A stretch of DNA of 64,000 nt from Forficula auricularia. Its lineage: Eukaryota > Arthropoda > Insecta > Dermaptera > Forficulidae. Below are positions 1-64,000 of the stretch, piece by piece. A program made the translations under genes and the position numbers. The stretch spans positions 1,202,929 to 1,266,928 of the forward strand of contig JALMQS010000136.1 in NCBI GenBank assembly GCA_024734495.1, in the 5' to 3' direction. The notes beneath the pieces were generated by a model, which ran no database searches, was not told the DNA's origin, and was given only the letters and a program-made list of their open reading frames with translations. Within the stretch, counting starts at the first letter, position 1. Each line of letters begins with the position of its first letter.

Positions 1-1472
1 TAGGCAAATACAAAATACAAAATACTTTTTATTTTTTTATTTTGATTATTTATGTCCATCGAAACGTTGGCAAAAAATAAAATCATTTGCTTAAGCTATT
101 ATCCTTATTTCCCTACAACAAATTTTATTAATACTTTTTTCTTATGGCAGGCGAGGTTAATAAGATAAATGTTTTTACTCTCGAATACAGATTGAATTCG
201 CCTGCAGGTCTGCTTGAAGGACCTAGCCAATTTTCGAATTGGCAAAATAATGTATGTGCAGATTGTGTTTGAAATATCACTTCTTTGAGGATACGATTTA
301 AGCAATGATGAGGGATAGGAAATATGATATAAGTAAATGTTTAGCGCTGAACAAGGAAAAAGTGTAAAAGTGGATAGGAAAAAAAGAAACTTATAAAATT
401 AAGAGCTTCAACTCATATGAAAGTGAGAAGAGAAAAAGAAACACATTTTCAAATGGACAAGAGATGACTCACTCTTTATAAGTACAAGTACATCAATGGA
501 ACTATGGAACCTATAAAAACCGCCAAGATCAAATGTGTACCAATAAATGGAGGTACGAGACATTTCTGTTGCCCAATGGCTTGCTATAACTCATAAATAG
601 AAGTCCTTAGAAAGTTCGTTCTGGTGCAAAAATATTATAATTCTCAAAACTAAGAAGTGAATAGAGTTTGGTCTTTTAGTTTCCAAAATGCAAAAAATCA
701 GAAATAAATCAAATGTTTATTATTATTTATGAGTTTTATCAAACATTTGTAAGTAATGAGCTGAAATTCGACACATAAATTTGTATTTATAAACTACGCT
801 TCGTTACTGAGTTTTTCCCTTTGTCGCCTAAGCCGTTGGATGTCAAAAAAACCCCCAACATCTTACAGAAGTATGAAAAAGTTTTTTCCTTTTCCTTTCA
901 AATTGTTCAATTTTGATTTTTCCAATTCCACTTTGGTCAAATTTTCTCTAAACTGGCTAGCAAAAGTGAATGAAACAAATCAAGATGTTTTGCTTCGTAT
1001 GCATTTGTACCTTTTGTTAATTTCCAATTGACGTCACGTTTATGAGCCTTGTGCCGTTGTCATTTAACGTTTTCTCCTATAGAGGTATTCGGTTGTTGAA
1101 TACTAATTGCCCCCTGCTCTTGCTCTCCACCGACGAAGCCATTTTGACGAGCCTTAATGGGCTTATTTTATTGAGAAAGAGGTTCCTTCTCAGTGGAAAC
1201 GGCAACCGTATTGAAACAGTTGTTACCTTTAAATGAGTGGTGATGGGTGACACCAACCCACCTCGACCTCAATCTCCTCACATCCCCTTCAAAATTGAAA
1301 TATTCCATTACAACCCTTAAGAAATGCTAAGCACCATTGAGAAAATTATTTAATTTTCTTTTAATTGTTTTTTAAAGTTTTATAACTATGGGAATACAGC
1401 CGTAATCGTATCTTGCTTTATACCACTGTGACATCGACTCTACATTTAATAAAATGCCACACCCTTAGATTA
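1..1472. other. AT-rich non-coding stretch
   Basis: No gene is supported; open frames here are short and compositionally random. A GAAACGTTGG remnant at about 60-75 resembles the 3' half of the PLE hammerhead unit seen near 63.7-64 kb (family F9). The remainder shows nothing I recognise. Confidence 0.5.
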
Positions 1473-1924
1473 TCTATATAAATAAAATTAAGGTTTTGTC
1501 TGTACATTGCTCAAAATCACGCCAAATTTTGGTTGCACACGTTTTCAAGCAAAGTTATAAACGGAAAACACCCTCAACAAAATTTCCTCGTCTGTCTGTA
1601 TGCATGTCTGTCTGTTTCGCGGTTTCCGAAAGGTTGCTCACGATTCAAGTAAAAACGGCTGAAGGGATTATCATGAAATTTCATATTTACATCAGATGTC
1701 TTCTAACTTTACGTTTTTAGCTATATAACGTTTTTGATATTTTGACCTCAGGCAACAAAGCAACAATGAAAATTATCAAATAACTCCTAAACTATTAACC
1801 CTACGGCAATTCTTATGATAAACAAAGCTAGAGATGTGTGATTTCTAATAACGTTGTTTAAAAAATTTCCCCCAAAAAACCACCCAAAAAGGGGGGGGGG
1901 AGGGTGAAAAATGTGGAAATTATT

Positions 1925-2120
1925 GCCCTTGTGGCAAAACTCAACCAAATTTTGTATACATAACTTCTGGGCCTTTAGAGAGCTAGAAATGCAAAAAAAC
2001 TAACTATCCAAAATGGGGGAGGGGGGTCAAAAAATGAAAATTTCTTCTCTTGGGCTAAACTCAACCAAATTTTGTATACATAATCTGTGGGTCACTAGAA
2101 GGCTAGAAATGCAAAAACTG
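1925..2120 (+). repeat. Two copies of a ~70-bp internal repeat unit
   Basis: Two direct copies of a unit containing AACTCAACCAAATTTTGTAT and a 'GCTAGAAATGCAAAAAC' block, separated by a G-rich run. The same unit appears at 14990-15200 and inside the mariner-like element at 43500-43680, so three unrelated-looking contexts share it. Confidence 0.7.
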
Positions 2121-2530
2121 AGTGCGGAGGGTGGGTGCGGGGGTGGATTGAGGAGCGAGGCGGATTAGGGTGGGGGTGCAGAGGGTGGTGCGGGATGGAG
2201 TCCATGGGCATAGCGGGGGTGTGGTGCGCAGGGTTGGAGGGCACGGGGTGGGGTCCGGGGGTGATGGGGTGCGGATCCTGAGGTGGGTGGGGTGTGGGGG
2301 CGAGGGTTGGGAAGGGGTGCATGTTGAGGGGGCAAAGTGCTGGAGGGGTTTTGGGTGTGTGGTGAGCGGGTTAGTGGGTTAGGGTGCGGAATGGAGTGTT
2401 GGAGTGGTGGTGTGGGGTGGGTGGTGGGCATGGTTCGGGGGTGATGTGTGGGTTTCGGGGGTGGGGTGGGGGTGGGAGTGGGGGGTGAGGGGGGGGTTCG
2501 GGATCTGGAGGTCCAGGGGGCGTGCCCCCA
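2120..2530 (+). repeat. Strongly G-rich, C-poor tract inside the Helitron
   Basis: About 400 bases are almost free of A and C on the plus strand, made of irregular GGGTGGG, GGGGTGG and GTGCGG words. It is abrupt against AT-rich flanks. Long frames on either strand are compositional artefacts (Pro/His/Thr-rich or Gly/Val/Trp-rich). The many G-runs could form G-quadruplexes. A matching C-rich tract lies at 26040-26130 in the inverted relative. Confidence 0.75.
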
Positions 2531-2678
2531 GGCTAGCAAGAGGGCCGCCGAAGGGCCTTGCAGCTAGTACTAAATATAATTATAAATAAAGAAAAATCAA
2601 TGGAGTTGTCCTCTGCTTGATGTAAATAAATATACATATATAAATATATACATAACGAATTTAAATATGTATAAATGT

Positions 2679-2926
2679 ATAACGACGCCTTAGAGTGCAA
2701 ATCTGTTAGCTCACAACAAGGAAATTTTACTGGGCAGAGAAAAAACAAACAAAATTTAATATTATTGTTATGGAAAGAAACTATTTTTCACATTTTTTTT
2801 TACAACTTACATTCGTAATTTTAAGTAGCTGTTTTACTTGGACGATGCTGTATCTCTTTTTCTTTCGACGGTATTAATATGTCATATAATTATGATAAAA
2901 AATGTATTTAGCAGGTTTACACTCTA
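2679..2926 (+). mobile_element. MITE family M1, copy 1
   Basis: A ~245-bp non-coding element with terminal inverted repeats of about 30 bp. The left end reads CGACGCCTTAGAGTG..., the right end ...TTTAGCAGGTTTACACTCTA. Five copies occur in the window (here, 2926, 10406, 16615, 17819). It is fused head-to-tail to copy 2, sharing the junction TIR. Internal landmarks are GGCAGAGAAAAAACAAAC and TTACTTGGACGATGCTG. Confidence 0.8.
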
Positions 2927-3161
2927 CTGCTAACTCACAATAAGGAAATTTTACAGGGCAGAGAAAAAACAAACAAAATTTAATATTATTGTTATGGAAA
3001 GAAACTATTTTTCACATTTTTTTTCTTCAACTTACGATCGTAATTTTAGATAACAATTTTACTTGGACGATGCTGCACATCTTTTTCTTTCGAACGGTAT
3101 TAATATGTCATATATGATAAAAAATGGATTTAACAGGTTTTCACTCTAAAGCGACGATATA
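2926..3161 (+). mobile_element. MITE family M1, copy 2 (tandem)
   Basis: It starts inside the TIR of copy 1 (CTGCTAACTCACAATAAGG) and ends with TCACTCTAAAGCGACGATAT, in the same orientation and with the same internal sequence as copy 1. The outer left TIR is reduced to its inner part, so the pair behaves as a tandem dimer. Confidence 0.78.
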
Positions 3162-3936
3162 TAATTTTTTTTATGAGACTATATTTTTGAAATTTCCAAC
3201 TTTCATCTTCAGTCTTTTTAATTAGAAATATCCTATCTGTTATTTCTCATGGGTTCAAATACCAGATTTGTAAATTTGATTTGTTATTATAGTAAGCTAG
3301 TCACTCAGCAAATGAATTCCAATTGAGAACACACCGTTCTTTTATATTTGAATCTGCCTGGAGTATAAAAAAAACAATGGGGAAAGTAGAAAGTTGAATT
3401 TCCAGTTTTCTTTTTGTCGGTATTTTAAATTTTAAAAAAGATGATTTCCTGGTTGATAATTTATTGTTATTGTTTTTTGAGCCTCTACCTCTCCATATTA
3501 GCTCTTGGATAGTCTCTTATTATGATCTCATATCATAATTCTTGACATAGATGACAATGCGTAAATGCCAAGTTTTAGAAAAATAATTTCAATCAAAAAT
3601 GTGAAGTCACTAAATATAGATGGACATTTGGACATCTAAAATGAAAAACACGCGTTTTAATTAAGAATACTATATTCTCGACTAAGTTAATAAATTGATG
3701 ATGTGGAACTTTTGTTGTTTTGTTGAGATATATTATATATAATATACCTATATATATATATATATATATATTTATTTGCATCAAGCAGAGAACAGCCTCA
3801 TTGATTACTCTTTATGAATCAACAACTTTACTATTCTAGGCAAAACAAAATCTTTTCGATAATTAAAAATTGAAGCCTACGAAACATTTATTATATAAAT
3901 AATATCTTAATATTTTATGTAAGATATATTTTACTA
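3162..3936. other. AT-rich stretch with a (TA)n run and a PLE fragment
   Basis: Contains a TA dinucleotide run near 3749-3770. At 3778-3870 there is a fragment (ATCAAGCAGAGAACAGCCTC, then AATCAACAACTTTACTATTC) of the repeat seen at 13470-13570, 54775 and 56675, which is related to the 3' end of family F1. No gene is seen. Confidence 0.5.
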
Positions 3937-4146
3937 GATGAAGGAGGAGGTATCAGCCAAAGATGGAATACTGGGTTCAATAAAACACCTTTAATAAGAC
4001 GTTTCGGCCTGAATTTTCTTTGGCCATCTTTAGTCAATTAGGAGTTATACACAAAATGCGGTACACATATGTGATCGAACCAAGCCTTGTCAAAAATAAA
4101 ATTTTTTTTAGCTTCATGCGAATTTATAACGTGCCTGGACCCAAAA
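3937..4146 (-). mobile_element. PLE-A fragment, copy 1
   Basis: About 210 bp that match, in reverse complement, 20838-21050. Shared landmarks are GGTTCAATAAAACACCTTTA, AGTTATACACAAAATGCGG and GGACCCAAAAGTTT. It contains a hammerhead-like core. It abuts an F1 fragment on its right (AATTCCAGCAGAAGACACAC), so it is part of a composite insertion. Confidence 0.75.
3988..4042 (-). ncRNA. Hammerhead-like motif (PLE-A)
   Basis: On the minus strand the order is CTAAAGA, then helix II (GGCC...GGCC), then GAAACGTC. The first box carries G to A at the invariant G5, so this copy should be dead. The copy at 20933-20990 keeps CTGAAGA. Helix I can form between CCTAATTGA and TTATTAAAGG, as in that copy. Confidence 0.6.
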
Positions 4147-4245
4147 GTTTCTGGAATTCCAGCAGAAGACACACTCTTTTATTGTCTCCTTCAACATATA
4201 AAAATTCTGCTACTCTCGCCACAAAAACTTTCAATTTAATTATCA
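4147..4245 (+). mobile_element. F1 PLE 3'-end fragment
   Basis: Matches the tail of family F1: CCAGCAGAAGACACACTC, then TATTGTCTCCTTCAA, then AAAATTCTGCTACTCTCG. The full unit with its ribozyme is at 30462-30629. Confidence 0.7.
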
Positions 4246-4487
4246 TAATATTATTATATTTTGAATGTACAAAATTCAGAATTTATACAAATCCTATTTT
4301 TTGCCAAAACCAAAAAGGATTTCAAAATTGATTGAAAAAGTAAAAGCTTTTCCATAAATGTGTGTAATATGATGATTGTTAGTGGTTTTGGGGTAGAAAT
4401 TTGAATCTTGACAAATTATTGCAGTCTATTAACACAAACATGTTTGCCAAATTTCAGTTCATTATTAACAACCATTCTATAAGTTAT

Positions 4488-4704
4488 TATTATTATTATT
4501 AAATTTATTTATTGTCATCGGGAACAAAGCCTATTTAGACAGCACATCAGTAAAGTGTTAGTAGTGTTGTAAGGGAGCCGAGTTTTAGTCGGAAGAAATT
4601 TTATATGCTCGAACCCGGGCGGGAGGCCCTCTCGCTTGATTGTCGTCATCAACGATGCTGGAGCGGAGGCAGCGCCTTAGCCAGCTCGGCCAACCCGACT
4701 CCCC
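4488..4704 (-). mobile_element. tRNA-derived SINE (S1), copy 1
   Basis: The minus strand starts GGGGAGTCGGGTTGGCCGAG, followed by an A-box-like GGCCGAGCTGGCTAAGGCG and a B-box-like GGTTCGAGC, as in Leu/Ser-type tRNAs, then an unrelated body and an A/T-rich tail with ATT repeats. A 13-bp target duplication TTCTATAAGTTAT flanks it (4475-4487 and 4705-4717). The second copy is at 6290-6515. Confidence 0.88.
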
Positions 4705-4836
4705 TTCTATAAGTTATATAATGATTCGATTTTTTCTCATTTTTTTTTTAATCAAAAGAAGAAAACATTACAAATAGAATTTTCGCCTTCTCGTGGAAAT
4801 ATCCATTTTTTGTTTTTTGAGATTAATTTGAAAGCC

Positions 4837-4990
4837 TTTATAAGGGTAGATTGGAGTATTGTCCTCAGATAATTAATGAAATTGAATGTAGGACTTTTAG
4901 AGAATTAAAGAGTTGGTATAGGGTAGAGTTGAATGAAGGTGGGCCGGTATGTCAAACCAGTCTTATGATTGTATACTCCTTGATGAAGAT
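4837..4990 (+). pseudogene. RTE-type LINE, degraded C-terminal end
   Basis: Conceptual translation with one frameshift gives ...CRTFRELKELV... and ...SNQS, matching the better copy at 48230-48384 (CETFREVKELVWDRAEWRRV, then LVSNQS). The D/E-x-EWRR signature close to the stop is typical of RTE-class reverse transcriptase C-termini. A GATGAAGAT sequence stands where the other copy has a GAT repeat tail. Confidence 0.6.
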
Positions 4991-5880
4991 AATAACACAT
5001 TTCTCGGAGAAATGGAGAATCGTTAAATAGATTGTATAAGAGGTTTACTTACAATATATGGACTAAGAGATTTATTACAAAGGGAATGTACTCATACTAC
5101 AAATTGGAAAAGACCTCAGTAATTGGAGGAAAAACAGGAAAACTTTCCCAAGACTCGGTACGGTCTCCGCAAATTTAGGTTATTTGGCAGTTTTTTTGTC
5201 ATCAATCGGTTTAAGCTAGAGCAAAAATATGCATATTTATTATTAAAAAATTTTCTTTTATCTTTCAGCTCATTAACTTTAACACTTCTAGAACTTTCCG
5301 TAAAGATAATAATTAGATTTCTTTTTTCTAAGTTTTTAAATCTGAATTTCTGAATATAGAAACCTACAAATCTAACCAATCATTCGTTTTGGAAAAAAAT
5401 TTTGCTTCCAATTTTAAATAGGTATATCCATAAATATAGAGGTAGGTACAGATAAAAAAGCATACTTGATAATAATTTTTCTACATATTTGAGACATTTC
5501 TAAACACAAATACGAAATAACAAACACTAAATTCAAGTTGGCCAATATTGACCCTGCCCTGGCTAATCAAACGAGTAATTTTAAAATACATATATCTTTC
5601 ATTAGATTTTTGAAGAAATACATTTGAATATAAATAGTTTTGAAAAAAAAACTATTTTATTTTATTTAATATAGTATAAGTACATTACTTTTATAAAAAC
5701 AATCTCGTGTTAAAATTCTAAACGTTTAGGAAGAAATTTGAAATTTTCCCTTAATCAGTGAAAAATGTAAAAAAAAAGTCATCTTACATAAAGCAACATT
5801 ATTTTGTAAAATTTCTCTTTGATAAAGGGAGAATTTATCCAAAACTTTTGGAATTTTAATAAATGTTTCGAGATTGTTTT
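4991..5880. other. AT-rich stretch, nothing identified
   Basis: No supported coding region or repeat boundary. One perfect TTCTAGAAC palindrome (heat-shock-element-like) lies at 5286-5294. Confidence 0.4.
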
Positions 5881-5998
5881 CATAAAGGAACTATATTTAA
5901 ATTGAAAGTTTCTTTTTGCCGAGAGTAGCAGAATTTTTATAAATTGAAAGAGACAATAGAAGACTGTGTCTTCTGCTGGAAAAATATATTTTTAATTT

Positions 5999-6050
5999 AT
6001 TTATAACGAGACTAGAGTCTCGAGGCCTTTGCCCTCTTCATCAATCTATT
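5999..6050 (-). ncRNA. Hammerhead-like motif (F1), decayed
   Basis: Minus strand: TTGATGA in place of CTGATGA, helix II GAGGGC...GCC, then GAGAC in place of GAAAC. Two invariant core positions are lost, so it is not expected to cleave. Confidence 0.55.
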
Positions 6051-6289
6051 ACAATTGATTCACAGGAATTAATGTATGTTGAAGGAGACAATAAAAGAGT
6101 ATGTACTATATTATGATGGAATTATAAATTTGTAATTTATTTATTTATAATTCCAGCAGTAGACACAGTCTTTAATGTCTCCTTCAATTTATAAAAATTC
6201 TGCTACTCTCGGCAAAAAAACTTTCAACTTGAATTAATGTATGTATCATATCTGTAAGTAACTATTACATACATTAATTCCTGTGAATC

Positions 6290-6515
6290 GGAGTCGGGTT
6301 AGCCGAGCCGGCTAACGCGCTGGCCTCACTTCGGCATCGATCGATTATGACGATGTTGGAGCGGAAGGCCGGGGTTCGATCCTGACTGGCAAATAAAAAT
6401 TTCTACCGGCTAAAAACTCGGCTCCCTCACTAACCCTACTAACACTTTACTTATGTGCTGTCTAAATGGGCTTTGTTCTCGGTGAAAATAAATAAATAAA
6501 AAAATAAAAATAAAA
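6290..6515 (+). mobile_element. tRNA-derived SINE (S1), copy 2
   Basis: Starts GAGTCGGGTTAGCCGAGCC, B box GGGGTTCGATCC, then a body shared with 4488-4704 (GCTGTCTAAATGGGCTTTG) and an (AAATA)n tail. A 14-bp target duplication AATTCCTGTGAATC is present at 6276-6289 and 6516-6529. The target is the F1 PLE, so the SINE inserted after that PLE. Confidence 0.92.
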
Positions 6516-6534
6516 AATTCCTGTGAATCAATTG

Positions 6535-6582
6535 TAATAGATTGATGAAGAGGGATAACCCCCGAAACTATAGTCTCGTTAT
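6535..6582 (+). ncRNA. Hammerhead-like motif (F1)
   Basis: ATTGATGAAGAGGG, loop, CCCCCGAAACTATAGTCTCG. Helix II and the ACUAUAGU helix III with cleavage base C are intact. The first core base C3 is U. Confidence 0.6.
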
Positions 6583-6645
6583 AAATAAATTAAAAATTTA
6601 TTTTTCAAGCAGAAGACAGAATCTTTAATTGTCTCCTTCAGGGTA

Positions 6646-7480
6646 CTATATTTATTCAATTTGAATTTAGTGTAAGATAGATGATTCCTCAAGCTATGTG
6701 ATCTCGGAGGTCATGAGCTCTCATCTGAATTCTCGCCTGCTAAAGAAAGTATACTCTGCATAATAAATTGTCATGACAAGTTGCTCACTTTTGTGGTTTT
6801 CCGTCCCCTTCTAAAATTGATGGGGAGCCTTAAATATAATGTCAGCAATGGAAATTTGGTTCCGAGCCCACGTGCTTGGTAGTCGAGCTCTGGAGCCAAA
6901 CAATTTATATGTCCTGTGAATTTTTATTTCCATTATCCAACAAATATTAAAGTTGTGATAGCGAAGAAAATCATTTTTAGTAAAAATCAAATCTTCTTAG
7001 TTCTTTCCCCCTATTTACCTTCTCTTCTCTTTCCTTTTAAAATATTCTCTGTCTCTCTTTTTTTCTAAAAAATCTTGAAAGATTTATGTTAATACGATCA
7101 AGATTTATCATAAGAAAAACATTGGAAACGTCAGCAATTTTCAAGTAACACAAAGTTTAATCGAATTCGAACCAACCAATAAAATCATAAATTTAAAAAT
7201 ATTTTTTTTTATTATTATTATTTTGAGAGTTATTAGCAAAAGAGAAAAAGTTACATGATAATTGGTTGATCTATCATTTCTTTCTGTTTTTCACTTTGCT
7301 CAGCTCTTTTATTGAACTGGCAAATTAAAATTATTTGAGAAAATATTATTTAATGTCCAAGATTCTTCCAAAATTTAAGTTACTATGTAGAATTTAAATT
7401 TTGTAATTTAAAGTGTTTTTTTTAGTCCCACATTACAATAAATAAATACAATATTTTTTTATAAATTATTATTATTTATT
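6646..7480. other. AT-rich stretch, nothing identified
   Basis: No gene or bounded repeat seen. The segment near 6690-6900 is somewhat richer in GC and unique within the window. Confidence 0.4.
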
Positions 7481-7600
7481 AGATTAATTTACCAGAACAG
7501 TTTTGGTCACCTCTGGTTGACCATCTTTAGTAGTAAATTTCGTTCAAGATTTGGAATTTGAAACTTTGCATACATAATTCATCCTTAATTTATAAATATT
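7480..7600 (-). mobile_element. F10 PLE fragment with hammerhead-like motif
   Basis: Related to 13970-14200 and 53340-53420. The ribozyme-like part is 7486-7540: minus strand CTAAAGAT, helix II GGTCA/TGACC, then AAAAC, TGTT. Helix I pairs TTTACTA with TGGTAAA. G5 and G12 are mutated to A, so this copy should be inactive. Downstream, TTTCGTTCAAGATTTGG is shared with the 14.1-kb copy. Confidence 0.6.
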
Positions 7601-7639
7601 TATCATATGTGACTAAAAAAAACCCCATTAAATTACAAA

Positions 7640-7899
7640 GCCCTGCGGGTTGGGCGTAGAATAGACCCGCAGTACTCCCTGCTTGTCGTAAGAGGCGACT
7701 AATAGGGAAAGGGTAGATGGGACTCTTCAGTCTTGATTGACCACCCGTCTAGGGGACAAAACACTAAAAAAAATCGGAGTGAAGCCCTTTTAGTATCCGA
7801 ATATTTACTTCCACAGATAGAGCCAAGGGAGAAGTGTTGTCGCCCTCTTAGACCCTCTAAAATTGTCCGCCTGGGCAAAAAAAGCCATTATTATTATTA
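7640..7899 (+). mobile_element. SINE-like retroposon (S2) with (TTA)n tail
   Basis: Begins CCCTGCGGGTTGGGCG, with a CTGCTTGTCGTAAGAGGCGA core and a tail AAAGCCATTATTATTATTAT. An 11-bp target duplication TAAATTACAAA occurs at 7629-7639 and 7900-7910, which fixes both ends. No RNA polymerase III promoter is obvious, so it could also be the 3' part of a LINE. The short frame across it is not a gene. Confidence 0.8.
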
Positions 7900-7910
7900 T
7901 AAATTACAAA

Positions 7911-8865
7911 ATTTAATGTCTAATTATGGTTTCTTTCTTTATTTTAATAATAATTAATTTTAATTGAATTAATGGTTTCATTGACGACATTTAAAAGAAC
8001 ACAATCTAAGTTGTTGATGAAGTCAAAATAGATCGACTAAACTTTCAACTCTGATTATGTTTTCGAAAAAATTATTTAATCTATATCTCTAAGAATTTTC
8101 AATTAAATTTATATATAATGAACACTAATCATCATATATACAAATAATATAAATCTTTTCAATTCATCTTTTTGGAAATACAAACATTTTTATATCAGAA
8201 CAAACTTTCAACAAGCTTTCATTATTTACTTGGAGCCGGAATCCAAATAGACAAAGAACCTTAAAAAATAACATTGAATCAATCCAATTCTCTGTCAGCC
8301 TGTGAGCTGTGCTCGCCTAGATTAGTGTATGGATTTGCTCAGATTACAAAGAAAAGTGTTTATATATTTCAAAAAAATTTAAAAATTACTTGAAAATGAT
8401 TGTTAATTCTTTGCCGTTACATATTGTACAACTAGGTGTTTCGATTCTATTGAACATAGATGGGGATTATAACTTTCAGTATTCCCTTTAAAACATCATA
8501 GATATTAATCTTTCGAGTAAAAGGAAATTACTGAATTTTCAAGTGCTCCTTAGATAAATTAAAAGGGTTCTAATATTTTGCCACCTTAAATTAAATGTTT
8601 TTAAAACAAGTTTGATTTATACAGGTGATTACTATTCGGAAACTACTTAAGAAACATAAGTGCTGAATATGTGAGAAAGTTGGCAAATTATTGTTGCTAA
8701 GAAAGTGAGGCAGCAAACAGGAGGGCATATTTAGGTTGAGGGGATCGAGGAGAAATAAAATAAAAGGGTTTTGGAAATCGATAGTTAAAATAAAAATATT
8801 ATGAATAAGTGTCCTGGAATGGTTAGGCTTTAATTTTTTAGTAACGAGATATAAAATTCCAATTA
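7911..8865. other. AT-rich stretch, nothing identified
   Basis: No gene, bounded repeat or ribozyme-like core seen. Confidence 0.4.
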
Positions 8866-8873
8866 CTTATAAA

Positions 8874-10276
8874 TAGAGACCGGATTTTTGTCCAGGGAAA
8901 ACTGCCAAAAAATGCAGTTAAAAATGCTGAAATATGCAAGTAATATGCAGAATACGTTGAAATATGAAAATACCTATATGCAGTAAAAAATGGCAAAATA
9001 AATTTTATTATGCACTAAAAAATTAAAATTGAAGACAAAAAGACAATATTTTGAAGGAGTGCTATGAAAGAAATAAAATGATAAAGTAAGCTATAGACAC
9101 CAAGTTTCATGTATGTACGTTTATTGAGTAAATAATTTCACAAAATTCTCAATATATTTAATATGAAAAATCTTTAAACCAAAAGAAATAATAGTTGCTC
9201 TTGAATAAAATCAACATAATAAATATAATAATAATTAATAGGGATTGCGGGGCTGGTGCAAGGTGAAACATCTTTAATAAAGATAAAAGTAAAAAAATAT
9301 TATATGAAATATTCATTTACTACACAATTATAATTGTGAACTTTCTTGAAGATGAGCTTATAGCTCGAAATATATATATTGAAAAAATTTAATCTTTTAT
9401 TTTTTTAATTTTAATTTGAAACAAGTGACCTAGAAATCTTTGCTCATAGTAAATGGATATTTCATATAATAATTATTTAGTTTTATCTTTAAATATAATA
9501 ATGTTTCAAAAAATGTGATCGAAAAAATACGGGGGGGGGGGGGGAGTAGTTTTATTTAACAGACACGATTTGTATTGTTTTGATTTTTTTATATTAACAA
9601 GCTTTTCTTATTGACGTACACATAATAAACTAATAAAATAATGCAAATATTTGTCCGGCTATAATCTGATCACTACACCAAATTACACAGACTTTCACAT
9701 ACACACATGAGCAACTCAATGGCCAAAATGGGCTATAGTTACCGAAGGGCATTAAAAAATAATAATAAAAATAACAATAAAGAAATAATTAACAAAGGAT
9801 CTAAAAAATAATTAAAATTTGATTGTAATTGTGAATAATTTATGTTTACAAATATTTTTCTAAATTATCTTCAGGTTATTATGTCTACGGTCACTTAAAA
9901 TTGATTTTTACGATGAAAAGGAGCGCTCCACATCCTCAGATGTAATGGGGGCAAATTTAAAGGAACTTTATATATATATATATATATTTCTTCATTTTTT
10001 TTCATTCTTTCTTCGAAAATTTACCTTTAACAAATCTGTATTTGGCGCGAAATAGGCAATATTTGACAAAAAATGCTTCTAATTACTCAAATATGCAATT
10101 TTATGCAATATTACTAAAATATGAAAAACTATGCAATATTACTCAATTATGCAAAAAGATGCACTATAAAATTTAACCCACAGTATCCTAGATGCATGAT
10201 TCGGGTAGATAATTGATCCCCTGGGTCGTATGCGGCGGCAAATAAAATATGCAATTGCATAGGAATCCGGTCTCTA
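8874..10276 (+). mobile_element. Non-autonomous hAT-like element
   Basis: Terminal inverted repeats TAGAGACCGGATT face each other at both ends. The flanking 8-bp duplication is CTTATAAA (8866-8873) and CTTTTAAA (10277-10284), one mismatch; 8 bp is the hAT signature. Both subterminal regions carry many ATATGCA/TATGCAA words (8920-9000; 10080-10260), as expected for transposase-binding subterminal repeats. The interior holds a poly-G run (9531-9544), a (TA)n run and a PLE fragment at 9245-9420. There is no transposase frame. Confidence 0.78.
9341..9390 (+). ncRNA. Hammerhead-like motif (F5), decayed
   Basis: TTGAAGAT, helix II GAGC/GCTC, then GAAATATATATATTG. It follows the F5 plan (compare 46812-46858) but has lost C3 and the usual cleavage base. 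It lies inside the hAT-like element. Confidence 0.45.
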
Positions 10277-10552
10277 CTTTTAAAATAGCTTTCTCTCGCA
10301 GGTTGATCACATATGTGATTTGGAAGTTACCTTCGAGTCTTCTATCTCTTTTTCTTTTCAAATAAAAAATATTTGTGGTCAATCTGTTAAACTTCTGGGA
10401 TTTATATATCGTCGCCTTAAGAGTGTAAACCTGCTAACTCACAACAACGAAATTTTACAGGGGAGAGAAAAAACAAACAACATTTAATATTATTAGATTA
10501 AAAATTCAGTTTATTGGACAAAGTTTTTTTATTGAAGTTCTTCTTCAATTTT

Positions 10553-10591
10553 TGTACAACGTTTCGTCTCTCTCGAGACTTTCTCAAGTAC
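10553..10591 (-). ncRNA. Hammerhead-like motif (F7, left arm)
   Basis: Minus strand: GTAC, TTGAGAAA, helix II GTCTC/GAGAC, GAAACGTT, GTAC. Outer GTAC words pair as helix I. The first box departs from CTGANGA (TTGAGAA), although both arms share it. It is either a variant or a decayed founder. Confidence 0.45.
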
Positions 10592-10715
10592 TGCAAACAA
10601 GAACAAAAATCAATTAGGTGAAAGTCTTCACAAATCAACTAAATATTCAGGTACAACCAAAATCACAAATATCAAAAAAACAACATTACTATTACATAAG
10701 ACTCACCTCAATTGG

Positions 10716-10815
10716 NNNNNNNNNNNNNNNNNNNNNNNNNNNNNNNNNNNNNNNNNNNNNNNNNNNNNNNNNNNNNNNNNNNNNNNNNNNNNNNNNNNNN
10801 NNNNNNNNNNNNNNN
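10716..10815. other. Scaffold gap of 100 N
   Basis: Exactly 100 unknown bases between two inverted arms; a frame that reads across it has no meaning. The true distance is unknown. Confidence 0.99.
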
Positions 10816-10926
10816 AAATCAACTAAATATTCAGGTACAACCAAAATCACAAATATCACAATTGTACCTGAATATTTAGTTGATTTGTGAAGACTTTCAC
10901 CTAATTGATTTTTGTTCTTGTTTGCA

Positions 10927-10964
10927 GTACTTGAGAAAGTCTCGAGAGAGACGAAACGTTGTAC
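10927..10964 (+). ncRNA. Hammerhead-like motif (F7, right arm)
   Basis: The mirror copy of 10553-10591, identical in both boxes: GTACTTGAGAAAGTCTCG, then GAGACGAAACGTTGTAC. Same deviations from the canonical core. Confidence 0.45.
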
Positions 10965-11259
10965 AAAAATTGAAGAAGAACTTCAATAAAAAAACTTTGT
11001 CCAATAAACTGAATTTTTAATCTACTAATTATAATGGACATTAATCAACATTATTTAATATTATTGTTATGGAAAAACTATTTTTCACATTTTTTTCTAC
11101 AACGTAATTTAAAGTAGCAATTTTACTTGGACGATGCTGCATCCCTTTTTCTTTTGAACGGTATTAAAATGTCATATATGATAAAAAATGAATTTAGCAG
11201 GCTTACAGTCTAAGGCCACGATATAGAAATACAAAAATTCCAAATGCCTAAAAAATACT

Positions 11260-11700
11260 TTTCAACTCCCTAATAAGAAGCAAGCTGGAATATTGTAGTA
11301 AATATCAACCGAAGTAAATATTCAAAGTTTATCATCCCGTAGACTACAAAATGACTTGATATTACTTCGCAAACTGTTGAATGGTCTGATTGTTCCGAAG
11401 TTCTCCATTATATCAATTTTAAAGTGCCTCAATATTACAGTCGCTTTGTCGAATTCTTTTTTCTCGCCATATGTAATACTAATTACTCAAAAAATACACG
11501 ACTGAATAGAGTGATGCTTGAGGCAAACTCCTCACAGTTAGACTTCTTTTCATCTAGTGTAAGGGATATCAAAAGATATTACTCACACTACTATTAATTG
11601 TCTAAAAAATTGTATATATTTTACGATAAAAGTGTAAATTGTAACTGGGATAATTCCCATATATTGAATAAAATAAAATGAAAAATAAAAATAAAAAAAT
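11260..11700 (+). pseudogene. CR1/Jockey-like LINE, degraded 3' end
   Basis: Frameshifted translation gives RLQNDLILLRKLLNGLI, INFKVPQYYSR and NYSKNTRLNRVMLEANSSQ, ending RDIKRYYSHYY and a stop. The 'IP/INF-VP...R' then 'N-RL' pattern is the usual C-terminus of CR1/Jockey-class reverse transcriptases. A tail of AATAAAATAAAATG and AAATAAAA follows. Several frameshifts are present; it is not functional. Confidence 0.65.
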
Positions 11701-13180
11701 TCATCATATAGATTAAAAATACATTTTAGATTTTGTTATATCTAGATGGCAAATTCCGATCCCAAATACCTATTTCATTAATATTTTTGAGATACTTTTT
11801 TACTACTACTACTTTACTTTTTTACTACGATACTATTTTTGAGATAAAACAAGTAAAATTAATTCATTTTTTATGGTTATAATTATTATTAAATCAAGAT
11901 ATTATTCTCGAATTTCAAGAATTTCTTAAATGAAAAATTAAACAATTTTTTTTGGATTATTCTAAATATCTTTTTGAATGTAGGTATTAATACCTCTGAA
12001 TTTTCTTCTGGTTTGAAAGAGTGTGTGATAGGAGAAGATTGAAATGATTAGGTGGAAATTTAAATCTTTTTAAATTTCTTTTTTAAAAATAATTTCATTT
12101 ATTTGTAATGTTTCCTCTAGGAATGAATGATGCATTTCAAAAAATGAACGGTAATTTTTTTAAATTCCCTGGTTGAAAAGCCACCAACCGCCACTGATAG
12201 ATATCACAGTTAATGGAGTAGGTACAATATCCTCATGATTTCGTTAAAATACATATATCAAAATATATATAAATATATGTGGTATTTATAATAAAAACTT
12301 AAATTCAAATACCTCGAAATAACAAAAAATTAACTTAGGACCCTTTCAAAATAAACGAGTCATATTCACTTGTTTTCGATAAAGGATATTTCAACTTTTT
12401 AGTATTTTTTTGTAACCTAAGATACCAATTACCAAAAAATAAATAACAATTCAAGTTAGAAATTATTTTAATGTAACCGGTCACAAGTTGCCAATTAAAT
12501 TTGTATTATCTTGTAATACAATTAGTTGTAAGTTGGGAGTATTTGCGATTATTAATAAGGACAACCTATTATTATTGATAAATAAAATGCAAAATCTTAC
12601 TATTAAAAAATAATATTTTTCAAGAATTAGTTTAGAAACTTGACTTAAAGTGCAGTTCTTCAATTTGCAGCTTTGAGCTTATTTCTAGCTAATTGTGATT
12701 AAATATTATATTGATACACACAATATTCTCTGTAATGTTTCTAGTGTATGGCAACGTTGCATCCTCTTCCCCTTCCTGAGACAGGGAGGGAGAAAGTTTG
12801 CCGAGTTGAAAGTTTTTCCCTCAAACTTTTAATAACATAAAGTTCAAAGTTTTAAAAGTTAGCTATGTATTATATATATGTCTAGAGATATATAGGGTAG
12901 TTAGGTTGATTAGAGTGGGAGTGACAATCGAATATAGTTCAATGGAACAGCAATAAGGTCACGAAATAAAGGAAAAGCCGGCATATTCCTTGAGTGTATC
13001 GAATATTCAATAAAGTCATAAATAAAATAAATTTCCTAATAGTAATAAATTTACAATTTTTTAAATTTTGGAAGTCTTAAGAATTTTGAAAGAATCAACT
13101 TTTGTCATTAGAAGAAATTATACCTGCCATAATTATATACATAGGTACCATTAATTAATTAAATATAGGTGTATGTTTGT
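11701..13180. other. AT-rich stretch, mostly unidentified
   Basis: No gene seen. A slightly GC-richer unique block is at 12740-12800. At 12895-13025, an AATAAAGTCATAAATAAAAT tail suggests a retroposon 3' end, but no target duplication was found. Confidence 0.35.
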
Positions 13181-13184
13181 TTGC

Positions 13185-13640
13185 ATCAAGTATAGGACAA
13201 CCTCAGTGATTTCTCAAAGAGAAACAAAGAAGTTGTTCTCTGCTTGATGCAAATAAATATACACACATATATATCTATATATAGTATATTATTTATTTGT
13301 TGGAGACTATAGTTTCGAAGACTTGGTCTTCATCATCAGTCTATTTTAATTATAAATATTATTTTTCATGGGGTCAATACCGTATGGATATTGAAAATTT
13401 ATAATAATAAATAATATATAATATAAATAATATATATACAGATATATAATTTCGATATATATGTGTGTTATGTTTATTTGCATCAAGCAGAGGACAACCT
13501 CTCTGTTTCTCTTTGTGAATCAACAACTCTGCTACTCTTGACAAAACAAAAACTTTTCAATTAAATCAGTGATTTCTCCTTATGAATAAACAATTCTGCT
13601 ACTCTTGACAAATTAAATCTTTTCAATTATATAAATTTTT
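13185..13640. mobile_element. F2/F3-type PLE fragments
   Basis: Repeats of the ATCAAGCAGAGGACAACCTC block at 13186 (diverged), 13476 and, partly, 13570, with CTCTGCTACTCTTGACAAA after it. A minus-strand ribozyme-like core lies between them at 13301-13346. The arrangement suggests another inverted pair, but I could not fix its ends. Confidence 0.55.
13301..13346 (-). ncRNA. Hammerhead-like motif (F2)
   Basis: Minus strand: TAGACTGATGAT, helix II GAAGAC/GTCTTC, GAAACTATAGTCTCC. The whole core CTGATGA...GAAA is intact, helix III is ACUAUAGU, and the cleavage base is C. Helix I is short (AG/CT plus distal weak pairs). There is one extra base, T, between the core and helix II. Confidence 0.72.
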
Positions 13641-13969
13641 GGAAAATAACCACATACTTAAAGTAATTTTTAATTTTAACTTTCGCTTATATCAAAATCA
13701 ATAATGATTTGTTTTTAGACAAATTAACTTTTAAACTTTTAGTTTTAATTTTTTCTTAAAGTAATTTGAACCGCGAAAGTTAAATAATATGATCAATAAT
13801 TTCTTATGTTAATTCTACATTTAGAAAATTATTTTATTATTTTATTGAAAAGGAAAAATAATGATATGTTTGTTTTTTATTCATTATAAAATTTATAATA
13901 AATATTTTTATAAATTAAAGAGTTTATTTAGTCGCATAAAATAAATAAATCGAGTAATTTTTGTCAATT

Positions 13970-14200
13970 AACATTATTTATTTGATAGATTTACTAAACC
14001 GTTTTGGTCACCCCTGATAGACTTCAGTAATAGGGAAAATTGAAACATTTTTTATATATACAATTATACAAAATAAAAACCATAAAATTTCACATTCATA
14101 CTTACAATTTCGTTCAAAATTTGGAATTCGTCATTCTGTATATATAACTCATTTTCAATTTATTAAGATGGATATTTATGATAATAAATAAAAATTAAAA
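13970..14200 (-). mobile_element. F10 PLE fragment with hammerhead-like motif
   Basis: Minus strand at 13988-14032: ACTGAAGTCTATCAGGGG, TGACCAAAACGG, TTTAGTAAAT. The first box is CTGAAGT, one base off, and GAAA has become AAAA. The downstream TTTCGTTCAAAATTTGG block is shared with 7480-7600. Confidence 0.55.
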
Positions 14201-14591
14201 TCAAATGAGTTTTTTTTTGAGGGGGGGGGGGGGGAATTTGGAAAAATATAGTATCATTTCAAATTCAATCATCACGAGAGAATATAGAACCAATAATAAT
14301 GAAAGAGAAAAAAATACATTTAAAGTCTAAATGACTTATCAAGGATCCTGTATAACATGCCGCCTGATTAGAGTCAGAAAAGTCTGACCCCTTCGGAACT
14401 TGAACCCAAATGCCAAACTTGCTACTCTGAAATATTTTCTCTCTGACATGTAATTAAGCATATTTCATAACATTCTTGTTATACCTTTTAGATTTTAGAT
14501 TTATGTTTATTTAAAAATTAAAAATTTCTCACCACCCCGAGATCCAGAATGAATCCATTCACCGTATTGCAATTTTTTTACTTTACCATAT

Positions 14592-15208
14592 AGGGGATGG
14601 TCAAGTATTGTAATCGTGCATGAAAAAAGTGTTTTTTTCCTTCTTTTTTTCGAAATATCTCAAAAACGGCTGAAACTATTTTGAGTAAAAAAATTTGAGC
14701 GAAACCATGCATTTTGCTCTACAAAAAAGCTTAAATAAGTAAACACCGAAAAAATTATATTTTCCGAGATAATAATTGTTTTTTCAAAATGTCTGTTAGT
14801 TAGTCTGTCTGGTTGTTAGTCTGTGTGTTACCAAATTTTTGTGGACGAGCTAGCTCAAAAACTAGTGTGAATATCGAAACCAAATTTCACACGTAGTTTT
14901 GGTCCATTGAGATTAAGAGCTTATTAGATTTTGATGCATATCGACCCAAAATTAAGGGGGGTGGAGGGCGGGGGTTAAAAATTAAAAATCTAGGATATTT
15001 GAGCAAACTCAACCAAATTTTGTATACATAATCAGTGGGACCCCAGAAGTCTAAAAATGCAAAAACTAACCGCATAAAATGGGGGGGAGGGGGGTTAGGG
15101 TCAAAAAATTAAAATCTTGGCCATTTACCAAACTCAACCAAATTTTGTATACATAATCACTGGGACCCCAGAAGTATAAAAATGCAAAAACTAACTCCAC
15201 TCCCTACA
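14592..15208 (+). repeat. Helitron-like interspersed repeat
   Basis: Starts GGTCAAGTATTGTAATCGTG, also seen at 23667-23760. It holds a CTCAAAAACGGCTGAAAC block of the kind found near Helitron 5' ends. Two copies of the AACTCAACCAAATTTTGTAT unit shared with 1925-2120 follow, separated by G-runs. The right end is unclear. Confidence 0.5.
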
Positions 15209-15541
15209 TGGTTATAAATAATTTTATTAAATATAAATGAGGAGCCAGGTTGTATGGTAAAGTCAAGTGGATGGCCTCATCAGAATACGTCAGGTCATTT
15301 CTTATTAATATGATGTAAAATTATTTGTAACCTGAAGAAAAATCTTTTCATACAATTTCGTCTGGGCGTGTATGGATTTTATCGATGATATCACGAAACG
15401 AAATTTCGTATAAAGTTATTTAGTTCTGGTGTTCATTTGTCTTTTCGAGATGAAGAACTGATTTTTCAGCTTAAGATAAAAAATAAGAAAAAAAAAAAAT
15501 ACTAAATTAAAAAATTGGAATTTGGCATACAAGTTTTTATT

Positions 15542-15666
15542 AATTTTTAAAGAGTGTGGTGTCGGTTCAAGGTGAAACATTTTTAAATAATCAGTAAGTA
15601 AAAATTTCAAGATAGGTTTCAAAAAATTTTGTGAAACCTATTTTGAAATTTTACTTACTGATTATT
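15542..15666. mobile_element. F5 PLE short inverted dimer
   Basis: A near-perfect hairpin whose arms are TCAGTAAGTAAAAATTTCAA and its inverse, with the left arm extended by the F5 3' end (GTGTCGGTTCAAGGTGAAAC). A 12-bp target duplication CAAGTTTTTATT occurs at 15530-15541 and 15667-15678. It is truncated before the ribozyme region, so no core is present. Confidence 0.82.
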
Positions 15667-16251
15667 CAAGTTTTTATTGTAAAACTGCACCCTTCTGCCA
15701 TGTTTAAGCTTTCTAACTCAAAATATTTTCAAATGAAAAAATTGCTGAGAGAACTTTGTGTTTATTAAGTAGTTTTTTCCATTTTACTAAATTACATTCT
15801 TTATGTTTAAATATTATAATTTTCACAAAAACGTTTCTATTCTAAATTATGGAGTAACAATGATTAATGATTTGTAGGTAACGATGAGGCATAAGATAGT
15901 AGAAAATAGATAGACACTAAACGTATATTCATTCTTTCAATTTAGAGTTAGCTGGCATTAATTTTCAATTATAAAGAGACTCAAGCGGTAAAGCGAATGA
16001 TTAGAGGAATTGGGGACGAAATGATCCTCAACCTATTCTCAAACTTTGAATGGGTTAGGTCTCGGGCTTGCTTAAATAAAGCCTTGAGATAAATATTTAT
16101 TTTCCTACAATCGAAATAATGATGAGAGAGTTCAGAGAATAGTTCTACTGATAATGGGGAGACTTAAAGTATTCTCTAGAACTCTACATACCAACTAACA
16201 CTCAGAGGGAAACAAAATGGAAGAGTACTATGTGCTTCCTTCATTGACCCT

Positions 16252-16300
16252 TTTAAATCCTGAGGAAGGAGGAAAATATCCCCCGAAACCTCGGTTTCGA
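16252..16300 (+). ncRNA. Hammerhead-like motif (Fcc family)
   Basis: CCTGAGGAAGGAGG, AAAATAT, CCCCCGAAACCTCGG. The core CTGAGGA...GAAA is intact, and helix II is GGAGG/CCCCC with one mismatch. The third helix has diverged (CCUC in place of GUC). The host Fcc unit is split by the F5 dimer at 16315. Confidence 0.62.
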
Positions 16301-16535
16301 AACAATATTATAAGAATAATCACTTAGTAAAATTTCAAGCTAGGTTTAACAAAATAAAACAAATATATGTTTTGAGTTTTTATCGCGATATATATATACA
16401 ATATACCTATAATCTTTTTCTTAATCTTTCTATAAATAAAAATTCTCAGTACGGTATCATTTTCCCCCACTTCTTCTCTTCCAAAAAAACTTTTACATGT
16501 ATTCATGTTTCTAATTTTGTATTCAGTTTTCTATG

Positions 16536-16598
16536 TTAACTCCTTGATGATGGGCTCGTAACCCGAAATATATATATATATATATATCGAGATAAAAA
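16536..16598 (+). ncRNA. Hammerhead-like motif (F5)
   Basis: CTTGATGAT (one extra T against CTGATGAT), helix II GGG/CCC, GAAA followed by a long (TA)n helix III and C, then GAGATAAAAACTC. The helix III has grown by TA slippage compared with 46812-46858. Confidence 0.6.
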
Positions 16599-16614
16599 CT
16601 CAAAACATATCGTA

Positions 16615-16836
16615 TATAGTCGTCTTAGAGTGTAAACCTGCTAACTAACAAAATTTAATATTGTTGTGATGGAAAGAAACTATTTTTCACATTTTTTGTT
16701 TCTACAACTTACAATCGTAATTTTAAGTATCAATTTACTTGGACATTGCTGCATCTCTTTTTCCTTCGAACGGTATTAATATGTCATATATGATAAAAAA
16801 TGGAATTAGCAGGTTTATACTCTAAGGCGATGATAT
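16615..16836 (+). mobile_element. MITE family M1, copy 4
   Basis: Left TIR AGTCGTCTTAGAGTGTAAAC, right TIR TTTATACTCTAAGGCGATGA. It sits inside the F5 arm; removing it restores CAAAACATAT...TTTGTTTTATT as in 46860-46890. Confidence 0.82.
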
Positions 16837-17339
16837 TTGTTTTATTTTGTGAAACCTAATTTGAAATCTTACTAAGTGATTATTTAAAACATGTTTCACC
16901 TTGAACCGACATCTAACTCTTTAAAAATGATCAATATTATAAGGGAAAATTTTTTTAATAAATATTATTTCTTGGAAGTAGTCTCTTGTTTATTTCCGGA
17001 CTACTTTCATCCAATCTAGAGGTATTTATTTAATTAATAAAGCAAAGGGCTCTCTTTACTTTATTAATTAATATCATGTTTAACCTAAAACCCAGACCAC
17101 TTTCCCTAAGTAAAAAAAATATTTATTTATTTATTTCTATTTTTGTGACGAATAACTGTTGAAATTTGAAAAATATTTGTTTCTTTATCTAGTATTATTG
17201 TATAGAATAAAATTTATCAATCATAATATTGATTTAAAGCCTTAAAACAATGTAGGTATGTCTATTAATGATTTTCTCAGACTTAGGGCGTTGAAGCTAC
17301 AAACTATATAGAAAAATAATTGAAAGAGTCGTTTGGAGA

Positions 17340-17640
17340 GAGCAGTCAATTGATTTGGAATTATACGCTGGTTGTTTTTTTATCGTTGTTCCGCCCTTGC
17401 TTGGCTCATTCTGTCTCTCTAATCTGTCTCGCGACAGGTGTCTGATTGTGTGGGGGTGGATTGTCGTCTGCAGCAACCTACCCCCCTCCGTCAACGCACC
17501 TTTCCTATTTCCAGACACTTGCCCGGCTCGCCTCTTATTTCTTGTATCCACTACTATTACTACTATTCCTAGTACTAATAGTAAATCACCCTCTCTCCTT
17601 CACACAATCCTAAACACGAAATTGATTCTCATTCTCGAAG
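17340..17640. other. GC-elevated unique segment
   Basis: Stands out from AT-rich flanks, with no repeat match in the window. Frames are open on both strands for over 80 codons, which suggests composition rather than coding. It could be a regulatory or conserved non-coding block. Confidence 0.3.
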
Positions 17641-17818
17641 TTAATGGAGAATTCAAAATCCAACTGAGCTTGCCGAAATTCATATTTCCATCCCCAAATT
17701 TAAATGATTTTTTATAAACTTTTACCTTATTTTAAGATTTTTTTTGTGGAAAATCCTTTGAAACATATTTTCTTAAATTTTATGGTACCCGTTTCTTAAT
17801 TACTTAAGCATTAATTAA

Positions 17819-18069
17819 ATATCGTCGGCTTGGAATGTAAAGCAACTAACTCCATTTTTTATCATAAATGACATATTAATACCGTTCGAAAGAAAAAGAG
17901 ATGCGGCATCGTCCTAGTAAAACTGCTACTTAAAATTACGAAGTTGTAGAAAAAAAATGTGAAAAATATTTTTTTCCTTAACAACAATATTAAATTTCGT
18001 TTGTTTTTTCTCTCTCCTGTATAATTTACTTGTTTGTGAGTTAGCAGGTTTACTCTCTAATGCGACGAT
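17819..18069 (-). mobile_element. MITE family M1, copy 5
   Basis: Inverted relative to the other copies: starts ATCGTCGGCTTGGAATGTAA and ends GCAGGTTTACTCTCTAATGC on the plus strand. Full length, with both TIRs recognisable. Confidence 0.8.
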
Positions 18070-18550
18070 TTAAAGTTTTTCTCCGTTAAAGTCCTAAGAA
18101 GAGAGCTATTTATTTAATTTTTTTGAACAAAATGTTTTTTTTTTTCAAAATTTAAATTTACAAATTTATTATTTTTACATTCATTTGGGCAACGAGCAAC
18201 ACTCCCTTCTCATGTCCATAATTAAAACAATGTATATAGTATTATTTTTATTATTTTTAATCACTTTTAGATTTTTAATCGTGGAACAATTTTTAAAAAC
18301 CCACGACTTGAGCTATTTATTTAATGAATAAATATTAATAAATCAATAAATTTATTGACATCTCAAATATTATAAGGAATGGAATTCTGATCGTACTTGG
18401 TTGGGGTTTTTTCCTCTGATAGCAATTCCATTTTTTTTTTTTTTTTTTTTTCTGAAATTTCTCAAAAAACATATTCGAGATTTTTTTAATGTTTATTGTA
18501 TTCATTTAAATTACATAAGCATTGATTGAGTATATAACATATATACTTCA

Positions 18551-18598
18551 TTTGAAACCTGGATAAGGAGTGAAGATCCTCCCAAACGCCGGTTCAAA
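18551..18598 (+). ncRNA. Hammerhead-like motif (Fcc), decayed core
   Basis: TTTGAAACC, TGGATAAGGAG, AAGAT, CCTCCCAAACGCC, GGTTCAAAA. Helix I is excellent: AACC/GGTT plus TTT/AAA around a two-base internal loop. The core boxes are mutated (TGGATAA, CAAAC). Confidence 0.55.
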
Positions 18599-18999
18599 AG
18601 TTGTAAAAAGAAAACTTTCTAATAAATCTTTTATTGGAAATCAACTTTTATTTATCAGTGGATTGCCTTCCATTAAATCCTCAGTTTTATATTTTAAAAT
18701 GACGGTTTTGGAACCATCTAACTTACCATTTTGAAGTGTTTTATGTACATTACGGCCTTACGAAGCAACAAACAACCACTTGGTTTTTTTTGGTCTAGAA
18801 CACTTGGCTCACAAATGGGGTAAAAAATAACACCCCTCTCGGTTAAACACCCAAATTACTGAAATTGTTATTAAACTATAGATAAGAAAATAGACCACCC
18901 GAAAATTATACCCCATCACCAAAGCTCCTCCTATTCACCACTTGCGACTAACTTAAAATTATGAAGCAATTCCACAATCTCACTCTTTTCCTACTATGC

Positions 19000-19330
19000 G
19001 ACCCGACTCGATCTTGGCCGACTTATTTATTTTGGTAGTTTTCGGGTTGTTTTTCAAGTCATTTGTAATTTTGGATTGGATAAGAGATAATGGAGAAGGG
19101 AGCTGAGCTGGTGGGTGGGTTAGTGGGATGACCTCAGAGATTGGAACTAACAACCTTGGAGAGATGTCTTCGTGATGTGTTGTTTCCCCCTGGGGTGGGA
19201 GTCAAGTAATTGCAGCCGAGAGACATCAACGTTGACGTCGTTGTTGACGTCGGCGTAAACGCTAACCAGGAACACTCTGACATTTCGAGGAGTCTGAAGT
19301 GTAAATCGAAAATCCATCCACGCTACGCTC
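19000..19330. other. GC-elevated unique segment
   Basis: Unique block with CAACGTTGACGTCGTTGTTG and a nearby repeat of GACGTCG. No convincing frame. Candidate regulatory DNA. Confidence 0.3.
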
Positions 19331-20287
19331 CAAAGCTCTTTAAAAATATATCGTTTGTAGGATAATCCCTGTTTGTATTAACTTCAGATTTGGCGTGTCT
19401 TTTCCAAATGTAGCAATAGATTTAAAATAGGCTCTTGCTATAAATATTTTTTTTATTTTTAAGTTAGAATAAGGGTATGAATGTATACACTTAATCTATA
19501 ACAGTAAAAGATAGTCTTATGATTTTTTTATAAGTCGATTCAACTTGTCTCAGCAAATTTAATTTTTATTTTAATTTGATTTTGTAATATTTTAGATTTC
19601 TAGTATTCTTCTGACATGCTATTAAAACTATCCTTATAGCTCGGATTCAGTAAGAGATACTCTTGTAATTTTTAACAAGAATAACGATTATACGACTCTC
19701 AGCAAATTTAAATTTTATATTTAGAATAATTTATGTTTGTATAATAATATTCGAAATTTCTAGAGCCCTTCTGATATTTTATAAAATATCCTTAACAGCT
19801 CGGTTTCAGGACAAAATAATTTTATGAATTTTTTGAAGTATATATTTTTTAAATCGCTTTAAGCTTAAAACTCTCGTTTTATTCCCCAACATTTTATTAC
19901 TGATTTCAACTTAATGAATATTAATACTTTAAATTAGAAAATTATTTATTTATATATATATATATATATAATCACCTTTTTAAAAATAAAAAAATCGTGT
20001 TTCCATCGCTTACTTTTACAAACAGGAAGGAAAGTGTTATTGGAAAAATATTCTAATAATGAGTCTGCCAAGAAAGAACAATTTTCCGTTTTGAAGGAGA
20101 GAGGAAGCATGTTTCTTGTATATATGTACCTACCCTTTGGATGGACGTACCCAGATATGGGCAAGGGGGCATGTGGCCGCCCCCCCCCCCCCCCCTAGAA
20201 GACGAAATAAAGTCTATTATGTTGACAACTAAAAAATAGAACATGTAAAAATATATAGAATAAAGTAAAGAAAATTAAAAAAAAATG

Positions 20288-20330
20288 TTAACTGAAGATG
20301 GGTTCGACTAGGCCAGAAACATGCTTTAAC
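20288..20330 (+). ncRNA. Hammerhead-like motif, F6/F5-like, decayed
   Basis: ACTGAAGATGGGTTCGACTA, GGCCAGAAACATG. The core CTGAAGA...GAAA is present; helix II is weakened to GG/CC with mismatches. Confidence 0.45.
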
Positions 20331-20489
20331 AATAATACATTTTTCAAAAATTAAGAAGTTTTTTCTTTCTCTTTTAATAATAGAAGATTGATAAGAAGAA
20401 TACTGATGTTATATCTATTAATAAAATTATACATAAATAAAATATTTTCTAGGAAAACTCAATACAGAATTTTTTTTTTTAATTATAAT

Positions 20490-20649
20490 GAGTTTGAAGT
20501 TTAAGTTGGTGGTGTTTCATCTTAAGGAAAATGAATTAAATAAGTTGAGTTAAAACATGTAGTCCTATATCTAGTTAAATATTCTGTGTGATTAGCCCAT
20601 CATCAGGAATTTACAGAGACTAAAGTACTGTGAAACACTAACTTCAAAC
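20490..20649. mobile_element. F6 PLE inverted dimer
   Basis: Outer arms GAGTTTGAAG / CTTCAAAC face each other, followed by a GTGTTTCAT / GTGAAACAC pair. A 10-bp duplication TAATTATAAT is at 20480-20489 and 20650-20659. A minus-strand CTGATGATGGGC lies at 20560-20612, but its GAAA partner is degraded (CAGAATA). Confidence 0.7.
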
Positions 20650-20837
20650 TAATTATAATAAATCATGAGTTTCCTACATGTGATTCCCTCGTTAATCGAA
20701 TGCAGGTAATTTTTGTCAGATATTAAGTAATAATAATATCTGAATTTATATATTTCTGTGTAAGAAATAGTGAATTTTTAAATATTTTTCTAATTAATAT
20801 ATTAAGTAAATATATTTTGACTTTCATTCTAAAACTT

Positions 20838-21050
20838 TTGGGTCCAGGCACGTTATAAATTCACATGAAGCTAAAAGAATTTTTGACAAGGCTTGGTTCG
20901 ATCACATAAGTGTACCGCATTTTGTGTATAACTCCTAATTGACTGAAGATGGCCAAATAAAATTCAGACCGAAACGTCTTATTAAAGGTGTTTTATTGAA
21001 CCCAGTGATTCCATCTTTGGATGATACCTCCTTCTTCATCTAGTACAGTT
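20838..21050 (+). mobile_element. PLE-A fragment, copy 2
   Basis: The better-preserved partner of 3937-4146, in opposite orientation 17 kb away. It spans CTTTTGGGTCCAGGCACG through CCTCCTTCTTCATCTAGTAC. Confidence 0.75.
20933..20990 (+). ncRNA. Hammerhead-like motif (PLE-A), intact core
   Basis: CCTAATTGA, CTGAAGAT, helix II GGCC/GACC, GAAACGTC, TTATTAAAGG. Helix I can pair TGA/TTA, then AAT/ATT after one bulged base, then CC/GG. Helix III is only AC/GU with no loop, so cleavage would need dimerisation, as is known for PLE hammerheads. Confidence 0.7.
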
Positions 21051-21539
21051 TCATCACAGCCACGAACTCTAACAATATTAAGTGAATATATAATATATAT
21101 ATCAAAGAGAGTTATTTTCTTGAAGTATATAACATCTTAGATTACAAATTCACTAGGTGATCTATATCCGTGTTTGGTAAAAAGGATCATGCGGGATAAT
21201 CGCGATATGATTCTAGATCACACTTAGATGGATCATATCTTTTTCATTCTCTTGGTCCAGATTTAAGATTCAGCTGACCCCAATAGCCTCAACCAGCAAT
21301 GGTCTATATATATATATATATATATCTTGTTTAAAAATGCCGTGGTCAAAAATAACTCTCTTTGATATATATTCACTTAATATATTAATTAAAAAAATAT
21401 TTAATTATAATAATTTAACAAAATGTTTCAGTAGATATCAATCAACACCGTGTCTCCTAAGTTTTAATTAATTTTTTTAGTTTGAGAAATAATTATTTTG
21501 GTAAATTTTTAATCAGTATTGGAAAATATATGTTCGTAA

Positions 21540-22090
21540 GGATATGTGTCTGTGTGTATGTGTGAATGTGTCTGGTTGTGACTCTTTAAACGGAACAAGA
21601 TTGGATGGAATTTAATGAGCAGGCGGTGTGGTCCAGTCTGGCAATTTAACCCTCCCCTCTGACTCTGGAACAAGGGGTTGTTCTTATGCACGAGCTCTTG
21701 TCGTGACGAGAAAATCAGAGAGAGGCAAGGGCGAGGGCGAAGCAGAGCACACAATCCCATTGTTAATTTAGGTAAATGAGTGAAGGTGGCAACGGCAGTC
21801 GGAGGCGTCGACGGGGTGGCTGTCTTGAGCATTAGTCGGCCACCCCTAAGCCAGGAACCACCCCCGAACTACACACACGGCTGTCCGAAAGACCCTTCGC
21901 CGCCGCTGTGAGACTGGCAGGTAGTTACACACAGAGTGAGGTTAAGGAGCACAGCTGGCTCTGTCTCTGTCTCGCCTACGCGCCTTATCAACCCCGACGG
22001 GATTACCCAGCAGTGATTAACCTCTCACTCGCTCATTGCTAAATAAGCAGTAAACGAAGAAACAAAAACGTCAGCAACAGTAACAGACAC
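21540..22090. other. GC-elevated unique segment
   Basis: About 550 bp of CpG-containing unique DNA (CGGAGGCGTCGACGGGGTGG; CTTCGCCGCCGCTG) with scattered TGATTAA/ATTAAC words. No repeat match and no long coding frame. The largest candidate regulatory block in the window. Confidence 0.35.
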
Positions 22091-22990
22091 TCGGAATATT
22101 TACTTACTTAATCATCAATTATCAACAATTCATCTAAGGGTAATATGATCATTTACCATAAGAGATATTGTTAATTAGGGTTAAAAATAAAAAATGAAAA
22201 ATAATTGTTAAAAAGTTATTGTTGCTGATAAATAATAGAAGTAAGATTTCATATGAAAAATAATTGAGGATGTCGTCGAATGATCACCAATGATTGGATA
22301 GCTTTTGGACACTTGGGTTCAATTTCCGAGGGTCGATAACAGGTCTGCTTTTGGACGTGTAATCAAAATTATTTATTACATTTCTGTTTGAATTAAAAAA
22401 AAAAAAAAAAAACAATGAAATAAAACACCTCTGAATAATTAAGAAAAAATGTCTAGTGAATTCTACTATATAAATAAATAATAAAAAAATACTTAATAAT
22501 AATCTTTAATTATGTAGGGATATTCTTGGATGACTTTGACCAGGTGAAGAAAGATTCAAGTATTTTGAATAAATTTCGTTTATTTAAATGCTTTTTAATA
22601 ATAATAACAGATGCTTTATAAAATATAAATGCAATGGAGAAATGTTCATGTATCTTGAGTAAAAGTAACCTCACCAACTCAAAAAAATCATCTTAACACC
22701 ATCAGCCACATTGTAAAAACCACTTCAGTGCAATATTTTTTTTTCTCTCTGATACCTATCTGTTATTTTATTATGGTATATCCATATTGTTTTAATATTG
22801 TATCCAGTATATGTTTCTTTTTCTGTATTGGACATCTTCTCCGTAAAACTAGCTAAACAGCTAAATAAATAACTGGTTTCTTGACTTGGATTCTTAACTG
22901 ATAACTTGTCACTTGATAAACACACACTCTGATAATAAACTGCTTTAACACTGATTTGAAATGTTCGGTGAAGCTATCTTTAAAGGGCTG
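22090..22990. other. AT-rich stretch, nothing identified
   Basis: Poly-A run near 22396-22411. No gene or bounded repeat seen. Confidence 0.4.
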
Positions 22991-23345
22991 CTGTGAATGT
23001 ATTTGGAATTTGGGGACAATCAGAAAGCTGGCTCCGTATGCGGCGAAGGCGGTGTCATGGCGGCGAGAGGGCAACTGGAGGTGTTGGAACTGAGGAGCGC
23101 TGGGTGCGAGGAAATCTTACGAGATCTTGGCGTTGAATCATCAGGGAAGATCTGCCAGGCTGCTGCTCTGTTTGACGGGTCATGGTGGCTCTCGGCTGAG
23201 GCGGCTGCGAGCTGGCTGCTTGCAGGCGTCATAGAATTGGTCTTCATGGCAGCAGGTCCTGGGGAGGCAAAAGAGGCCTCAGATGGTGTTCTTTTGATGG
23301 AGGTGGCCAAAGTGGCTGGGACCAGGGCAAGTTGGGTTGCTGGAT
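22990..23345. other. GC-rich segment of unknown nature, open on both strands
   Basis: A sharply GC-richer block directly upstream of the LINE tail. Plus and minus frames are both open over it: Ala/Gly-rich on plus, Ser/Pro/Ala-rich on minus. No family is recognised. It may be part of the adjacent LINE, or a host exon; the sequence alone does not decide. Confidence 0.3.
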
Positions 23346-23347
23346 CC

Positions 23348-23640
23348 CCACAATTAACACCTGTCAGGTTGGATAAAAGTCGAACAAGCGCTTTCGCCAT
23401 CTCTTTTATCCCTATGACCTCCAGAGACTGGAACTCGCTCCCTGCCACCATCTTTCCCGCCACTTATAACCTTCAGATATTTAAGACCCGTATCCACAGA
23501 TACCTTCGACCCCCGCGCAACCCATAAAATTCTTCTTCTTTTCACGATGGAGGGGCCAACCCAGGCCTTTAGGGGTTGCACCTTTTTGGTGTAACTCCTT
23601 CTCTCATTATTATCATAAAAAAAATAATAATAATAACTTC
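23348..23640 (+). pseudogene. LINE reverse transcriptase, C-terminal end and 3' tail
   Basis: Translation ends SRDWNSLPATIFPATYNLQ, FKTRIHRYLRPPRNP, stop (23525). The R-x-WNSLP motif close to the stop is standard for CR1/Jockey/RTEX-like LINE proteins. About 110 bp of 3' sequence follow, then an ATAATAATAATAA tail. It is 5'-truncated; the upstream GC-rich frame is not reverse transcriptase. Confidence 0.72.
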
Positions 23641-23666
23641 ATTTTTTTGTCCTTATTTTTTCAAGT

Positions 23667-23760
23667 ATGGGAAAGTATTGTTTTGTAATTGTGCATGAAA
23701 AAAGTGGTGTTTTTGAAAATTTCTCAAAAAGTATTCATTTAATTTTAATAAAAATTAAAG
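23667..23760 (+). repeat. Fragment of the 14.6-kb Helitron-like repeat
   Basis: GTATTGTTTTGTAATTGTGC and ATGAAAAAAGTG match the start of 14592-15208. Confidence 0.55.
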
Positions 23761-23999
23761 TCAATAAATACATCGTAGTTAAGGCCTAATATACTAATAC
23801 TAGTAGTAATATTTTCGAAGATATTAATGATTTTTTTACCTTTTATTCGGTGGGTAACTTAGTGAGTGGTTTGAAGTCACAATTTTAAAAAGAGTCCCGG
23901 ATCATATGGAAAAATTATTTGATACTCCTGTAACAGCATAGAGGGAAACATTTTTTACCCTGTCCTGTTAAATGAATGTAAGAGAGAATTTTCTTTTCT

Positions 24000-24480
24000 T
24001 GTCTTAATCCCCTCCCCAAATGACGAAAGAGTTGATTGGAGGGAGGAAGATGGTGTATGTGTGTTTCGGATTTAGAGCCCTTAACTAGACGAGACACCAG
24101 AGGAAGAAGGGTCCAAGGGATTTTTCGCAAGGGAGAAGCGAATACGTGCCAAAGGGCTTGCCACCCCTGGCCGTGCTGCATGCAAGCAAGGATTAGCCAG
24201 AGCCTTCGATTTCATTGGTACGTGTGGTCTCCCAAATGAGATTAGAAATACGTGCCGCCTGTTTTTTTCTCTCGGTGGTTCCTTCGACCCGTGGAGAGAA
24301 TAAAACCCTTTGGCCTTTCCACCACGCAACCTTTGCCAGGGATTCGGAAACACGGGAACCGTGAAATTGAGAGCAATAAACCCACCGATACCGATATGCT
24401 GATAATTTGCTATTGCAATCGATATTATCAGTGGATTCTAAAATTAATACACTTTTTGTTCTGAATATTATCTGTTTATG
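24000..24480. other. GC-elevated unique segment
   Basis: Unique, no repeat match; frames open on both strands but with no recognisable protein. Contains CAATCGATATTATCAGTGGA near its right end. Candidate regulatory DNA. Confidence 0.3.
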
Positions 24481-24708
24481 CAACTTTTAAAATATAATAA
24501 AGCAAAGTGAATAGTTTTTCTTTTAATTTTGGATTGTTAATTAATTTTACAAAAATAATAAAAATAATTTCTTTGATACGTAGAATTTGTTTTATTTATT
24601 ATTGTATAATTTAGACATCAACTGCTAATAACTTTGGTTCCTTCAAAGTTATGTAGAATTAACTATCTGAATTATTTACTAAATTATTAACTTAAAAAAT
24701 GATTAAAT

Positions 24709-24955
24709 CATGGGTTCCCACAGGGGGGTGGAGGGGGTTAAGACGCAGAGTGTGAGGGGTTGAAAATTGAAGCAAAATTTCCATTAAAAACTAAAAATAA
24801 AAACGGTCAAGTTAATAACTTCAACAAAAGATAATAAAAACCTTATCTAATTCTTTAGAAGTCAATACTCAATAAATTATAATGTACAAATGGGGGGGAG
24901 GTTACTTTTCATGAAACTGGGAGAGGGGGCCATGAAGCTAGAGGGGGCACCCCTG
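24709..24955 (+). mobile_element. hAT-like MITE
   Basis: Ends CATGGGTTCCCA and GGGCACCCCTG are imperfect inverted repeats. Flanking ATTAAAT is duplicated (24702-24708; 24956-24962), with an 8th base ambiguous. Internal G-runs near both ends are common in this type. Confidence 0.6.
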
Positions 24956-25439
24956 ATTAAATTAAAGTTATATTAGAAGACGTTTCATGGAGAAGGCCTG
25001 GTAGCAATCAATGGGTCTTTTATTTAGTTTGCTTAATTATTTATTTATTTATTTATTTAAATTAGACATCTGACACTTGAGTCCAGGACCATTGATGAAA
25101 TAGCAGCCCATGATAATGAAAGAAAACACAATTTCCAAATAGAATACTTTAATCAGATTATAGGTATATACATGTAGATTTACTGTATACACATATTTTG
25201 GGCAGGTAGTTGATTTTCTTTATCTTTTGTATCGTAATCTAGAAATCATGCTTGAAAATGATTTTTCCCTACGTTTCAGAGATTTATTAATAAATGACTA
25301 AGCTATAAAAAATATAATTGACCATCGGATCAATCATTCAAGCAAAAAAGGGCATAGATATTCATTTTTTGAGCCCCCCCCCCCACACACCTATTGTACT
25401 TTAATGAAACTATGTCAAAAACCTTTACGGTAGTGCCAA

Positions 25440-25477
25440 CAACAATTGCACACACACATTAATTTTTATATATAGGA
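25440..25477 (-). mobile_element. Helitron 5' end (truncated copy)
   Basis: Minus strand begins TCCTATATATAAAAATTAAT, then GTGTGTGTGC, matching the 5' end of 26184-25951. It starts exactly where the next Helitron 3' end stops. No 3' end was found to its left. Confidence 0.5.
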
Positions 25478-25560
25478 CTAGCTGCAAGACCCGACTTCGG
25501 CTAGAAGAGTTATCTCTAAGAACAAATAGCTAGCTACATAAACCAGCATCTCTGAAAATA
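25478..25560 (-). mobile_element. Helitron 3' end (second copy)
   Basis: Minus strand ends ...GCCGAAGTCGGGTCTTGCAG, CTAG at 25481-25478. Followed directly by the TC of the element above, giving a head-to-tail junction. The 5' limit is not defined. Confidence 0.5.
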
Positions 25561-25950
25561 GGATAGCTGTTAATAAATCAACTACACATAGAAATCAGAA
25601 TGTGTCTATCAATCCAAGATATATCCATGTAACATCTAACTGAGATGTATAAGAATGAAAGATTTAAAAATTTCAATACACATGGGCAGAGACTGGTAGT
25701 AAAATCTAAAGATAATTAATTTAATCCTTTAATTTATAATAATTGCTGAGCATTTTCACGATCCCCTCTAGGATAGGCAACCGCTTTGAAGAGAAGTCGA
25801 ATAGCTGCGTTAATGCCAGGGGCAGAGGCTGTAAATAAGAAAGAAAGAATTACCCGGTACGGCGCCCTCACTTTGTGTACCGACAAATGTTCTAATTCCT
25901 CCCATTCGTATTCGTTTTGATGAATACTCTCAAATAATTATATATTCATA

Positions 25951-26184
25951 CTAGCTGCAAGGCCCGCCTTGTGCGGCCCTTTTACTATCCAAGAGGCTGC
26001 TCTCCTTGGACTCCCGCCCCATGTACCCTCGCTTCTCCTCTATCTCCAACCACTCTCCACCACACAAACCCACGACCCCTAAACCCTCCCCCCTCCTACA
26101 CTTTCGACCCCTCTCCGCCCCACTTAAAAGACGAACACCAAGCCGGACATACACACAGAAACACATTAATTTTTATATTTAAGA
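25951..26184 (-). mobile_element. Short non-autonomous Helitron
   Basis: Minus strand: TCTTAAATATAAAAATTAAT start after A, and GGGCCTTGCAGCTAG end before T. 234 bp. The interior is G-rich on the element strand, like the G tract of 1473-2567, and the 3' ends match. Both belong to one family. Confidence 0.65.
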
Positions 26185-26304
26185 TTTCCCGAGGATTATC
26201 AGCATGGGAGAGAATGATGAAATATAGACAAAGAGTTGAGTTAAGCCAATCTTAGAACTCATTAAGTGAAGATGATATTATTTATTGTAAATAACTTTTT
26301 AGAT

Positions 26305-27045
26305 AAAAAAATGGTTGCCTGTAAAGTCGGTATACGGGCGAAAGTTTTACGTGACAACGACTTTGAGTGGTAAAATAATTTTAATGTGAATATTCATTCG
26401 TATAGTAGGAAGAAGGATGAAATAATAGTAACAATTTAAAACATTTATTTATACAAAGAATTATATTTAAAACATTAATTTATACAAAGAATCTCGCACT
26501 GAATTTCATATTAACAAAATTTTATTTTTACCTTTACACATACATACGTATTTATATACAAATATACATACAATAACTTGCAATACATTTGCGTACAATG
26601 AAACAGCGTTTACTACAACTTAACTTGTTCCTATCTGAGTGATTTTGTTGAGGATAGGGCGATGATAGGAGAAATATGAAATGAAAGGAAGTGTTTCTGC
26701 TGTAATGTGCCTAGAAAATGTCAAGTCAATGGTTGTTCCTTTTAACGTAGTAGATCGCAAATGTATTGCAAGTTATTGTATGTATATTTGTATATAAATA
26801 CGTATGTATGTGTAAAGGTAAAAATAAAATTTTGTTAATATGAAATTCAGTGCGAGATTCTTTGTATAAATTAATGTTTTAAATATAATTCTTTGTATAA
26901 ATAAATGTTTTAAATTGTTACTATTATTTCATCCTTCTTCCTACTATACGAATGAATATTCACATTAAAATTATTTTACCACTCAAAGTCGTTGTCACGT
27001 AAAACTTTCGCCCGTATACCGACTTTACAGGCAACCATTTTTTTC
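26305..27045. mobile_element. Foldback DNA element with ~290-bp TIRs
   Basis: The left arm 26305-26594 and right arm 26756-27045 are almost perfect inverted copies around a ~160-bp unique loop. The ends read AAAATGGTTGCCTGTAAAGT and the reverse complement. A CGTGACAACG word lies just inside each end. The target duplication is not clear. Near-identity of the arms suggests recent insertion or ongoing gene conversion. The small palindrome at 49412-49559 has the same ends. Confidence 0.88.
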
Positions 27046-27684
27046 GTTAGGACATAATGGACATAAAATATGATTTTTTTTAGATTTATTTATATCGACA
27101 ACTTTATGAATATCTCTCAAATGTCTATTCTTTTCAGATTGCCTGCCAAATGTCTTAATGCATAATTCACAAATAATTTTAGCATCCATGATAGGAAAAT
27201 ATTAATATTTTTTCTCAGAAAAAACTTTTTAATTTTGTAAGCCTAAAAAATAATAATAAATCATAATTTTATTTTAGGTGGACAGTATTTAAATGTTTGA
27301 AATAATATAATTTTAAGCTTACCTTATATTAAATATGTTACTAAATCAATATATATTTTGGTACAATATTACAGTATGTTTTATGTTAAACTGTTTAAAG
27401 ACATCTGATTGAGAACCGTTAATTTGAAAAACTGTCAAACCAAATTCAAATATCTTGCGTTTTTTTGAAAAGATGAATAAAGAACTCAATAATTTTTGGA
27501 ATTACTGTCATTATAAAATACATATTAAAAAAAGCTTTAGAAAAATAAAGAAATAATTGAAATATAAATTAAATTTAAATCTATGGAAAATTGAAACTTG
27601 AAAATTGATTTTTTTTTCAATGAATATAGATATCTTTTAAGGTTTAAAAAATAATTGTTGCTTTTATCTAAATCTATCTATCTA

Positions 27685-27692
27685 TCTATCTA

Positions 27693-27741
<49 letters not shown>
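27685..27741. repeat. (TCTA)n/(TA)n microsatellite
   Basis: Five or more TCTA units run into a long TA dinucleotide run. Confidence 0.95.
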
Positions 27742-27743
<2 letters not shown>

Positions 27744-27749
27744 GTATAA

Positions 27750-28015
27750 TTAAGGCTAATAATTATAAAATAGAAGTTAGTTTCGATAAAGCAGGTTCAT
27801 GTTCGAATCTGGCGGCTTAAGTGGCCCGCCCACTTCTTCTGATTGGATCGCACATTGGATCGCACGTGCGGAATTTCCTGTATCCTCCTCTCACTCGCTC
27901 TCATTGTGAGCGCATAACGTGAGTGGAGCGTAACGCAGTTTCTTGAAGTGTCACCCGGCAAACCAATTTATAAGACGTTGTCACGTCAAAAAAAGCTTTT
28001 GATGTCGCGTCACCC
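27750..28015. repeat. GC-richer segment ending in GACGTTGTCACGTC
   Basis: The TTATAAGACGTTGTCACGTC end matches, inverted, GACGTGACAACGTCTTATAA at 48617-48637. These probably are the ends of two copies of one DNA element related to 26305-27045. A duplicated ATTGGATCGCAC lies at 27842-27866. Confidence 0.45.
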
Positions 28016-28181
28016 TATTCCTAATGAGTATTTATTAAGAAAATTAATTTTTATTCAAAATATATAAATATTTTTTAAGAATTCCTATGATATTAAACCC
28101 GACACGGGCAAGTAAATAAACATGATAAAAATTAATGAGAATTTATTTCCAATAGAAAATAATATTTTTTTTTTTTTTTAG

Positions 28182-28268
28182 TTGACTTGCAGTCACCAAG
28201 CAGAGCAGACGAAAGTAGTAGAGTCCACAAACTTTTCCAGCTGAGATTCCAGCCAGTTCAGCAACATG
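28182..28268 (+). other. Candidate host 5' exon ending in the start codon
   Basis: Preceded by a 13-base T tract and AG (28180-28181; another CAG acceptor at 28190-28192). The ~87-base, GC-richer, purine-rich leader ends AGCAACATG, immediately followed by the donor GTAAGT at 28269. An intron right after ATG is a known arrangement for several conserved animal genes, calmodulin among them, but nothing here identifies the gene. It could instead be a first exon, with the T tract upstream of the start site. No downstream exon is visible in the window, so any gene would run to the right across a large intron. Confidence 0.4.
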
Positions 28269-29240
28269 GTAAGTCCATTTTGCTAATTAATTCTTTCATT
28301 ATGATAGATGTCAAATAAATTTACATTCAGAAATTAATCTTCATTTTATTCCCTCCATCAAATGAATTAATAAATAAGAAAAATAAATCATAATACATAT
28401 ATTTTATTTATTTTTTGACAAAAATAAGGATTTAATGATTTCCATTAACTTAATTAAAAAATCTACACTCTATTTCTCGATACGCTTGGTGAGCAATTGA
28501 TCATTGTTCGAGTGCGATCATTATTTATTAATTTATTTTGTTTAGAAATGTCTTGAAAGTTGCAAAAAATTATTTTCTTCATTTTTTTTATTTGTACCTT
28601 TATTAATATCCACGATAACTGGAGAACGGTTCGTAATAGAACGTGAATTCTAGTGGAAAATATATGTATTTCTAAAATAAAGAGCTGATGATTATTTTCC
28701 GTATGTCTTTCTCCAAGTCTTGTTATGTTATCCGCGATAGCTCAAGAACAAAAGATCATAAAAAGTGTGTTCTAGTGCTCACATATTTTTAAAATTGAAT
28801 GGAGAATTGTTCGAAACGTAATCCCAAGATAATGAAAATTATCAATTCCGAATAAAATTATTTATTGGAACTTATCATCCTCTTAAAAAGCGACGTTTTG
28901 GGGAATCTTTACTACTTCTTCAGGTTTAAAAGTATATTGAAGGACCACGTCTCGTCTGTTTCCTTTATCAGTGATTGTTTCTTGTTTTAGATTGGCATTA
29001 ACATTAACAGAAGTTCATAAAAAAAATTTAATACTAAAAACTCATTAGATTCGGGGCTTTGCAGGTTCCTAAAAATTCAGTAAATAAAAAATCAAATAAA
29101 TTGACTCTTGGGGCTATCGAAAAATTTTCGTTTCACTAAAATTTGACAATAGGTTATCAAAAGCCTTGAAAGAGTATATTTTTTTCTAAATGAAATCATT
29201 TAATTTCGGCAGGAATGTGGTTTTCTGCTTACCTTACTGT
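28269..29240. other. AT-rich stretch (putative first intron)
   Basis: No coding sign. Contains a strongly decayed minus-strand Fcc motif at 28882-28930 (CCTGAAGAAGTAG..., CCCCAAAACGTCG). Otherwise unique. Confidence 0.4.
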
Positions 29241-29314
29241 AAATGTCAATATTATTGAAGGAGACAATAAAAGAGTGTGTCTTCTACTGGAATTATAAAT
29301 TTTTAATTTATTTA

Positions 29315-29361
29315 TAACAAGACTATAGTTTCGAGAGCTTTGCCTTCTTCATCAGTCTATA
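29315..29361 (-). ncRNA. Hammerhead-like motif (F1)
   Basis: Minus strand: TAGACTGATGAAGAAGGC, AAAGCTCTC, GAAACTATAGTCTTG. The core boxes and helix III are intact; helix II has one mismatch. Confidence 0.7.
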
Positions 29362-29770
29362 CAATTGATTCACAGGAATAAAGATATGAATGGTAAGTGA
29401 GATTTACATCTGGTCTGGGCAAATTATGATTCACAGTTTATACTTGTTTCATTTTTTGGTTGTAGGTGGCAGTATTAGGGTTTTATTTGCGTGGCTATTT
29501 TTAAGATACGGCTTTCCGAAAGTTCGATTTTTCGATTTAAGCATTTTTCTGGTGAGTTATTGCATGATTTTAAGATTTCTAACGATTCGAAGATATTTTT
29601 AGGGAACCGTGTTCTGATCTAATTAATTTAATATTTGATTCGTCTGGAAAACAATGTTTCTCGGAGATTAAATGGCTTCCAATTGCAATTGCAAAAATGA
29701 AACAAGTATTTTAGGTTAAAAATAAAATGAGAGAGTCTTCTGTTTTTTAAATAAAATAATTTTTAATTAT

Positions 29771-29820
29771 TTCTAGAGACTATAGTTTCGAAGGCATTGC
29801 CTTCATCATCAGTCTATCAC
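29771..29820 (-). ncRNA. Hammerhead-like motif (F2, left arm)
   Basis: Minus strand: TAGACTGATGAT, helix II GAAGGC/GCCTTC (6 bp, loop AAT), GAAACTATAGTC, TCTAGAAAT. Helix I UAGA/UCUA. Complete core and cleavage base C. Confidence 0.8.
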
Positions 29821-30228
29821 AAATATTTCAAATTAGTTACAAATTAAGATTTATACATTGAAAATTTTGAAAAATATATAATGTCTTTTTCTTCATGTTT
29901 CTCTTGGGAGATTAGAATATAACTGGAGCAATATCTAAGTTACTCTTTTGTTTAGGCATTTTCTAAAGAGTTTTACCTGAATGAATGGAATGTTTTTAAA
30001 AAAGGGTCATTGATAATTTCTAGTTTTTCATTATCAATGACCCTTTTTTAAAAACATTCCATTCATTCAGGTAAAACTCTTTAGAAAATGCCTAAACAAA
30101 AGAGTAACCCAGATATTGCTCCAGTTATATTCTAATCTCCCAAGAGGAAACATGAAGAAAAAGACATTATATATTTTTCAAAATTTTCAATGTATAAATC
30201 TTAATTTGTAACTAATTTGAAATATTTG

Positions 30229-30279
30229 TGATAGACTGATGATGAAGGCAATGCCTTCGAAACTATAGTCTCTAGAAAT
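30229..30279 (+). ncRNA. Hammerhead-like motif (F2, right arm)
   Basis: Identical to the left-arm copy in both boxes and all three helices: GATAGACTGATGATGAAGGC, then GCCTTCGAAACTATAGTCTC. The best-preserved candidate with 29771-29820. Confidence 0.8.
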
Positions 30280-30474
30280 AATTAAAAATTATTTTATTTA
30301 AAAAACAGAAGACTCTCTCTTTCTATTTTTAACCTAAAATAAAAACAATTCTGTTACCATCGACAGTGAAATCTTTTATTCAACTAATATGAAACAAGTA
30401 TAAACGGTGAATCATAATTTGCCCAGATCACATGTAAATCTCACTTACCATTCATACATTAATTCCTGTGAATC

Positions 30475-30528
30475 AATTGTAATAGACTGATGAAGAGGGC
30501 AAAGCTCTCGAAACTATAGTCTCGTTAT
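30475..30528 (+). ncRNA. Hammerhead-like motif (F1, right arm)
   Basis: ATAGACTGATGAAGAGGGC, AAA, GCTCTCGAAACTATAGTCTC. Helix II GAGGGC/GCUCUC has six pairs with one G-U. Helix III is ACUAUAGU and the cleavage base is C. Helix I is weak (AG/CU). Confidence 0.75.
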
Positions 30529-30649
30529 AAATAAATTAAAAATTTATAATTCCAGCAGAAGACACACTCTTTTATTGTCTACTTCAATTTATAAAAATTC
30601 TGATACTCTCGGCAAAAAAGTTTCAATTTAATGTCAATATTATACCAAC

Positions 30650-33600
30650 AAATGTCATCTATTAAAGCATAATTTCACTGACGGATGTTGAAAAATATTT
30701 TCATTTGATTGAATTAGTTTTAAATTTTCATGTGAAATATTGTTATTATATTGAAAACAAATACCTATAAGGTTTCAAAAACCATAGTTTGAAATAAGTA
30801 ATAAATATTTTTATTAAGCAGAATATACATTATTTCATTTATTCATTATAAAAATTAAACAGTTGTGATGTTTTTGGAAAATATAATTTTAATTTAATAA
30901 AACAATAATAAGATAATAATTAATATAATAAAAGCAGTAAAATTCTATTTAAAATAATTTCTATATTAAATATTAAATATATTAATTAATTATTATAATA
31001 CTTTGAATATAATTAGAATGTAAAATGTATCCAAGAATATTCTTTTTTTATCGCTTCCTCATTTTTTTGATATTAATCCCTTCTTTCTCTCCCTTAACTC
31101 TTATCTTGTGCATCTAATTACAGTTCGGTTGTTCCCTTTTCCTCTTCCACTAGGTTTTTGCTTCGTAACTTAAATTTTTATTTATTTTCCGTTCCTGCCT
31201 CATCTTTTAATTCACATTCCATGTTTTCCACCTCTAAAGGAAGATCTTTTTTCTTCTTTTTAATGTCGTAAATATTAAAATATACAACCAACATAAGAAT
31301 AAAGAGAAAGTGAAGAGGGGGAAGAAAAACGTGGTGGATTAAAGTATTTTACAATATAATTATAATATTAAAGAGGAAAAAATATAAAAGAAACAAATTT
31401 TGAAGTAAAATTTGAAATTTGATTGGTATTCTAAAAAAATCAAGATTTGGCTATGAAAAACTAACTTTCTTGATTCTCGGGGCGTTCGCGCCCTTTTTCT
31501 AATTTACAACAGCATTTCTGTTAAAAAATCAACAGTTCGAATTTCTACTTTATTCGTATTTTAATTCCATAATATTTATTTTTGAGCTAATATATTTAAA
31601 ACATTTTAATAATCATTCTATATACATACCTTTTTTGATTTTATTATTTATTGATAAATTATTATATAATTTTACTTTAAAAGTACAAGCCATACAATAA
31701 ATATTTGTAGCTTTGCATTTGTTTGACTTCATCTTTAAGAGTCCTCCACATGTAAAATTCGAAAAATTCGAAACAACCATTCGGGAAATCTCATTTTTCT
31801 CTATGACTTTTAAGATTTGAAATTATATATAGGTCAGATAGGCTGCTCCAGAACCTATAATCATTCACGACTCAAGCTTCCAATAATCTTCGTCTTCATC
31901 CGACTCCCAAATGGAACTCCTCTTTGTGAAAATTCAAGAGGTCCTCGTGTATAAAGTTGAGAAATAAAGTAGAATCATACTTGAAAAAAATTCGATCACT
32001 AACAAGGGACACATTTTTATTTAATATTTGAATTAAACAAAAATTAATAAACCTTTTTTTTAAAAATAAGATGATGAATCAAATTTAATGCAACCGCTAA
32101 TGGAAATCCGTACTTTGTTAGGGTCGTATATTGTTTTTTAAATGGACATATTGATAATAATTTACAGTATAGTATAATTATAAGTATAAATGGGAGTATG
32201 GAATGGATTCCCACTCAGTGGCTACATATATAAAATGATTAAAAATTTGACGATAATATTAAATTTTTAAACATTCTCACAATGCTACTGCGAAATATGA
32301 TGATTGAGCAATTCTTTTTGTCGGCGAACGATATACTAGTATGCAATGGTCTTGCGGTTAAACAAGCAATTATTTAAAATAAACAATTAAGTATCTTATT
32401 TTTATTTAGAATTAAATGTACATTAATATGAGTTATTAGTTAATAGAGCAAAGAAAGCTGATGAGTTCCGGGAAAAGTAGACAATTGACCAGCAATGACA
32501 GCAATTACGAATAATGAGACAATATTGACACCATATTTCATAATAATCAATAGTAATTAATTTAACATTAAAGTAAGAAAAATAAAGCCCAATTTCCCTA
32601 GCATAAAAGTTACATCGCCCCCCCCCTCGCCCCCTTTAACCCCTCCACCCCTCGTGAGTAAGTTAAAAAGATTAAACTTAGTGAAAAAGTTCAGATTATT
32701 ATTAATATAAACTTCCAAGCCGAATTTAAGGACATCGGCTTCATTGATTAGCGAGATCTCAAACGATTCGATTTTTTCTGATTTTCCGCATTTTTCAACC
32801 GGAAACTCTAACGCTAGAAACCTCAAAGTTTGAACCAATAAAAAAAAATAATAATAATGCAAATAGTATGGCAGTATCAGACTACAATTTATTGTGTTAA
32901 TCGTAATTCAGCTAGATAGGAAAAGATCCTAACTAAAATTTATTTTATTACATTCCCCGAGAGTATCGATATTTTATTTAATTATGAATGAATATACAAA
33001 ACACATCCATCACTAATTCTGGTTTTCGGGAACGGCCGAAAGCTCACACACAACTATTGGTAATCAAGGCCATAGCCAGAATTTTTTTTTTCCAGGGGGG
33101 TTAGTTAATTTTAGGGAGGTAGAAAATGACTAGAGGAATATGGATATACTCTTATGAGCAAGAGACATGATCTCCTTGATTCCTTTTTTATCAAAGTTTT
33201 ATTTTTATTAAATTTTTATTTAAAGTTTTATTCATATCTTGTAAAATTTCGGAGGGGGGGGGTTAACACCCTAACCTTCCCCACCACTGACTAAGGCCAT
33301 GTTAGTATTGACTATTCAGTTTGGTATGGAAATAGCTACTAGGAAAATTGATAGAATTAAATATTAAGTTATTACATATGAGAAATTAAGAAGCAAAACA
33401 ACCAATAGTATTAAATGAGATTATACGAGTATAATAAAATGTTGTTGAGTTTGTTGTTTATATGCATGTAGAGAAATGTTGCAAGTTTGTTTCGAGTCTG
33501 TCTGGCAACAGTGAACCAGGCTGCCTTTGACAGCGCGAAATTAACCAAGAGTTGTCGAGGGTGAGACGGCCTCAAAGGGGTGAGAACAAGCGAAATCAAT

Positions 33601-34430
33601 GACAGACCACCAGCTAAGACCTTAATACAATTGGGGAAAAAATATTTACCTAGAAAATAGATGGCGACCCCTTCAATACGCCATTGGGGATCAAGGGGCT
33701 CAGTTTCTATTTAATCAAATTATATCTCGTTATTTCTTTGATATACTTTTAATTTACCACATTTTTTAAAAAAAGAGAGGGAAATCTTTGTAATTATCCT
33801 TCTAAAAAACAAAATTTCAGTTGTTTTTTTAATGGCAATGATTAAAGAGATTTATATATATAGGCCTGCCAGACGTCCTGGACAAAGTCTCAGGTCCCGA
33901 CTTCCAGGCCGGTATATATTAAAATTTGTCCCGATCTGACTCTGAAGAGATCAAAAATAAATAAATAAATAATGTTTTTGTGAAAAACCTAGGCCGAAAA
34001 AAATTAAAATTGATAAAGTTTTTCTTGGAAGTTTGCATTCATTATCTAACAATGTTAATGAGGCGCCGGTAGGACAGTGGCTAATAACCAAAATCGAAAA
34101 TATCAGAGAACTTATTAATAAAATTTCGAAAACTTTCTATTCGACACAACTTAAGCATAATAAGTTAATCTACAACTTAATACAACTTAATAAAACTTAA
34201 CTTAAAAAAACTTAAAAAAAAAACTAAAATTAATACGGGAAAATACCAAAATTCTTAGACACTTATAAAAAAGTGGGAATAATTATTATTGATGAATGAA
34301 ATACCAGACCAGACCCAAAAAACAAATATTTTTCTAGAAAGCAGGTTTTTTAATATTTTTTCCTGTCAAAATTATTAATAAAACTATGAACTAACTAAAC
34401 CTATATACAGATGTAAGTATAAAAATAAAT
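30650..34430. other. Long AT-rich stretch, almost featureless
   Basis: No gene is supported. A C-run block (32617-32650) and a G-run block (33095-33265, with GGCCATAGCCAG at its start) resemble MITE ends, but no paired TIR or target duplication could be fixed. 33440-33720 is unique and slightly GC-richer. Confidence 0.4.
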
Positions 34431-34439
34431 ATAAATATA

Positions 34440-34648
34440 CTTACTCTAAAATTGTATTAATTATCAAAAGCTGTAAACCAAATTGTAATGGTAAGCCTTT
34501 TTTAAGGCAGGAACAACACTATACATAACTAAAAATTAATTAATAATCTACATTTTAAGATAATTTTGTTTACTAATTGTAATATAGTGTATTTATAAAA
34601 ATTGTAGGTATATAAGTTTAAATAAAGTTTTTGAATTGAATTGAAAAT
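34440..34648 (+). repeat. Possible LINE 3' end with (TTGAA)n tail
   Basis: AAATAAAGTTTTTGAATTGA ends in a short GAATT repeat, a common form for CR1/Jockey 3' tails. The upstream TTTTTTAAGGCAGGAACAAC block may be the 3' UTR. No target duplication found. Confidence 0.35.
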
Positions 34649-34649
34649 G

Positions 34650-37600
34650 CTTGACGTCGGATTTAGTTTACTCGGGATCAAATCTGGCCTTAGTCAGAAC
34701 AATTTTCATTTTTGTCAGAAATGGAAAGCGTCTCAGTAATCCAAGGAAAGGCAACGGGAAACCACCCCTGGGAAAAATTTCCGCAGGAAAATTTCAATGA
34801 AGAGGATACTCTCCATAGTCGGAATCGCTTGAAGAAAAAGAATAATTTTAATAAAATTGAATTAAATTCATAAGTGTTCCTCAAGACCTCAAAATTTTTA
34901 CCACAAAATATTCTAATATGAATAAATAAGGGGACAACTATCCAGCACCCTGTATGAAGATTTTCTACTTGTTTTTAAAATATAAATTCATAAAATTAAA
35001 AAATAACTTAGTGGCTTAAAAATTATTTAATTTAATTTAATCAGTAAAGGCGGTGGAGGGGTTGAGTCCCCTCGATCCAATCTCTACGCTCCTGCTATAA
35101 TTTATTTTTCAACTTTAGTAAAAAAAGTAGGAAATTGAACTTGAGTCGGATAATAATAATAACAATAATAATATTGTGAGTTTATTTCAAAAAGGTAGTA
35201 CGCGAGGATTGTAAGGAACTGGGTGGATGTGCTGCTGGCTGGGGGTTGAAAGGGGGTTGCGTTGCGCTTTCCACTTGCTGTCTCCGTCCTTGTCTCTCTC
35301 GCCCTTTGATAGGAACATTAATCGTTACTCGATTCACTTCCTAACCTTCATAACCTCAGGTGACACGAGTTAAACACTTAAACTGCTGGAGGGCTGTAAA
35401 CTACACTCGTGGATGTAACGAGCCATGGCGACGTTGCCACCTGGCATTCCCAACAGCCCAATCAATTGACAAAACAACCTAATCAGTAATCACCTAGACG
35501 AAATGCAAATTTACATAAACAACTAAGTTTCACATTTTATCGCCAGCTGAAAGTCGAACATTAGCCAAATTATGATATTAAAAAAATAAAATAAACTGAT
35601 GGGCCATCCACATGACATTACCAAACACCTACCTGCTCTCTTATATTTAATATTGAATTAAAATAATTTATAATTATTTACGAAAGAGTTTCCCCTCTTA
35701 ATTTTGGGCCCATTAGCAATTAATAATATATTATTTTAATTTGAGACTATTTTATTAGAAATACCACCTTTCTTCGATTTTTGTTTGAAAACATTTTTGA
35801 CCCCGCCCCCCCCCCCCCCCACACACACACCCTCAACTTCACAAAGTGAGTCATTTTCATAAGGTCGTAAAGGGTTCATGTGCAAAATTTCGTCTTCTTT
35901 TTTGAATCCCCCAATTTTGCCCCGGAAAAAAATAATAATTCTCTTTTTTTGTTATATGTTCATTTTATGGTATATTTCATTTTTCTCGGTTTTTATTCCC
36001 TTTTTCGTAATATGAATGTACATTTGTTCAATACGTGAAGCTTTTTCAAGAATAAAATTCACTAAAAACAAAATTATAAGCTCAACTACATAAGATAAAA
36101 AAGTAATGAAGTTTCGAATATATAAAAATTCTTCTTCTTCTAATATTTTCATTTTCTAAAATATTTATTATTTAGGTAATTTATTTGCTACGACAATAAC
36201 CAAATCTATAGTTATCATTATAGTACTAGGAGGAATTGGGGTTTTCTAGAACAATCACAATTAATTGATGATTTCTCTCCTGGACTAAAACTTGTCAGGG
36301 CTTGTCTTTTAGATCTTTCCACGTTCTTACATGTCAATAGATAATGGATAGACAGGGATTATTATATCTGAGACCCTTTTAAAAAATAAATAAGCATTTC
36401 GGGTTTTCTAGAACAAAAATAAAAGTGGTAATTTTAAATTTTGAATCTGGAACTAATTTCAAGATTTCCGAAAAAATAATCATCATTTTGCTCTATTTTC
36501 GTTTTCATTTTCATTAGAAATAAATTTTCTACTTGCAAACTTTCTGATTGAATGTTCTAGAACAACAATTAGATACCGATCTGAAAAAAATTGAACATTG
36601 TCTCTTTATTAGAATTTTATATTAATTATCTAGCCAGGAAAAATATAAACAAATACTAATACATAATATCACTTTTTGTAAGTAGTTAAGTATGTATTTA
36701 CATACTATATGATAAGCTATTTTCAAGTATAAATAATAAAATTAGAAACTCACACTATCAGCTAAAAAAATAATAGCGTTCTTATTTCTACATTATTAAT
36801 TATCTTTTTTGAATAACAAATATCAATAGAATTATAATATTTTATCCGCGGTCCAAGAGAATTTTTGTTCTTCAAATGTGGCCGTGTAAGCCAAAAGGTT
36901 GGACACCCTTGATTTAGAGAGATGATAAAAAAATATTTATTTATTTCTACAAAATTTGACCCCCTCTCTCTAAAAAGTAATAATTGCATTAAAATTGTAG
37001 TATAATATTTGATTTGGGAAAATTAATAACATAACATGTGTAATGTGTGGATCTTATTTAGTCGACGCGCTACAATAAATTATAGACGGATAATGGGACA
37101 TTATATCGACAGTAATAGTGTTCCATTTTACTTTTGAATGGAACATTAAAATGTAAAAATTCAAGAAAGTATATTAGCGTGAGAGAACTAATAATTAAAA
37201 TTCTTTTTTTGGTATACAATAATCTGTTTGGATCACAGTATAAAAAATATCGGAAACTCTTGATTTACCCCCACTCACATTTGCCTGCTTTTTAAATAGC
37301 TGTAGAAAGATATATTCATATAATGTATATTTTTCTTTATATAAATTTTAATATTATTTACGGCCTGGCCCTGGGTCTACTTGTTTAAGAAAATTATGAC
37401 ATTATGTTTTATCTGCCATAGACAAGAAAAACGTAATTTTTCTGATTCTAGTGTAATTTTGATACCCTGTTTTTTAAAATGATTTTTATCAGCTGTTCTT
37501 TTAATATAATTCTAATGAGATCTCGAATCCCCTGATTAATATAAAATAACTTTAGTATTTATTTTAACAAAACATTCCAATTTTATTTTCCTCTAAACGA

Positions 37601-38970
37601 TGTATATGCATACCCCTATATATTATATAATTTAAGATTATAATTCCTGTCTGTTAAAATAGATCCATGATAATGTCACATCGGGTATTTAATCATTAAA
37701 ATTCAAATAAAAACAAGTGATGAATAATAAAATGCGTTTTAAAACATTTCAAAGTGTTTTATAAGTAGTGCTAAATTATAAAATGGTATATAAACAATAT
37801 TACATAGCATTAACTGAATAAGCGGTTAAATGGAAATAGCTGGCTGGCTGACTGGTTGGCTTTTAGGCCTTACAGCGAAATCATTTTAAAGTCAGAGAAA
37901 ATGGAAATAGAAAGGAACGACATATATAATCTAAGGAGAATAATTTAATGAACCTGAGAATTCTAAGAATTTTAATTATTTAAAGTGTTAATATTTGTTA
38001 GTCAATTTTATATTATCATAAAGTTCTCAATTAGAACATTGGTATGACCGCGTTTTTATTCTATCATAATCTTTTATTTATCAAAAAGTCCTATTATTAT
38101 TACATATCTCTCATTATTTAGGAAAAATATTTTAAATTAGGACTTCACTCTCCTGCTCTCCTTAATATTCCCCCCTGTCTAATAACGTAACATCTAAGCT
38201 CTTTTTGTGATCAAATAAAATAGAATTAAAACAAAATAGAATTAATTAAGTATGTTGTTAAATTTATACACAAAAAATCACAGACTATTAAAAAACCGTA
38301 TTGCTGGACTTTTGGTGATTAATTTGGACTAATTTTATCTGGATTCCATTAAGAAAAAAATTGGTAAGTGATAAAGAAATACTTATGATTAAGGCCGTTT
38401 ACTAGAAAACAAACTTTGAGTAGAAAATATGTTATTACTCGCTCGGCTTCACCTGCCTGCTGAGCGGACATAGTATTGATTGATAGTAAGAAATTATTCA
38501 TTATGTTTCAAATTGGCTTAAACGTGGAGAACAAATTTCAACCATGATTTTATTTTATGTCTCTCTGTCTAAATTTCTATATCAACGTTTATTCAAGAAC
38601 GAAAAGTTCTTAAGTTCGTTCTGCTATCAAAATGTTTGAATTTTCAATGCGGAAAACTGATTAAATTTTGAGATCTCTTGCTTCAGAACTTAGGTTTAAA
38701 ATACAGAAAATATCTATTTTCGAATGATTTTATTGAGATTCTGTGAGACGCATAAACAAATAAATAGAGATTTTTTTTTATTATCAAATACCGCGTAATT
38801 CATCAATTTATTTAATTTAAAACTTATTAATAGTTTATTAAAATAATTATTTATATAAGATTAAAGTAGTTTTTGGAGACGGACTGATAAGTCAGATAAG
38901 TGAATTGAGTGAATTTGATGAGGCAGCCCAAAATTAAAAAAGAGAGATAATTAAATATTCAAAAACCGGA
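34650..38970. other. AT-rich stretch with one GC-elevated block
   Basis: 35200-35480 is unique and GC-elevated (CATGGCGACGTTGCCACCTG), a candidate regulatory block. 35803-35828 is a poly-C run merging into (CA)n. The right end of an hAT-like MITE (GGTTGGACACCCTTG) is at 36898-36912. No gene seen. Confidence 0.4.
36244..36563. promoter_or_regulatory. Three perfect TTCTAGAAC palindromes
   Basis: Copies at 36244-36252, 36406-36414 and 36555-36563; the first two share GGGTTTTCTAGAACAA. TTCnnGAA is the heat-shock-element half-dimer. No gene start is near, so function is doubtful. Confidence 0.25.
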
Positions 38971-38976
38971 GTTTCG

Positions 38977-39025
38977 TAAAACCCTGAATAAGGAGCGAAT
39001 AAAGCTCCGAAACGTCGTTCTTTGA
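38977..39025 (+). ncRNA. Hammerhead-like motif (Fcc)
   Basis: AAAACCCTGAATAAGGAGC, GAATAAA, GCTCCGAAACGTCG. Helix II GGAGC/GCUCC is perfect and GAAACGUC intact; G8 is U. Followed by an AAAAAAGATAG / CTATCTTTTTT hairpin. Confidence 0.6.
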
Positions 39026-39550
39026 ATAAAAAAGATAGTTATAATTATCTATCTTTTTTGAATTTTGAACTGCCTCATTAAAATCCACTTAATTATTTAT
39101 ATATTAAAATTAAGAAATTATAATTATGATAAAAAAATATTCATTCATTATATTTAATTTCATTAGAAGGGCCCGAGGGGTGAACCGCGACCTAATATCG
39201 TGTACACCTACTTCCACTTTCATTTCCACCTAGAAGACAATAGATGAAGGAGCAGTATCTAATGAATTTAATGAATTCCAAAATAATTTCACATAATTAC
39301 AAAGACGTGTACATTATAATTCCAATCGCGGTTAAGCCCTCGATAGGACCTATAGCTGGCTACGATAGCTCAGTCCCAACCACTCTGACAACCTGTAAAA
39401 TTTACTGAGAGCGTACCGAGTTTTAAAAAAAATTGTTTAATTATTCTTCAGATATTTTATGTTATTTTCAAACAATTGACTTTGTTATAATTAAGTAATG
39501 GAGAGGGATTCAGCCAAAGGCTAGCCTCTGCTGAATAAAAACTCCCAATT

Positions 39551-39599
39551 ATGGAAAACGTTTCGGCTTTAATTCAATAATGCCATCATCAGTTCCTAA
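39551..39599 (-). ncRNA. Hammerhead-like motif (F4, left arm)
   Basis: Minus strand: GGAACTGATGATGGC, long loop, GCCGAAACGTT, TTCC. Intact core. Helix I GGAA/UUCC, helix II GGC/GCC, minimal helix III AC/GU, cleavage base U. Confidence 0.7.
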
Positions 39600-39794
39600 G
39601 AGCTGAAAAAGCGATAGAGCACACATGTAAAAATACAATAAAATTTTTTTACAAAAAAAAACCAAAGTTGTTAATTATAAAATTATATCTTACAGTATTA
39701 GAGACACAATTAATTTTATACATAAATTGTACGCAGGCAGAGTTGTTATGGATTTTATCATAATATAAAAAATTATATTAAATATAAAATGGTA

Positions 39795-39842
39795 CTCTCA
39801 CTAGATGATGGCATTATTGAATTAAAGCCGAAACGTTTTCCA
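39795..39842 (+). ncRNA. Hammerhead-like motif (F4, right arm), decayed
   Basis: CTAGATGATGGC, then GCCGAAACGTTTTCC. The first box is disrupted by an inserted or altered base; the rest is as in the left arm. Confidence 0.5.
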
Positions 39843-39956
39843 TAATTGGGAGTTTTTTATTCAGCAGAGGCTACCCATTGGCTGAATCCCTCTCCATTAC
39901 TTAATTATATACATATACAGCCATCAAAATTGTATCAATTGACTTTGTTATAATTA

Positions 39957-40756
39957 TGATTTTCTAAATTATAGTATTTAAAAATTTAGAAATTTTCTTC
40001 CCCAATCAAGATGATATTTTTTTTTTCTAATATTCTGATTGCGACATTGCGTAAAATGTCACTCAATAATATTTTTAAAAAGTCAATTTTTAAGCAAATT
40101 TTTTCTTTCTTTTTTTTTACTTCTAATTTAGGTATATAGAGTGTAAATGAAGCCAGCGATATATCTATTTTTTATGCACCTTTTTGACAAAAGTCACTTT
40201 CCCTCTCTATCTCTCTATCCACATTAAATTTTGTTTGAACGATTTATCCGTGCAATTACCTTTGCGGGAAGCAAAAAAAAAAAAAATCTCGATTTTTTCA
40301 TCATCATCTCTTCCTTGATGTCGTTTTTTTTTTCTTACCTCCTATCACTCAGTCTGTGTGCAATGGTTGCTTGGCAGGTCGACTATATATATATCGATAT
40401 CGAATGGCTAATCGAGCAGAATAAGTGGCGGAAATATCCTCCGGGTTTGGAATTGAGTAACTTCGAGAGCACACCGCGCCCCCGCCCCAGGTTGCATGAA
40501 AGAAAAAAATCACTTCCTTTATTTCTTTCCTTCTTTCTTTTTCGCTTGGTTTTCTTTCTTCACGTCTCCCCTCTTTTGACCATCAATTGAAGTAGAAATG
40601 AACGCTGGTGAATTTTCATTCACTCAAGATCATTTATTTTATTAAGCTGATTTAGCAAAAAATAATAATAATTTAAATCTCTTTTTCGTCATTGAAAGCT
40701 TTTCTAGCTGTCAGTTTGAAGAAGATAATTGAATTTGCGGCTCAGCGATTATGCAG
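39957..40756. other. AT-rich stretch with a small GC-richer block
   Basis: 40370-40510 is unique and GC-richer, within a 119-codon frame from 40231 that starts and ends in poly-A/poly-T-derived Lys/Phe/Leu-rich sequence. I do not accept it as a gene. Confidence 0.35.
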
Positions 40757-41483
40757 CAGTGTTTCTCAACATTTTGTAGAGCACTTATATTTATTTCTGA
40801 GGAACCCCTATCACTAAAATATGAGATATTTAATTTTTCGTCAAAACATCAACATCATTCTATTTTTATAGCTTTCAAACATAACATACTTCCGCTGATG
40901 AAGGTGTTGTCACATTTTAAAAATTTGCTAGATTTTGGGGGAATTGGGTACAAAAAACGTGCATTTTAAATTACGATACCTAACATTTTTATTTTCATGA
41001 ATAATATTATTATTAAATTTTTTTGGTAATATCATTGGGATACCCATATGCCTCTTTCAGTTCGAGCAGGTTTTTTACATATTCAGTGTATACTCATAAA
41101 TAATATTCTCATCTAGGTATTTGAAAAGCAAAATTATTTCAAACGTCATAAATAATAAAATAATAATAAAACAATTTAAATGATGTTTTCATTTTGTTAC
41201 TAATGTAACGTAATTGTTGTATTATAAAAAAGTTAAGGAACTTTGGAGCAACAAAAATGGCATCACTGAGACAATAATAGTGATATTCACAGAATTCTTA
41301 AATATCAATGGTTTTATTTGACCATAAGGTAATACTTAGACTCTAAATTTAGTATTTTTTCTTTACATGACAAATTTTTTGAGGGGTGATACTACTAACT
41401 ACTATTTTTTCTTTTACCTATTGGCCTCTAGGTTCAGGGAACCCCAAACCTCCCTTCCCCGGAACCCAGATTGAAAAACACTA
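40757..41483 (+). mobile_element. hAT-like element, non-autonomous
   Basis: Ends CAGTGTTTCTCAAC and GATTGAAAAACACTA are imperfect inverted repeats of the classic hAT 'CAGNGNTTCTCAA' type. The right part includes AGGGAACCCCAAACC. Target duplication eroded. No transposase frame. Confidence 0.6.
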
Positions 41484-41485
41484 AT

Positions 41486-41715
41486 ATATTGTATGGCAAG
41501 GGCGTAAAATTAGGAATATCCGACAAGCAATGTTGCGGCATTCGCTTTCGCTTATATGTACTACATTTGCCAGTGCACTCGTGCGAATCACTTTACTTGC
41601 CTTATGGCTCGTGTGTTGAATTCACGCACGTATTCGAGTGAATGTAGTATAAGGCAAACCGTAACCCTGCTTGTCGGGTGTTTCTCACTACGCCCATCCC
41701 ATACATTATATTTTT
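41486..41715. mobile_element. MITE with ~35-bp TIRs
   Basis: Left TATTGTATGGCAAGGGCGTA ... CCGACAAGC; right GCTTGTCGGGTGTTTCTCAC ... CGCCCATCCCATACA. The two ends are inverted copies with a few mismatches. GC-richer interior. Directly abuts the preceding hAT-like element. Confidence 0.6.
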
Positions 41716-43340
41716 TATAATACTACCTGAAGAACAATTTCAGAGAGAAAATAAGCAATTGCTTTTTTTGTAAGATCTGGCGGTGTAAATGTTTGATTCT
41801 AACGTTTGATCCACTATTCTAGGCACTTAGTAATGATCGCTTTAATATAAATAATACTGAAAATGCTTACAATAATCTATGATCTATTGTGAATGCATAA
41901 ATAAATAATAAACGCCCGGGGAGGTAGAGGGTTGTAGGGTATTTTTTAAAAAAGTGCAACCTTAGAAAAGTGTAGTATTATAATTATTCAAAACTCAGTC
42001 GGTTTACCTTCATTAAACATCCCTCGAAAATCGCACTTTCGCGACTGACAATATAAAAAAAATATCTCGTGTTTCTCCATAGTTATACCTGGAAATCAAC
42101 TAGATTGAATAATGAATACAAGAGAGCTTAAATTGAAATCCAAGATCCTAATTGAATATTCTCTCTCTTTAGGTTAACGAGTATTGTTTTGGTCCAAGTG
42201 CAAAGGCAAAAGGCCAATTCTAGAATAATAGAAATTAAGAAGTTAATCTCTAATAGTCTAAAATAGGTCTGGACTTGTATCTGGTATTCTTCGAATGCCC
42301 TAGCTCGAAAGGAAGGGAGATCAGCGCTCCTTTTTGTAATTTCCTTGACCAGGTTCAAATGAGAGAATCGCTCACCTGCACAATTATTTATTAAATATAA
42401 AAAAATGAAAACTTTTCCAAGAATCGATACTCTAAAGACACCCTAGTAAGTAATTAGTAATAAAATTTAATGTAATTGTTCATTTATATCCATATTATAA
42501 CACCGTCTTATAATCTCAATAAAATCATTCAAAAAAATTATTTTCCTTATTTTTGAACAGGTCGCCCAGGCGCAAATTCAATTTTGTTCTACTAACTGAC
42601 AGCTAGAAAAATCAATTTTAATTGACGGACGTAGAAAAAAGATTTAAATGGTTATTATTTATTTATTTATTTTTGTTAAATTAGTGGAATTAAATAAATG
42701 CAAGATGAGTTTCACAAAAGGAAAAAAAATATATGTAATTAAATATTTAAATACCTACCTCCCTGGCGTTCAATAATTATATAGTTCTATCAATATCAAT
42801 GGTTCTTCTATAGTATTATAGAGCTGAGTAGAGCTAACAGGCAATGAGGGCGGGAGAGAGAATAATTGTTGTAGTTGTAGTTGTAGTTGTAGACATTCAC
42901 TGACACTTGAACCACTCGAGATTAGCAATTCATTATATTTGCAACTGGTTGTTTAGGCTGTTGAGGGTGTGCAGAGACGGACAAAACATAGATGGAGAGC
43001 TTAAGTAGGGGTTTTAACATCAACACATTCACTCCATTCCATCCCCCTTCGCCATTTACCATCAATCTCTCATATAGCTTCTTATTATTACCATCAGTTA
43101 ACCATTTATAAATAGAATCTCATAGATCATAACAATCATAGCTATAGACCGTATTCTTAGGTAACCTAGTTTATTTTTTAAGAGCGACTATTAGCGATTT
43201 TTTTATAGATCTTTAGCAGCGTTTTTAAATTTTTTCATTCGCGAATCCAGATTATATAGATATATAAAATAAACAAACATTTTTAATAGTAAATCATAAA
43301 TAAATACATTTATTTCAATGCAACTCTTTGTTAAACATAC
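41716..43340. other. AT-rich stretch with a GC-elevated block
   Basis: 42832-42970 is unique, GC-richer, with a (GTAGTT)n run at 42870-42893 and a CACTTGAACCACTCGAG segment. A 76-codon minus frame at 42128-42358 resembles no family I know. No gene called. Confidence 0.35.
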
Positions 43341-43346
43341 ATATTA

Positions 43347-43821
43347 CAGGGTGGGGCATAAAGTTCTACCACATTTTGAAGAGGTGTACAAAACGAAAAA
43401 AATTAACTAGAAAAAAACTGAATTTATTTTTGAAAAGAACATAAAATACATTTTTTTAAATGTGTTTTAAAAATTACATCACACAAAAAAATTAGTGGGA
43501 GGTCAAAAATTAAAATTCTAGCCCTTTCGACCAAACTCAACGAAATTTTGTATACATATTATATTATGTTGGTCCCCAAAAGGCTAGAAATGGAAAAACT
43601 AACCACCCAAAATGGGGGGATGGTCAAAAATAAAAATTCTAGCCCTTTCGACCAAACTCAACCAAATTTTGTATACATAGTTTGGTCGAAAGGGCTAGAA
43701 TTTTTATTTTTGACCATCCCCCCATTTTGGCTTTTCAAAAATAAATTCAGTTTTTTTCTAGTTAATTTTTTTCATTTTTTATACCTCTTCAAAATGTGGT
43801 AGATCTTTATGCCCCACCCTG
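43347..43821. mobile_element. Tc1/mariner-like foldback MITE
   Basis: TIRs of about 85 bp begin CAGGGTGGGGCATAAAG, flanked by TA at 43345-43346 and 43822-43823. The interior holds two copies of the ~70-bp unit AACTCAACCAAATTTTGTAT with TAGCCCTTTCGACCAAACTC, one partly inverted. No transposase frame. Confidence 0.78.
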
Positions 43822-43823
43822 TA

Positions 43824-45525
43824 TAATAATAGTTTTATAATTTATTAAAGCTACATATTAAATTTAAATATAAATGAAATATATGAGCTTGTTTCTGATT
43901 ATAAAAAGAATCAAATCTTGGTTGAATATTTGATACTGTGTGGCGCATCTTGAGTATTTTTCAAATATGATTGTTATTTGAATTTTATAATTATTAATAC
44001 TGAGAATAACATCACTTGCATAAATATGTAGTACAAAATGGCAAAAGGCAATTTCAGAAATAGTTGAAAATTCTGCACTAATCCCAAGCCAAACTTCATT
44101 CAATGATGGTATATCTCGAATTCACTAGATTTTAATTTTTTTGAATTAATTTCACTGTGCTTTATAATTTTTTCATTGGCATGTCGTTTTATGTTTTGAG
44201 ACCCAATAAATAGGCCCCCATAGCTTAAAAAACAGTGATCTCTAGTGATTAAGAAATTTTAAGAATTTTTAATTCCTATAATGGATGATTTTATTGTAAC
44301 AGACTTTTTAATCTAACTTTTTAATTTAAGGACTAATTAATGAACTTTTTACTATTTTATTTATAAAAAATTTAAACTAAAGTTGTCAAATAACTTAAAA
44401 CTAATTAACTTAATAACTCAATATTTAAAACATGCTTTGAATTATATAAATGGTTCTACTCCTTAAAAACTAAAGATTTCGAGTTATAATGGATAATTTT
44501 TTATTTCATGGTGGAACGGTTGTATTCAAGCATGACGAACCTGATTGGAGAAAATCACGATAGAGTGACATCTCTTCGAGATATAGAGAATGAATCATTT
44601 ACATATAATAGCGAATTCATCCCTGCTGACATACTTTATATTGGCAGAAAGTCATCGGAGGAACAGAAATCCATTCTAAGAAAATCCACCAGAGGTTGTC
44701 ATCTACCTAGTTAGGAAGGAAATATTTTTAATTATATGACAGAAGGTTATCGAACCCGATCCGGATCAATTATTAAATAATCATTGAATATTAAAGAAAT
44801 ATTGTGTCTAAAATTTGTTACTATCTCGTCATGTGAGTTGAGTAGAAAGGACTTTTTCAATTCACAAAAATATATTTTCTAATTGTAGAATCAATTTCAC
44901 CATGAATAATTTAAACAAATATTTTATATGTCCCTCATGTATTTATTTATTTATCGATTTTAAGTTTTATTTTTAGAATTTATTAAGCTCTTGGTCTTAA
45001 CCTCGTACGAACTAATTAAAATATTTGTTTATTTTCCCCTCAGCAGAACTAGAAAATTTTCATTCAGCAATATGAATCAGTTGTTATGTGCGGTTATGTG
45101 AGCATAAGAGAATCATCTCAGTTCTAATTTTGAGGGGGTGTAGGTACACTTGAAGTGCTGCTAGGTCTCTTTCTCTTATGGCTTCGAATGCAGCCAAGGC
45201 CCGGGGATTGAAAGTGGTTAGACGTTAGAGAATTCCGTTATGGGTACTTTCCCTAGCAGAGAGAGAGAAAGCGAAACTTTTTCTCTGGAGGAAAATGCGC
45301 CTGAAATTACCCGGGCTGTTTTTAAGGAATCTGTCAATGCATAAGGGAATAAATACGAGACGCCAGCCCTTTTCTCTTCACCCTTAGCATTTATTTATGA
45401 ATTCCTTGACACTGACAGAAAACCCTTTATTTAGTATACGAAAAGAGACAAATGAATATTTAGGGGTATTTTCCCTAGAACAGCTTTCAACTTTTTGTTT
45501 CTTTTCTTTTGTTTTATTTTTTCTT
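43824..45525. other. AT-rich stretch with a GC-elevated block
   Basis: 45120-45390 is unique and GC-richer. A 68-codon frame at 44508-44714 has balanced composition, but I recognise no family and see no splice context. Confidence 0.35.
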
Positions 45526-45529
45526 TCTG

Positions 45530-45715
45530 GTGAAATCAAAAATAAAAGGGTAGGAGAAATATTCGATTTCTTAATAAAAATGTACTTTGCGCCTCATTTA
45601 TATTATTTAATTCGTAAACAGCACAATCGATTTAAAATACTATTGATTTTATATAAAATAAAATCATGGAAAAAGTACAATCATTTTTAAGACTCGATAC
45701 GCTGTCCAAAATTTA
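45530..45715 (+). repeat. Local duplicate, copy 1
   Basis: About 190 bp diverged but colinear with 46207-46400: TTCGATTTCTTAATAAAA, CATTTATATTATTTAATTC, AAAATAAAATC, then ACTCGATACGCTGTCCA. Repeat or duplicated host DNA, unknown. Confidence 0.75.
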
Positions 45716-45756
45716 TTTTGATGATTGAGAATTTTTTGTCAGCGAACAGTTTATGC

Positions 45757-45964
45757 CAGAGGTGGCCGAACGTGGCGCATTAGAGATTACAAATGGGGCA
45801 TTTCATCAGTTATTTTTGTACTCACATATGCAAAGCAGATCCTACCATTGGTCCCCTATTTGGTAACACCGACCTTTATATTATAAGGTAAAAAGGTGCT
45901 TAAGTTGTTTGGCGCATTTAAACTTGTATTTGGAAAAATTGGCGCAAAATAATGACCATCACTG
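45757..45964 (+). mobile_element. hAT-like MITE, 208 bp
   Basis: Ends CAGAGGTGGCCGAAC and ATGACCATCACTG are imperfect inverted repeats. A perfect 8-bp duplication GTTTATGC is at 45749-45756 and 45965-45972. Inserted between the two copies of the local duplication. Confidence 0.88.
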
Positions 45965-46206
45965 GTTTATGCTATAAAGCTGTAACGTGGCATAGCGGTG
46001 CAGCTTATTAACACCGCTGAATTTCAGCTTATTAATTAGAAAAAATTGTTAGTTTCCCATATGATAAAACATTTTTATTAATTTTGAAATTTTAAATTTA
46101 AGTTTATAAGATAGAAATTCTAAAATCTACTCAGTTCTATGTTTTGATAATTCGAACATTTAGTCAACAGAATGAAATTTGACGACCCCCCGTGTTTGGC
46201 ACACTT

Positions 46207-46400
46207 TCTTGTGAAATAAAATATAAAAAAAGGAGGAGGCAATTTTCGATTTCTTAATAAAAGTGTACTTTGCTCTTCATTTATATTATTTAATTCATAA
46301 ATAGTATGATCGATTTAGAATATCATTGAATTTTGCATAAAATAAAATCGAGGAAAAAGTGAAAACTTTTTTAAGACTTGATACGGTGTCCACACACGAA
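46207..46400 (+). repeat. Local duplicate, copy 2
   Basis: Direct copy of 45530-45715 (TTTTCGATTTCTTAATAAAA; AAGACTTGATACGGTGTCCA). A weak minus-strand F7-like GAAACGTTGAG remnant follows at 46425-46475. Confidence 0.75.
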
Positions 46401-46745
46401 AAAATCCTTGGAAATTGTTCTTATTATTTTTCTCAACGTTTCGAGTATTTCTTAACACGATAGGTTTCGAATGAATTCAATACTTCAATTCTTCTAATAT
46501 AATATCACTTATTCCTCAGATTCCATAGTTAACAATTTCACGGGATTTTCTTTATAAATTTAATTCTACAACTAACTGCAATTTGAACTTTTATAATGTA
46601 TGATGCATTTTTTATTTTGTATATATTAAATTCAATTTTCACATAAATTATAAAAATAAAAAATATAAAAATTATAAACAATAATATATAATATATTTTT
46701 CTAGGTGGGTTTTCACAAATAAAACAAATATATGTTTTGAGTTTT

Positions 46746-46793
46746 TATCTCGATATATATTTCGGGTTATGAGCCCATCATCAGAAGTTACAA
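46746..46793 (-). ncRNA. Hammerhead-like motif (F5, left arm)
   Basis: Minus strand: CTGATGATGGGCTCATAACC, CGAAATATATATCGAGAT. The core is complete. Helix II GGG/CCC, helix III AUA/UAU, cleavage base C. Confidence 0.72.
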
Positions 46794-46811
46794 AAGAAAA
46801 CTGTTTTCTTT

Positions 46812-46858
46812 GTAGCTCCTGATGATGGGCTCATAACCCGAAATATATATCGAGATAA
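46812..46858 (+). ncRNA. Hammerhead-like motif (F5, right arm)
   Basis: TAGCTC, CTGATGAT, GGGCTCATAACCC, GAAATATATATC, GAGATA. Helix I pairs CTC/GAG plus TA/TA around one G-A mismatch. Complete core. Confidence 0.75.
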
Positions 46859-46999
46859 AACTCAAAACATATATTTGTTTTATTTGTGAAACCCACCTAG
46901 AAAAATATATTTTTACTTATTATCAATTAAAATGTTTCACCTAGAACCGACACCAAACTCTTTAAAGATTATAAAAATTATAACTTACAAATAAAATTT

Positions 47000-48025
47000 T
47001 TTATTACTTATGATACTTAGAATGAACTATCTGAATTATTTAAATAAATTATTTTATTTAAATGCTCGCCGATACTAACAAATAGCATTTTCGACTTCAG
47101 ACATTATTGTAAAGAATATATGTCAAAATTGAGATTGTAAATTTCTCTTAAATTTACCTAAAAATTAAGCCGGAATATAGTAGGTTACAAGGAAAAATGT
47201 ATATAATTTTTATATTCATATATTCACGATATTCTCTCCAAGTCCTTAATTCGCAGTAGTTTTGTCTTTTAAAGAAAACTTCGTTAAGTTCCAAATCTTT
47301 CGGGGAGGTTTCTAAGAATATTTTCTCAAATAGGGTCCCTCCCCAAGGCTTCCGTTAAAACTTTATTCTGATTATGATACCCTTAAAAAGATTAAAGGCC
47401 GCTGAATTCGCAATATAAATCTAATTAGTGTAGATGAAAATTAATGTAGATTATTACTCAGAGGAATTCCATGGTGCAGATATTTAGAGATTCCTATTAA
47501 TTTAATGTCCTATTTGGGGTATAGCATACTAGTATATATAAATAGTATTTATGCATACATATATATAAGTCTGAAGTAGAAAATTAACCGAAAGGGCCAA
47601 TTTCCCTTGAATTATATACATCTAGGCAAGCGAAATGCTTCGGGTTGCTCTATCGGCATATTTCGGAGCCCCGGTTGTGAGATAACTGGCGATGTTAATA
47701 ACTTTGTGTTGTTGTTGTTGTTGTTGTTCAAGTGAGCCAGGAAGACAGAGAGGGAATTTGTTTTCTCATTTCTATCTTGCAATCGCTCTCAGGGCATTCC
47801 ATGTTTATGAGTTTTATTTTATATGGAAACCAGCCACTCGCTTATTATATCCTAGAATGTTTACATGAAATTCTCCAAATAGTTGGCATATTTTGAAAAA
47901 AATTGACGAAATTTTTTATAAATATTAGTCAACTTTTCCTCGTAAAGGAAATTTTAAAGAAAATGCGGTGAAGAAAAGGCCGCAACAATCACTAATGTAA
48001 AGTAATAAGAATCGGATTAAGTAAA
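47000..48025. other. AT-rich stretch with a GC-elevated block
   Basis: 47625-47830 is unique and GC-richer, with a (GTT)n run at 47704-47728. No gene seen. Confidence 0.35.
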
Positions 48026-48028
48026 CTC

Positions 48029-48289
48029 TTAGTTTACAAAGTTCATAGACTCATTAACCCACTTTGCCGCATATTGTTCACATATGTAATCGAGTGCTTT
48101 TATCATGCCAAGGCCATTGGACTGAAACAAGGCCATAGACAAGGCAAAAGTAGGGTTGAAGTCTTTTCGCAAAATAATTTGAAAAATATCAAAATATTTT
48201 AAATTTTTTATTTTTCTAAATTGATCCAGATTAGAATATGTCGACCAAATAATTAGGGATATGGGATGTGAGACATTTAGAGAGGTCAA
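48029..48289 (-). CDS. Hypothetical open frame, 86 codons
   Basis: Balanced amino acid composition in the second half (FALSMALFQSNGLGMIKAL, then YICEQYAAKWVNESMNFVN, stop). No family recognised. Its N-terminal part overlaps, antisense, the RTE tail at 48230-48384, so the start is not credible. It could be a decayed transposon gene or chance. Confidence 0.15.
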   Translation of the reverse strand: MTSLNVSHPISLIIWSTYSNLDQFRKIKNLKYFDIFQIILRKDFNPTFALSMALFQSNGLGMIKALDYICEQYAAKWVNESMNFVN

Positions 48290-48384
48290 AGAGCTGGTAT
48301 GGGACAGAGCCGAGTGGAGACGGGTGCTTGTGTCAAACCAGTCTTAGGACTGTGTAGTCAATGATGATGATGATGATGATGAAA
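48230..48384 (+). pseudogene. RTE-type LINE, C-terminal end with (GAT)n tail
   Basis: In-frame CETFREVKELVWDRAEWRRV then LVSNQS and stop, followed by 16 bases and a GAT repeat. The D-R-x-EWRR motif close to the stop is typical of RTE-class reverse transcriptases. 5'-truncated. A second, more decayed copy is at 4837-4990, and a third likely trace at 59320-59385. Confidence 0.72.
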
Positions 48385-48599
48385 TTGGGTGAACAATAAG
48401 AAAGAGTAGTTGATTTTAGGAAGAATTACAATCTAATAGCGGTTTCTGTTGGACTAGTGTGGCTTCCAGGGACGTGTCCAGGGAGGCTTATACGGCCCAC
48501 TCCTCCCTTCTTACCCTGAAATTATTCAATTCTCTTCATGTAAATGTAAAACTAAGAAAATATAATACAAAATCCCTTTTAAAATTTTGTTGAATATTA

Positions 48600-48840
48600 C
48601 TAGTATTATAATTTTTGACGTGACAACGTCTTATAATTCGATGAAGCCGGCTGCACGCTCGAAAAAACATGACTCATCTGAGGCGTTCCATTTAAGGCTT
48701 GAAGTGCAAGCGAGAGCGCGGAACGAGCAAGGAGCTAAGGAGGAACAGCTAGGCTAGAAAAGCAGGAGTGGGGGTGTCTCCAGTCAGGACAGGCATTTCC
48801 CCCCCAGCCGCCATCGTGTGAAGGGCACAAAACCTTCTCT
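48600..48840. repeat. GC-richer segment starting GACGTGACAACGTC
   Basis: The GACGTGACAACGTCTTATAA end matches 27967-27990 inverted, suggesting one end of a DNA element related to 26305-27045. No partner end located. Confidence 0.4.
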
Positions 48841-49411
48841 TCCCATCTGAACATATGTTAATAGGATCCATCTTTAAGACAGTTCTTTTTATTATTAACA
48901 GTGATAAAAAACAAGTTTGATTTTCTTTATATATTTTTTGTTTTTTATTAAAAGTGTGTGTAGGAAAGCCGAATCAATTATTAGAGAGGCGTTAAATGAC
49001 AGTGGAGGAAAATTTATAAAAAAAATACAATGAAATATATTTGACTAATTCTTTAATGATGGACTTTAATGAATCACACTCGAATATTTTCTCTTCATTA
49101 AATGACCATATTTTAAATAATCTCCCAATGGAAAACCATATAGTATTACTAATTAAAAGTATTTCACAATATTATTTTAAAATAAGATTACACTATATAA
49201 CAAAAAGAGTTATGTAGACAAAAGTAAATCGAAAAGAATATTTTTTAACAAGTTAACCCATTTTCAAGGATATTAAATATAATTAATCGTTTCAACTTTT
49301 TCTTACAATCGTACCTGATTTAAAAACTATATTTTTGGTATTTCTATAATATATATTTAAATTTTTTTATTTGTTTTATAACTTAATTAATTCTTAATCT
49401 TTGAATTGTGT

Positions 49412-49559
49412 AAAAAATCGGTTGTCTGTAAAGTCGGTTTACTGACGTTAGTTGAACGTGACAACGTCATAAGAAAATACTGATGGAATGGTATTTTCTT
49501 ATGACGTTGTCACGTTCAATATCGTCAGTAAACCGACTTTACAGACAACCGATTTTTTT
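49412..49559. mobile_element. 148-bp palindromic MITE
   Basis: Near-perfect palindrome: ends AAAAAATCGGTTGTCTGTAA and its inverse, with CGTGACAACGTCATAAGAAA in both arms. The ends match the large foldback at 26305-27045 (GGTTGCCTGTAAAGTCGGT). It is likely a minimal derivative. Confidence 0.85.
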
Positions 49560-50037
49560 GTTATATCTAGGTATTGAATGTTAAAAATAAATAAATAAAT
49601 GAGCATCCAATCCCGAAAATTTATACTTACATCATAGCTGTTATAGCTGTTAACATTATATTTTTTATGTTTCCAAGTTAATAGTCTTACTGAGCTCAGA
49701 AAAGAGTAAACTCAATCGCCCGCTCAGAAAAAACATAAGAATCAGTGTTCCTATTTTAGACATATTGACTGTATCTCAGTATTCTCAGTAGAATCAAATG
49801 AGAAGATGTAAAGAAAAATACTGAGAGTTCTGACTTTCTGATTTTGCTATCTACATCTCTGAAAGTGATGAGAATTATGAACAATAAATTATTAATTTCC
49901 TTCGTAATACCTTAGTAAAGGCAACTAGTCAGAGTAAAATTGGTTACATCTAGATTTGTAGTTGATCTTATTCTTTCTTAAAAAATATATTCTACTGTAT
50001 CGGAGTTTTTATGGATGATGTTTATTAAATATCAAAA

Positions 50038-50345
50038 GGGTTGTATTCACCCCATCGGGACTTGAACACGAGTACCAAAAAGCAATTCACAACAATGACT
50101 ACCCAATGAGGTAGGTCCATCTGACCTATTAAACACTCATTAGAATTTTTCCCAACTAGTTATTTTTATCACTAAAATAACAGAGAAATTTTTAAATGAG
50201 AAAAATTATTTAAATTTTTTGAGTAAAATTGTTATGCGTGTTTAATACTATGTCAGATGGTCCTACCTCTCAGGGTAGTCGTTCTGGATTGCTTTTTAGT
50301 ACTCAGATTTAAGTCAAAATTTCAATACAACCCTTCTCACATATT
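50038..50345. repeat. Inverted pair of tRNA-like repeats
   Basis: Arms 50038-50150 and 50240-50345 are diverged inverted copies. On the element strand each has GGTCCTACCTC..GGGTAGTC and, downstream, GTTCAAGTCCC (intact only in the left arm), resembling tRNA A and B boxes. A similar GGGTTCAAGTTCC occurs on the minus strand at 14391-14411. Probably a tRNA-derived SINE pair; not functional tRNA genes. Confidence 0.45.
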
Positions 50346-50689
50346 ATAAATATCATTCATAAAAAGTTAATCTCCTAATTTTTTAAGAATGTCGAATCTT
50401 CTCTCGGCAAATTGTACTTTTGTATGGCCTTGTTCTTGTCCGAGTCTCGGAGTTTTTTTCCTACAATTTTAATTTTTAGGGGCTATTACACTTAAAAACT
50501 TTGTTCATCACTACTTTTATCCACATATTAATTTTAATTAATATCAATATTTAAGTCTAAAACTAATTATCCATTTGTATAAAATATGATCTTTCTTTAA
50601 AACATATTCCAAAAAAAAAAAAAACTTACAAATTAGTACCTCTATCATCAATGAATAATTTGCAAAAAAGGGGTTGTTGTTCCAAGAAA

Positions 50690-51110
50690 GTCACTTCTGA
50701 ATAACATAGGCTTTGAATAAAGAGAACGTGAGGTTTGAGTTGAGGTGGGGGTGAAGATGGGGGGGTGTAGTTTCGGGGATGATTTCAGTTGGGGATATCA
50801 ATACTGTTATGAAAAATTCATCAGCGGCAAATGACGTTGCCTTCCTTTTGCGAATACATATATACATATATTTTTTCTCCACTCTTTTCAATATTCTATT
50901 AGATAATTTTTTTAACGGAGATGAGTACGATCTATAACCCGCAAGTAAGATAGAGAGAGAGAGAAAAAAAAAGAAAAGGAAAAAGTAAAATGAGCCCGAA
51001 GACGAAGGGAGTCTGAATATTCATGATCTTAACAAATAGGGTTTTGCCAGTGACTGGGTGGGGATGAAGCGATGAGATGCTGCTGGTTGATTGATAGAAA
51101 AAAAAATAGA
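50690..51110. other. Unique segment, slightly GC-richer
   Basis: Includes a GGTGGGGGTGAAGATGGGGG run and a purine-only run at 50950-50990. No gene called. Confidence 0.3.
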
Positions 51111-51500
51111 TGAAAGGATATCTTTATTCAAAAGGCCAAGTAAAATTGAAAAATATCTGGAAATCAAAAGGAATAGCTTTTTTAAACACAATATACACTT
51201 TTTTATATATATGTATACATAGATATATATTATATGAATATGAGAGGAATATTAATTTTCTGAATATTCTTTGAAGTTATTTTTTTTTTCTTAATAGAGT
51301 TGTCGGTTTACATCCATCTCTGTCTTTAAATGTGAATATTCTTTCTAACATTTCTATATTTTTTTTTATTGAAAAAATTAAGTTGACAACATAATCAGTT
51401 AAATAAATAATAATAATAAATCCAGTTATGAATGTACATTTATCTTCAAAAATTTAATTTTATTTTTGCTTTTTTTGTTTAAAAATATACTAAATTCATT

Positions 51501-51901
51501 AGGGCCTGTCCATAAATTAAGTCAGATGAATTTCAAGATTTTTAGACCCCCTCTAGCTCTATGTCACATTCTGTCACATTTTCATTGAGCCTCTTGTATT
51601 GTGACGTCACACTATAAGTTTTATACTCTATAATTTAATAATTTAAGATTTTTTTATATAAATTAAACTCAACTCAAGTGATTTAATATATTTCAAGTTT
51701 AACTTTATTTTTATTCATATCATTTAACACTTTATTTGCTATTACTATTATTATGCATTTACATAATTTTTTTTTAATTTTTTAATTTGACTTTTGTGAC
51801 ATCACAATTTTTAAGATATCCGGCCTCCGCTGTCACATTTTGTCACAAATCTGAGATACCACCTCCCCCCTTAGTGTGTGACTTAATTTATGGACGGCCC
51901 T
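51501..51901. mobile_element. MITE with 23-bp TIRs
   Basis: Ends AGGGCCTGTCCATAAATTAA and TTAATTTATGGACGGCCCT are inverted repeats with a one-base indel. Inner TGTGACGTCAC and TGTGACATCAC words and TCTGTCACATTTT / TGTCACATTTTGTCACA words are subterminal. Superfamily not assigned, because the target duplication is unclear. Confidence 0.72.
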
Positions 51902-52126
51902 TATAACTAATTAACGCCCAATTTCAACAACCAAACATAAGCTAAGATTACACTTAAATTAACCTTAAATCAACTTTTAAGGTATATAGAACTTAGTCTC
52001 TGAATGAGAACATGTAGCAGACATTTAATTTCCTTTATTTTTATTTAAAATAAAATAGAATTAAATTGTTGGAGATTTTTAAATCAGTGAATGTAAGAGC
52101 CTAAGATACGTATAGTTAGATTCTAT

Positions 52127-52366
52127 ATGGCCCTCAATCTTCCCTTAAGCCTCGATTACCCCTTCGCAGATAATGTAGATTCCAATATAACTAAGGCATT
52201 CGATAGATCATTTGTTTCTAAGATATCAAGAGATTGGAATTCTCTTCCTGTTTCCATTTACGCTCCAGATACAATCCTAAATCCGTCAATGCTAAATTCT
52301 ATGAATTTCTTAAATTCTATTACAACCCCTGGATTCTTCCCAACCCTATATTTCTTTTCTAATTAA
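52127..52366 (+). pseudogene. LINE C-terminal fragment
   Basis: Translation contains KISRDWNSLPVSIYAP, the same R-DWNSLP motif as 23348-23640 but a different family. Upstream AFDRSFVS is compatible with a LINE C-terminus. The remaining 79-codon frame diverges into low-similarity sequence. 5'-truncated. Confidence 0.55.
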
Positions 52367-52379
52367 ATTTGTTAATTGA

Positions 52380-53330
52380 TTTTTGGCTGGCAACATGATA
52401 AAGGCTTACTTGGTGAGATTGATGATTTTTCGGGTAAGACCACATACTATATAGTGAAATTAGAATGATAATTAAAATTAGAGTTCTTCCGACATTTTGG
52501 CTACTAATTCAGTAGCCGGCTCTTAGAGGTAAATGAAGCTATAGTCACTCAAGTTATCGAACTTCACTGCTCGAAAGTCTTCATGTTTATACAAAAATCC
52601 AATTTTTGTCTAAAAGATAATTATTGGAATTAATTAAGCTACATGAAGAATAAATTAAATATATATATTCATAAGAATTTTGCTGGCTTGGTGTTATATA
52701 TATATATATAATTGTTTTTGCCAAATATGATTAAAATAAATACACTTTATGTGAAAAAAATCTCGAAATTTTGATAAAATTCAAGAGGTTTGGGGTAAAT
52801 TTTATAAAGAATTTCATACAATCTATAATTTATTTTGAAATTAAAGTGGATTTTATATAAGAAAACTTAGATGTATCTTTTTTCCCAACATTGTTTGGCT
52901 GTATGTAAAAATTTCGAATCATTTATCAGCGAAATTTTACAATGAAGATGTTAAAAAATATCTGAGTGAAATGAATGCCTGATTATTATATATTCAAGTT
53001 GTTTTTTTCTCGAAATATTGCCAATAGCTCAGATAACGTTTTGGCACTAAAATTCAATTCTTGAGTAGATGAAAGCTTTTTCGACATCTATCTAAACAAA
53101 ATTATCTAAAAAATCTTAGATCAAGCAGAGGCCACTCTCTTTGGTTTTCTTTTAAAATTTAAAAAAGCTTATCAAATCTCTTATAGAACAAAATTCCTTC
53201 TCATAAATTATTTAAGAAATTAATTATGTCAAAACATTTCATTATTTATCCAGAGGTCTAAGGCTATCCCATCTTAGAAACGAGGTCTACTTGTCCCATA
53301 ATTGAAATAGATTTAATGATTTGATAAATT
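52380..53330. other. AT-rich stretch, nothing identified
   Basis: One GATCAAGCAGAGGCCACTCT fragment of the F2/F3 tail at 53120. No gene seen. Confidence 0.4.
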
Positions 53331-53345
53331 ATTTATTTATTTATA

Positions 53346-53400
53346 TTTATTTACTAAACAGTTTCGCTCCCCACTAATTGACCATCTTCAGTAGGTAATA
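53346..53400 (-). ncRNA. Hammerhead-like motif (F10)
   Basis: Minus strand: TACTGAAGATGGTC, loop, GGGAGCGAAACTGTT, TAGTAAATAAA. CTGAAGA and GAAAC are intact; helix II is weakened compared with 7486-7540. Helix I pairs TACT/AGTA. Confidence 0.6.
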
Positions 53401-53529
53401 AATACAGTTTTAGTTTTGGGAGATTGTCCATATAAACATCTCATTTTATTTGTTTTCATAAATTTACACTTATACATAGACTTGGACATTTTTTCAATTA
53501 TAATTATAAGTTGTTTTTTTTTAGTATTT

Positions 53530-54480
53530 GTAAATTTTTCAGTTACTTCTAATGAGCAATTAATTTTTCAAAAAATAAAATAACAACGAGCAATAAGAGT
53601 GTCGAACCAAGAGATTTAAAATTTGTCTTAAAGGGCCTTATTAATCAGCAAACTCGTAGTAAATTATTCCATATGTCGTTCATTTTTATTAAACTTATTG
53701 TAGTTCAAAACATTCAACATTGCACCCTTTTCATCACTAAAAAAATACGCCAATCGCATTTAACAATCATTTAAACAATGCAGTTTTTATTATTTATATA
53801 AAATATTTTAATACCACGATCGGATTGTCTTTAATCATTGGTTTTTTGGGGGAGTAAAATTCACTCTCCCTCACAGTGTTATCTAAATTACACTGAATAC
53901 TCTCGAATATTGCCATTTAATTTTCTAAATGCATTGTTTTTATCGCCTTTTATACTCCATATGGCTTTTATTGGCAATTTTTAACCACTGCGGCCCTTTT
54001 TTATTAGATATATAGATAGAGAGAGAAAGTACATAATATATTGCATGATAGATGAGCTGATTCCTGTCCACTTTGAACTCCCAATCTGTCACGCACTCTG
54101 ATCCCCTATCCCCTCCACACACACATACACACACAGTCTGCTTACATTCCTCCCCCATATGCAAATTCATTGATAGATTAATAATTGATAGGAGATTAAC
54201 CAAAATGGCATATTCACTTGAACCCCTTCAGAGCGGAGTTGACTTCCGATCTGTCTATCATACCTACATCATCCAAACGGACACTTGTTGGACGTGATAG
54301 AAATTGATAAGCCAAACGATTTACAAAAAAAGTACAAAGAATAACAAAAACAACAAAAAGTTATCTTTTTATTATAAATTATTTTAAAAATAACCTTATC
54401 AATTTAAATTTATCTATATAAATTGATGATTGAAGGAAGCTTAAGAATAAAAAAAAAATATCCCAATAAAAGAAGATTTA
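53530..54480. other. AT-rich stretch with a short GC-richer block
   Basis: 54060-54300 is unique with a CACACA run. Frames are open on both strands across it, and no protein is recognised. Confidence 0.35.
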
Positions 54481-54501
54481 TTCGAAACTTTTATTTTTAC
54501 A

Positions 54502-54548
54502 ATTTTGAACCGACGTTTCGGAGGATCTTCCTTCATTAGGGTTAATGA
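54502..54548 (-). ncRNA. Hammerhead-like motif (Fcc)
   Basis: Minus strand: TTAACCCTAATGAAGGAAGA, TCCTCCGAAACGTCGGTTC. Helix I AACC/GGTT, cleavage base C. The first box is CTAATGA (G5 to A). Confidence 0.6.
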
Positions 54549-54769
54549 AGAAAGCATGTAAGAATTTTCTTTCTTTCTCCTTTATAATTGCTCGAAGGTG
54601 CTGTATAGAAATTTTGATCTATTAATATATTTATTTATGTACATCATACTTTAAGTATGATTGAGATAAATTTAACTGAAAATATTTTGTTTTGCCGAGC
54701 GTAGCAGACTTGTTGATATAGTCTCTAACAAATAAATTATATCCATTAGTTATATATTATATGTATATA

Positions 54770-54830
54770 TTTAATTGAATCAAGCAGAGGATAACCTCAT
54801 TGATTTCTTTTTAAGAAATAAAATTCTGGT
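54770..54830 (+). repeat. F2/F3 PLE tail fragment
   Basis: ATCAAGCAGAGGATAACCTC, as at 13476 and 56675. Confidence 0.55.
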
Positions 54831-55299
54831 CAAATTTGGTAATATTTTATTCAACCTTTCGCCTAAGTTAAAATTAGAAATAGGTTTTAATATTCAGCGC
54901 CTGAAGATGCAACTCGCAATCCATATTGTTCCATTTGAATGCATATTTAACCACTACTAGGCGGCGTTGAATCTTTTTAATCTAACAGTGCCATAAAATT
55001 TAATGTCAGCACCCCGTATAGAACCTTAGTCCAGTCTTAATAAAAGTTTTATTTTTTTTTCTGAGAATAGCAAAATTATATTACTGACTCAGAAAAAATA
55101 GTTTGCAAATTAAAATTTATTAGTTTATTTTATTTTGAATTATATTGTATTAAATGTTCTTAGATTACTTATATAGAATTGTTTCTATGATTATTCTGTT
55201 AATCCCATTAATGCAGTGGTAAATAGTGCGGGAAAATTGGAAAAAGCTTCCAAGTTTATTGCAACTAAAATAATATCACATAATCCGAAAAGTAGTTTT

Positions 55300-55370
55300 T
55301 AAGGAATTTGGTGTTGGTACTTGGTGAAACATTTTTTTAAATTATTGGATAAGTAAAGTCATGGTTGCAC
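55300..55370 (-). repeat. F5 PLE 3'-end fragment
   Basis: GGTGTTGGTACTTGGTGAAA and TTATTGGATAAGTAAAG match the F5 3' end (compare 15550-15600). Confidence 0.5.
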
Positions 55371-55889
55371 GTGTGGGAATTTACACCGCGTGATATAAAA
55401 GTATACGAACAATTATAAATAAGGAATCAGTGAATTTTTATCGCAATAATTATTTTTTCCATGGAAAATTTGTTTAATGAATCAGTATGGCTCATATAAA
55501 ATGTAAACAAACAAACAATTTGAGACACAAAAAAGTGCTCTCCAAACAAGCTACCTGAAACTTTAGAAATTGTATTTCAGTTTGCCCGCTATTTGTAACC
55601 TAAATGAATGAATGGAATCAACTGAAACCGGCGTAATGAAATCTTTTTTTAATAAGAATTGGTGGAATTTTCATAGAGTATCACAAAATGAAATGGTTTT
55701 TAATTGAAAGAAAGGCAAAAGATATGAATAGCCCCGAAATTAAACTTTCATTTTCCAGATTTAATTTGTCCACTGGAATTATTAATCGAGTTCTGTGGTA
55801 TTTTTTGATTGAAAAAAAAGAAAAAAATACCACTCCCGCATGCACTCTTGGAGTATTTCTAATTATATTCGCTTTTATTTATGACTAAG

Positions 55890-56280
55890 GGATGTAAATG
55901 AAAGCTCCGCGAGTCTAAAACCTAAAACCAAACCCTCTCCGCCGTTAACGTCGGTCGCTCTCTCTCTGAGACTCTCGGCGTGTTAATTAAATTACTAATA
56001 CCGAAAGAGAGTAGGATTTGGGGGGTGGGATTCAGGGGTGGTTTTGAGTGAGAAGGAAGTCAGGAGGCGTCGCGAAGTTGCTGCTCGGGTCCTCATGTGA
56101 CAGGTCCATGATTGATCGGCAGCCTAATTGGATGATCGATGGCCAGAAGAGGAGCTGGAGCCGCGGCGGACCCCCGTGCAGAATTGGGTGGCGGCTGCTT
56201 CATCAGTCAGCGGTGCAAAAGTAAAGAAGCCGCCTGTCTTGGCTATATTCAAGCCTTTCTCTCTCTTTCTCTCTATTGGT
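55890..56280. promoter_or_regulatory. GC-rich unique block with homeodomain-type words
   Basis: A ~390-bp unique, CpG-containing island in AT-rich DNA. It holds TTAATTAAATTACTAAT, CATGATTGATCGGC (TGATTGAT fits a PBC/Hox site) and CCTAATTGG close together, plus CCGCGGCGG. No coding frame. A strong candidate for a developmental enhancer or promoter; inference only. Confidence 0.35.
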
Positions 56281-56674
56281 TAAATTGATTTCAAATTTAA
56301 CATTTCAGAATTTAGTAATTAAGCTGAAATAAGATACAATCCATGAAAAGTCACCCTGTATACCATGAGAAAAAAATCGATTTTTGATTTTCAATGGAAG
56401 GTTACACGAAACATCACGAGACCGAAAATCTTTAAAACTGATAATATGATTTCAATTCAAGGTGTACCTAGTAGCTATGAAGTAAATCCTTTACATAAAA
56501 TAGACATCAAATAAACAGATTAGGATGAATGGGAACAAATCTACGATTAATTGTATACGGAGCTATACACAAAGAGATCTGTCTTGAGAGGGTCTTATTA
56601 TTAGATTTTTTCTTCGGAAATGAGTTTATGACGTATCCTGGTGGACAGCCATCATTCTTACAGGCATGCTTGAT

Positions 56675-56735
56675 CAAGCAGAGGACAACCTCTTTGTTTC
56701 TCTTTATGAATAAATTTGTGTTTATCAAATGAATT
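56675..56735 (+). repeat. F2/F3 PLE tail fragment
   Basis: ATCAAGCAGAGGACAACCTC, TTTGTTTCTCTTTATGAATA. Confidence 0.55.
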
Positions 56736-56843
56736 TATTTCATCGGTCAATTTTATAATGATATCTTTTTTTACTGTTCAATCAAATATAAAAAATATTA
56801 AAAATAACCAAGAAAAATATTAGTCATGCAAAAAAAAAATTTC

Positions 56844-57270
56844 ACGAAATGTTTTCAGGTAAAAAACTAAAATTTAGTAGAGTGTAATGTGAAAATACAT
56901 AGATACGAATCGAGTTTCATTAGATAAAATTATTTAAGATTGGCAATTTATTCTCACACGAAACATTGCATTAAAATGCAAAAATACATATTTGCATACC
57001 AAGTTTTAGTTTATTAAATAAATCCATTCTATATTGACAATTCATATTCTCAGGAAAGATTTTCAGATATATAGCTAAAATGTGGTGCATTGTAACATAG
57101 CTGCGTACCAGTTTTCAACTCATTAACTAAAATCATTCAAGATTGGCATTTTGTACTTTCAGGAAACGTTTTCTGGTATAAGATTAAAATTTGGTGAATT
57201 GTAATGTGAAAATCATATTTGTGTTCCAATTTTCAGCTCATTAGGTACCCATAACTAAAACCATTTATAC
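56844..57270 (+). repeat. ~110-bp tandem repeat, four diverged units
   Basis: Units start near 56844, 56958, 57052 and 57162. Each runs through CGAAA(C/T)(G/A)TTTTC, a CTAAAATTTGGTG block, TGTAATGTGAAAATA, a CCAAGTTTTCAGCTCATTA block, and CATTCAAGATTGGCA. Unit 2 is internally deleted. Confidence 0.75.
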
Positions 57271-59270
57271 CAAATTAAAATAATTTGTATCTTATATAAG
57301 CATCATTTTTTTTCTTAATTGATATTTTTCATCAGAGAAAAAAATAAATTCGAAATATTCGAGAAAACATGTTTTTCCAAACTAATTCGTCAACACGTCT
57401 CAACTTGTCTATGCGTGTTTTCATCATTAAAAAATCTATTAAATATTTGTAATTGGATATAAGCAAAACGGGCAATTCTAGAGCAATTGAGTACTGATAC
57501 TATCTAATGGTTGACTTCTTAACCAAATTGACATTATTTATTTATTTATGTTATTAAAAAACAAAAATATCCTTCGATGGCTTCTTTTAATTATTACGCA
57601 TGTTTACAGTTTATTTGCTAATAAAGTTAGAAGAGAGAAGGAAAGCATTATATCGCCCTCTCTTTCCCACTATGATTGGGATGAATATAAACTAAGAGAT
57701 ATAGCATAGACTGCGATTTGGTTCAGCATTTATAAATTTATAAATTCACCTCTGTTTGAGATAATGTACAAACAAATTGATTTATTTTTTTCGAAAGATC
57801 TTAAAAAAGGCTATCTAAAACCAATTTAATAAGAAAATCTTAGTTTTAAAAACCTTCAAAAAATTTTTGTAATAAACATTTAAAAAAAATATATTATTTT
57901 TTTTTTAATTTCTTTGAGTGAGTACCTTTGTTTTTGAAATTGCTGTTTTTTTGTGTCCAGTCCATTTTAAATACTGAGAAATCAAATTTTGTAATTACTT
58001 GTTTTTAATAAGATTAAAATTTCAATAGATTTCTTTTGAAATTGAAACCTGCATACTTAATGTTTTTTGTTTTTATTTTACTTTTTTGAATAATTAATAT
58101 ACTAAAGAAACCATTGGTTATGGTAAAGTGTTACTAGATTTTTCACATGGATTATTCTTCAATTTAATTTGTGAATTGACTAAGGATATCAAAGTTGTTA
58201 TTAGATAAGTTTTATTGTATATCCGTAGTAGGTCCACCCCCCTCTTGAGAAATGAATTCAAGTGCTAAAAACGTTATCTTGGAATTTCGGGGAATAATAC
58301 AAAACTCACTTGTTTTGGTCTCTTCTTCATTTTTTATTTGCCATATTTGGTATCGAGAATCTTAGGGACAATTTTAAAGAATGTTCTTTATCTAATGGGA
58401 AACTATAGTAGTTACTGGGAGGGTTTACTCTTGTTACTGTGTGTATAGAAAATATTCTGTAATACAAAATGATCCCTGAAAATGAAAGTCTAAAACAGGA
58501 ATAAATTCCGAGTCTTCTCATTTGGTAATCTAATGTGTTATCTACAAGGCTACCTGCGCCTATCACTACTTCTATACTCGTTTATTCTTGATAAAAAATA
58601 CAAATTAACATATTTTTTCAGGATTTTTTCTGGTGACGTCAATTGAGTTTACACTTCACTCTTGCTTCATTCTTTTTTCATCTTCCCCTCGTCCTCTTCC
58701 ACTCTCTTAATGCGATCAGGTTGAAGATGATATTGGGGGGAGGAAGGAAATGCTCTGGGACCACTTAAAACCTCACTTTTTTCTTTAAAAAAAATCATCT
58801 CCTCTCTCATGTCTGACGGTCTTAATATTTAATACCAATAAGCCCTATTATTTCCCTATCATGACACCTTTTTTTAGCAAAAAAAAAGTAGGAGGGGGAA
58901 AAGAAACCGTTTAAGCTTTTATCTTTGAGCAGAAGAAGAAAAAACATTTTTTTCTCTTATAATTATGTTTTCGATTAGATGGTGCAATGTATTTTTAATC
59001 AAACGCCCTCCGATACGTTTTTCCTTTCCAATCCCTACATGGATACATTTATAAGAAAGTCAGAGAGGGAGAGTGATATTTGATTTTATGAGTATAAAAA
59101 TGAACCCGAGTTTTTTTAAAGTGGCTGCTGAATGGGCTTGAAATGGGCTCTAAGTGCCGCTTATCTTATCCACTTATCATATATAACTATGCTATAATTA
59201 TAATAAATAAAGAATACTATTGGATGTAAAAAATAAATTTATTCTAAATTGCTTTTATTCTAGTTTATCT
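57271..59270. other. AT-rich stretch, nothing identified
   Basis: No gene or bounded repeat seen. Isolated GC-richer spots at 58230-58250 and 58670-58760. Confidence 0.4.
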
Positions 59271-59319
59271 TATAATTCAGCAGAATATGTGACATATAGC
59301 AATTTATGAGAAATGAAAG

Positions 59320-59620
59320 CATTAACATAAATAAGATAGAGCGAATTATTAAGTATTTGCGTCAAACCAGCTTTTAGACAACATTGGTGAATTTTTAAAA
59401 TGTTATTTATACAAGAAGATGTTGTAGCAAAAAGGTAATAAAAAGGAAACTTCTGTAGTCCGGAGCAGACCCTTGCATCGCGAAAAGAAGGCCAAAAACA
59501 GATTTTATGGATAGGGTCGGAGTCGAAGGTATCTGAAGATGCTAGACATGATAGACTGAAGGTCCAGAAGGATATAAGCAAGCAAAGAGCTCCAGTCTAG
59601 TTCCAGAAAGGGGTAAACAA
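59320..59620 (+). pseudogene. Possible RTE LINE remnants
   Basis: TGCGTCAAACCAGCTTTTAG at 59351-59370 matches the VSNQS end of the RTE copy at 48230. Further right, RRPKTDFMDRVGVEG followed by LKMLDMID resembles the GRPK-RW-D-V linker of RTE proteins. Strongly decayed; assignment uncertain. Confidence 0.3.
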
Positions 59621-60439
59621 GTTTGCTGTAATTAGTATTAATATCCTGAATACCTATAATTAAAAGTAAAAATTCATTAGAAACAGTAGTAATTCCACGA
59701 TTTACGATTTACACGATTAATTTTTTTCATGCAATTTATAGATTTTAAATGAAAGTCATGACACGAGTACATGTAAATTAATTCACTTAAATAAAATCAA
59801 AGTATTTTCTACTAGATAGCTTAAGTGATTAAAATAGGACATCTGGATTATTTTTTTTTCATATTCTTTAAATATTCTAACGCTAAAAATCATTAGCTAA
59901 ATTTGAAATTTTATTATATAACTTTAAATGAATTAGTTGTAGAGTATTTATAGAAAGTGTTTTTAAAATTTTACAAATTTTCAAATATAACAGATGAAAA
60001 TACTCTTGGCATTTTGGAATTTACGGAATCCACAGCATCCATGGACCGCACCCCAGTGGCATATATATATAGTTCATTTATTTAGCTTTGTGAAATTAAA
60101 TTAAGAGCCGATTAAATTTTGATTGAAATCGGCCCAAAAATTCATTCGTAGATTTGTTTATCACTGATCTAGTCAGGAATCTTTCAACTTTCAAATCCCA
60201 AATCCTCAAAAATCTCAGCTTCTTAAATTTGTTTTATAAAGTAATTCAAGTGTCTATAGACATTTCTAGGCTCTTTTGCATCATTAAAAATCTCTCTTAA
60301 CTACGGGTGAAATTGTTTATTCACTTTCTATCCTATTTGTTTTTCAACTTCGATAGATTGAACCCATCTTTTTTTTTTATTTCTATTTTGACCCTCTTTC
60401 TACTCCAATCATACAATCATTAATCAATATTTTTTTGTT

Positions 60440-60640
60440 TCTCAATTTCGAAACCCGTCACTGTCTCTGTCTGTCTGTATTTCGGTCGATGGAGTCCCCA
60501 AACAATATCCCTGGGACTCCGAGTCAATTTTCCTGTAGGATAAAAGGGACCTCGAGCATGTCCTTGTCCATGTCTTCCCTCTGGGAATGCTGAGGGACGT
60601 CCATCTCTTTGCGGACACTTGTCCACCCAGTAAGTTACTT
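60440..60640. other. GC-elevated unique segment, open on the minus strand
   Basis: Minus-strand frame of 68 codons (CPQRDGRPSAFPEGRHGQGH...) with no known family. On the plus strand the block ends TGTCCACCCA|GTAAGT, a good donor context, so it could be a non-coding or untranslated exon. Unresolved. Confidence 0.25.
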
Positions 60641-60680
60641 AAATTCTACAAATAAAAGACTTTAAATGTCTTTTTTATTC

Positions 60681-60905
60681 GATATTCTTTTATAAATAAT
60701 GAATGGAAGATGGATTGAATAATGGAATTGGAATAATTATCGGAAAAGAGGTTTTTTTTCTTTAATTAGTTTTTTCCTCTTATTAAAAACAAGGACTAAA
60801 AGATGATCAAGGACACTCGATGGTGGAGAAGTAATCTCCGGAATCGAAGCTCAAAAACAATGTATGCATAAATTCATGTAAAATTATTGGTTTAATAAAA
60901 TTTAT
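60681..60905 (+). mobile_element. F9 PLE fragment with decayed hammerhead
   Basis: Matches 63716-63910 in reverse complement (TGATCAAGGACA, GATGGTGGAGAAGTAA, GAAGCTCAAA). Ribozyme-like part at 60809-60860: TCGATGGT, helix II GGAGA/TCTCC, GGAATCG, AAGCTC. Both boxes are mutated. Confidence 0.5.
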
Positions 60906-61187
60906 AATATATATATATATATATTTGAATAGATTATTAACAAAACCTTTGAATTCTATTACTTCTTCTAATATAAATATAGCTGCTACCACCTACCCAC
61001 CTAAGCAACATTCTTATTAAAAAGAAAAGAAATAGACATAAAAAATCTAAATGTTTATGTAAATCATTATAAATATTAAATTTAAAAAAATTCACTGAAA
61101 TTAATTGAAAGTAATGCAAGGCAATCCAAGAAAAAATATACACATATCAAATAAGGTGTAATTTATTGGAATCCTTCCTCCTTTTCT

Positions 61188-61237
61188 TTCAAACCTTCGT
61201 TTCGGAGGATTCTTCCCTCCTTCTTCAGGGTTTCAAG
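61188..61237 (-). ncRNA. Hammerhead-like motif (Fcc)
   Basis: Minus strand: CTTGAAACC, CTGAAGAA, GGAGGGAAGAATCCTCC, GAAACGAAGGTTTGAA. Intact core and helix II GGAGG/CCUCC. Helix I TTGAAACC/GGTTTGAA has seven pairs. The cleavage dinucleotide is GA instead of UC. Confidence 0.68.
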
Positions 61238-61559
61238 TGGTCAAGCTGCCTTCCATTACTATCAAGTTCTACCAGTCCGTCTCTCTCCAGAGAAAATTTC
61301 TTTGCAAATAAATTCACTGTAATAATTTATAAAAGTCATTATATAAATTGATGTACCTCAAAGGGTTAGGCATTAATGGTGAGATTTATGTGGAACGTTA
61401 GATAAATACTTCTATAGCGCCCTAGATATTCTACATAGTAAAAAACTTATATAATCAGTTATACCTATGTATGGTGTATCTTTATTTGTATTAAGAAGAG
61501 AAACCTTGGTTGATTTTTTTTTTTTGGTAGTAATATCGATACGTTTTGTATTTTGCATG

Positions 61560-61960
61560 GGAGAGAAAGAGACCGATGGTTAGCTCACTTTTATTGCCAT
61601 CTCGCCGATACTTGAACTTTCCTCTTTTGCCCTCGCAGAGGTTAAAATGTTGGTGATAAAAATCCCTTGGATCCAGGTGATGAGTCCCCGGTTGTACCTC
61701 GTCTCCATTTGCAAGTTAAATGTTACCGGCGGCGGAGAAAGAAAAAAGGCGCATTCCTTTTTATCTGACTCTGGATGAGTCCCTCGGGACAAACGGCATC
61801 CCACTACCCACGCAACCCCCTTTTCTTATTGCTTTCGCCCTCTGTCTCGTAAAAACTCCTCAGAAATCATTGCGACTAACATTTAACAGGGCTAGCAAAA
61901 ACAACAACAACATCGTCTGCAATTTATTAATATAGCCAACACCTCGTTGAGATCAACGGA
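61560..61960. other. GC-elevated unique segment
   Basis: Unique, with GTTACCGGCGGCGGAG. Short frames on both strands, no protein recognised. Candidate regulatory DNA. Confidence 0.3.
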
Positions 61961-62150
61961 TAGAGAGAGAAAGGAACAACAACAGGGCATAAAACAACCC
62001 TTATAGATATTTTTTATTTTCAAATTCAAAAAAAAAATGTAATTTATTACATAATTCAAAGGATAAATCTGCTTTGATTTATATCTCTAATTACAAATAG
62101 ATTTACCAGAACAATAATTTATTATAATAATTTTATTTTAATTATTGACA

Positions 62151-62290
62151 TCTCATATATATAGAATCGGTTTCTCGAGAACGGCTCTAACGATTTGGAT
62201 GACATTCAAGGGCTAGGGGGTTTTTGATTCAGATTTTGATCTATCACGGTCTCATATTCGTCTAAATTGTTTTTGATGGGTTTTTTGTTA
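62151..62290 (+). mobile_element. Helitron-like 5' end fragment
   Basis: TCTCATATATATAGAATCGG, then CTCGAGAACGGCTCTAACGA, then TTTGGATGACATTC, a pattern common at Helitron 5' ends. The 3' end is not found. Confidence 0.5.
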
Positions 62291-62617
62291 ATTGAAATAA
62301 TTATTCACAGGTGGTTGTTTGAATAAAAATTTATAATTAAATTTTTTCATTTTTCTTTCAATAAAATTAATTGTTTTATTTTTATTTTAAATTCCAATAA
62401 TAGATCAATACAGATATTATTATATATTAGAATTTGACAATTTAATTAATTAAAGGTATTTTTCTATAAAATAATTTATTAGAATATTAATTTCATTCTC
62501 TTAAAAAATCTGATAATTCGAAGGGGTACTCCTTCTTCAGAGCCTCGGTGTATATTAATATTATTAATTTGAAAGTTTATATTAGAAAAATAAGGACACG
62601 TTTTTATGTATGACTTT

Positions 62618-62674
62618 TTTATTTATCAACCAACGTTTCGTCGACTTTGCCGACTTCTTCAGGGCTTCAAATAG
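62618..62674 (-). ncRNA. Hammerhead-like motif (F8, unit 1)
   Basis: Minus strand: ATTTGAAGCC, CTGAAGAA, GTCGGCAAAGTCGAC, GAAACGTT, GGTTGATAAAT. Helix I AGCC/GGUU plus AUUU/AAAU around an internal loop, helix II GUCG/CGAC, minimal helix III AC/GU. Complete core. Confidence 0.78.
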
Positions 62675-62984
62675 TCATGTCACACATTCAAAATTTATAA
62701 TTAAATTTTTTCATTTTTTCCTTTCAATAAAATTAATTATGTATTTTATTTAAATTCCAATAATAGATCAATACAGATATTATTATATATTAGAATTTGA
62801 CAATTTAATTAATTAAAGGTATTTTTCTATAAAATAATTTATTAGAATATTAATTTCATTCTCTTAAAAAATCTGATAATTCGAAGGGTACTCCTTCTTC
62901 AGAGCCTCGGTGTATATTAATATTATTAATTTGAAAGTTTTTGTATGGAAAAAATAAGGACACGTTTTTATGTATGACTTTTTA

Positions 62985-63035
62985 TTATCAACAATAGCTT
63001 GTTTGACTTTTGCCGACTTTTTTCAAGTTTTCAAA
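62985..63035 (-). ncRNA. Hammerhead-like motif (F8, unit 2), decayed
   Basis: Minus strand: CTTGAAAAAAGTCGGCAAAA, GTCAAACAAGC. Same positions as unit 1, but both core boxes are lost. Confidence 0.5.
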
Positions 63036-63565
63036 TAGTCATGTCACATATTTCGTCTAAATTTTCTTATTATCTTCGTTACTTATAGAAGATCATTAGA
63101 ACACAATTTCAAAAAAAAATATTTGGACATTCACAAAAAAACAATTTTTTTTCTTTTTTATTTTTTTATATTAACAATTTCATTAGATATAAAAAACAGA
63201 AATAACATATATAGAATGAGGCAACGTTGTTTAGAATTTGAGATTTCTTTATGTAAGGATCAAAAAGGAGAAAAATATTCTATTCTGGTTCATAAACAGG
63301 GTTGCCTCATTCTATATATATATGTAATTTCTGTTTTATATCTATTGAAATTGTTAATATAAAAAAAAAGAAAGAAAAATTGTTTTTCTGAATGTGTCAA
63401 ATATTTTTTTGAAATTTGTGTTCTGATGGTTTTCAATGGTAACGAAGATAATAAGAAAATTTAGAGGAATGTGTGACATGACTATTTGAAGCCCCGAAGA
63501 AGTCGGCAAAGTCGACGAAACGTTGGTTGATAAATAAAAATCACACATAAAAAACATGTCCTTAT
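63036..63565. mobile_element. F8 PLE inverted dimer
   Basis: The left arm 63036-63225 is the inverse of 63296-63480 (ATTTCGTCTAAATTTTCTTA; AGATATAAAAAACAGAAATA; GAATGAGGCAAC on both sides). The loop is ~70 bp. The right arm continues into an F8 ribozyme core at 63482-63536. Shares its left outer part with the tandem dimer. Confidence 0.8.
63482..63536 (+). ncRNA. Hammerhead-like motif (F8, right arm)
   Basis: ATTTGAAGCC, CCGAAGAA, GTCGGCAAAGTCGAC, GAAACGTT, GGTTGATAAAT. U4 is C (CCGAAGA); all helices as in 62618-62674. Confidence 0.65.
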
Positions 63566-63659
63566 TTTCCTAATAGAAACTTTCAAATTAATCCAAATTA
63601 TGGATTCGAAATGATAATAATAATTACTATTATTTTTAATTGTAATTACATCTGTAAAA

Positions 63660-64000
63660 CTTTGTGGCAGTGATACGTCTTGATGATGGCCATATGGGTG
63701 TAAATGTTGGTAAATTTTAAATAAATTTTATTAAACCAATTATTTTACATGAATCATGCAATACATTGTATTTGAGCTTCGACTTCGGTGTTACTTCTCC
63801 ACCATCGACTGTCCTTGATCATCTTTTTTTAGTCCTTGTTTTTGGCTACAAGAGGAAAACTAATTAAATAAAAAAACTCTTTTTCCGATAATTATTCCAA
63901 TTCCATTATTCTCCTCCGTCAATCTATCCCCACTCCATGAAAACGTTGGTAAAACTTATTTAACCAATTATTTTACATGAATTAATGTATACATTGTATT
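63660..64000. mobile_element. F9 PLE fragments
   Basis: TCTTGATGATGGCCATATGG at 63679-63698 keeps the first box and half of helix II, but GAAAC has become TAAAT. 63716-63910 is the inverse of 60681-60905. CCAATTATTTTACATGAA occurs twice (63737-63754; 63964-63981), the second after GAAAACGTTGGTAAA. Confidence 0.5.

Follow-up and report, generated by a model that had tools for sequence, protein, structure and literature searches.

A short motif recurs on both strands of a 64,000-nt stretch of the Forficula auricularia genome (the window), and the question it raises is whether this motif is a ribozyme and what kind of element carries it. The preliminary description had proposed about 30 hammerhead-like motifs in roughly ten diverged lineages of Penelope-like elements (PLEs) or retrozymes. 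Our analysis leaves us highly confident that the motifs represent minimal type I hammerhead ribozymes (HHRs) within the terminal repeats (pLTRs) of PLEs, mostly of short non-autonomous or 5'-truncated copies, in a genome that also holds autonomous PLEs. As judged from its sequence, the small RNA motif is probably self-cleaving. Minimal type I hammerheads of PLEs were described by Cervera & de la Pena (2014) and by Lunse, Weinberg & Breaker (2017), as reported in PMC7761336 and PMC6155905. According to these accounts, they share with our sites the core, a tiny or missing helix III, the pLTR location, a dispersal in thousands of copies over animal genomes, and a proposed action as dimers. Hence this is a known kind of element, present in this genome in extreme abundance.

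The helix-anchored pattern CTGANGAWGN{6,24}CGAAAY matched the window 13 times, compared with 0.03 matches in shuffled sequence, so that the recurrence on both strands lies far above chance, as had been claimed. A looser pattern, CTGANGAN{4,34}GAAA, yielded 27 matches (mean 4.37, maximum 10 in 100 shuffles). When an exact core and a helix II of at least three pairs were required, nine sites remained, and all nine carried helix II at offset +1, i.e., with one additional A or T between CTGANGA and the helix (shuffle mean at this offset 0.03; 60 shuffles); at offsets -1, 0, 2, 3 and 4 the window contained none. Allowing up to one core mismatch gave 16 sites at +1 against 0.44 (25 shuffles), and five at the other offsets together (1, 2, 1, 1 and 0; shuffle means of 0.04-0.6 each). 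An exact core at offset 0 occurred neither in the window nor in a 60-kb genome sample, the latter containing one exact core at offset 2. The extra A or T, which is absent from the preliminary description, would set our well-formed sites apart from the PLE minimal hammerheads, the published consensus of which may nevertheless share it. The CUGANGA ... GAAA core around helix II is that of the minimal type I of the PLE kind. By hand, we listed 24 motif sites in the window, several of them decayed, which by eye fall into roughly ten to thirteen sequence families. Two further relics, at 54515 and 28895, emerged from covariance-model rows and were then read by eye. Thus, the earlier count of about 30 was a mild overcount, defensible if relics are included, while roughly ten families was a fair estimate and each of the ten coordinates singled out as best is at most 30 bases away from a motif core.

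We trained a covariance model on 11 sequences, six of them derived from the window; the E values of individual HHRs given below stem from this model. At E<=10 it returned 55 window rows, comprising 12 at E<0.01 (including the six training members and a twin of one of them), four more at E<0.06, two at E=0.18 and 37 that are relics or noise. The Rfam hammerhead models returned no window row at gathering cut-offs and were absent from the 16 rows at E<=10, presumably because they do not fit an extra-base core with almost no helix III. Weak miRNA rows in the same Rfam scan look, in our judgement, like long inverted repeats.

Helix II covaries. Among 70 distinct genome cores, 66 pair at the second and 65 at the third position (shuffled-partner means 39.7 and 33.4), and 95% of helix II cells are paired, compared with 27-45% in slid controls; further pair types, one covariation measure, were not above shuffles (283/500). 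A helix I of at least two pairs around a non-G cleavage base was obtained for 23 of 25 sites, from a script biased towards solutions of this kind and with no chance control; the sites at 16544 and 38984 gave no pairs. Several of the helix I solutions are weak (two pairs), with a poor fit for family D. In well-fitting sites, the helix III segment is short. At 11 of the 25 sites it forms a perfect tiny palindrome (no chance control), as expected if two copies pair, and in the other 14 it is decayed or reads, e.g., ACGA or ACTGT. These palindromes do not figure in the preliminary description. In folding predictions of nine units, the monomers do not form helix III, and the dimers adopt mostly extended helix I + II duplexes and no clean dimeric hammerheads.

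Many cores in the window are decayed, and the motif might accordingly be a relic whose fold is no longer active and whose abundance merely tracks PLE copy number. The Poseidon/PAc PLE of Anolis carolinensis lends some weight to this reading: in the account of PMC11167929, its ribozyme is dispensable for insertion in vitro and inactive without protein, and no RNA ends were observed at the cleavage site, which leaves it uncertain whether the ribozyme contributes to transposition. Against a relic stand the compensatory helix II changes across families and the ten exact cores in the 60-kb genome sample, a density similar to that of the window, which together point to the fold having been kept as the families diverged. 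We therefore regard a mere relic as unlikely.

What carries these hammerheads is best seen at the five head-to-head pairs of the window. Four of them are flanked by target-site duplications (TSDs) of 13-21 bp, whereas duplications of at least 13 bp arose in 5 of 4000 random placements, and in each of these four one arm is longer by a tail of 35-50 nt. Element A1 (29242..30643; 14-bp TSD at 29242-29255 and 30630-30643) carries one HHR in its inverted arm (29328-29355, minus strand) and one in its direct arm (30487-30514, plus strand); only the right arm bears a tail, of 43 nt. Nested within it lies element A2 (29697..30401; 13-bp TSD at 29697-29709 and 30389-30401), with HHRs at 29785-29812 (minus) and 30236-30263 (plus) and a right-side tail of 50 nt. 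Element E (39473..39956; 21-bp TSD at 39473-39493 and 39936-39956) contains an HHR at 39560-39592 (minus), a damaged one at 39801-39834 (plus) and a right-side 35-nt tail. In element B (46664..46983; 14-bp TSD at 46664-46677 and 46970-46983), the HHRs at 46759-46784 (minus) and 46819-46844 (plus) both score E 0.18, and the right arm is 44 nt longer. The exception is the family C complex (62326..63592), for which no TSD was found. It consists of a 363-bp tandem pair and an inverted arm, with HHRs at 62635-62662 (minus) and 63494-63521 (plus) and relics at 62515-62540 and 62878-62902 (minus).

Further sites lie outside these pairs. Family D is represented by a terminal repeat at 20832..21045 (plus; HHR 20943-20975, E 0.041, then a 29-nt tail; 9-bp TSD candidate), with at least 58 genome matches (40 of 1998 candidates scored), and by another at 3932..4150 (minus; 93% to the former), whose HHR at 4001-4033 has one core mismatch and E 1. 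Family A1 recurs as a decayed inverted copy at 5895..6236 (HHR relic 6017-6044, minus, E 6.8e-6) and as a copy at 6516..6640 (plus; 90% to 30461-30586; HHR relic 6542-6568, E 0.0023). Three HHRs are of family C type: 61199..61228 (minus), with a GGAGG/CCTCC helix II, a 5-bp helix I and E 3.8e-5 while outside the training set; 16260..16289 (plus, E 3.9e-4); and 38984..39013 (plus, E 0.023), with one core mismatch (CTGAATA). Relics comprise a family B site with a TTGATGA core (16544..16569, plus; 79% to family B; E 9.1), a site with a GAGC/GCTC helix II and a palindromic ATATATATAT helix III segment (9346..9371, plus; E 1.2), one with a mismatched helix II (53361..53391, minus; E 0.052), and one with related intact cores in the genome sample (L057) at 20292..20320 (plus; E 0.49).

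Coding sequence connects these repeats to PLEs. Elsewhere in the genome, an open frame of 858 aa contains RVT_1 (1.6e-16) and GIY-YIG (8e-6) domains, and its homologues include arthropod proteins. Open reverse transcriptase (RT) + GIY-YIG frames adjoin an identical ribozyme core, which is present three times at the tandem locus of the 858-aa frame (L045). The same core is found in the window within a terminal-repeat copy of this autonomous family (13207..13568, minus; HHR 13312-13339), of which 13287-13400 is 95% identical to a further genome locus (L042). With 150 of 3423 candidates scored, at least 150 GIY-YIG matches in the genome exceed the cut-off. The window itself holds fragments only and no full-length PLE ORF, and a Pfam search with its two longest plus-strand frames returned nothing. 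Element A1 retains coding remnants: a 5'-truncated PLE (29253..29687, minus) comprising the ORF end and a terminal repeat matches a genome locus (L044) over 467 columns at 78% and, by tblastn, aa 823-853 of the 858-aa frame (E 1.4e-4). The A1 tail, in turn, can be aligned with the PLE ORF start. In family A2, as read from the sequence, an ATG formed in the core reaches a stop after eight codons. The window copies are non-autonomous or truncated. As described in PMC11167929, the Anolis PLE likewise combines an RT + GIY-YIG ORF with a pLTR hammerhead (stems I and II only); its ORF begins at hammerhead stem II, whereas the first ATG of our long frame lies 232 nt from ribozyme base C3.

TSDs and tails extend beyond the window. 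In family D, TSD candidates of 11 bp or longer occur at 9 of 16 loci (no chance control; two of the nine are the same insertion), and a tail lies beside exactly one arm at all ten two-armed loci as judged by eye, although two of these loci seem to represent one insertion. Of ten divergent pairs examined from the ORF-bearing family and others, four carry TSDs of 11 bp or more, with arm ends at 134-139 and 181-184 nt, and six do not. Inverted head-to-head pLTRs, a 30-50 nt tail on one arm and a TSD, the features by which PLEs are recognized, are therefore all found. Together with the tail matching the ORF start, the coding remnants in the window and the RT + GIY-YIG frames beside the core, these signs form evidence independent of the ribozyme and establish a PLE origin, in agreement with the proposal of PLE lineages that share a ribozyme. 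Penelope of Adineta vaga (PMC3846280) is similarly described with head-to-head inverted pLTRs and an optional tail on one arm (31 bp); its TSDs measure 8-10 bp, compared with 11-21 bp here, and its copy number is far below that in our genome. The main text there nowhere uses the word 'hammerhead', and no paper surfaced when the literature was searched for hammerhead ribozyme, Penelope, self-cleavage and head-to-head in combination.

The preliminary description had left room for retrozymes, i.e., small non-LTR tandem repeats of metazoans that contain canonical type I hammerheads and spread via circular RNA. Metazoan retrozymes, as portrayed in PMC7229834, resemble our units in their type I hammerheads, short non-coding units and similar size, and PLE enzymes are suggested as their mobilizers (PMC7229834, PMC7761336). 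The 363-bp tandem pair of family C also carries motifs, and at 62326-63052 is the sole motif-bearing tandem duplication seen in the window; no tandem units bearing canonical type I hammerheads were found. In contrast to the tandem arrays and canonical helices of retrozymes, our units have a minimal helix III, PLE tails and coding remnants, and are mostly arranged head to head. A scripted count of neighbours closer than 1 kb gave 24 divergent, one same-strand and no convergent pairs for family A (among 100 matches listed of 28,352), and 18, four and three, respectively, for all families (among 100 listed of 133,853), the listed matches coming from contigs C1-C4. Within the window, the corresponding numbers are five, six and one, the order being mixed by nesting and tandem copies. 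Since head-to-head pairs prevail in both genome listings, retrozymes fit less well than PLEs, and we consider them improbable, even more so than a relic.

Across the 1.06-Gb genome, the exact core matched 133,853 times, compared with 129 matches of the reversed control. Chance matches in AT-rich DNA, for which the empty Rfam result and the 4.37 chance matches per window of the loosest pattern could be cited, are refuted by this reversed-pattern control and by the 13 helix-anchored matches against 0.03 in shuffles, and have practically no probability left. A search of viral contigs with the family A core gave 12 loci with no convincing helix II, which we took as chance. The genome count corresponds to about 126 exact cores per Mb, or roughly one per 8 kb, a difference in abundance from the PLE minimal hammerheads. 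The density called unusual is hence typical of this genome rather than special to the window, and what is extreme is the abundance in the genome as a whole. In PMC7229834, a coral is credited with over 6000 motifs, minimal or canonical, and the axolotl with 126,247 of type I; our count exceeds both of these, the two highest printed figures that we encountered, albeit against other counting methods and short of a systematic survey of published counts. Tentatively, the earwig genome may rank among the most hammerhead-dense known.

How might such copies arise? We propose that the element RNA bears the ribozyme near its pLTR end and that the element RT would begin internally, downstream of C3, either at an inner site (99-139 nt, depending on the family) or at an outer one (134-184 nt). 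Both nicked target strands would be extended, and the two cDNAs would join head to head, leaving an 11-21 bp TSD and a tail on one arm. The Anolis PLE is reported to use two internal RT start sites, which account for its 30-40 bp tail, with both strands cleaved and extended (PMC11167929). Units would be released from read-through or tandem transcripts by the ribozyme, probably acting as a dimer; we propose dimers because the helix III segment is too short alone yet often palindromic.

What the ribozyme does in PLE transposition is called 'still a mystery' in PMC7761336. Here, a single minimal core occurs in over 130,000 exact copies in the same genome as the enzyme reading frames, offering one system in which cleavage, dimer action and this function can be tested. 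Young head-to-head copies may conceivably, in a reading that we hold with reserve, follow a strict rule in which the inner RT start is used for one arm and the outer start for the other, resulting in exactly one tail. If true, both target strands would be primed in one, obligately asymmetric reaction, and the 'optional' tail would instead mark a paired, two-ended form of target-primed reverse transcription.

The preliminary description had reported that hammerhead-like motifs abound on both strands of the window, and helix-anchored counts far above those of shuffles confirmed this; each of the ten positions it had ranked as best is no more than 30 bases away from a core. In this AT-rich window (GC 0.27-0.35 in 4-kb steps), a loose hammerhead pattern matched 27 times versus 4.37 by chance. 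Requiring the exact core and helix II yielded nine sites (shuffles 0.03), all of them at offset +1, i.e. with one extra base between CTGANGA and helix II, and none at five other offsets. Allowing up to one mismatch gave 16 sites at offset +1 (shuffles 0.44) and five at the other offsets together, and the anchored pattern CTGANGAWGN{6,24}CGAAAY was found 13 times versus 0.03 by chance. An Rfam scan of the window returned no hammerhead. The covariance-model scan that the preliminary description had called for was carried out with a model built from 11 sequences and recovered window members beyond its training set, among them those at 61199-61228 (3.8e-5), 16260-16289 (3.9e-4) and 39560-39592 (0.0078), but families B and D scored weakly (0.041 to 9.1) and relics did not separate from noise.

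We examined the extra base among the 100 genome matches listed for the anchored pattern. At this base, for which the pattern admits only A or T, 55 matches have A and 45 have T; in the latter, the T and the final base of the core fall within an ATG. These matches comprise 70 distinct cores, in which the first pair of helix II is set by the pattern itself. Positions two, three and four are paired in 66, 65 and 47 of the 70 cores, as compared to means of 39.7, 33.4 and 26.5 and maxima of 48, 46 and 36 in 1000 shuffles of the partners. An alignment of 11 rows, 10 of them distinct, has 95% of its helix II cells paired, falling to 27-45% once the partner is slid, and four of six helix II pairs show two-sided changes. 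Judged by five measures against 500 shuffles, three were reached by none and one by 17, while the measure for further pair types was reached by 283. The helix III segment is perfectly palindromic in 11 of 25 sites (ACGT, ACTATAGT, ATATATAT or ATATATATAT). Judging from its sequence, such a segment could form a few pairs at most within one molecule and a full helix between two. This arrangement corresponds to the dimer idea already published for hammerheads of Penelope-like elements (PLEs), as far as the excerpt of PMC7761336 and the title under which it cites Lunse et al. 2017 go.

Self-comparison of the window revealed that inverted arms surround many of the motifs head to head. Four of the five head-to-head pairs carry target-site duplications (TSDs), namely A1 (14 bp), A2 nested inside A1 (13 bp), B (14 bp) and E (21 bp); none was found at pair C. 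In a chance control, 13 bp was reached by 5 of 4000 random placements. Measured from the core base C3, one arm of A1, A2, B and E ends at 99-107 nt and the other at 134-153 nt, a difference of 35-50 nt. The extra stretch, or tail, of A1 aligns to the sequence with which the PLE reading frame begins, the place expected for a PLE tail from the available part of PMC3846280. A1 also contains a 5'-truncated PLE piece (467 columns, 78% to a copy elsewhere in the genome, L044; 31 residues at 64.5%, E 1.4e-4).

Copies elsewhere in the 1.06-Gb assembly were inspected for the same features. Family D, represented in the window by the terminal repeats 3932..4150 and 20832..21045, has at least 58 genome matches (40 of 1998 candidates scored). 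Of 16 family D loci, 9 are flanked by TSD candidates of 11 bp or more, a set without chance control in which L015 and L018 represent a single insertion counted twice. Both are tailless single-arm copies flanked by an 11-bp TSD; because the same insertion lies on two contigs, the assembly may hold both haplotypes. In 10 of 10 two-armed family D loci the tail adjoins exactly one arm, although L021 and L022 appear to be a single insertion and L020 has a shorter tail. Ten divergent pairs from loci L029-L060 were also inspected: TSDs of 11 bp or more flank four, whose arms end at 134-139 and 181-184 nt, two have TSDs of 9-10 bp and uneven distances, and four, one of them at a locus end, lack a TSD of at least 9 bp. 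GIY-YIG gave at least 150 genome matches over cut-off (150 of 3423 candidates scored). Locus L045 contains 2909-bp tandem units, in which two frames are 858 aa long and a third is shorter. Both RVT_1 and GIY-YIG exceed their own cut-offs there, and the three ribozyme cores of L045 equal the core at 13312-13339 of the window. A second lineage, L039, has a 397-aa open frame and a core different from that of L045, with GIY-YIG over cut-off and RVT_1 at 27.1 bits, below the cut-off of 29.6. Protein relatives numbered 112 at E<=0.001 (7994 scored), among them named proteins from arthropods (Parnassius, Diabrotica, Bemisia, Folsomia) and from other animals, e.g. Xenopus, Hydra and flukes.

Our data establish that the terminal repeats of PLEs carry a hammerhead core that is conserved and covaries. 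They also establish TSD-flanked insertions, one-sided tails and open PLE frames, in support of the PLE interpretation of the preliminary description. We envisage that the ribozyme would cleave, probably as dimers or with PLE protein, and that both nicked strands would be extended from two RNA start sites, giving rise to head-to-head copies. The Anolis PLE enzyme likewise cleaves and extends both strands and uses two start sites of reverse transcription, according to the accessible part of PMC11167929. As the start site did not differ between strands there, that assay, as excerpted, does not support a strict one-tail rule, and since ribozyme mutants still inserted, any role of the ribozyme in the life cycle is putative. 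The excerpt of PMC3846280 suggests self-priming as the origin of the head-to-head form; our data accord with either route, although the unequal arm ends fit two separate starts better.

The window contains further repeats. An inverted pair at 6290-6519 and 4481-4702 (77% alike) has tRNA-like boxes (GGTTAGCCGAGCCGGCTAACGCG...GGGTTCGATCC) and presumably resembles a tRNA-derived SINE; ARAGORN detected no tRNA in the window. Frames at 22997-23527 and 52097-52363 carry SRDWNSLP-type motifs, which we take to resemble those at the C-termini of reverse transcriptases from LINEs; a Pfam scan of the first alone gave no match. The perfect 289-bp inverted repeat 26305-26593/26756-27044 has no hammerhead and is likely a young hairpin or MITE-like element, while the inverted repeat 10489-10656/10862-11029 (99%) flanks a run of N, and this assembly gap may hide the centre of a palindrome. 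A common repeat of ~120 bp with G-rich heads forms tandem pairs at 1878-2119, 14958-15195 and 43488-43679 and is also present in locus L038. Pieces of ~60-245 bp from a dispersed family (83-94% identity, both strands) lie at 2683-3179, 10405-11228, 16643-16855 and 17813-18072; no hammerhead was seen in this family.

Orientation was scored for neighbours within 1 kb. The first 100 matches listed for family A gave 24 divergent, one same-strand and no convergent pairs, and the first 100 listed for all families together 18, four and three; the 24 window sites gave five, six and one. Genome-wide, the anchored pattern matched 133,853 times versus 129 for its reverse, and family A alone 28,352 times versus 0. 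Six 10-kb stretches picked by position held 10 exact and three one-mismatch motifs at offset +1; by the same rule the window holds nine exact and seven more. With a genome average of 8.1 anchored matches per 64 kb against 13 in the window, and with these sampled stretches, the window's density is therefore somewhat above that of its own genome, yet not outside it. The density that the preliminary description had called unusual does not set the window apart. Compared with the counts in the available part of PMC7229834, the number for the entire genome is high. Taken together, the hammerhead-bearing PLEs of F. auricularia are ordinary in kind and extreme in number.
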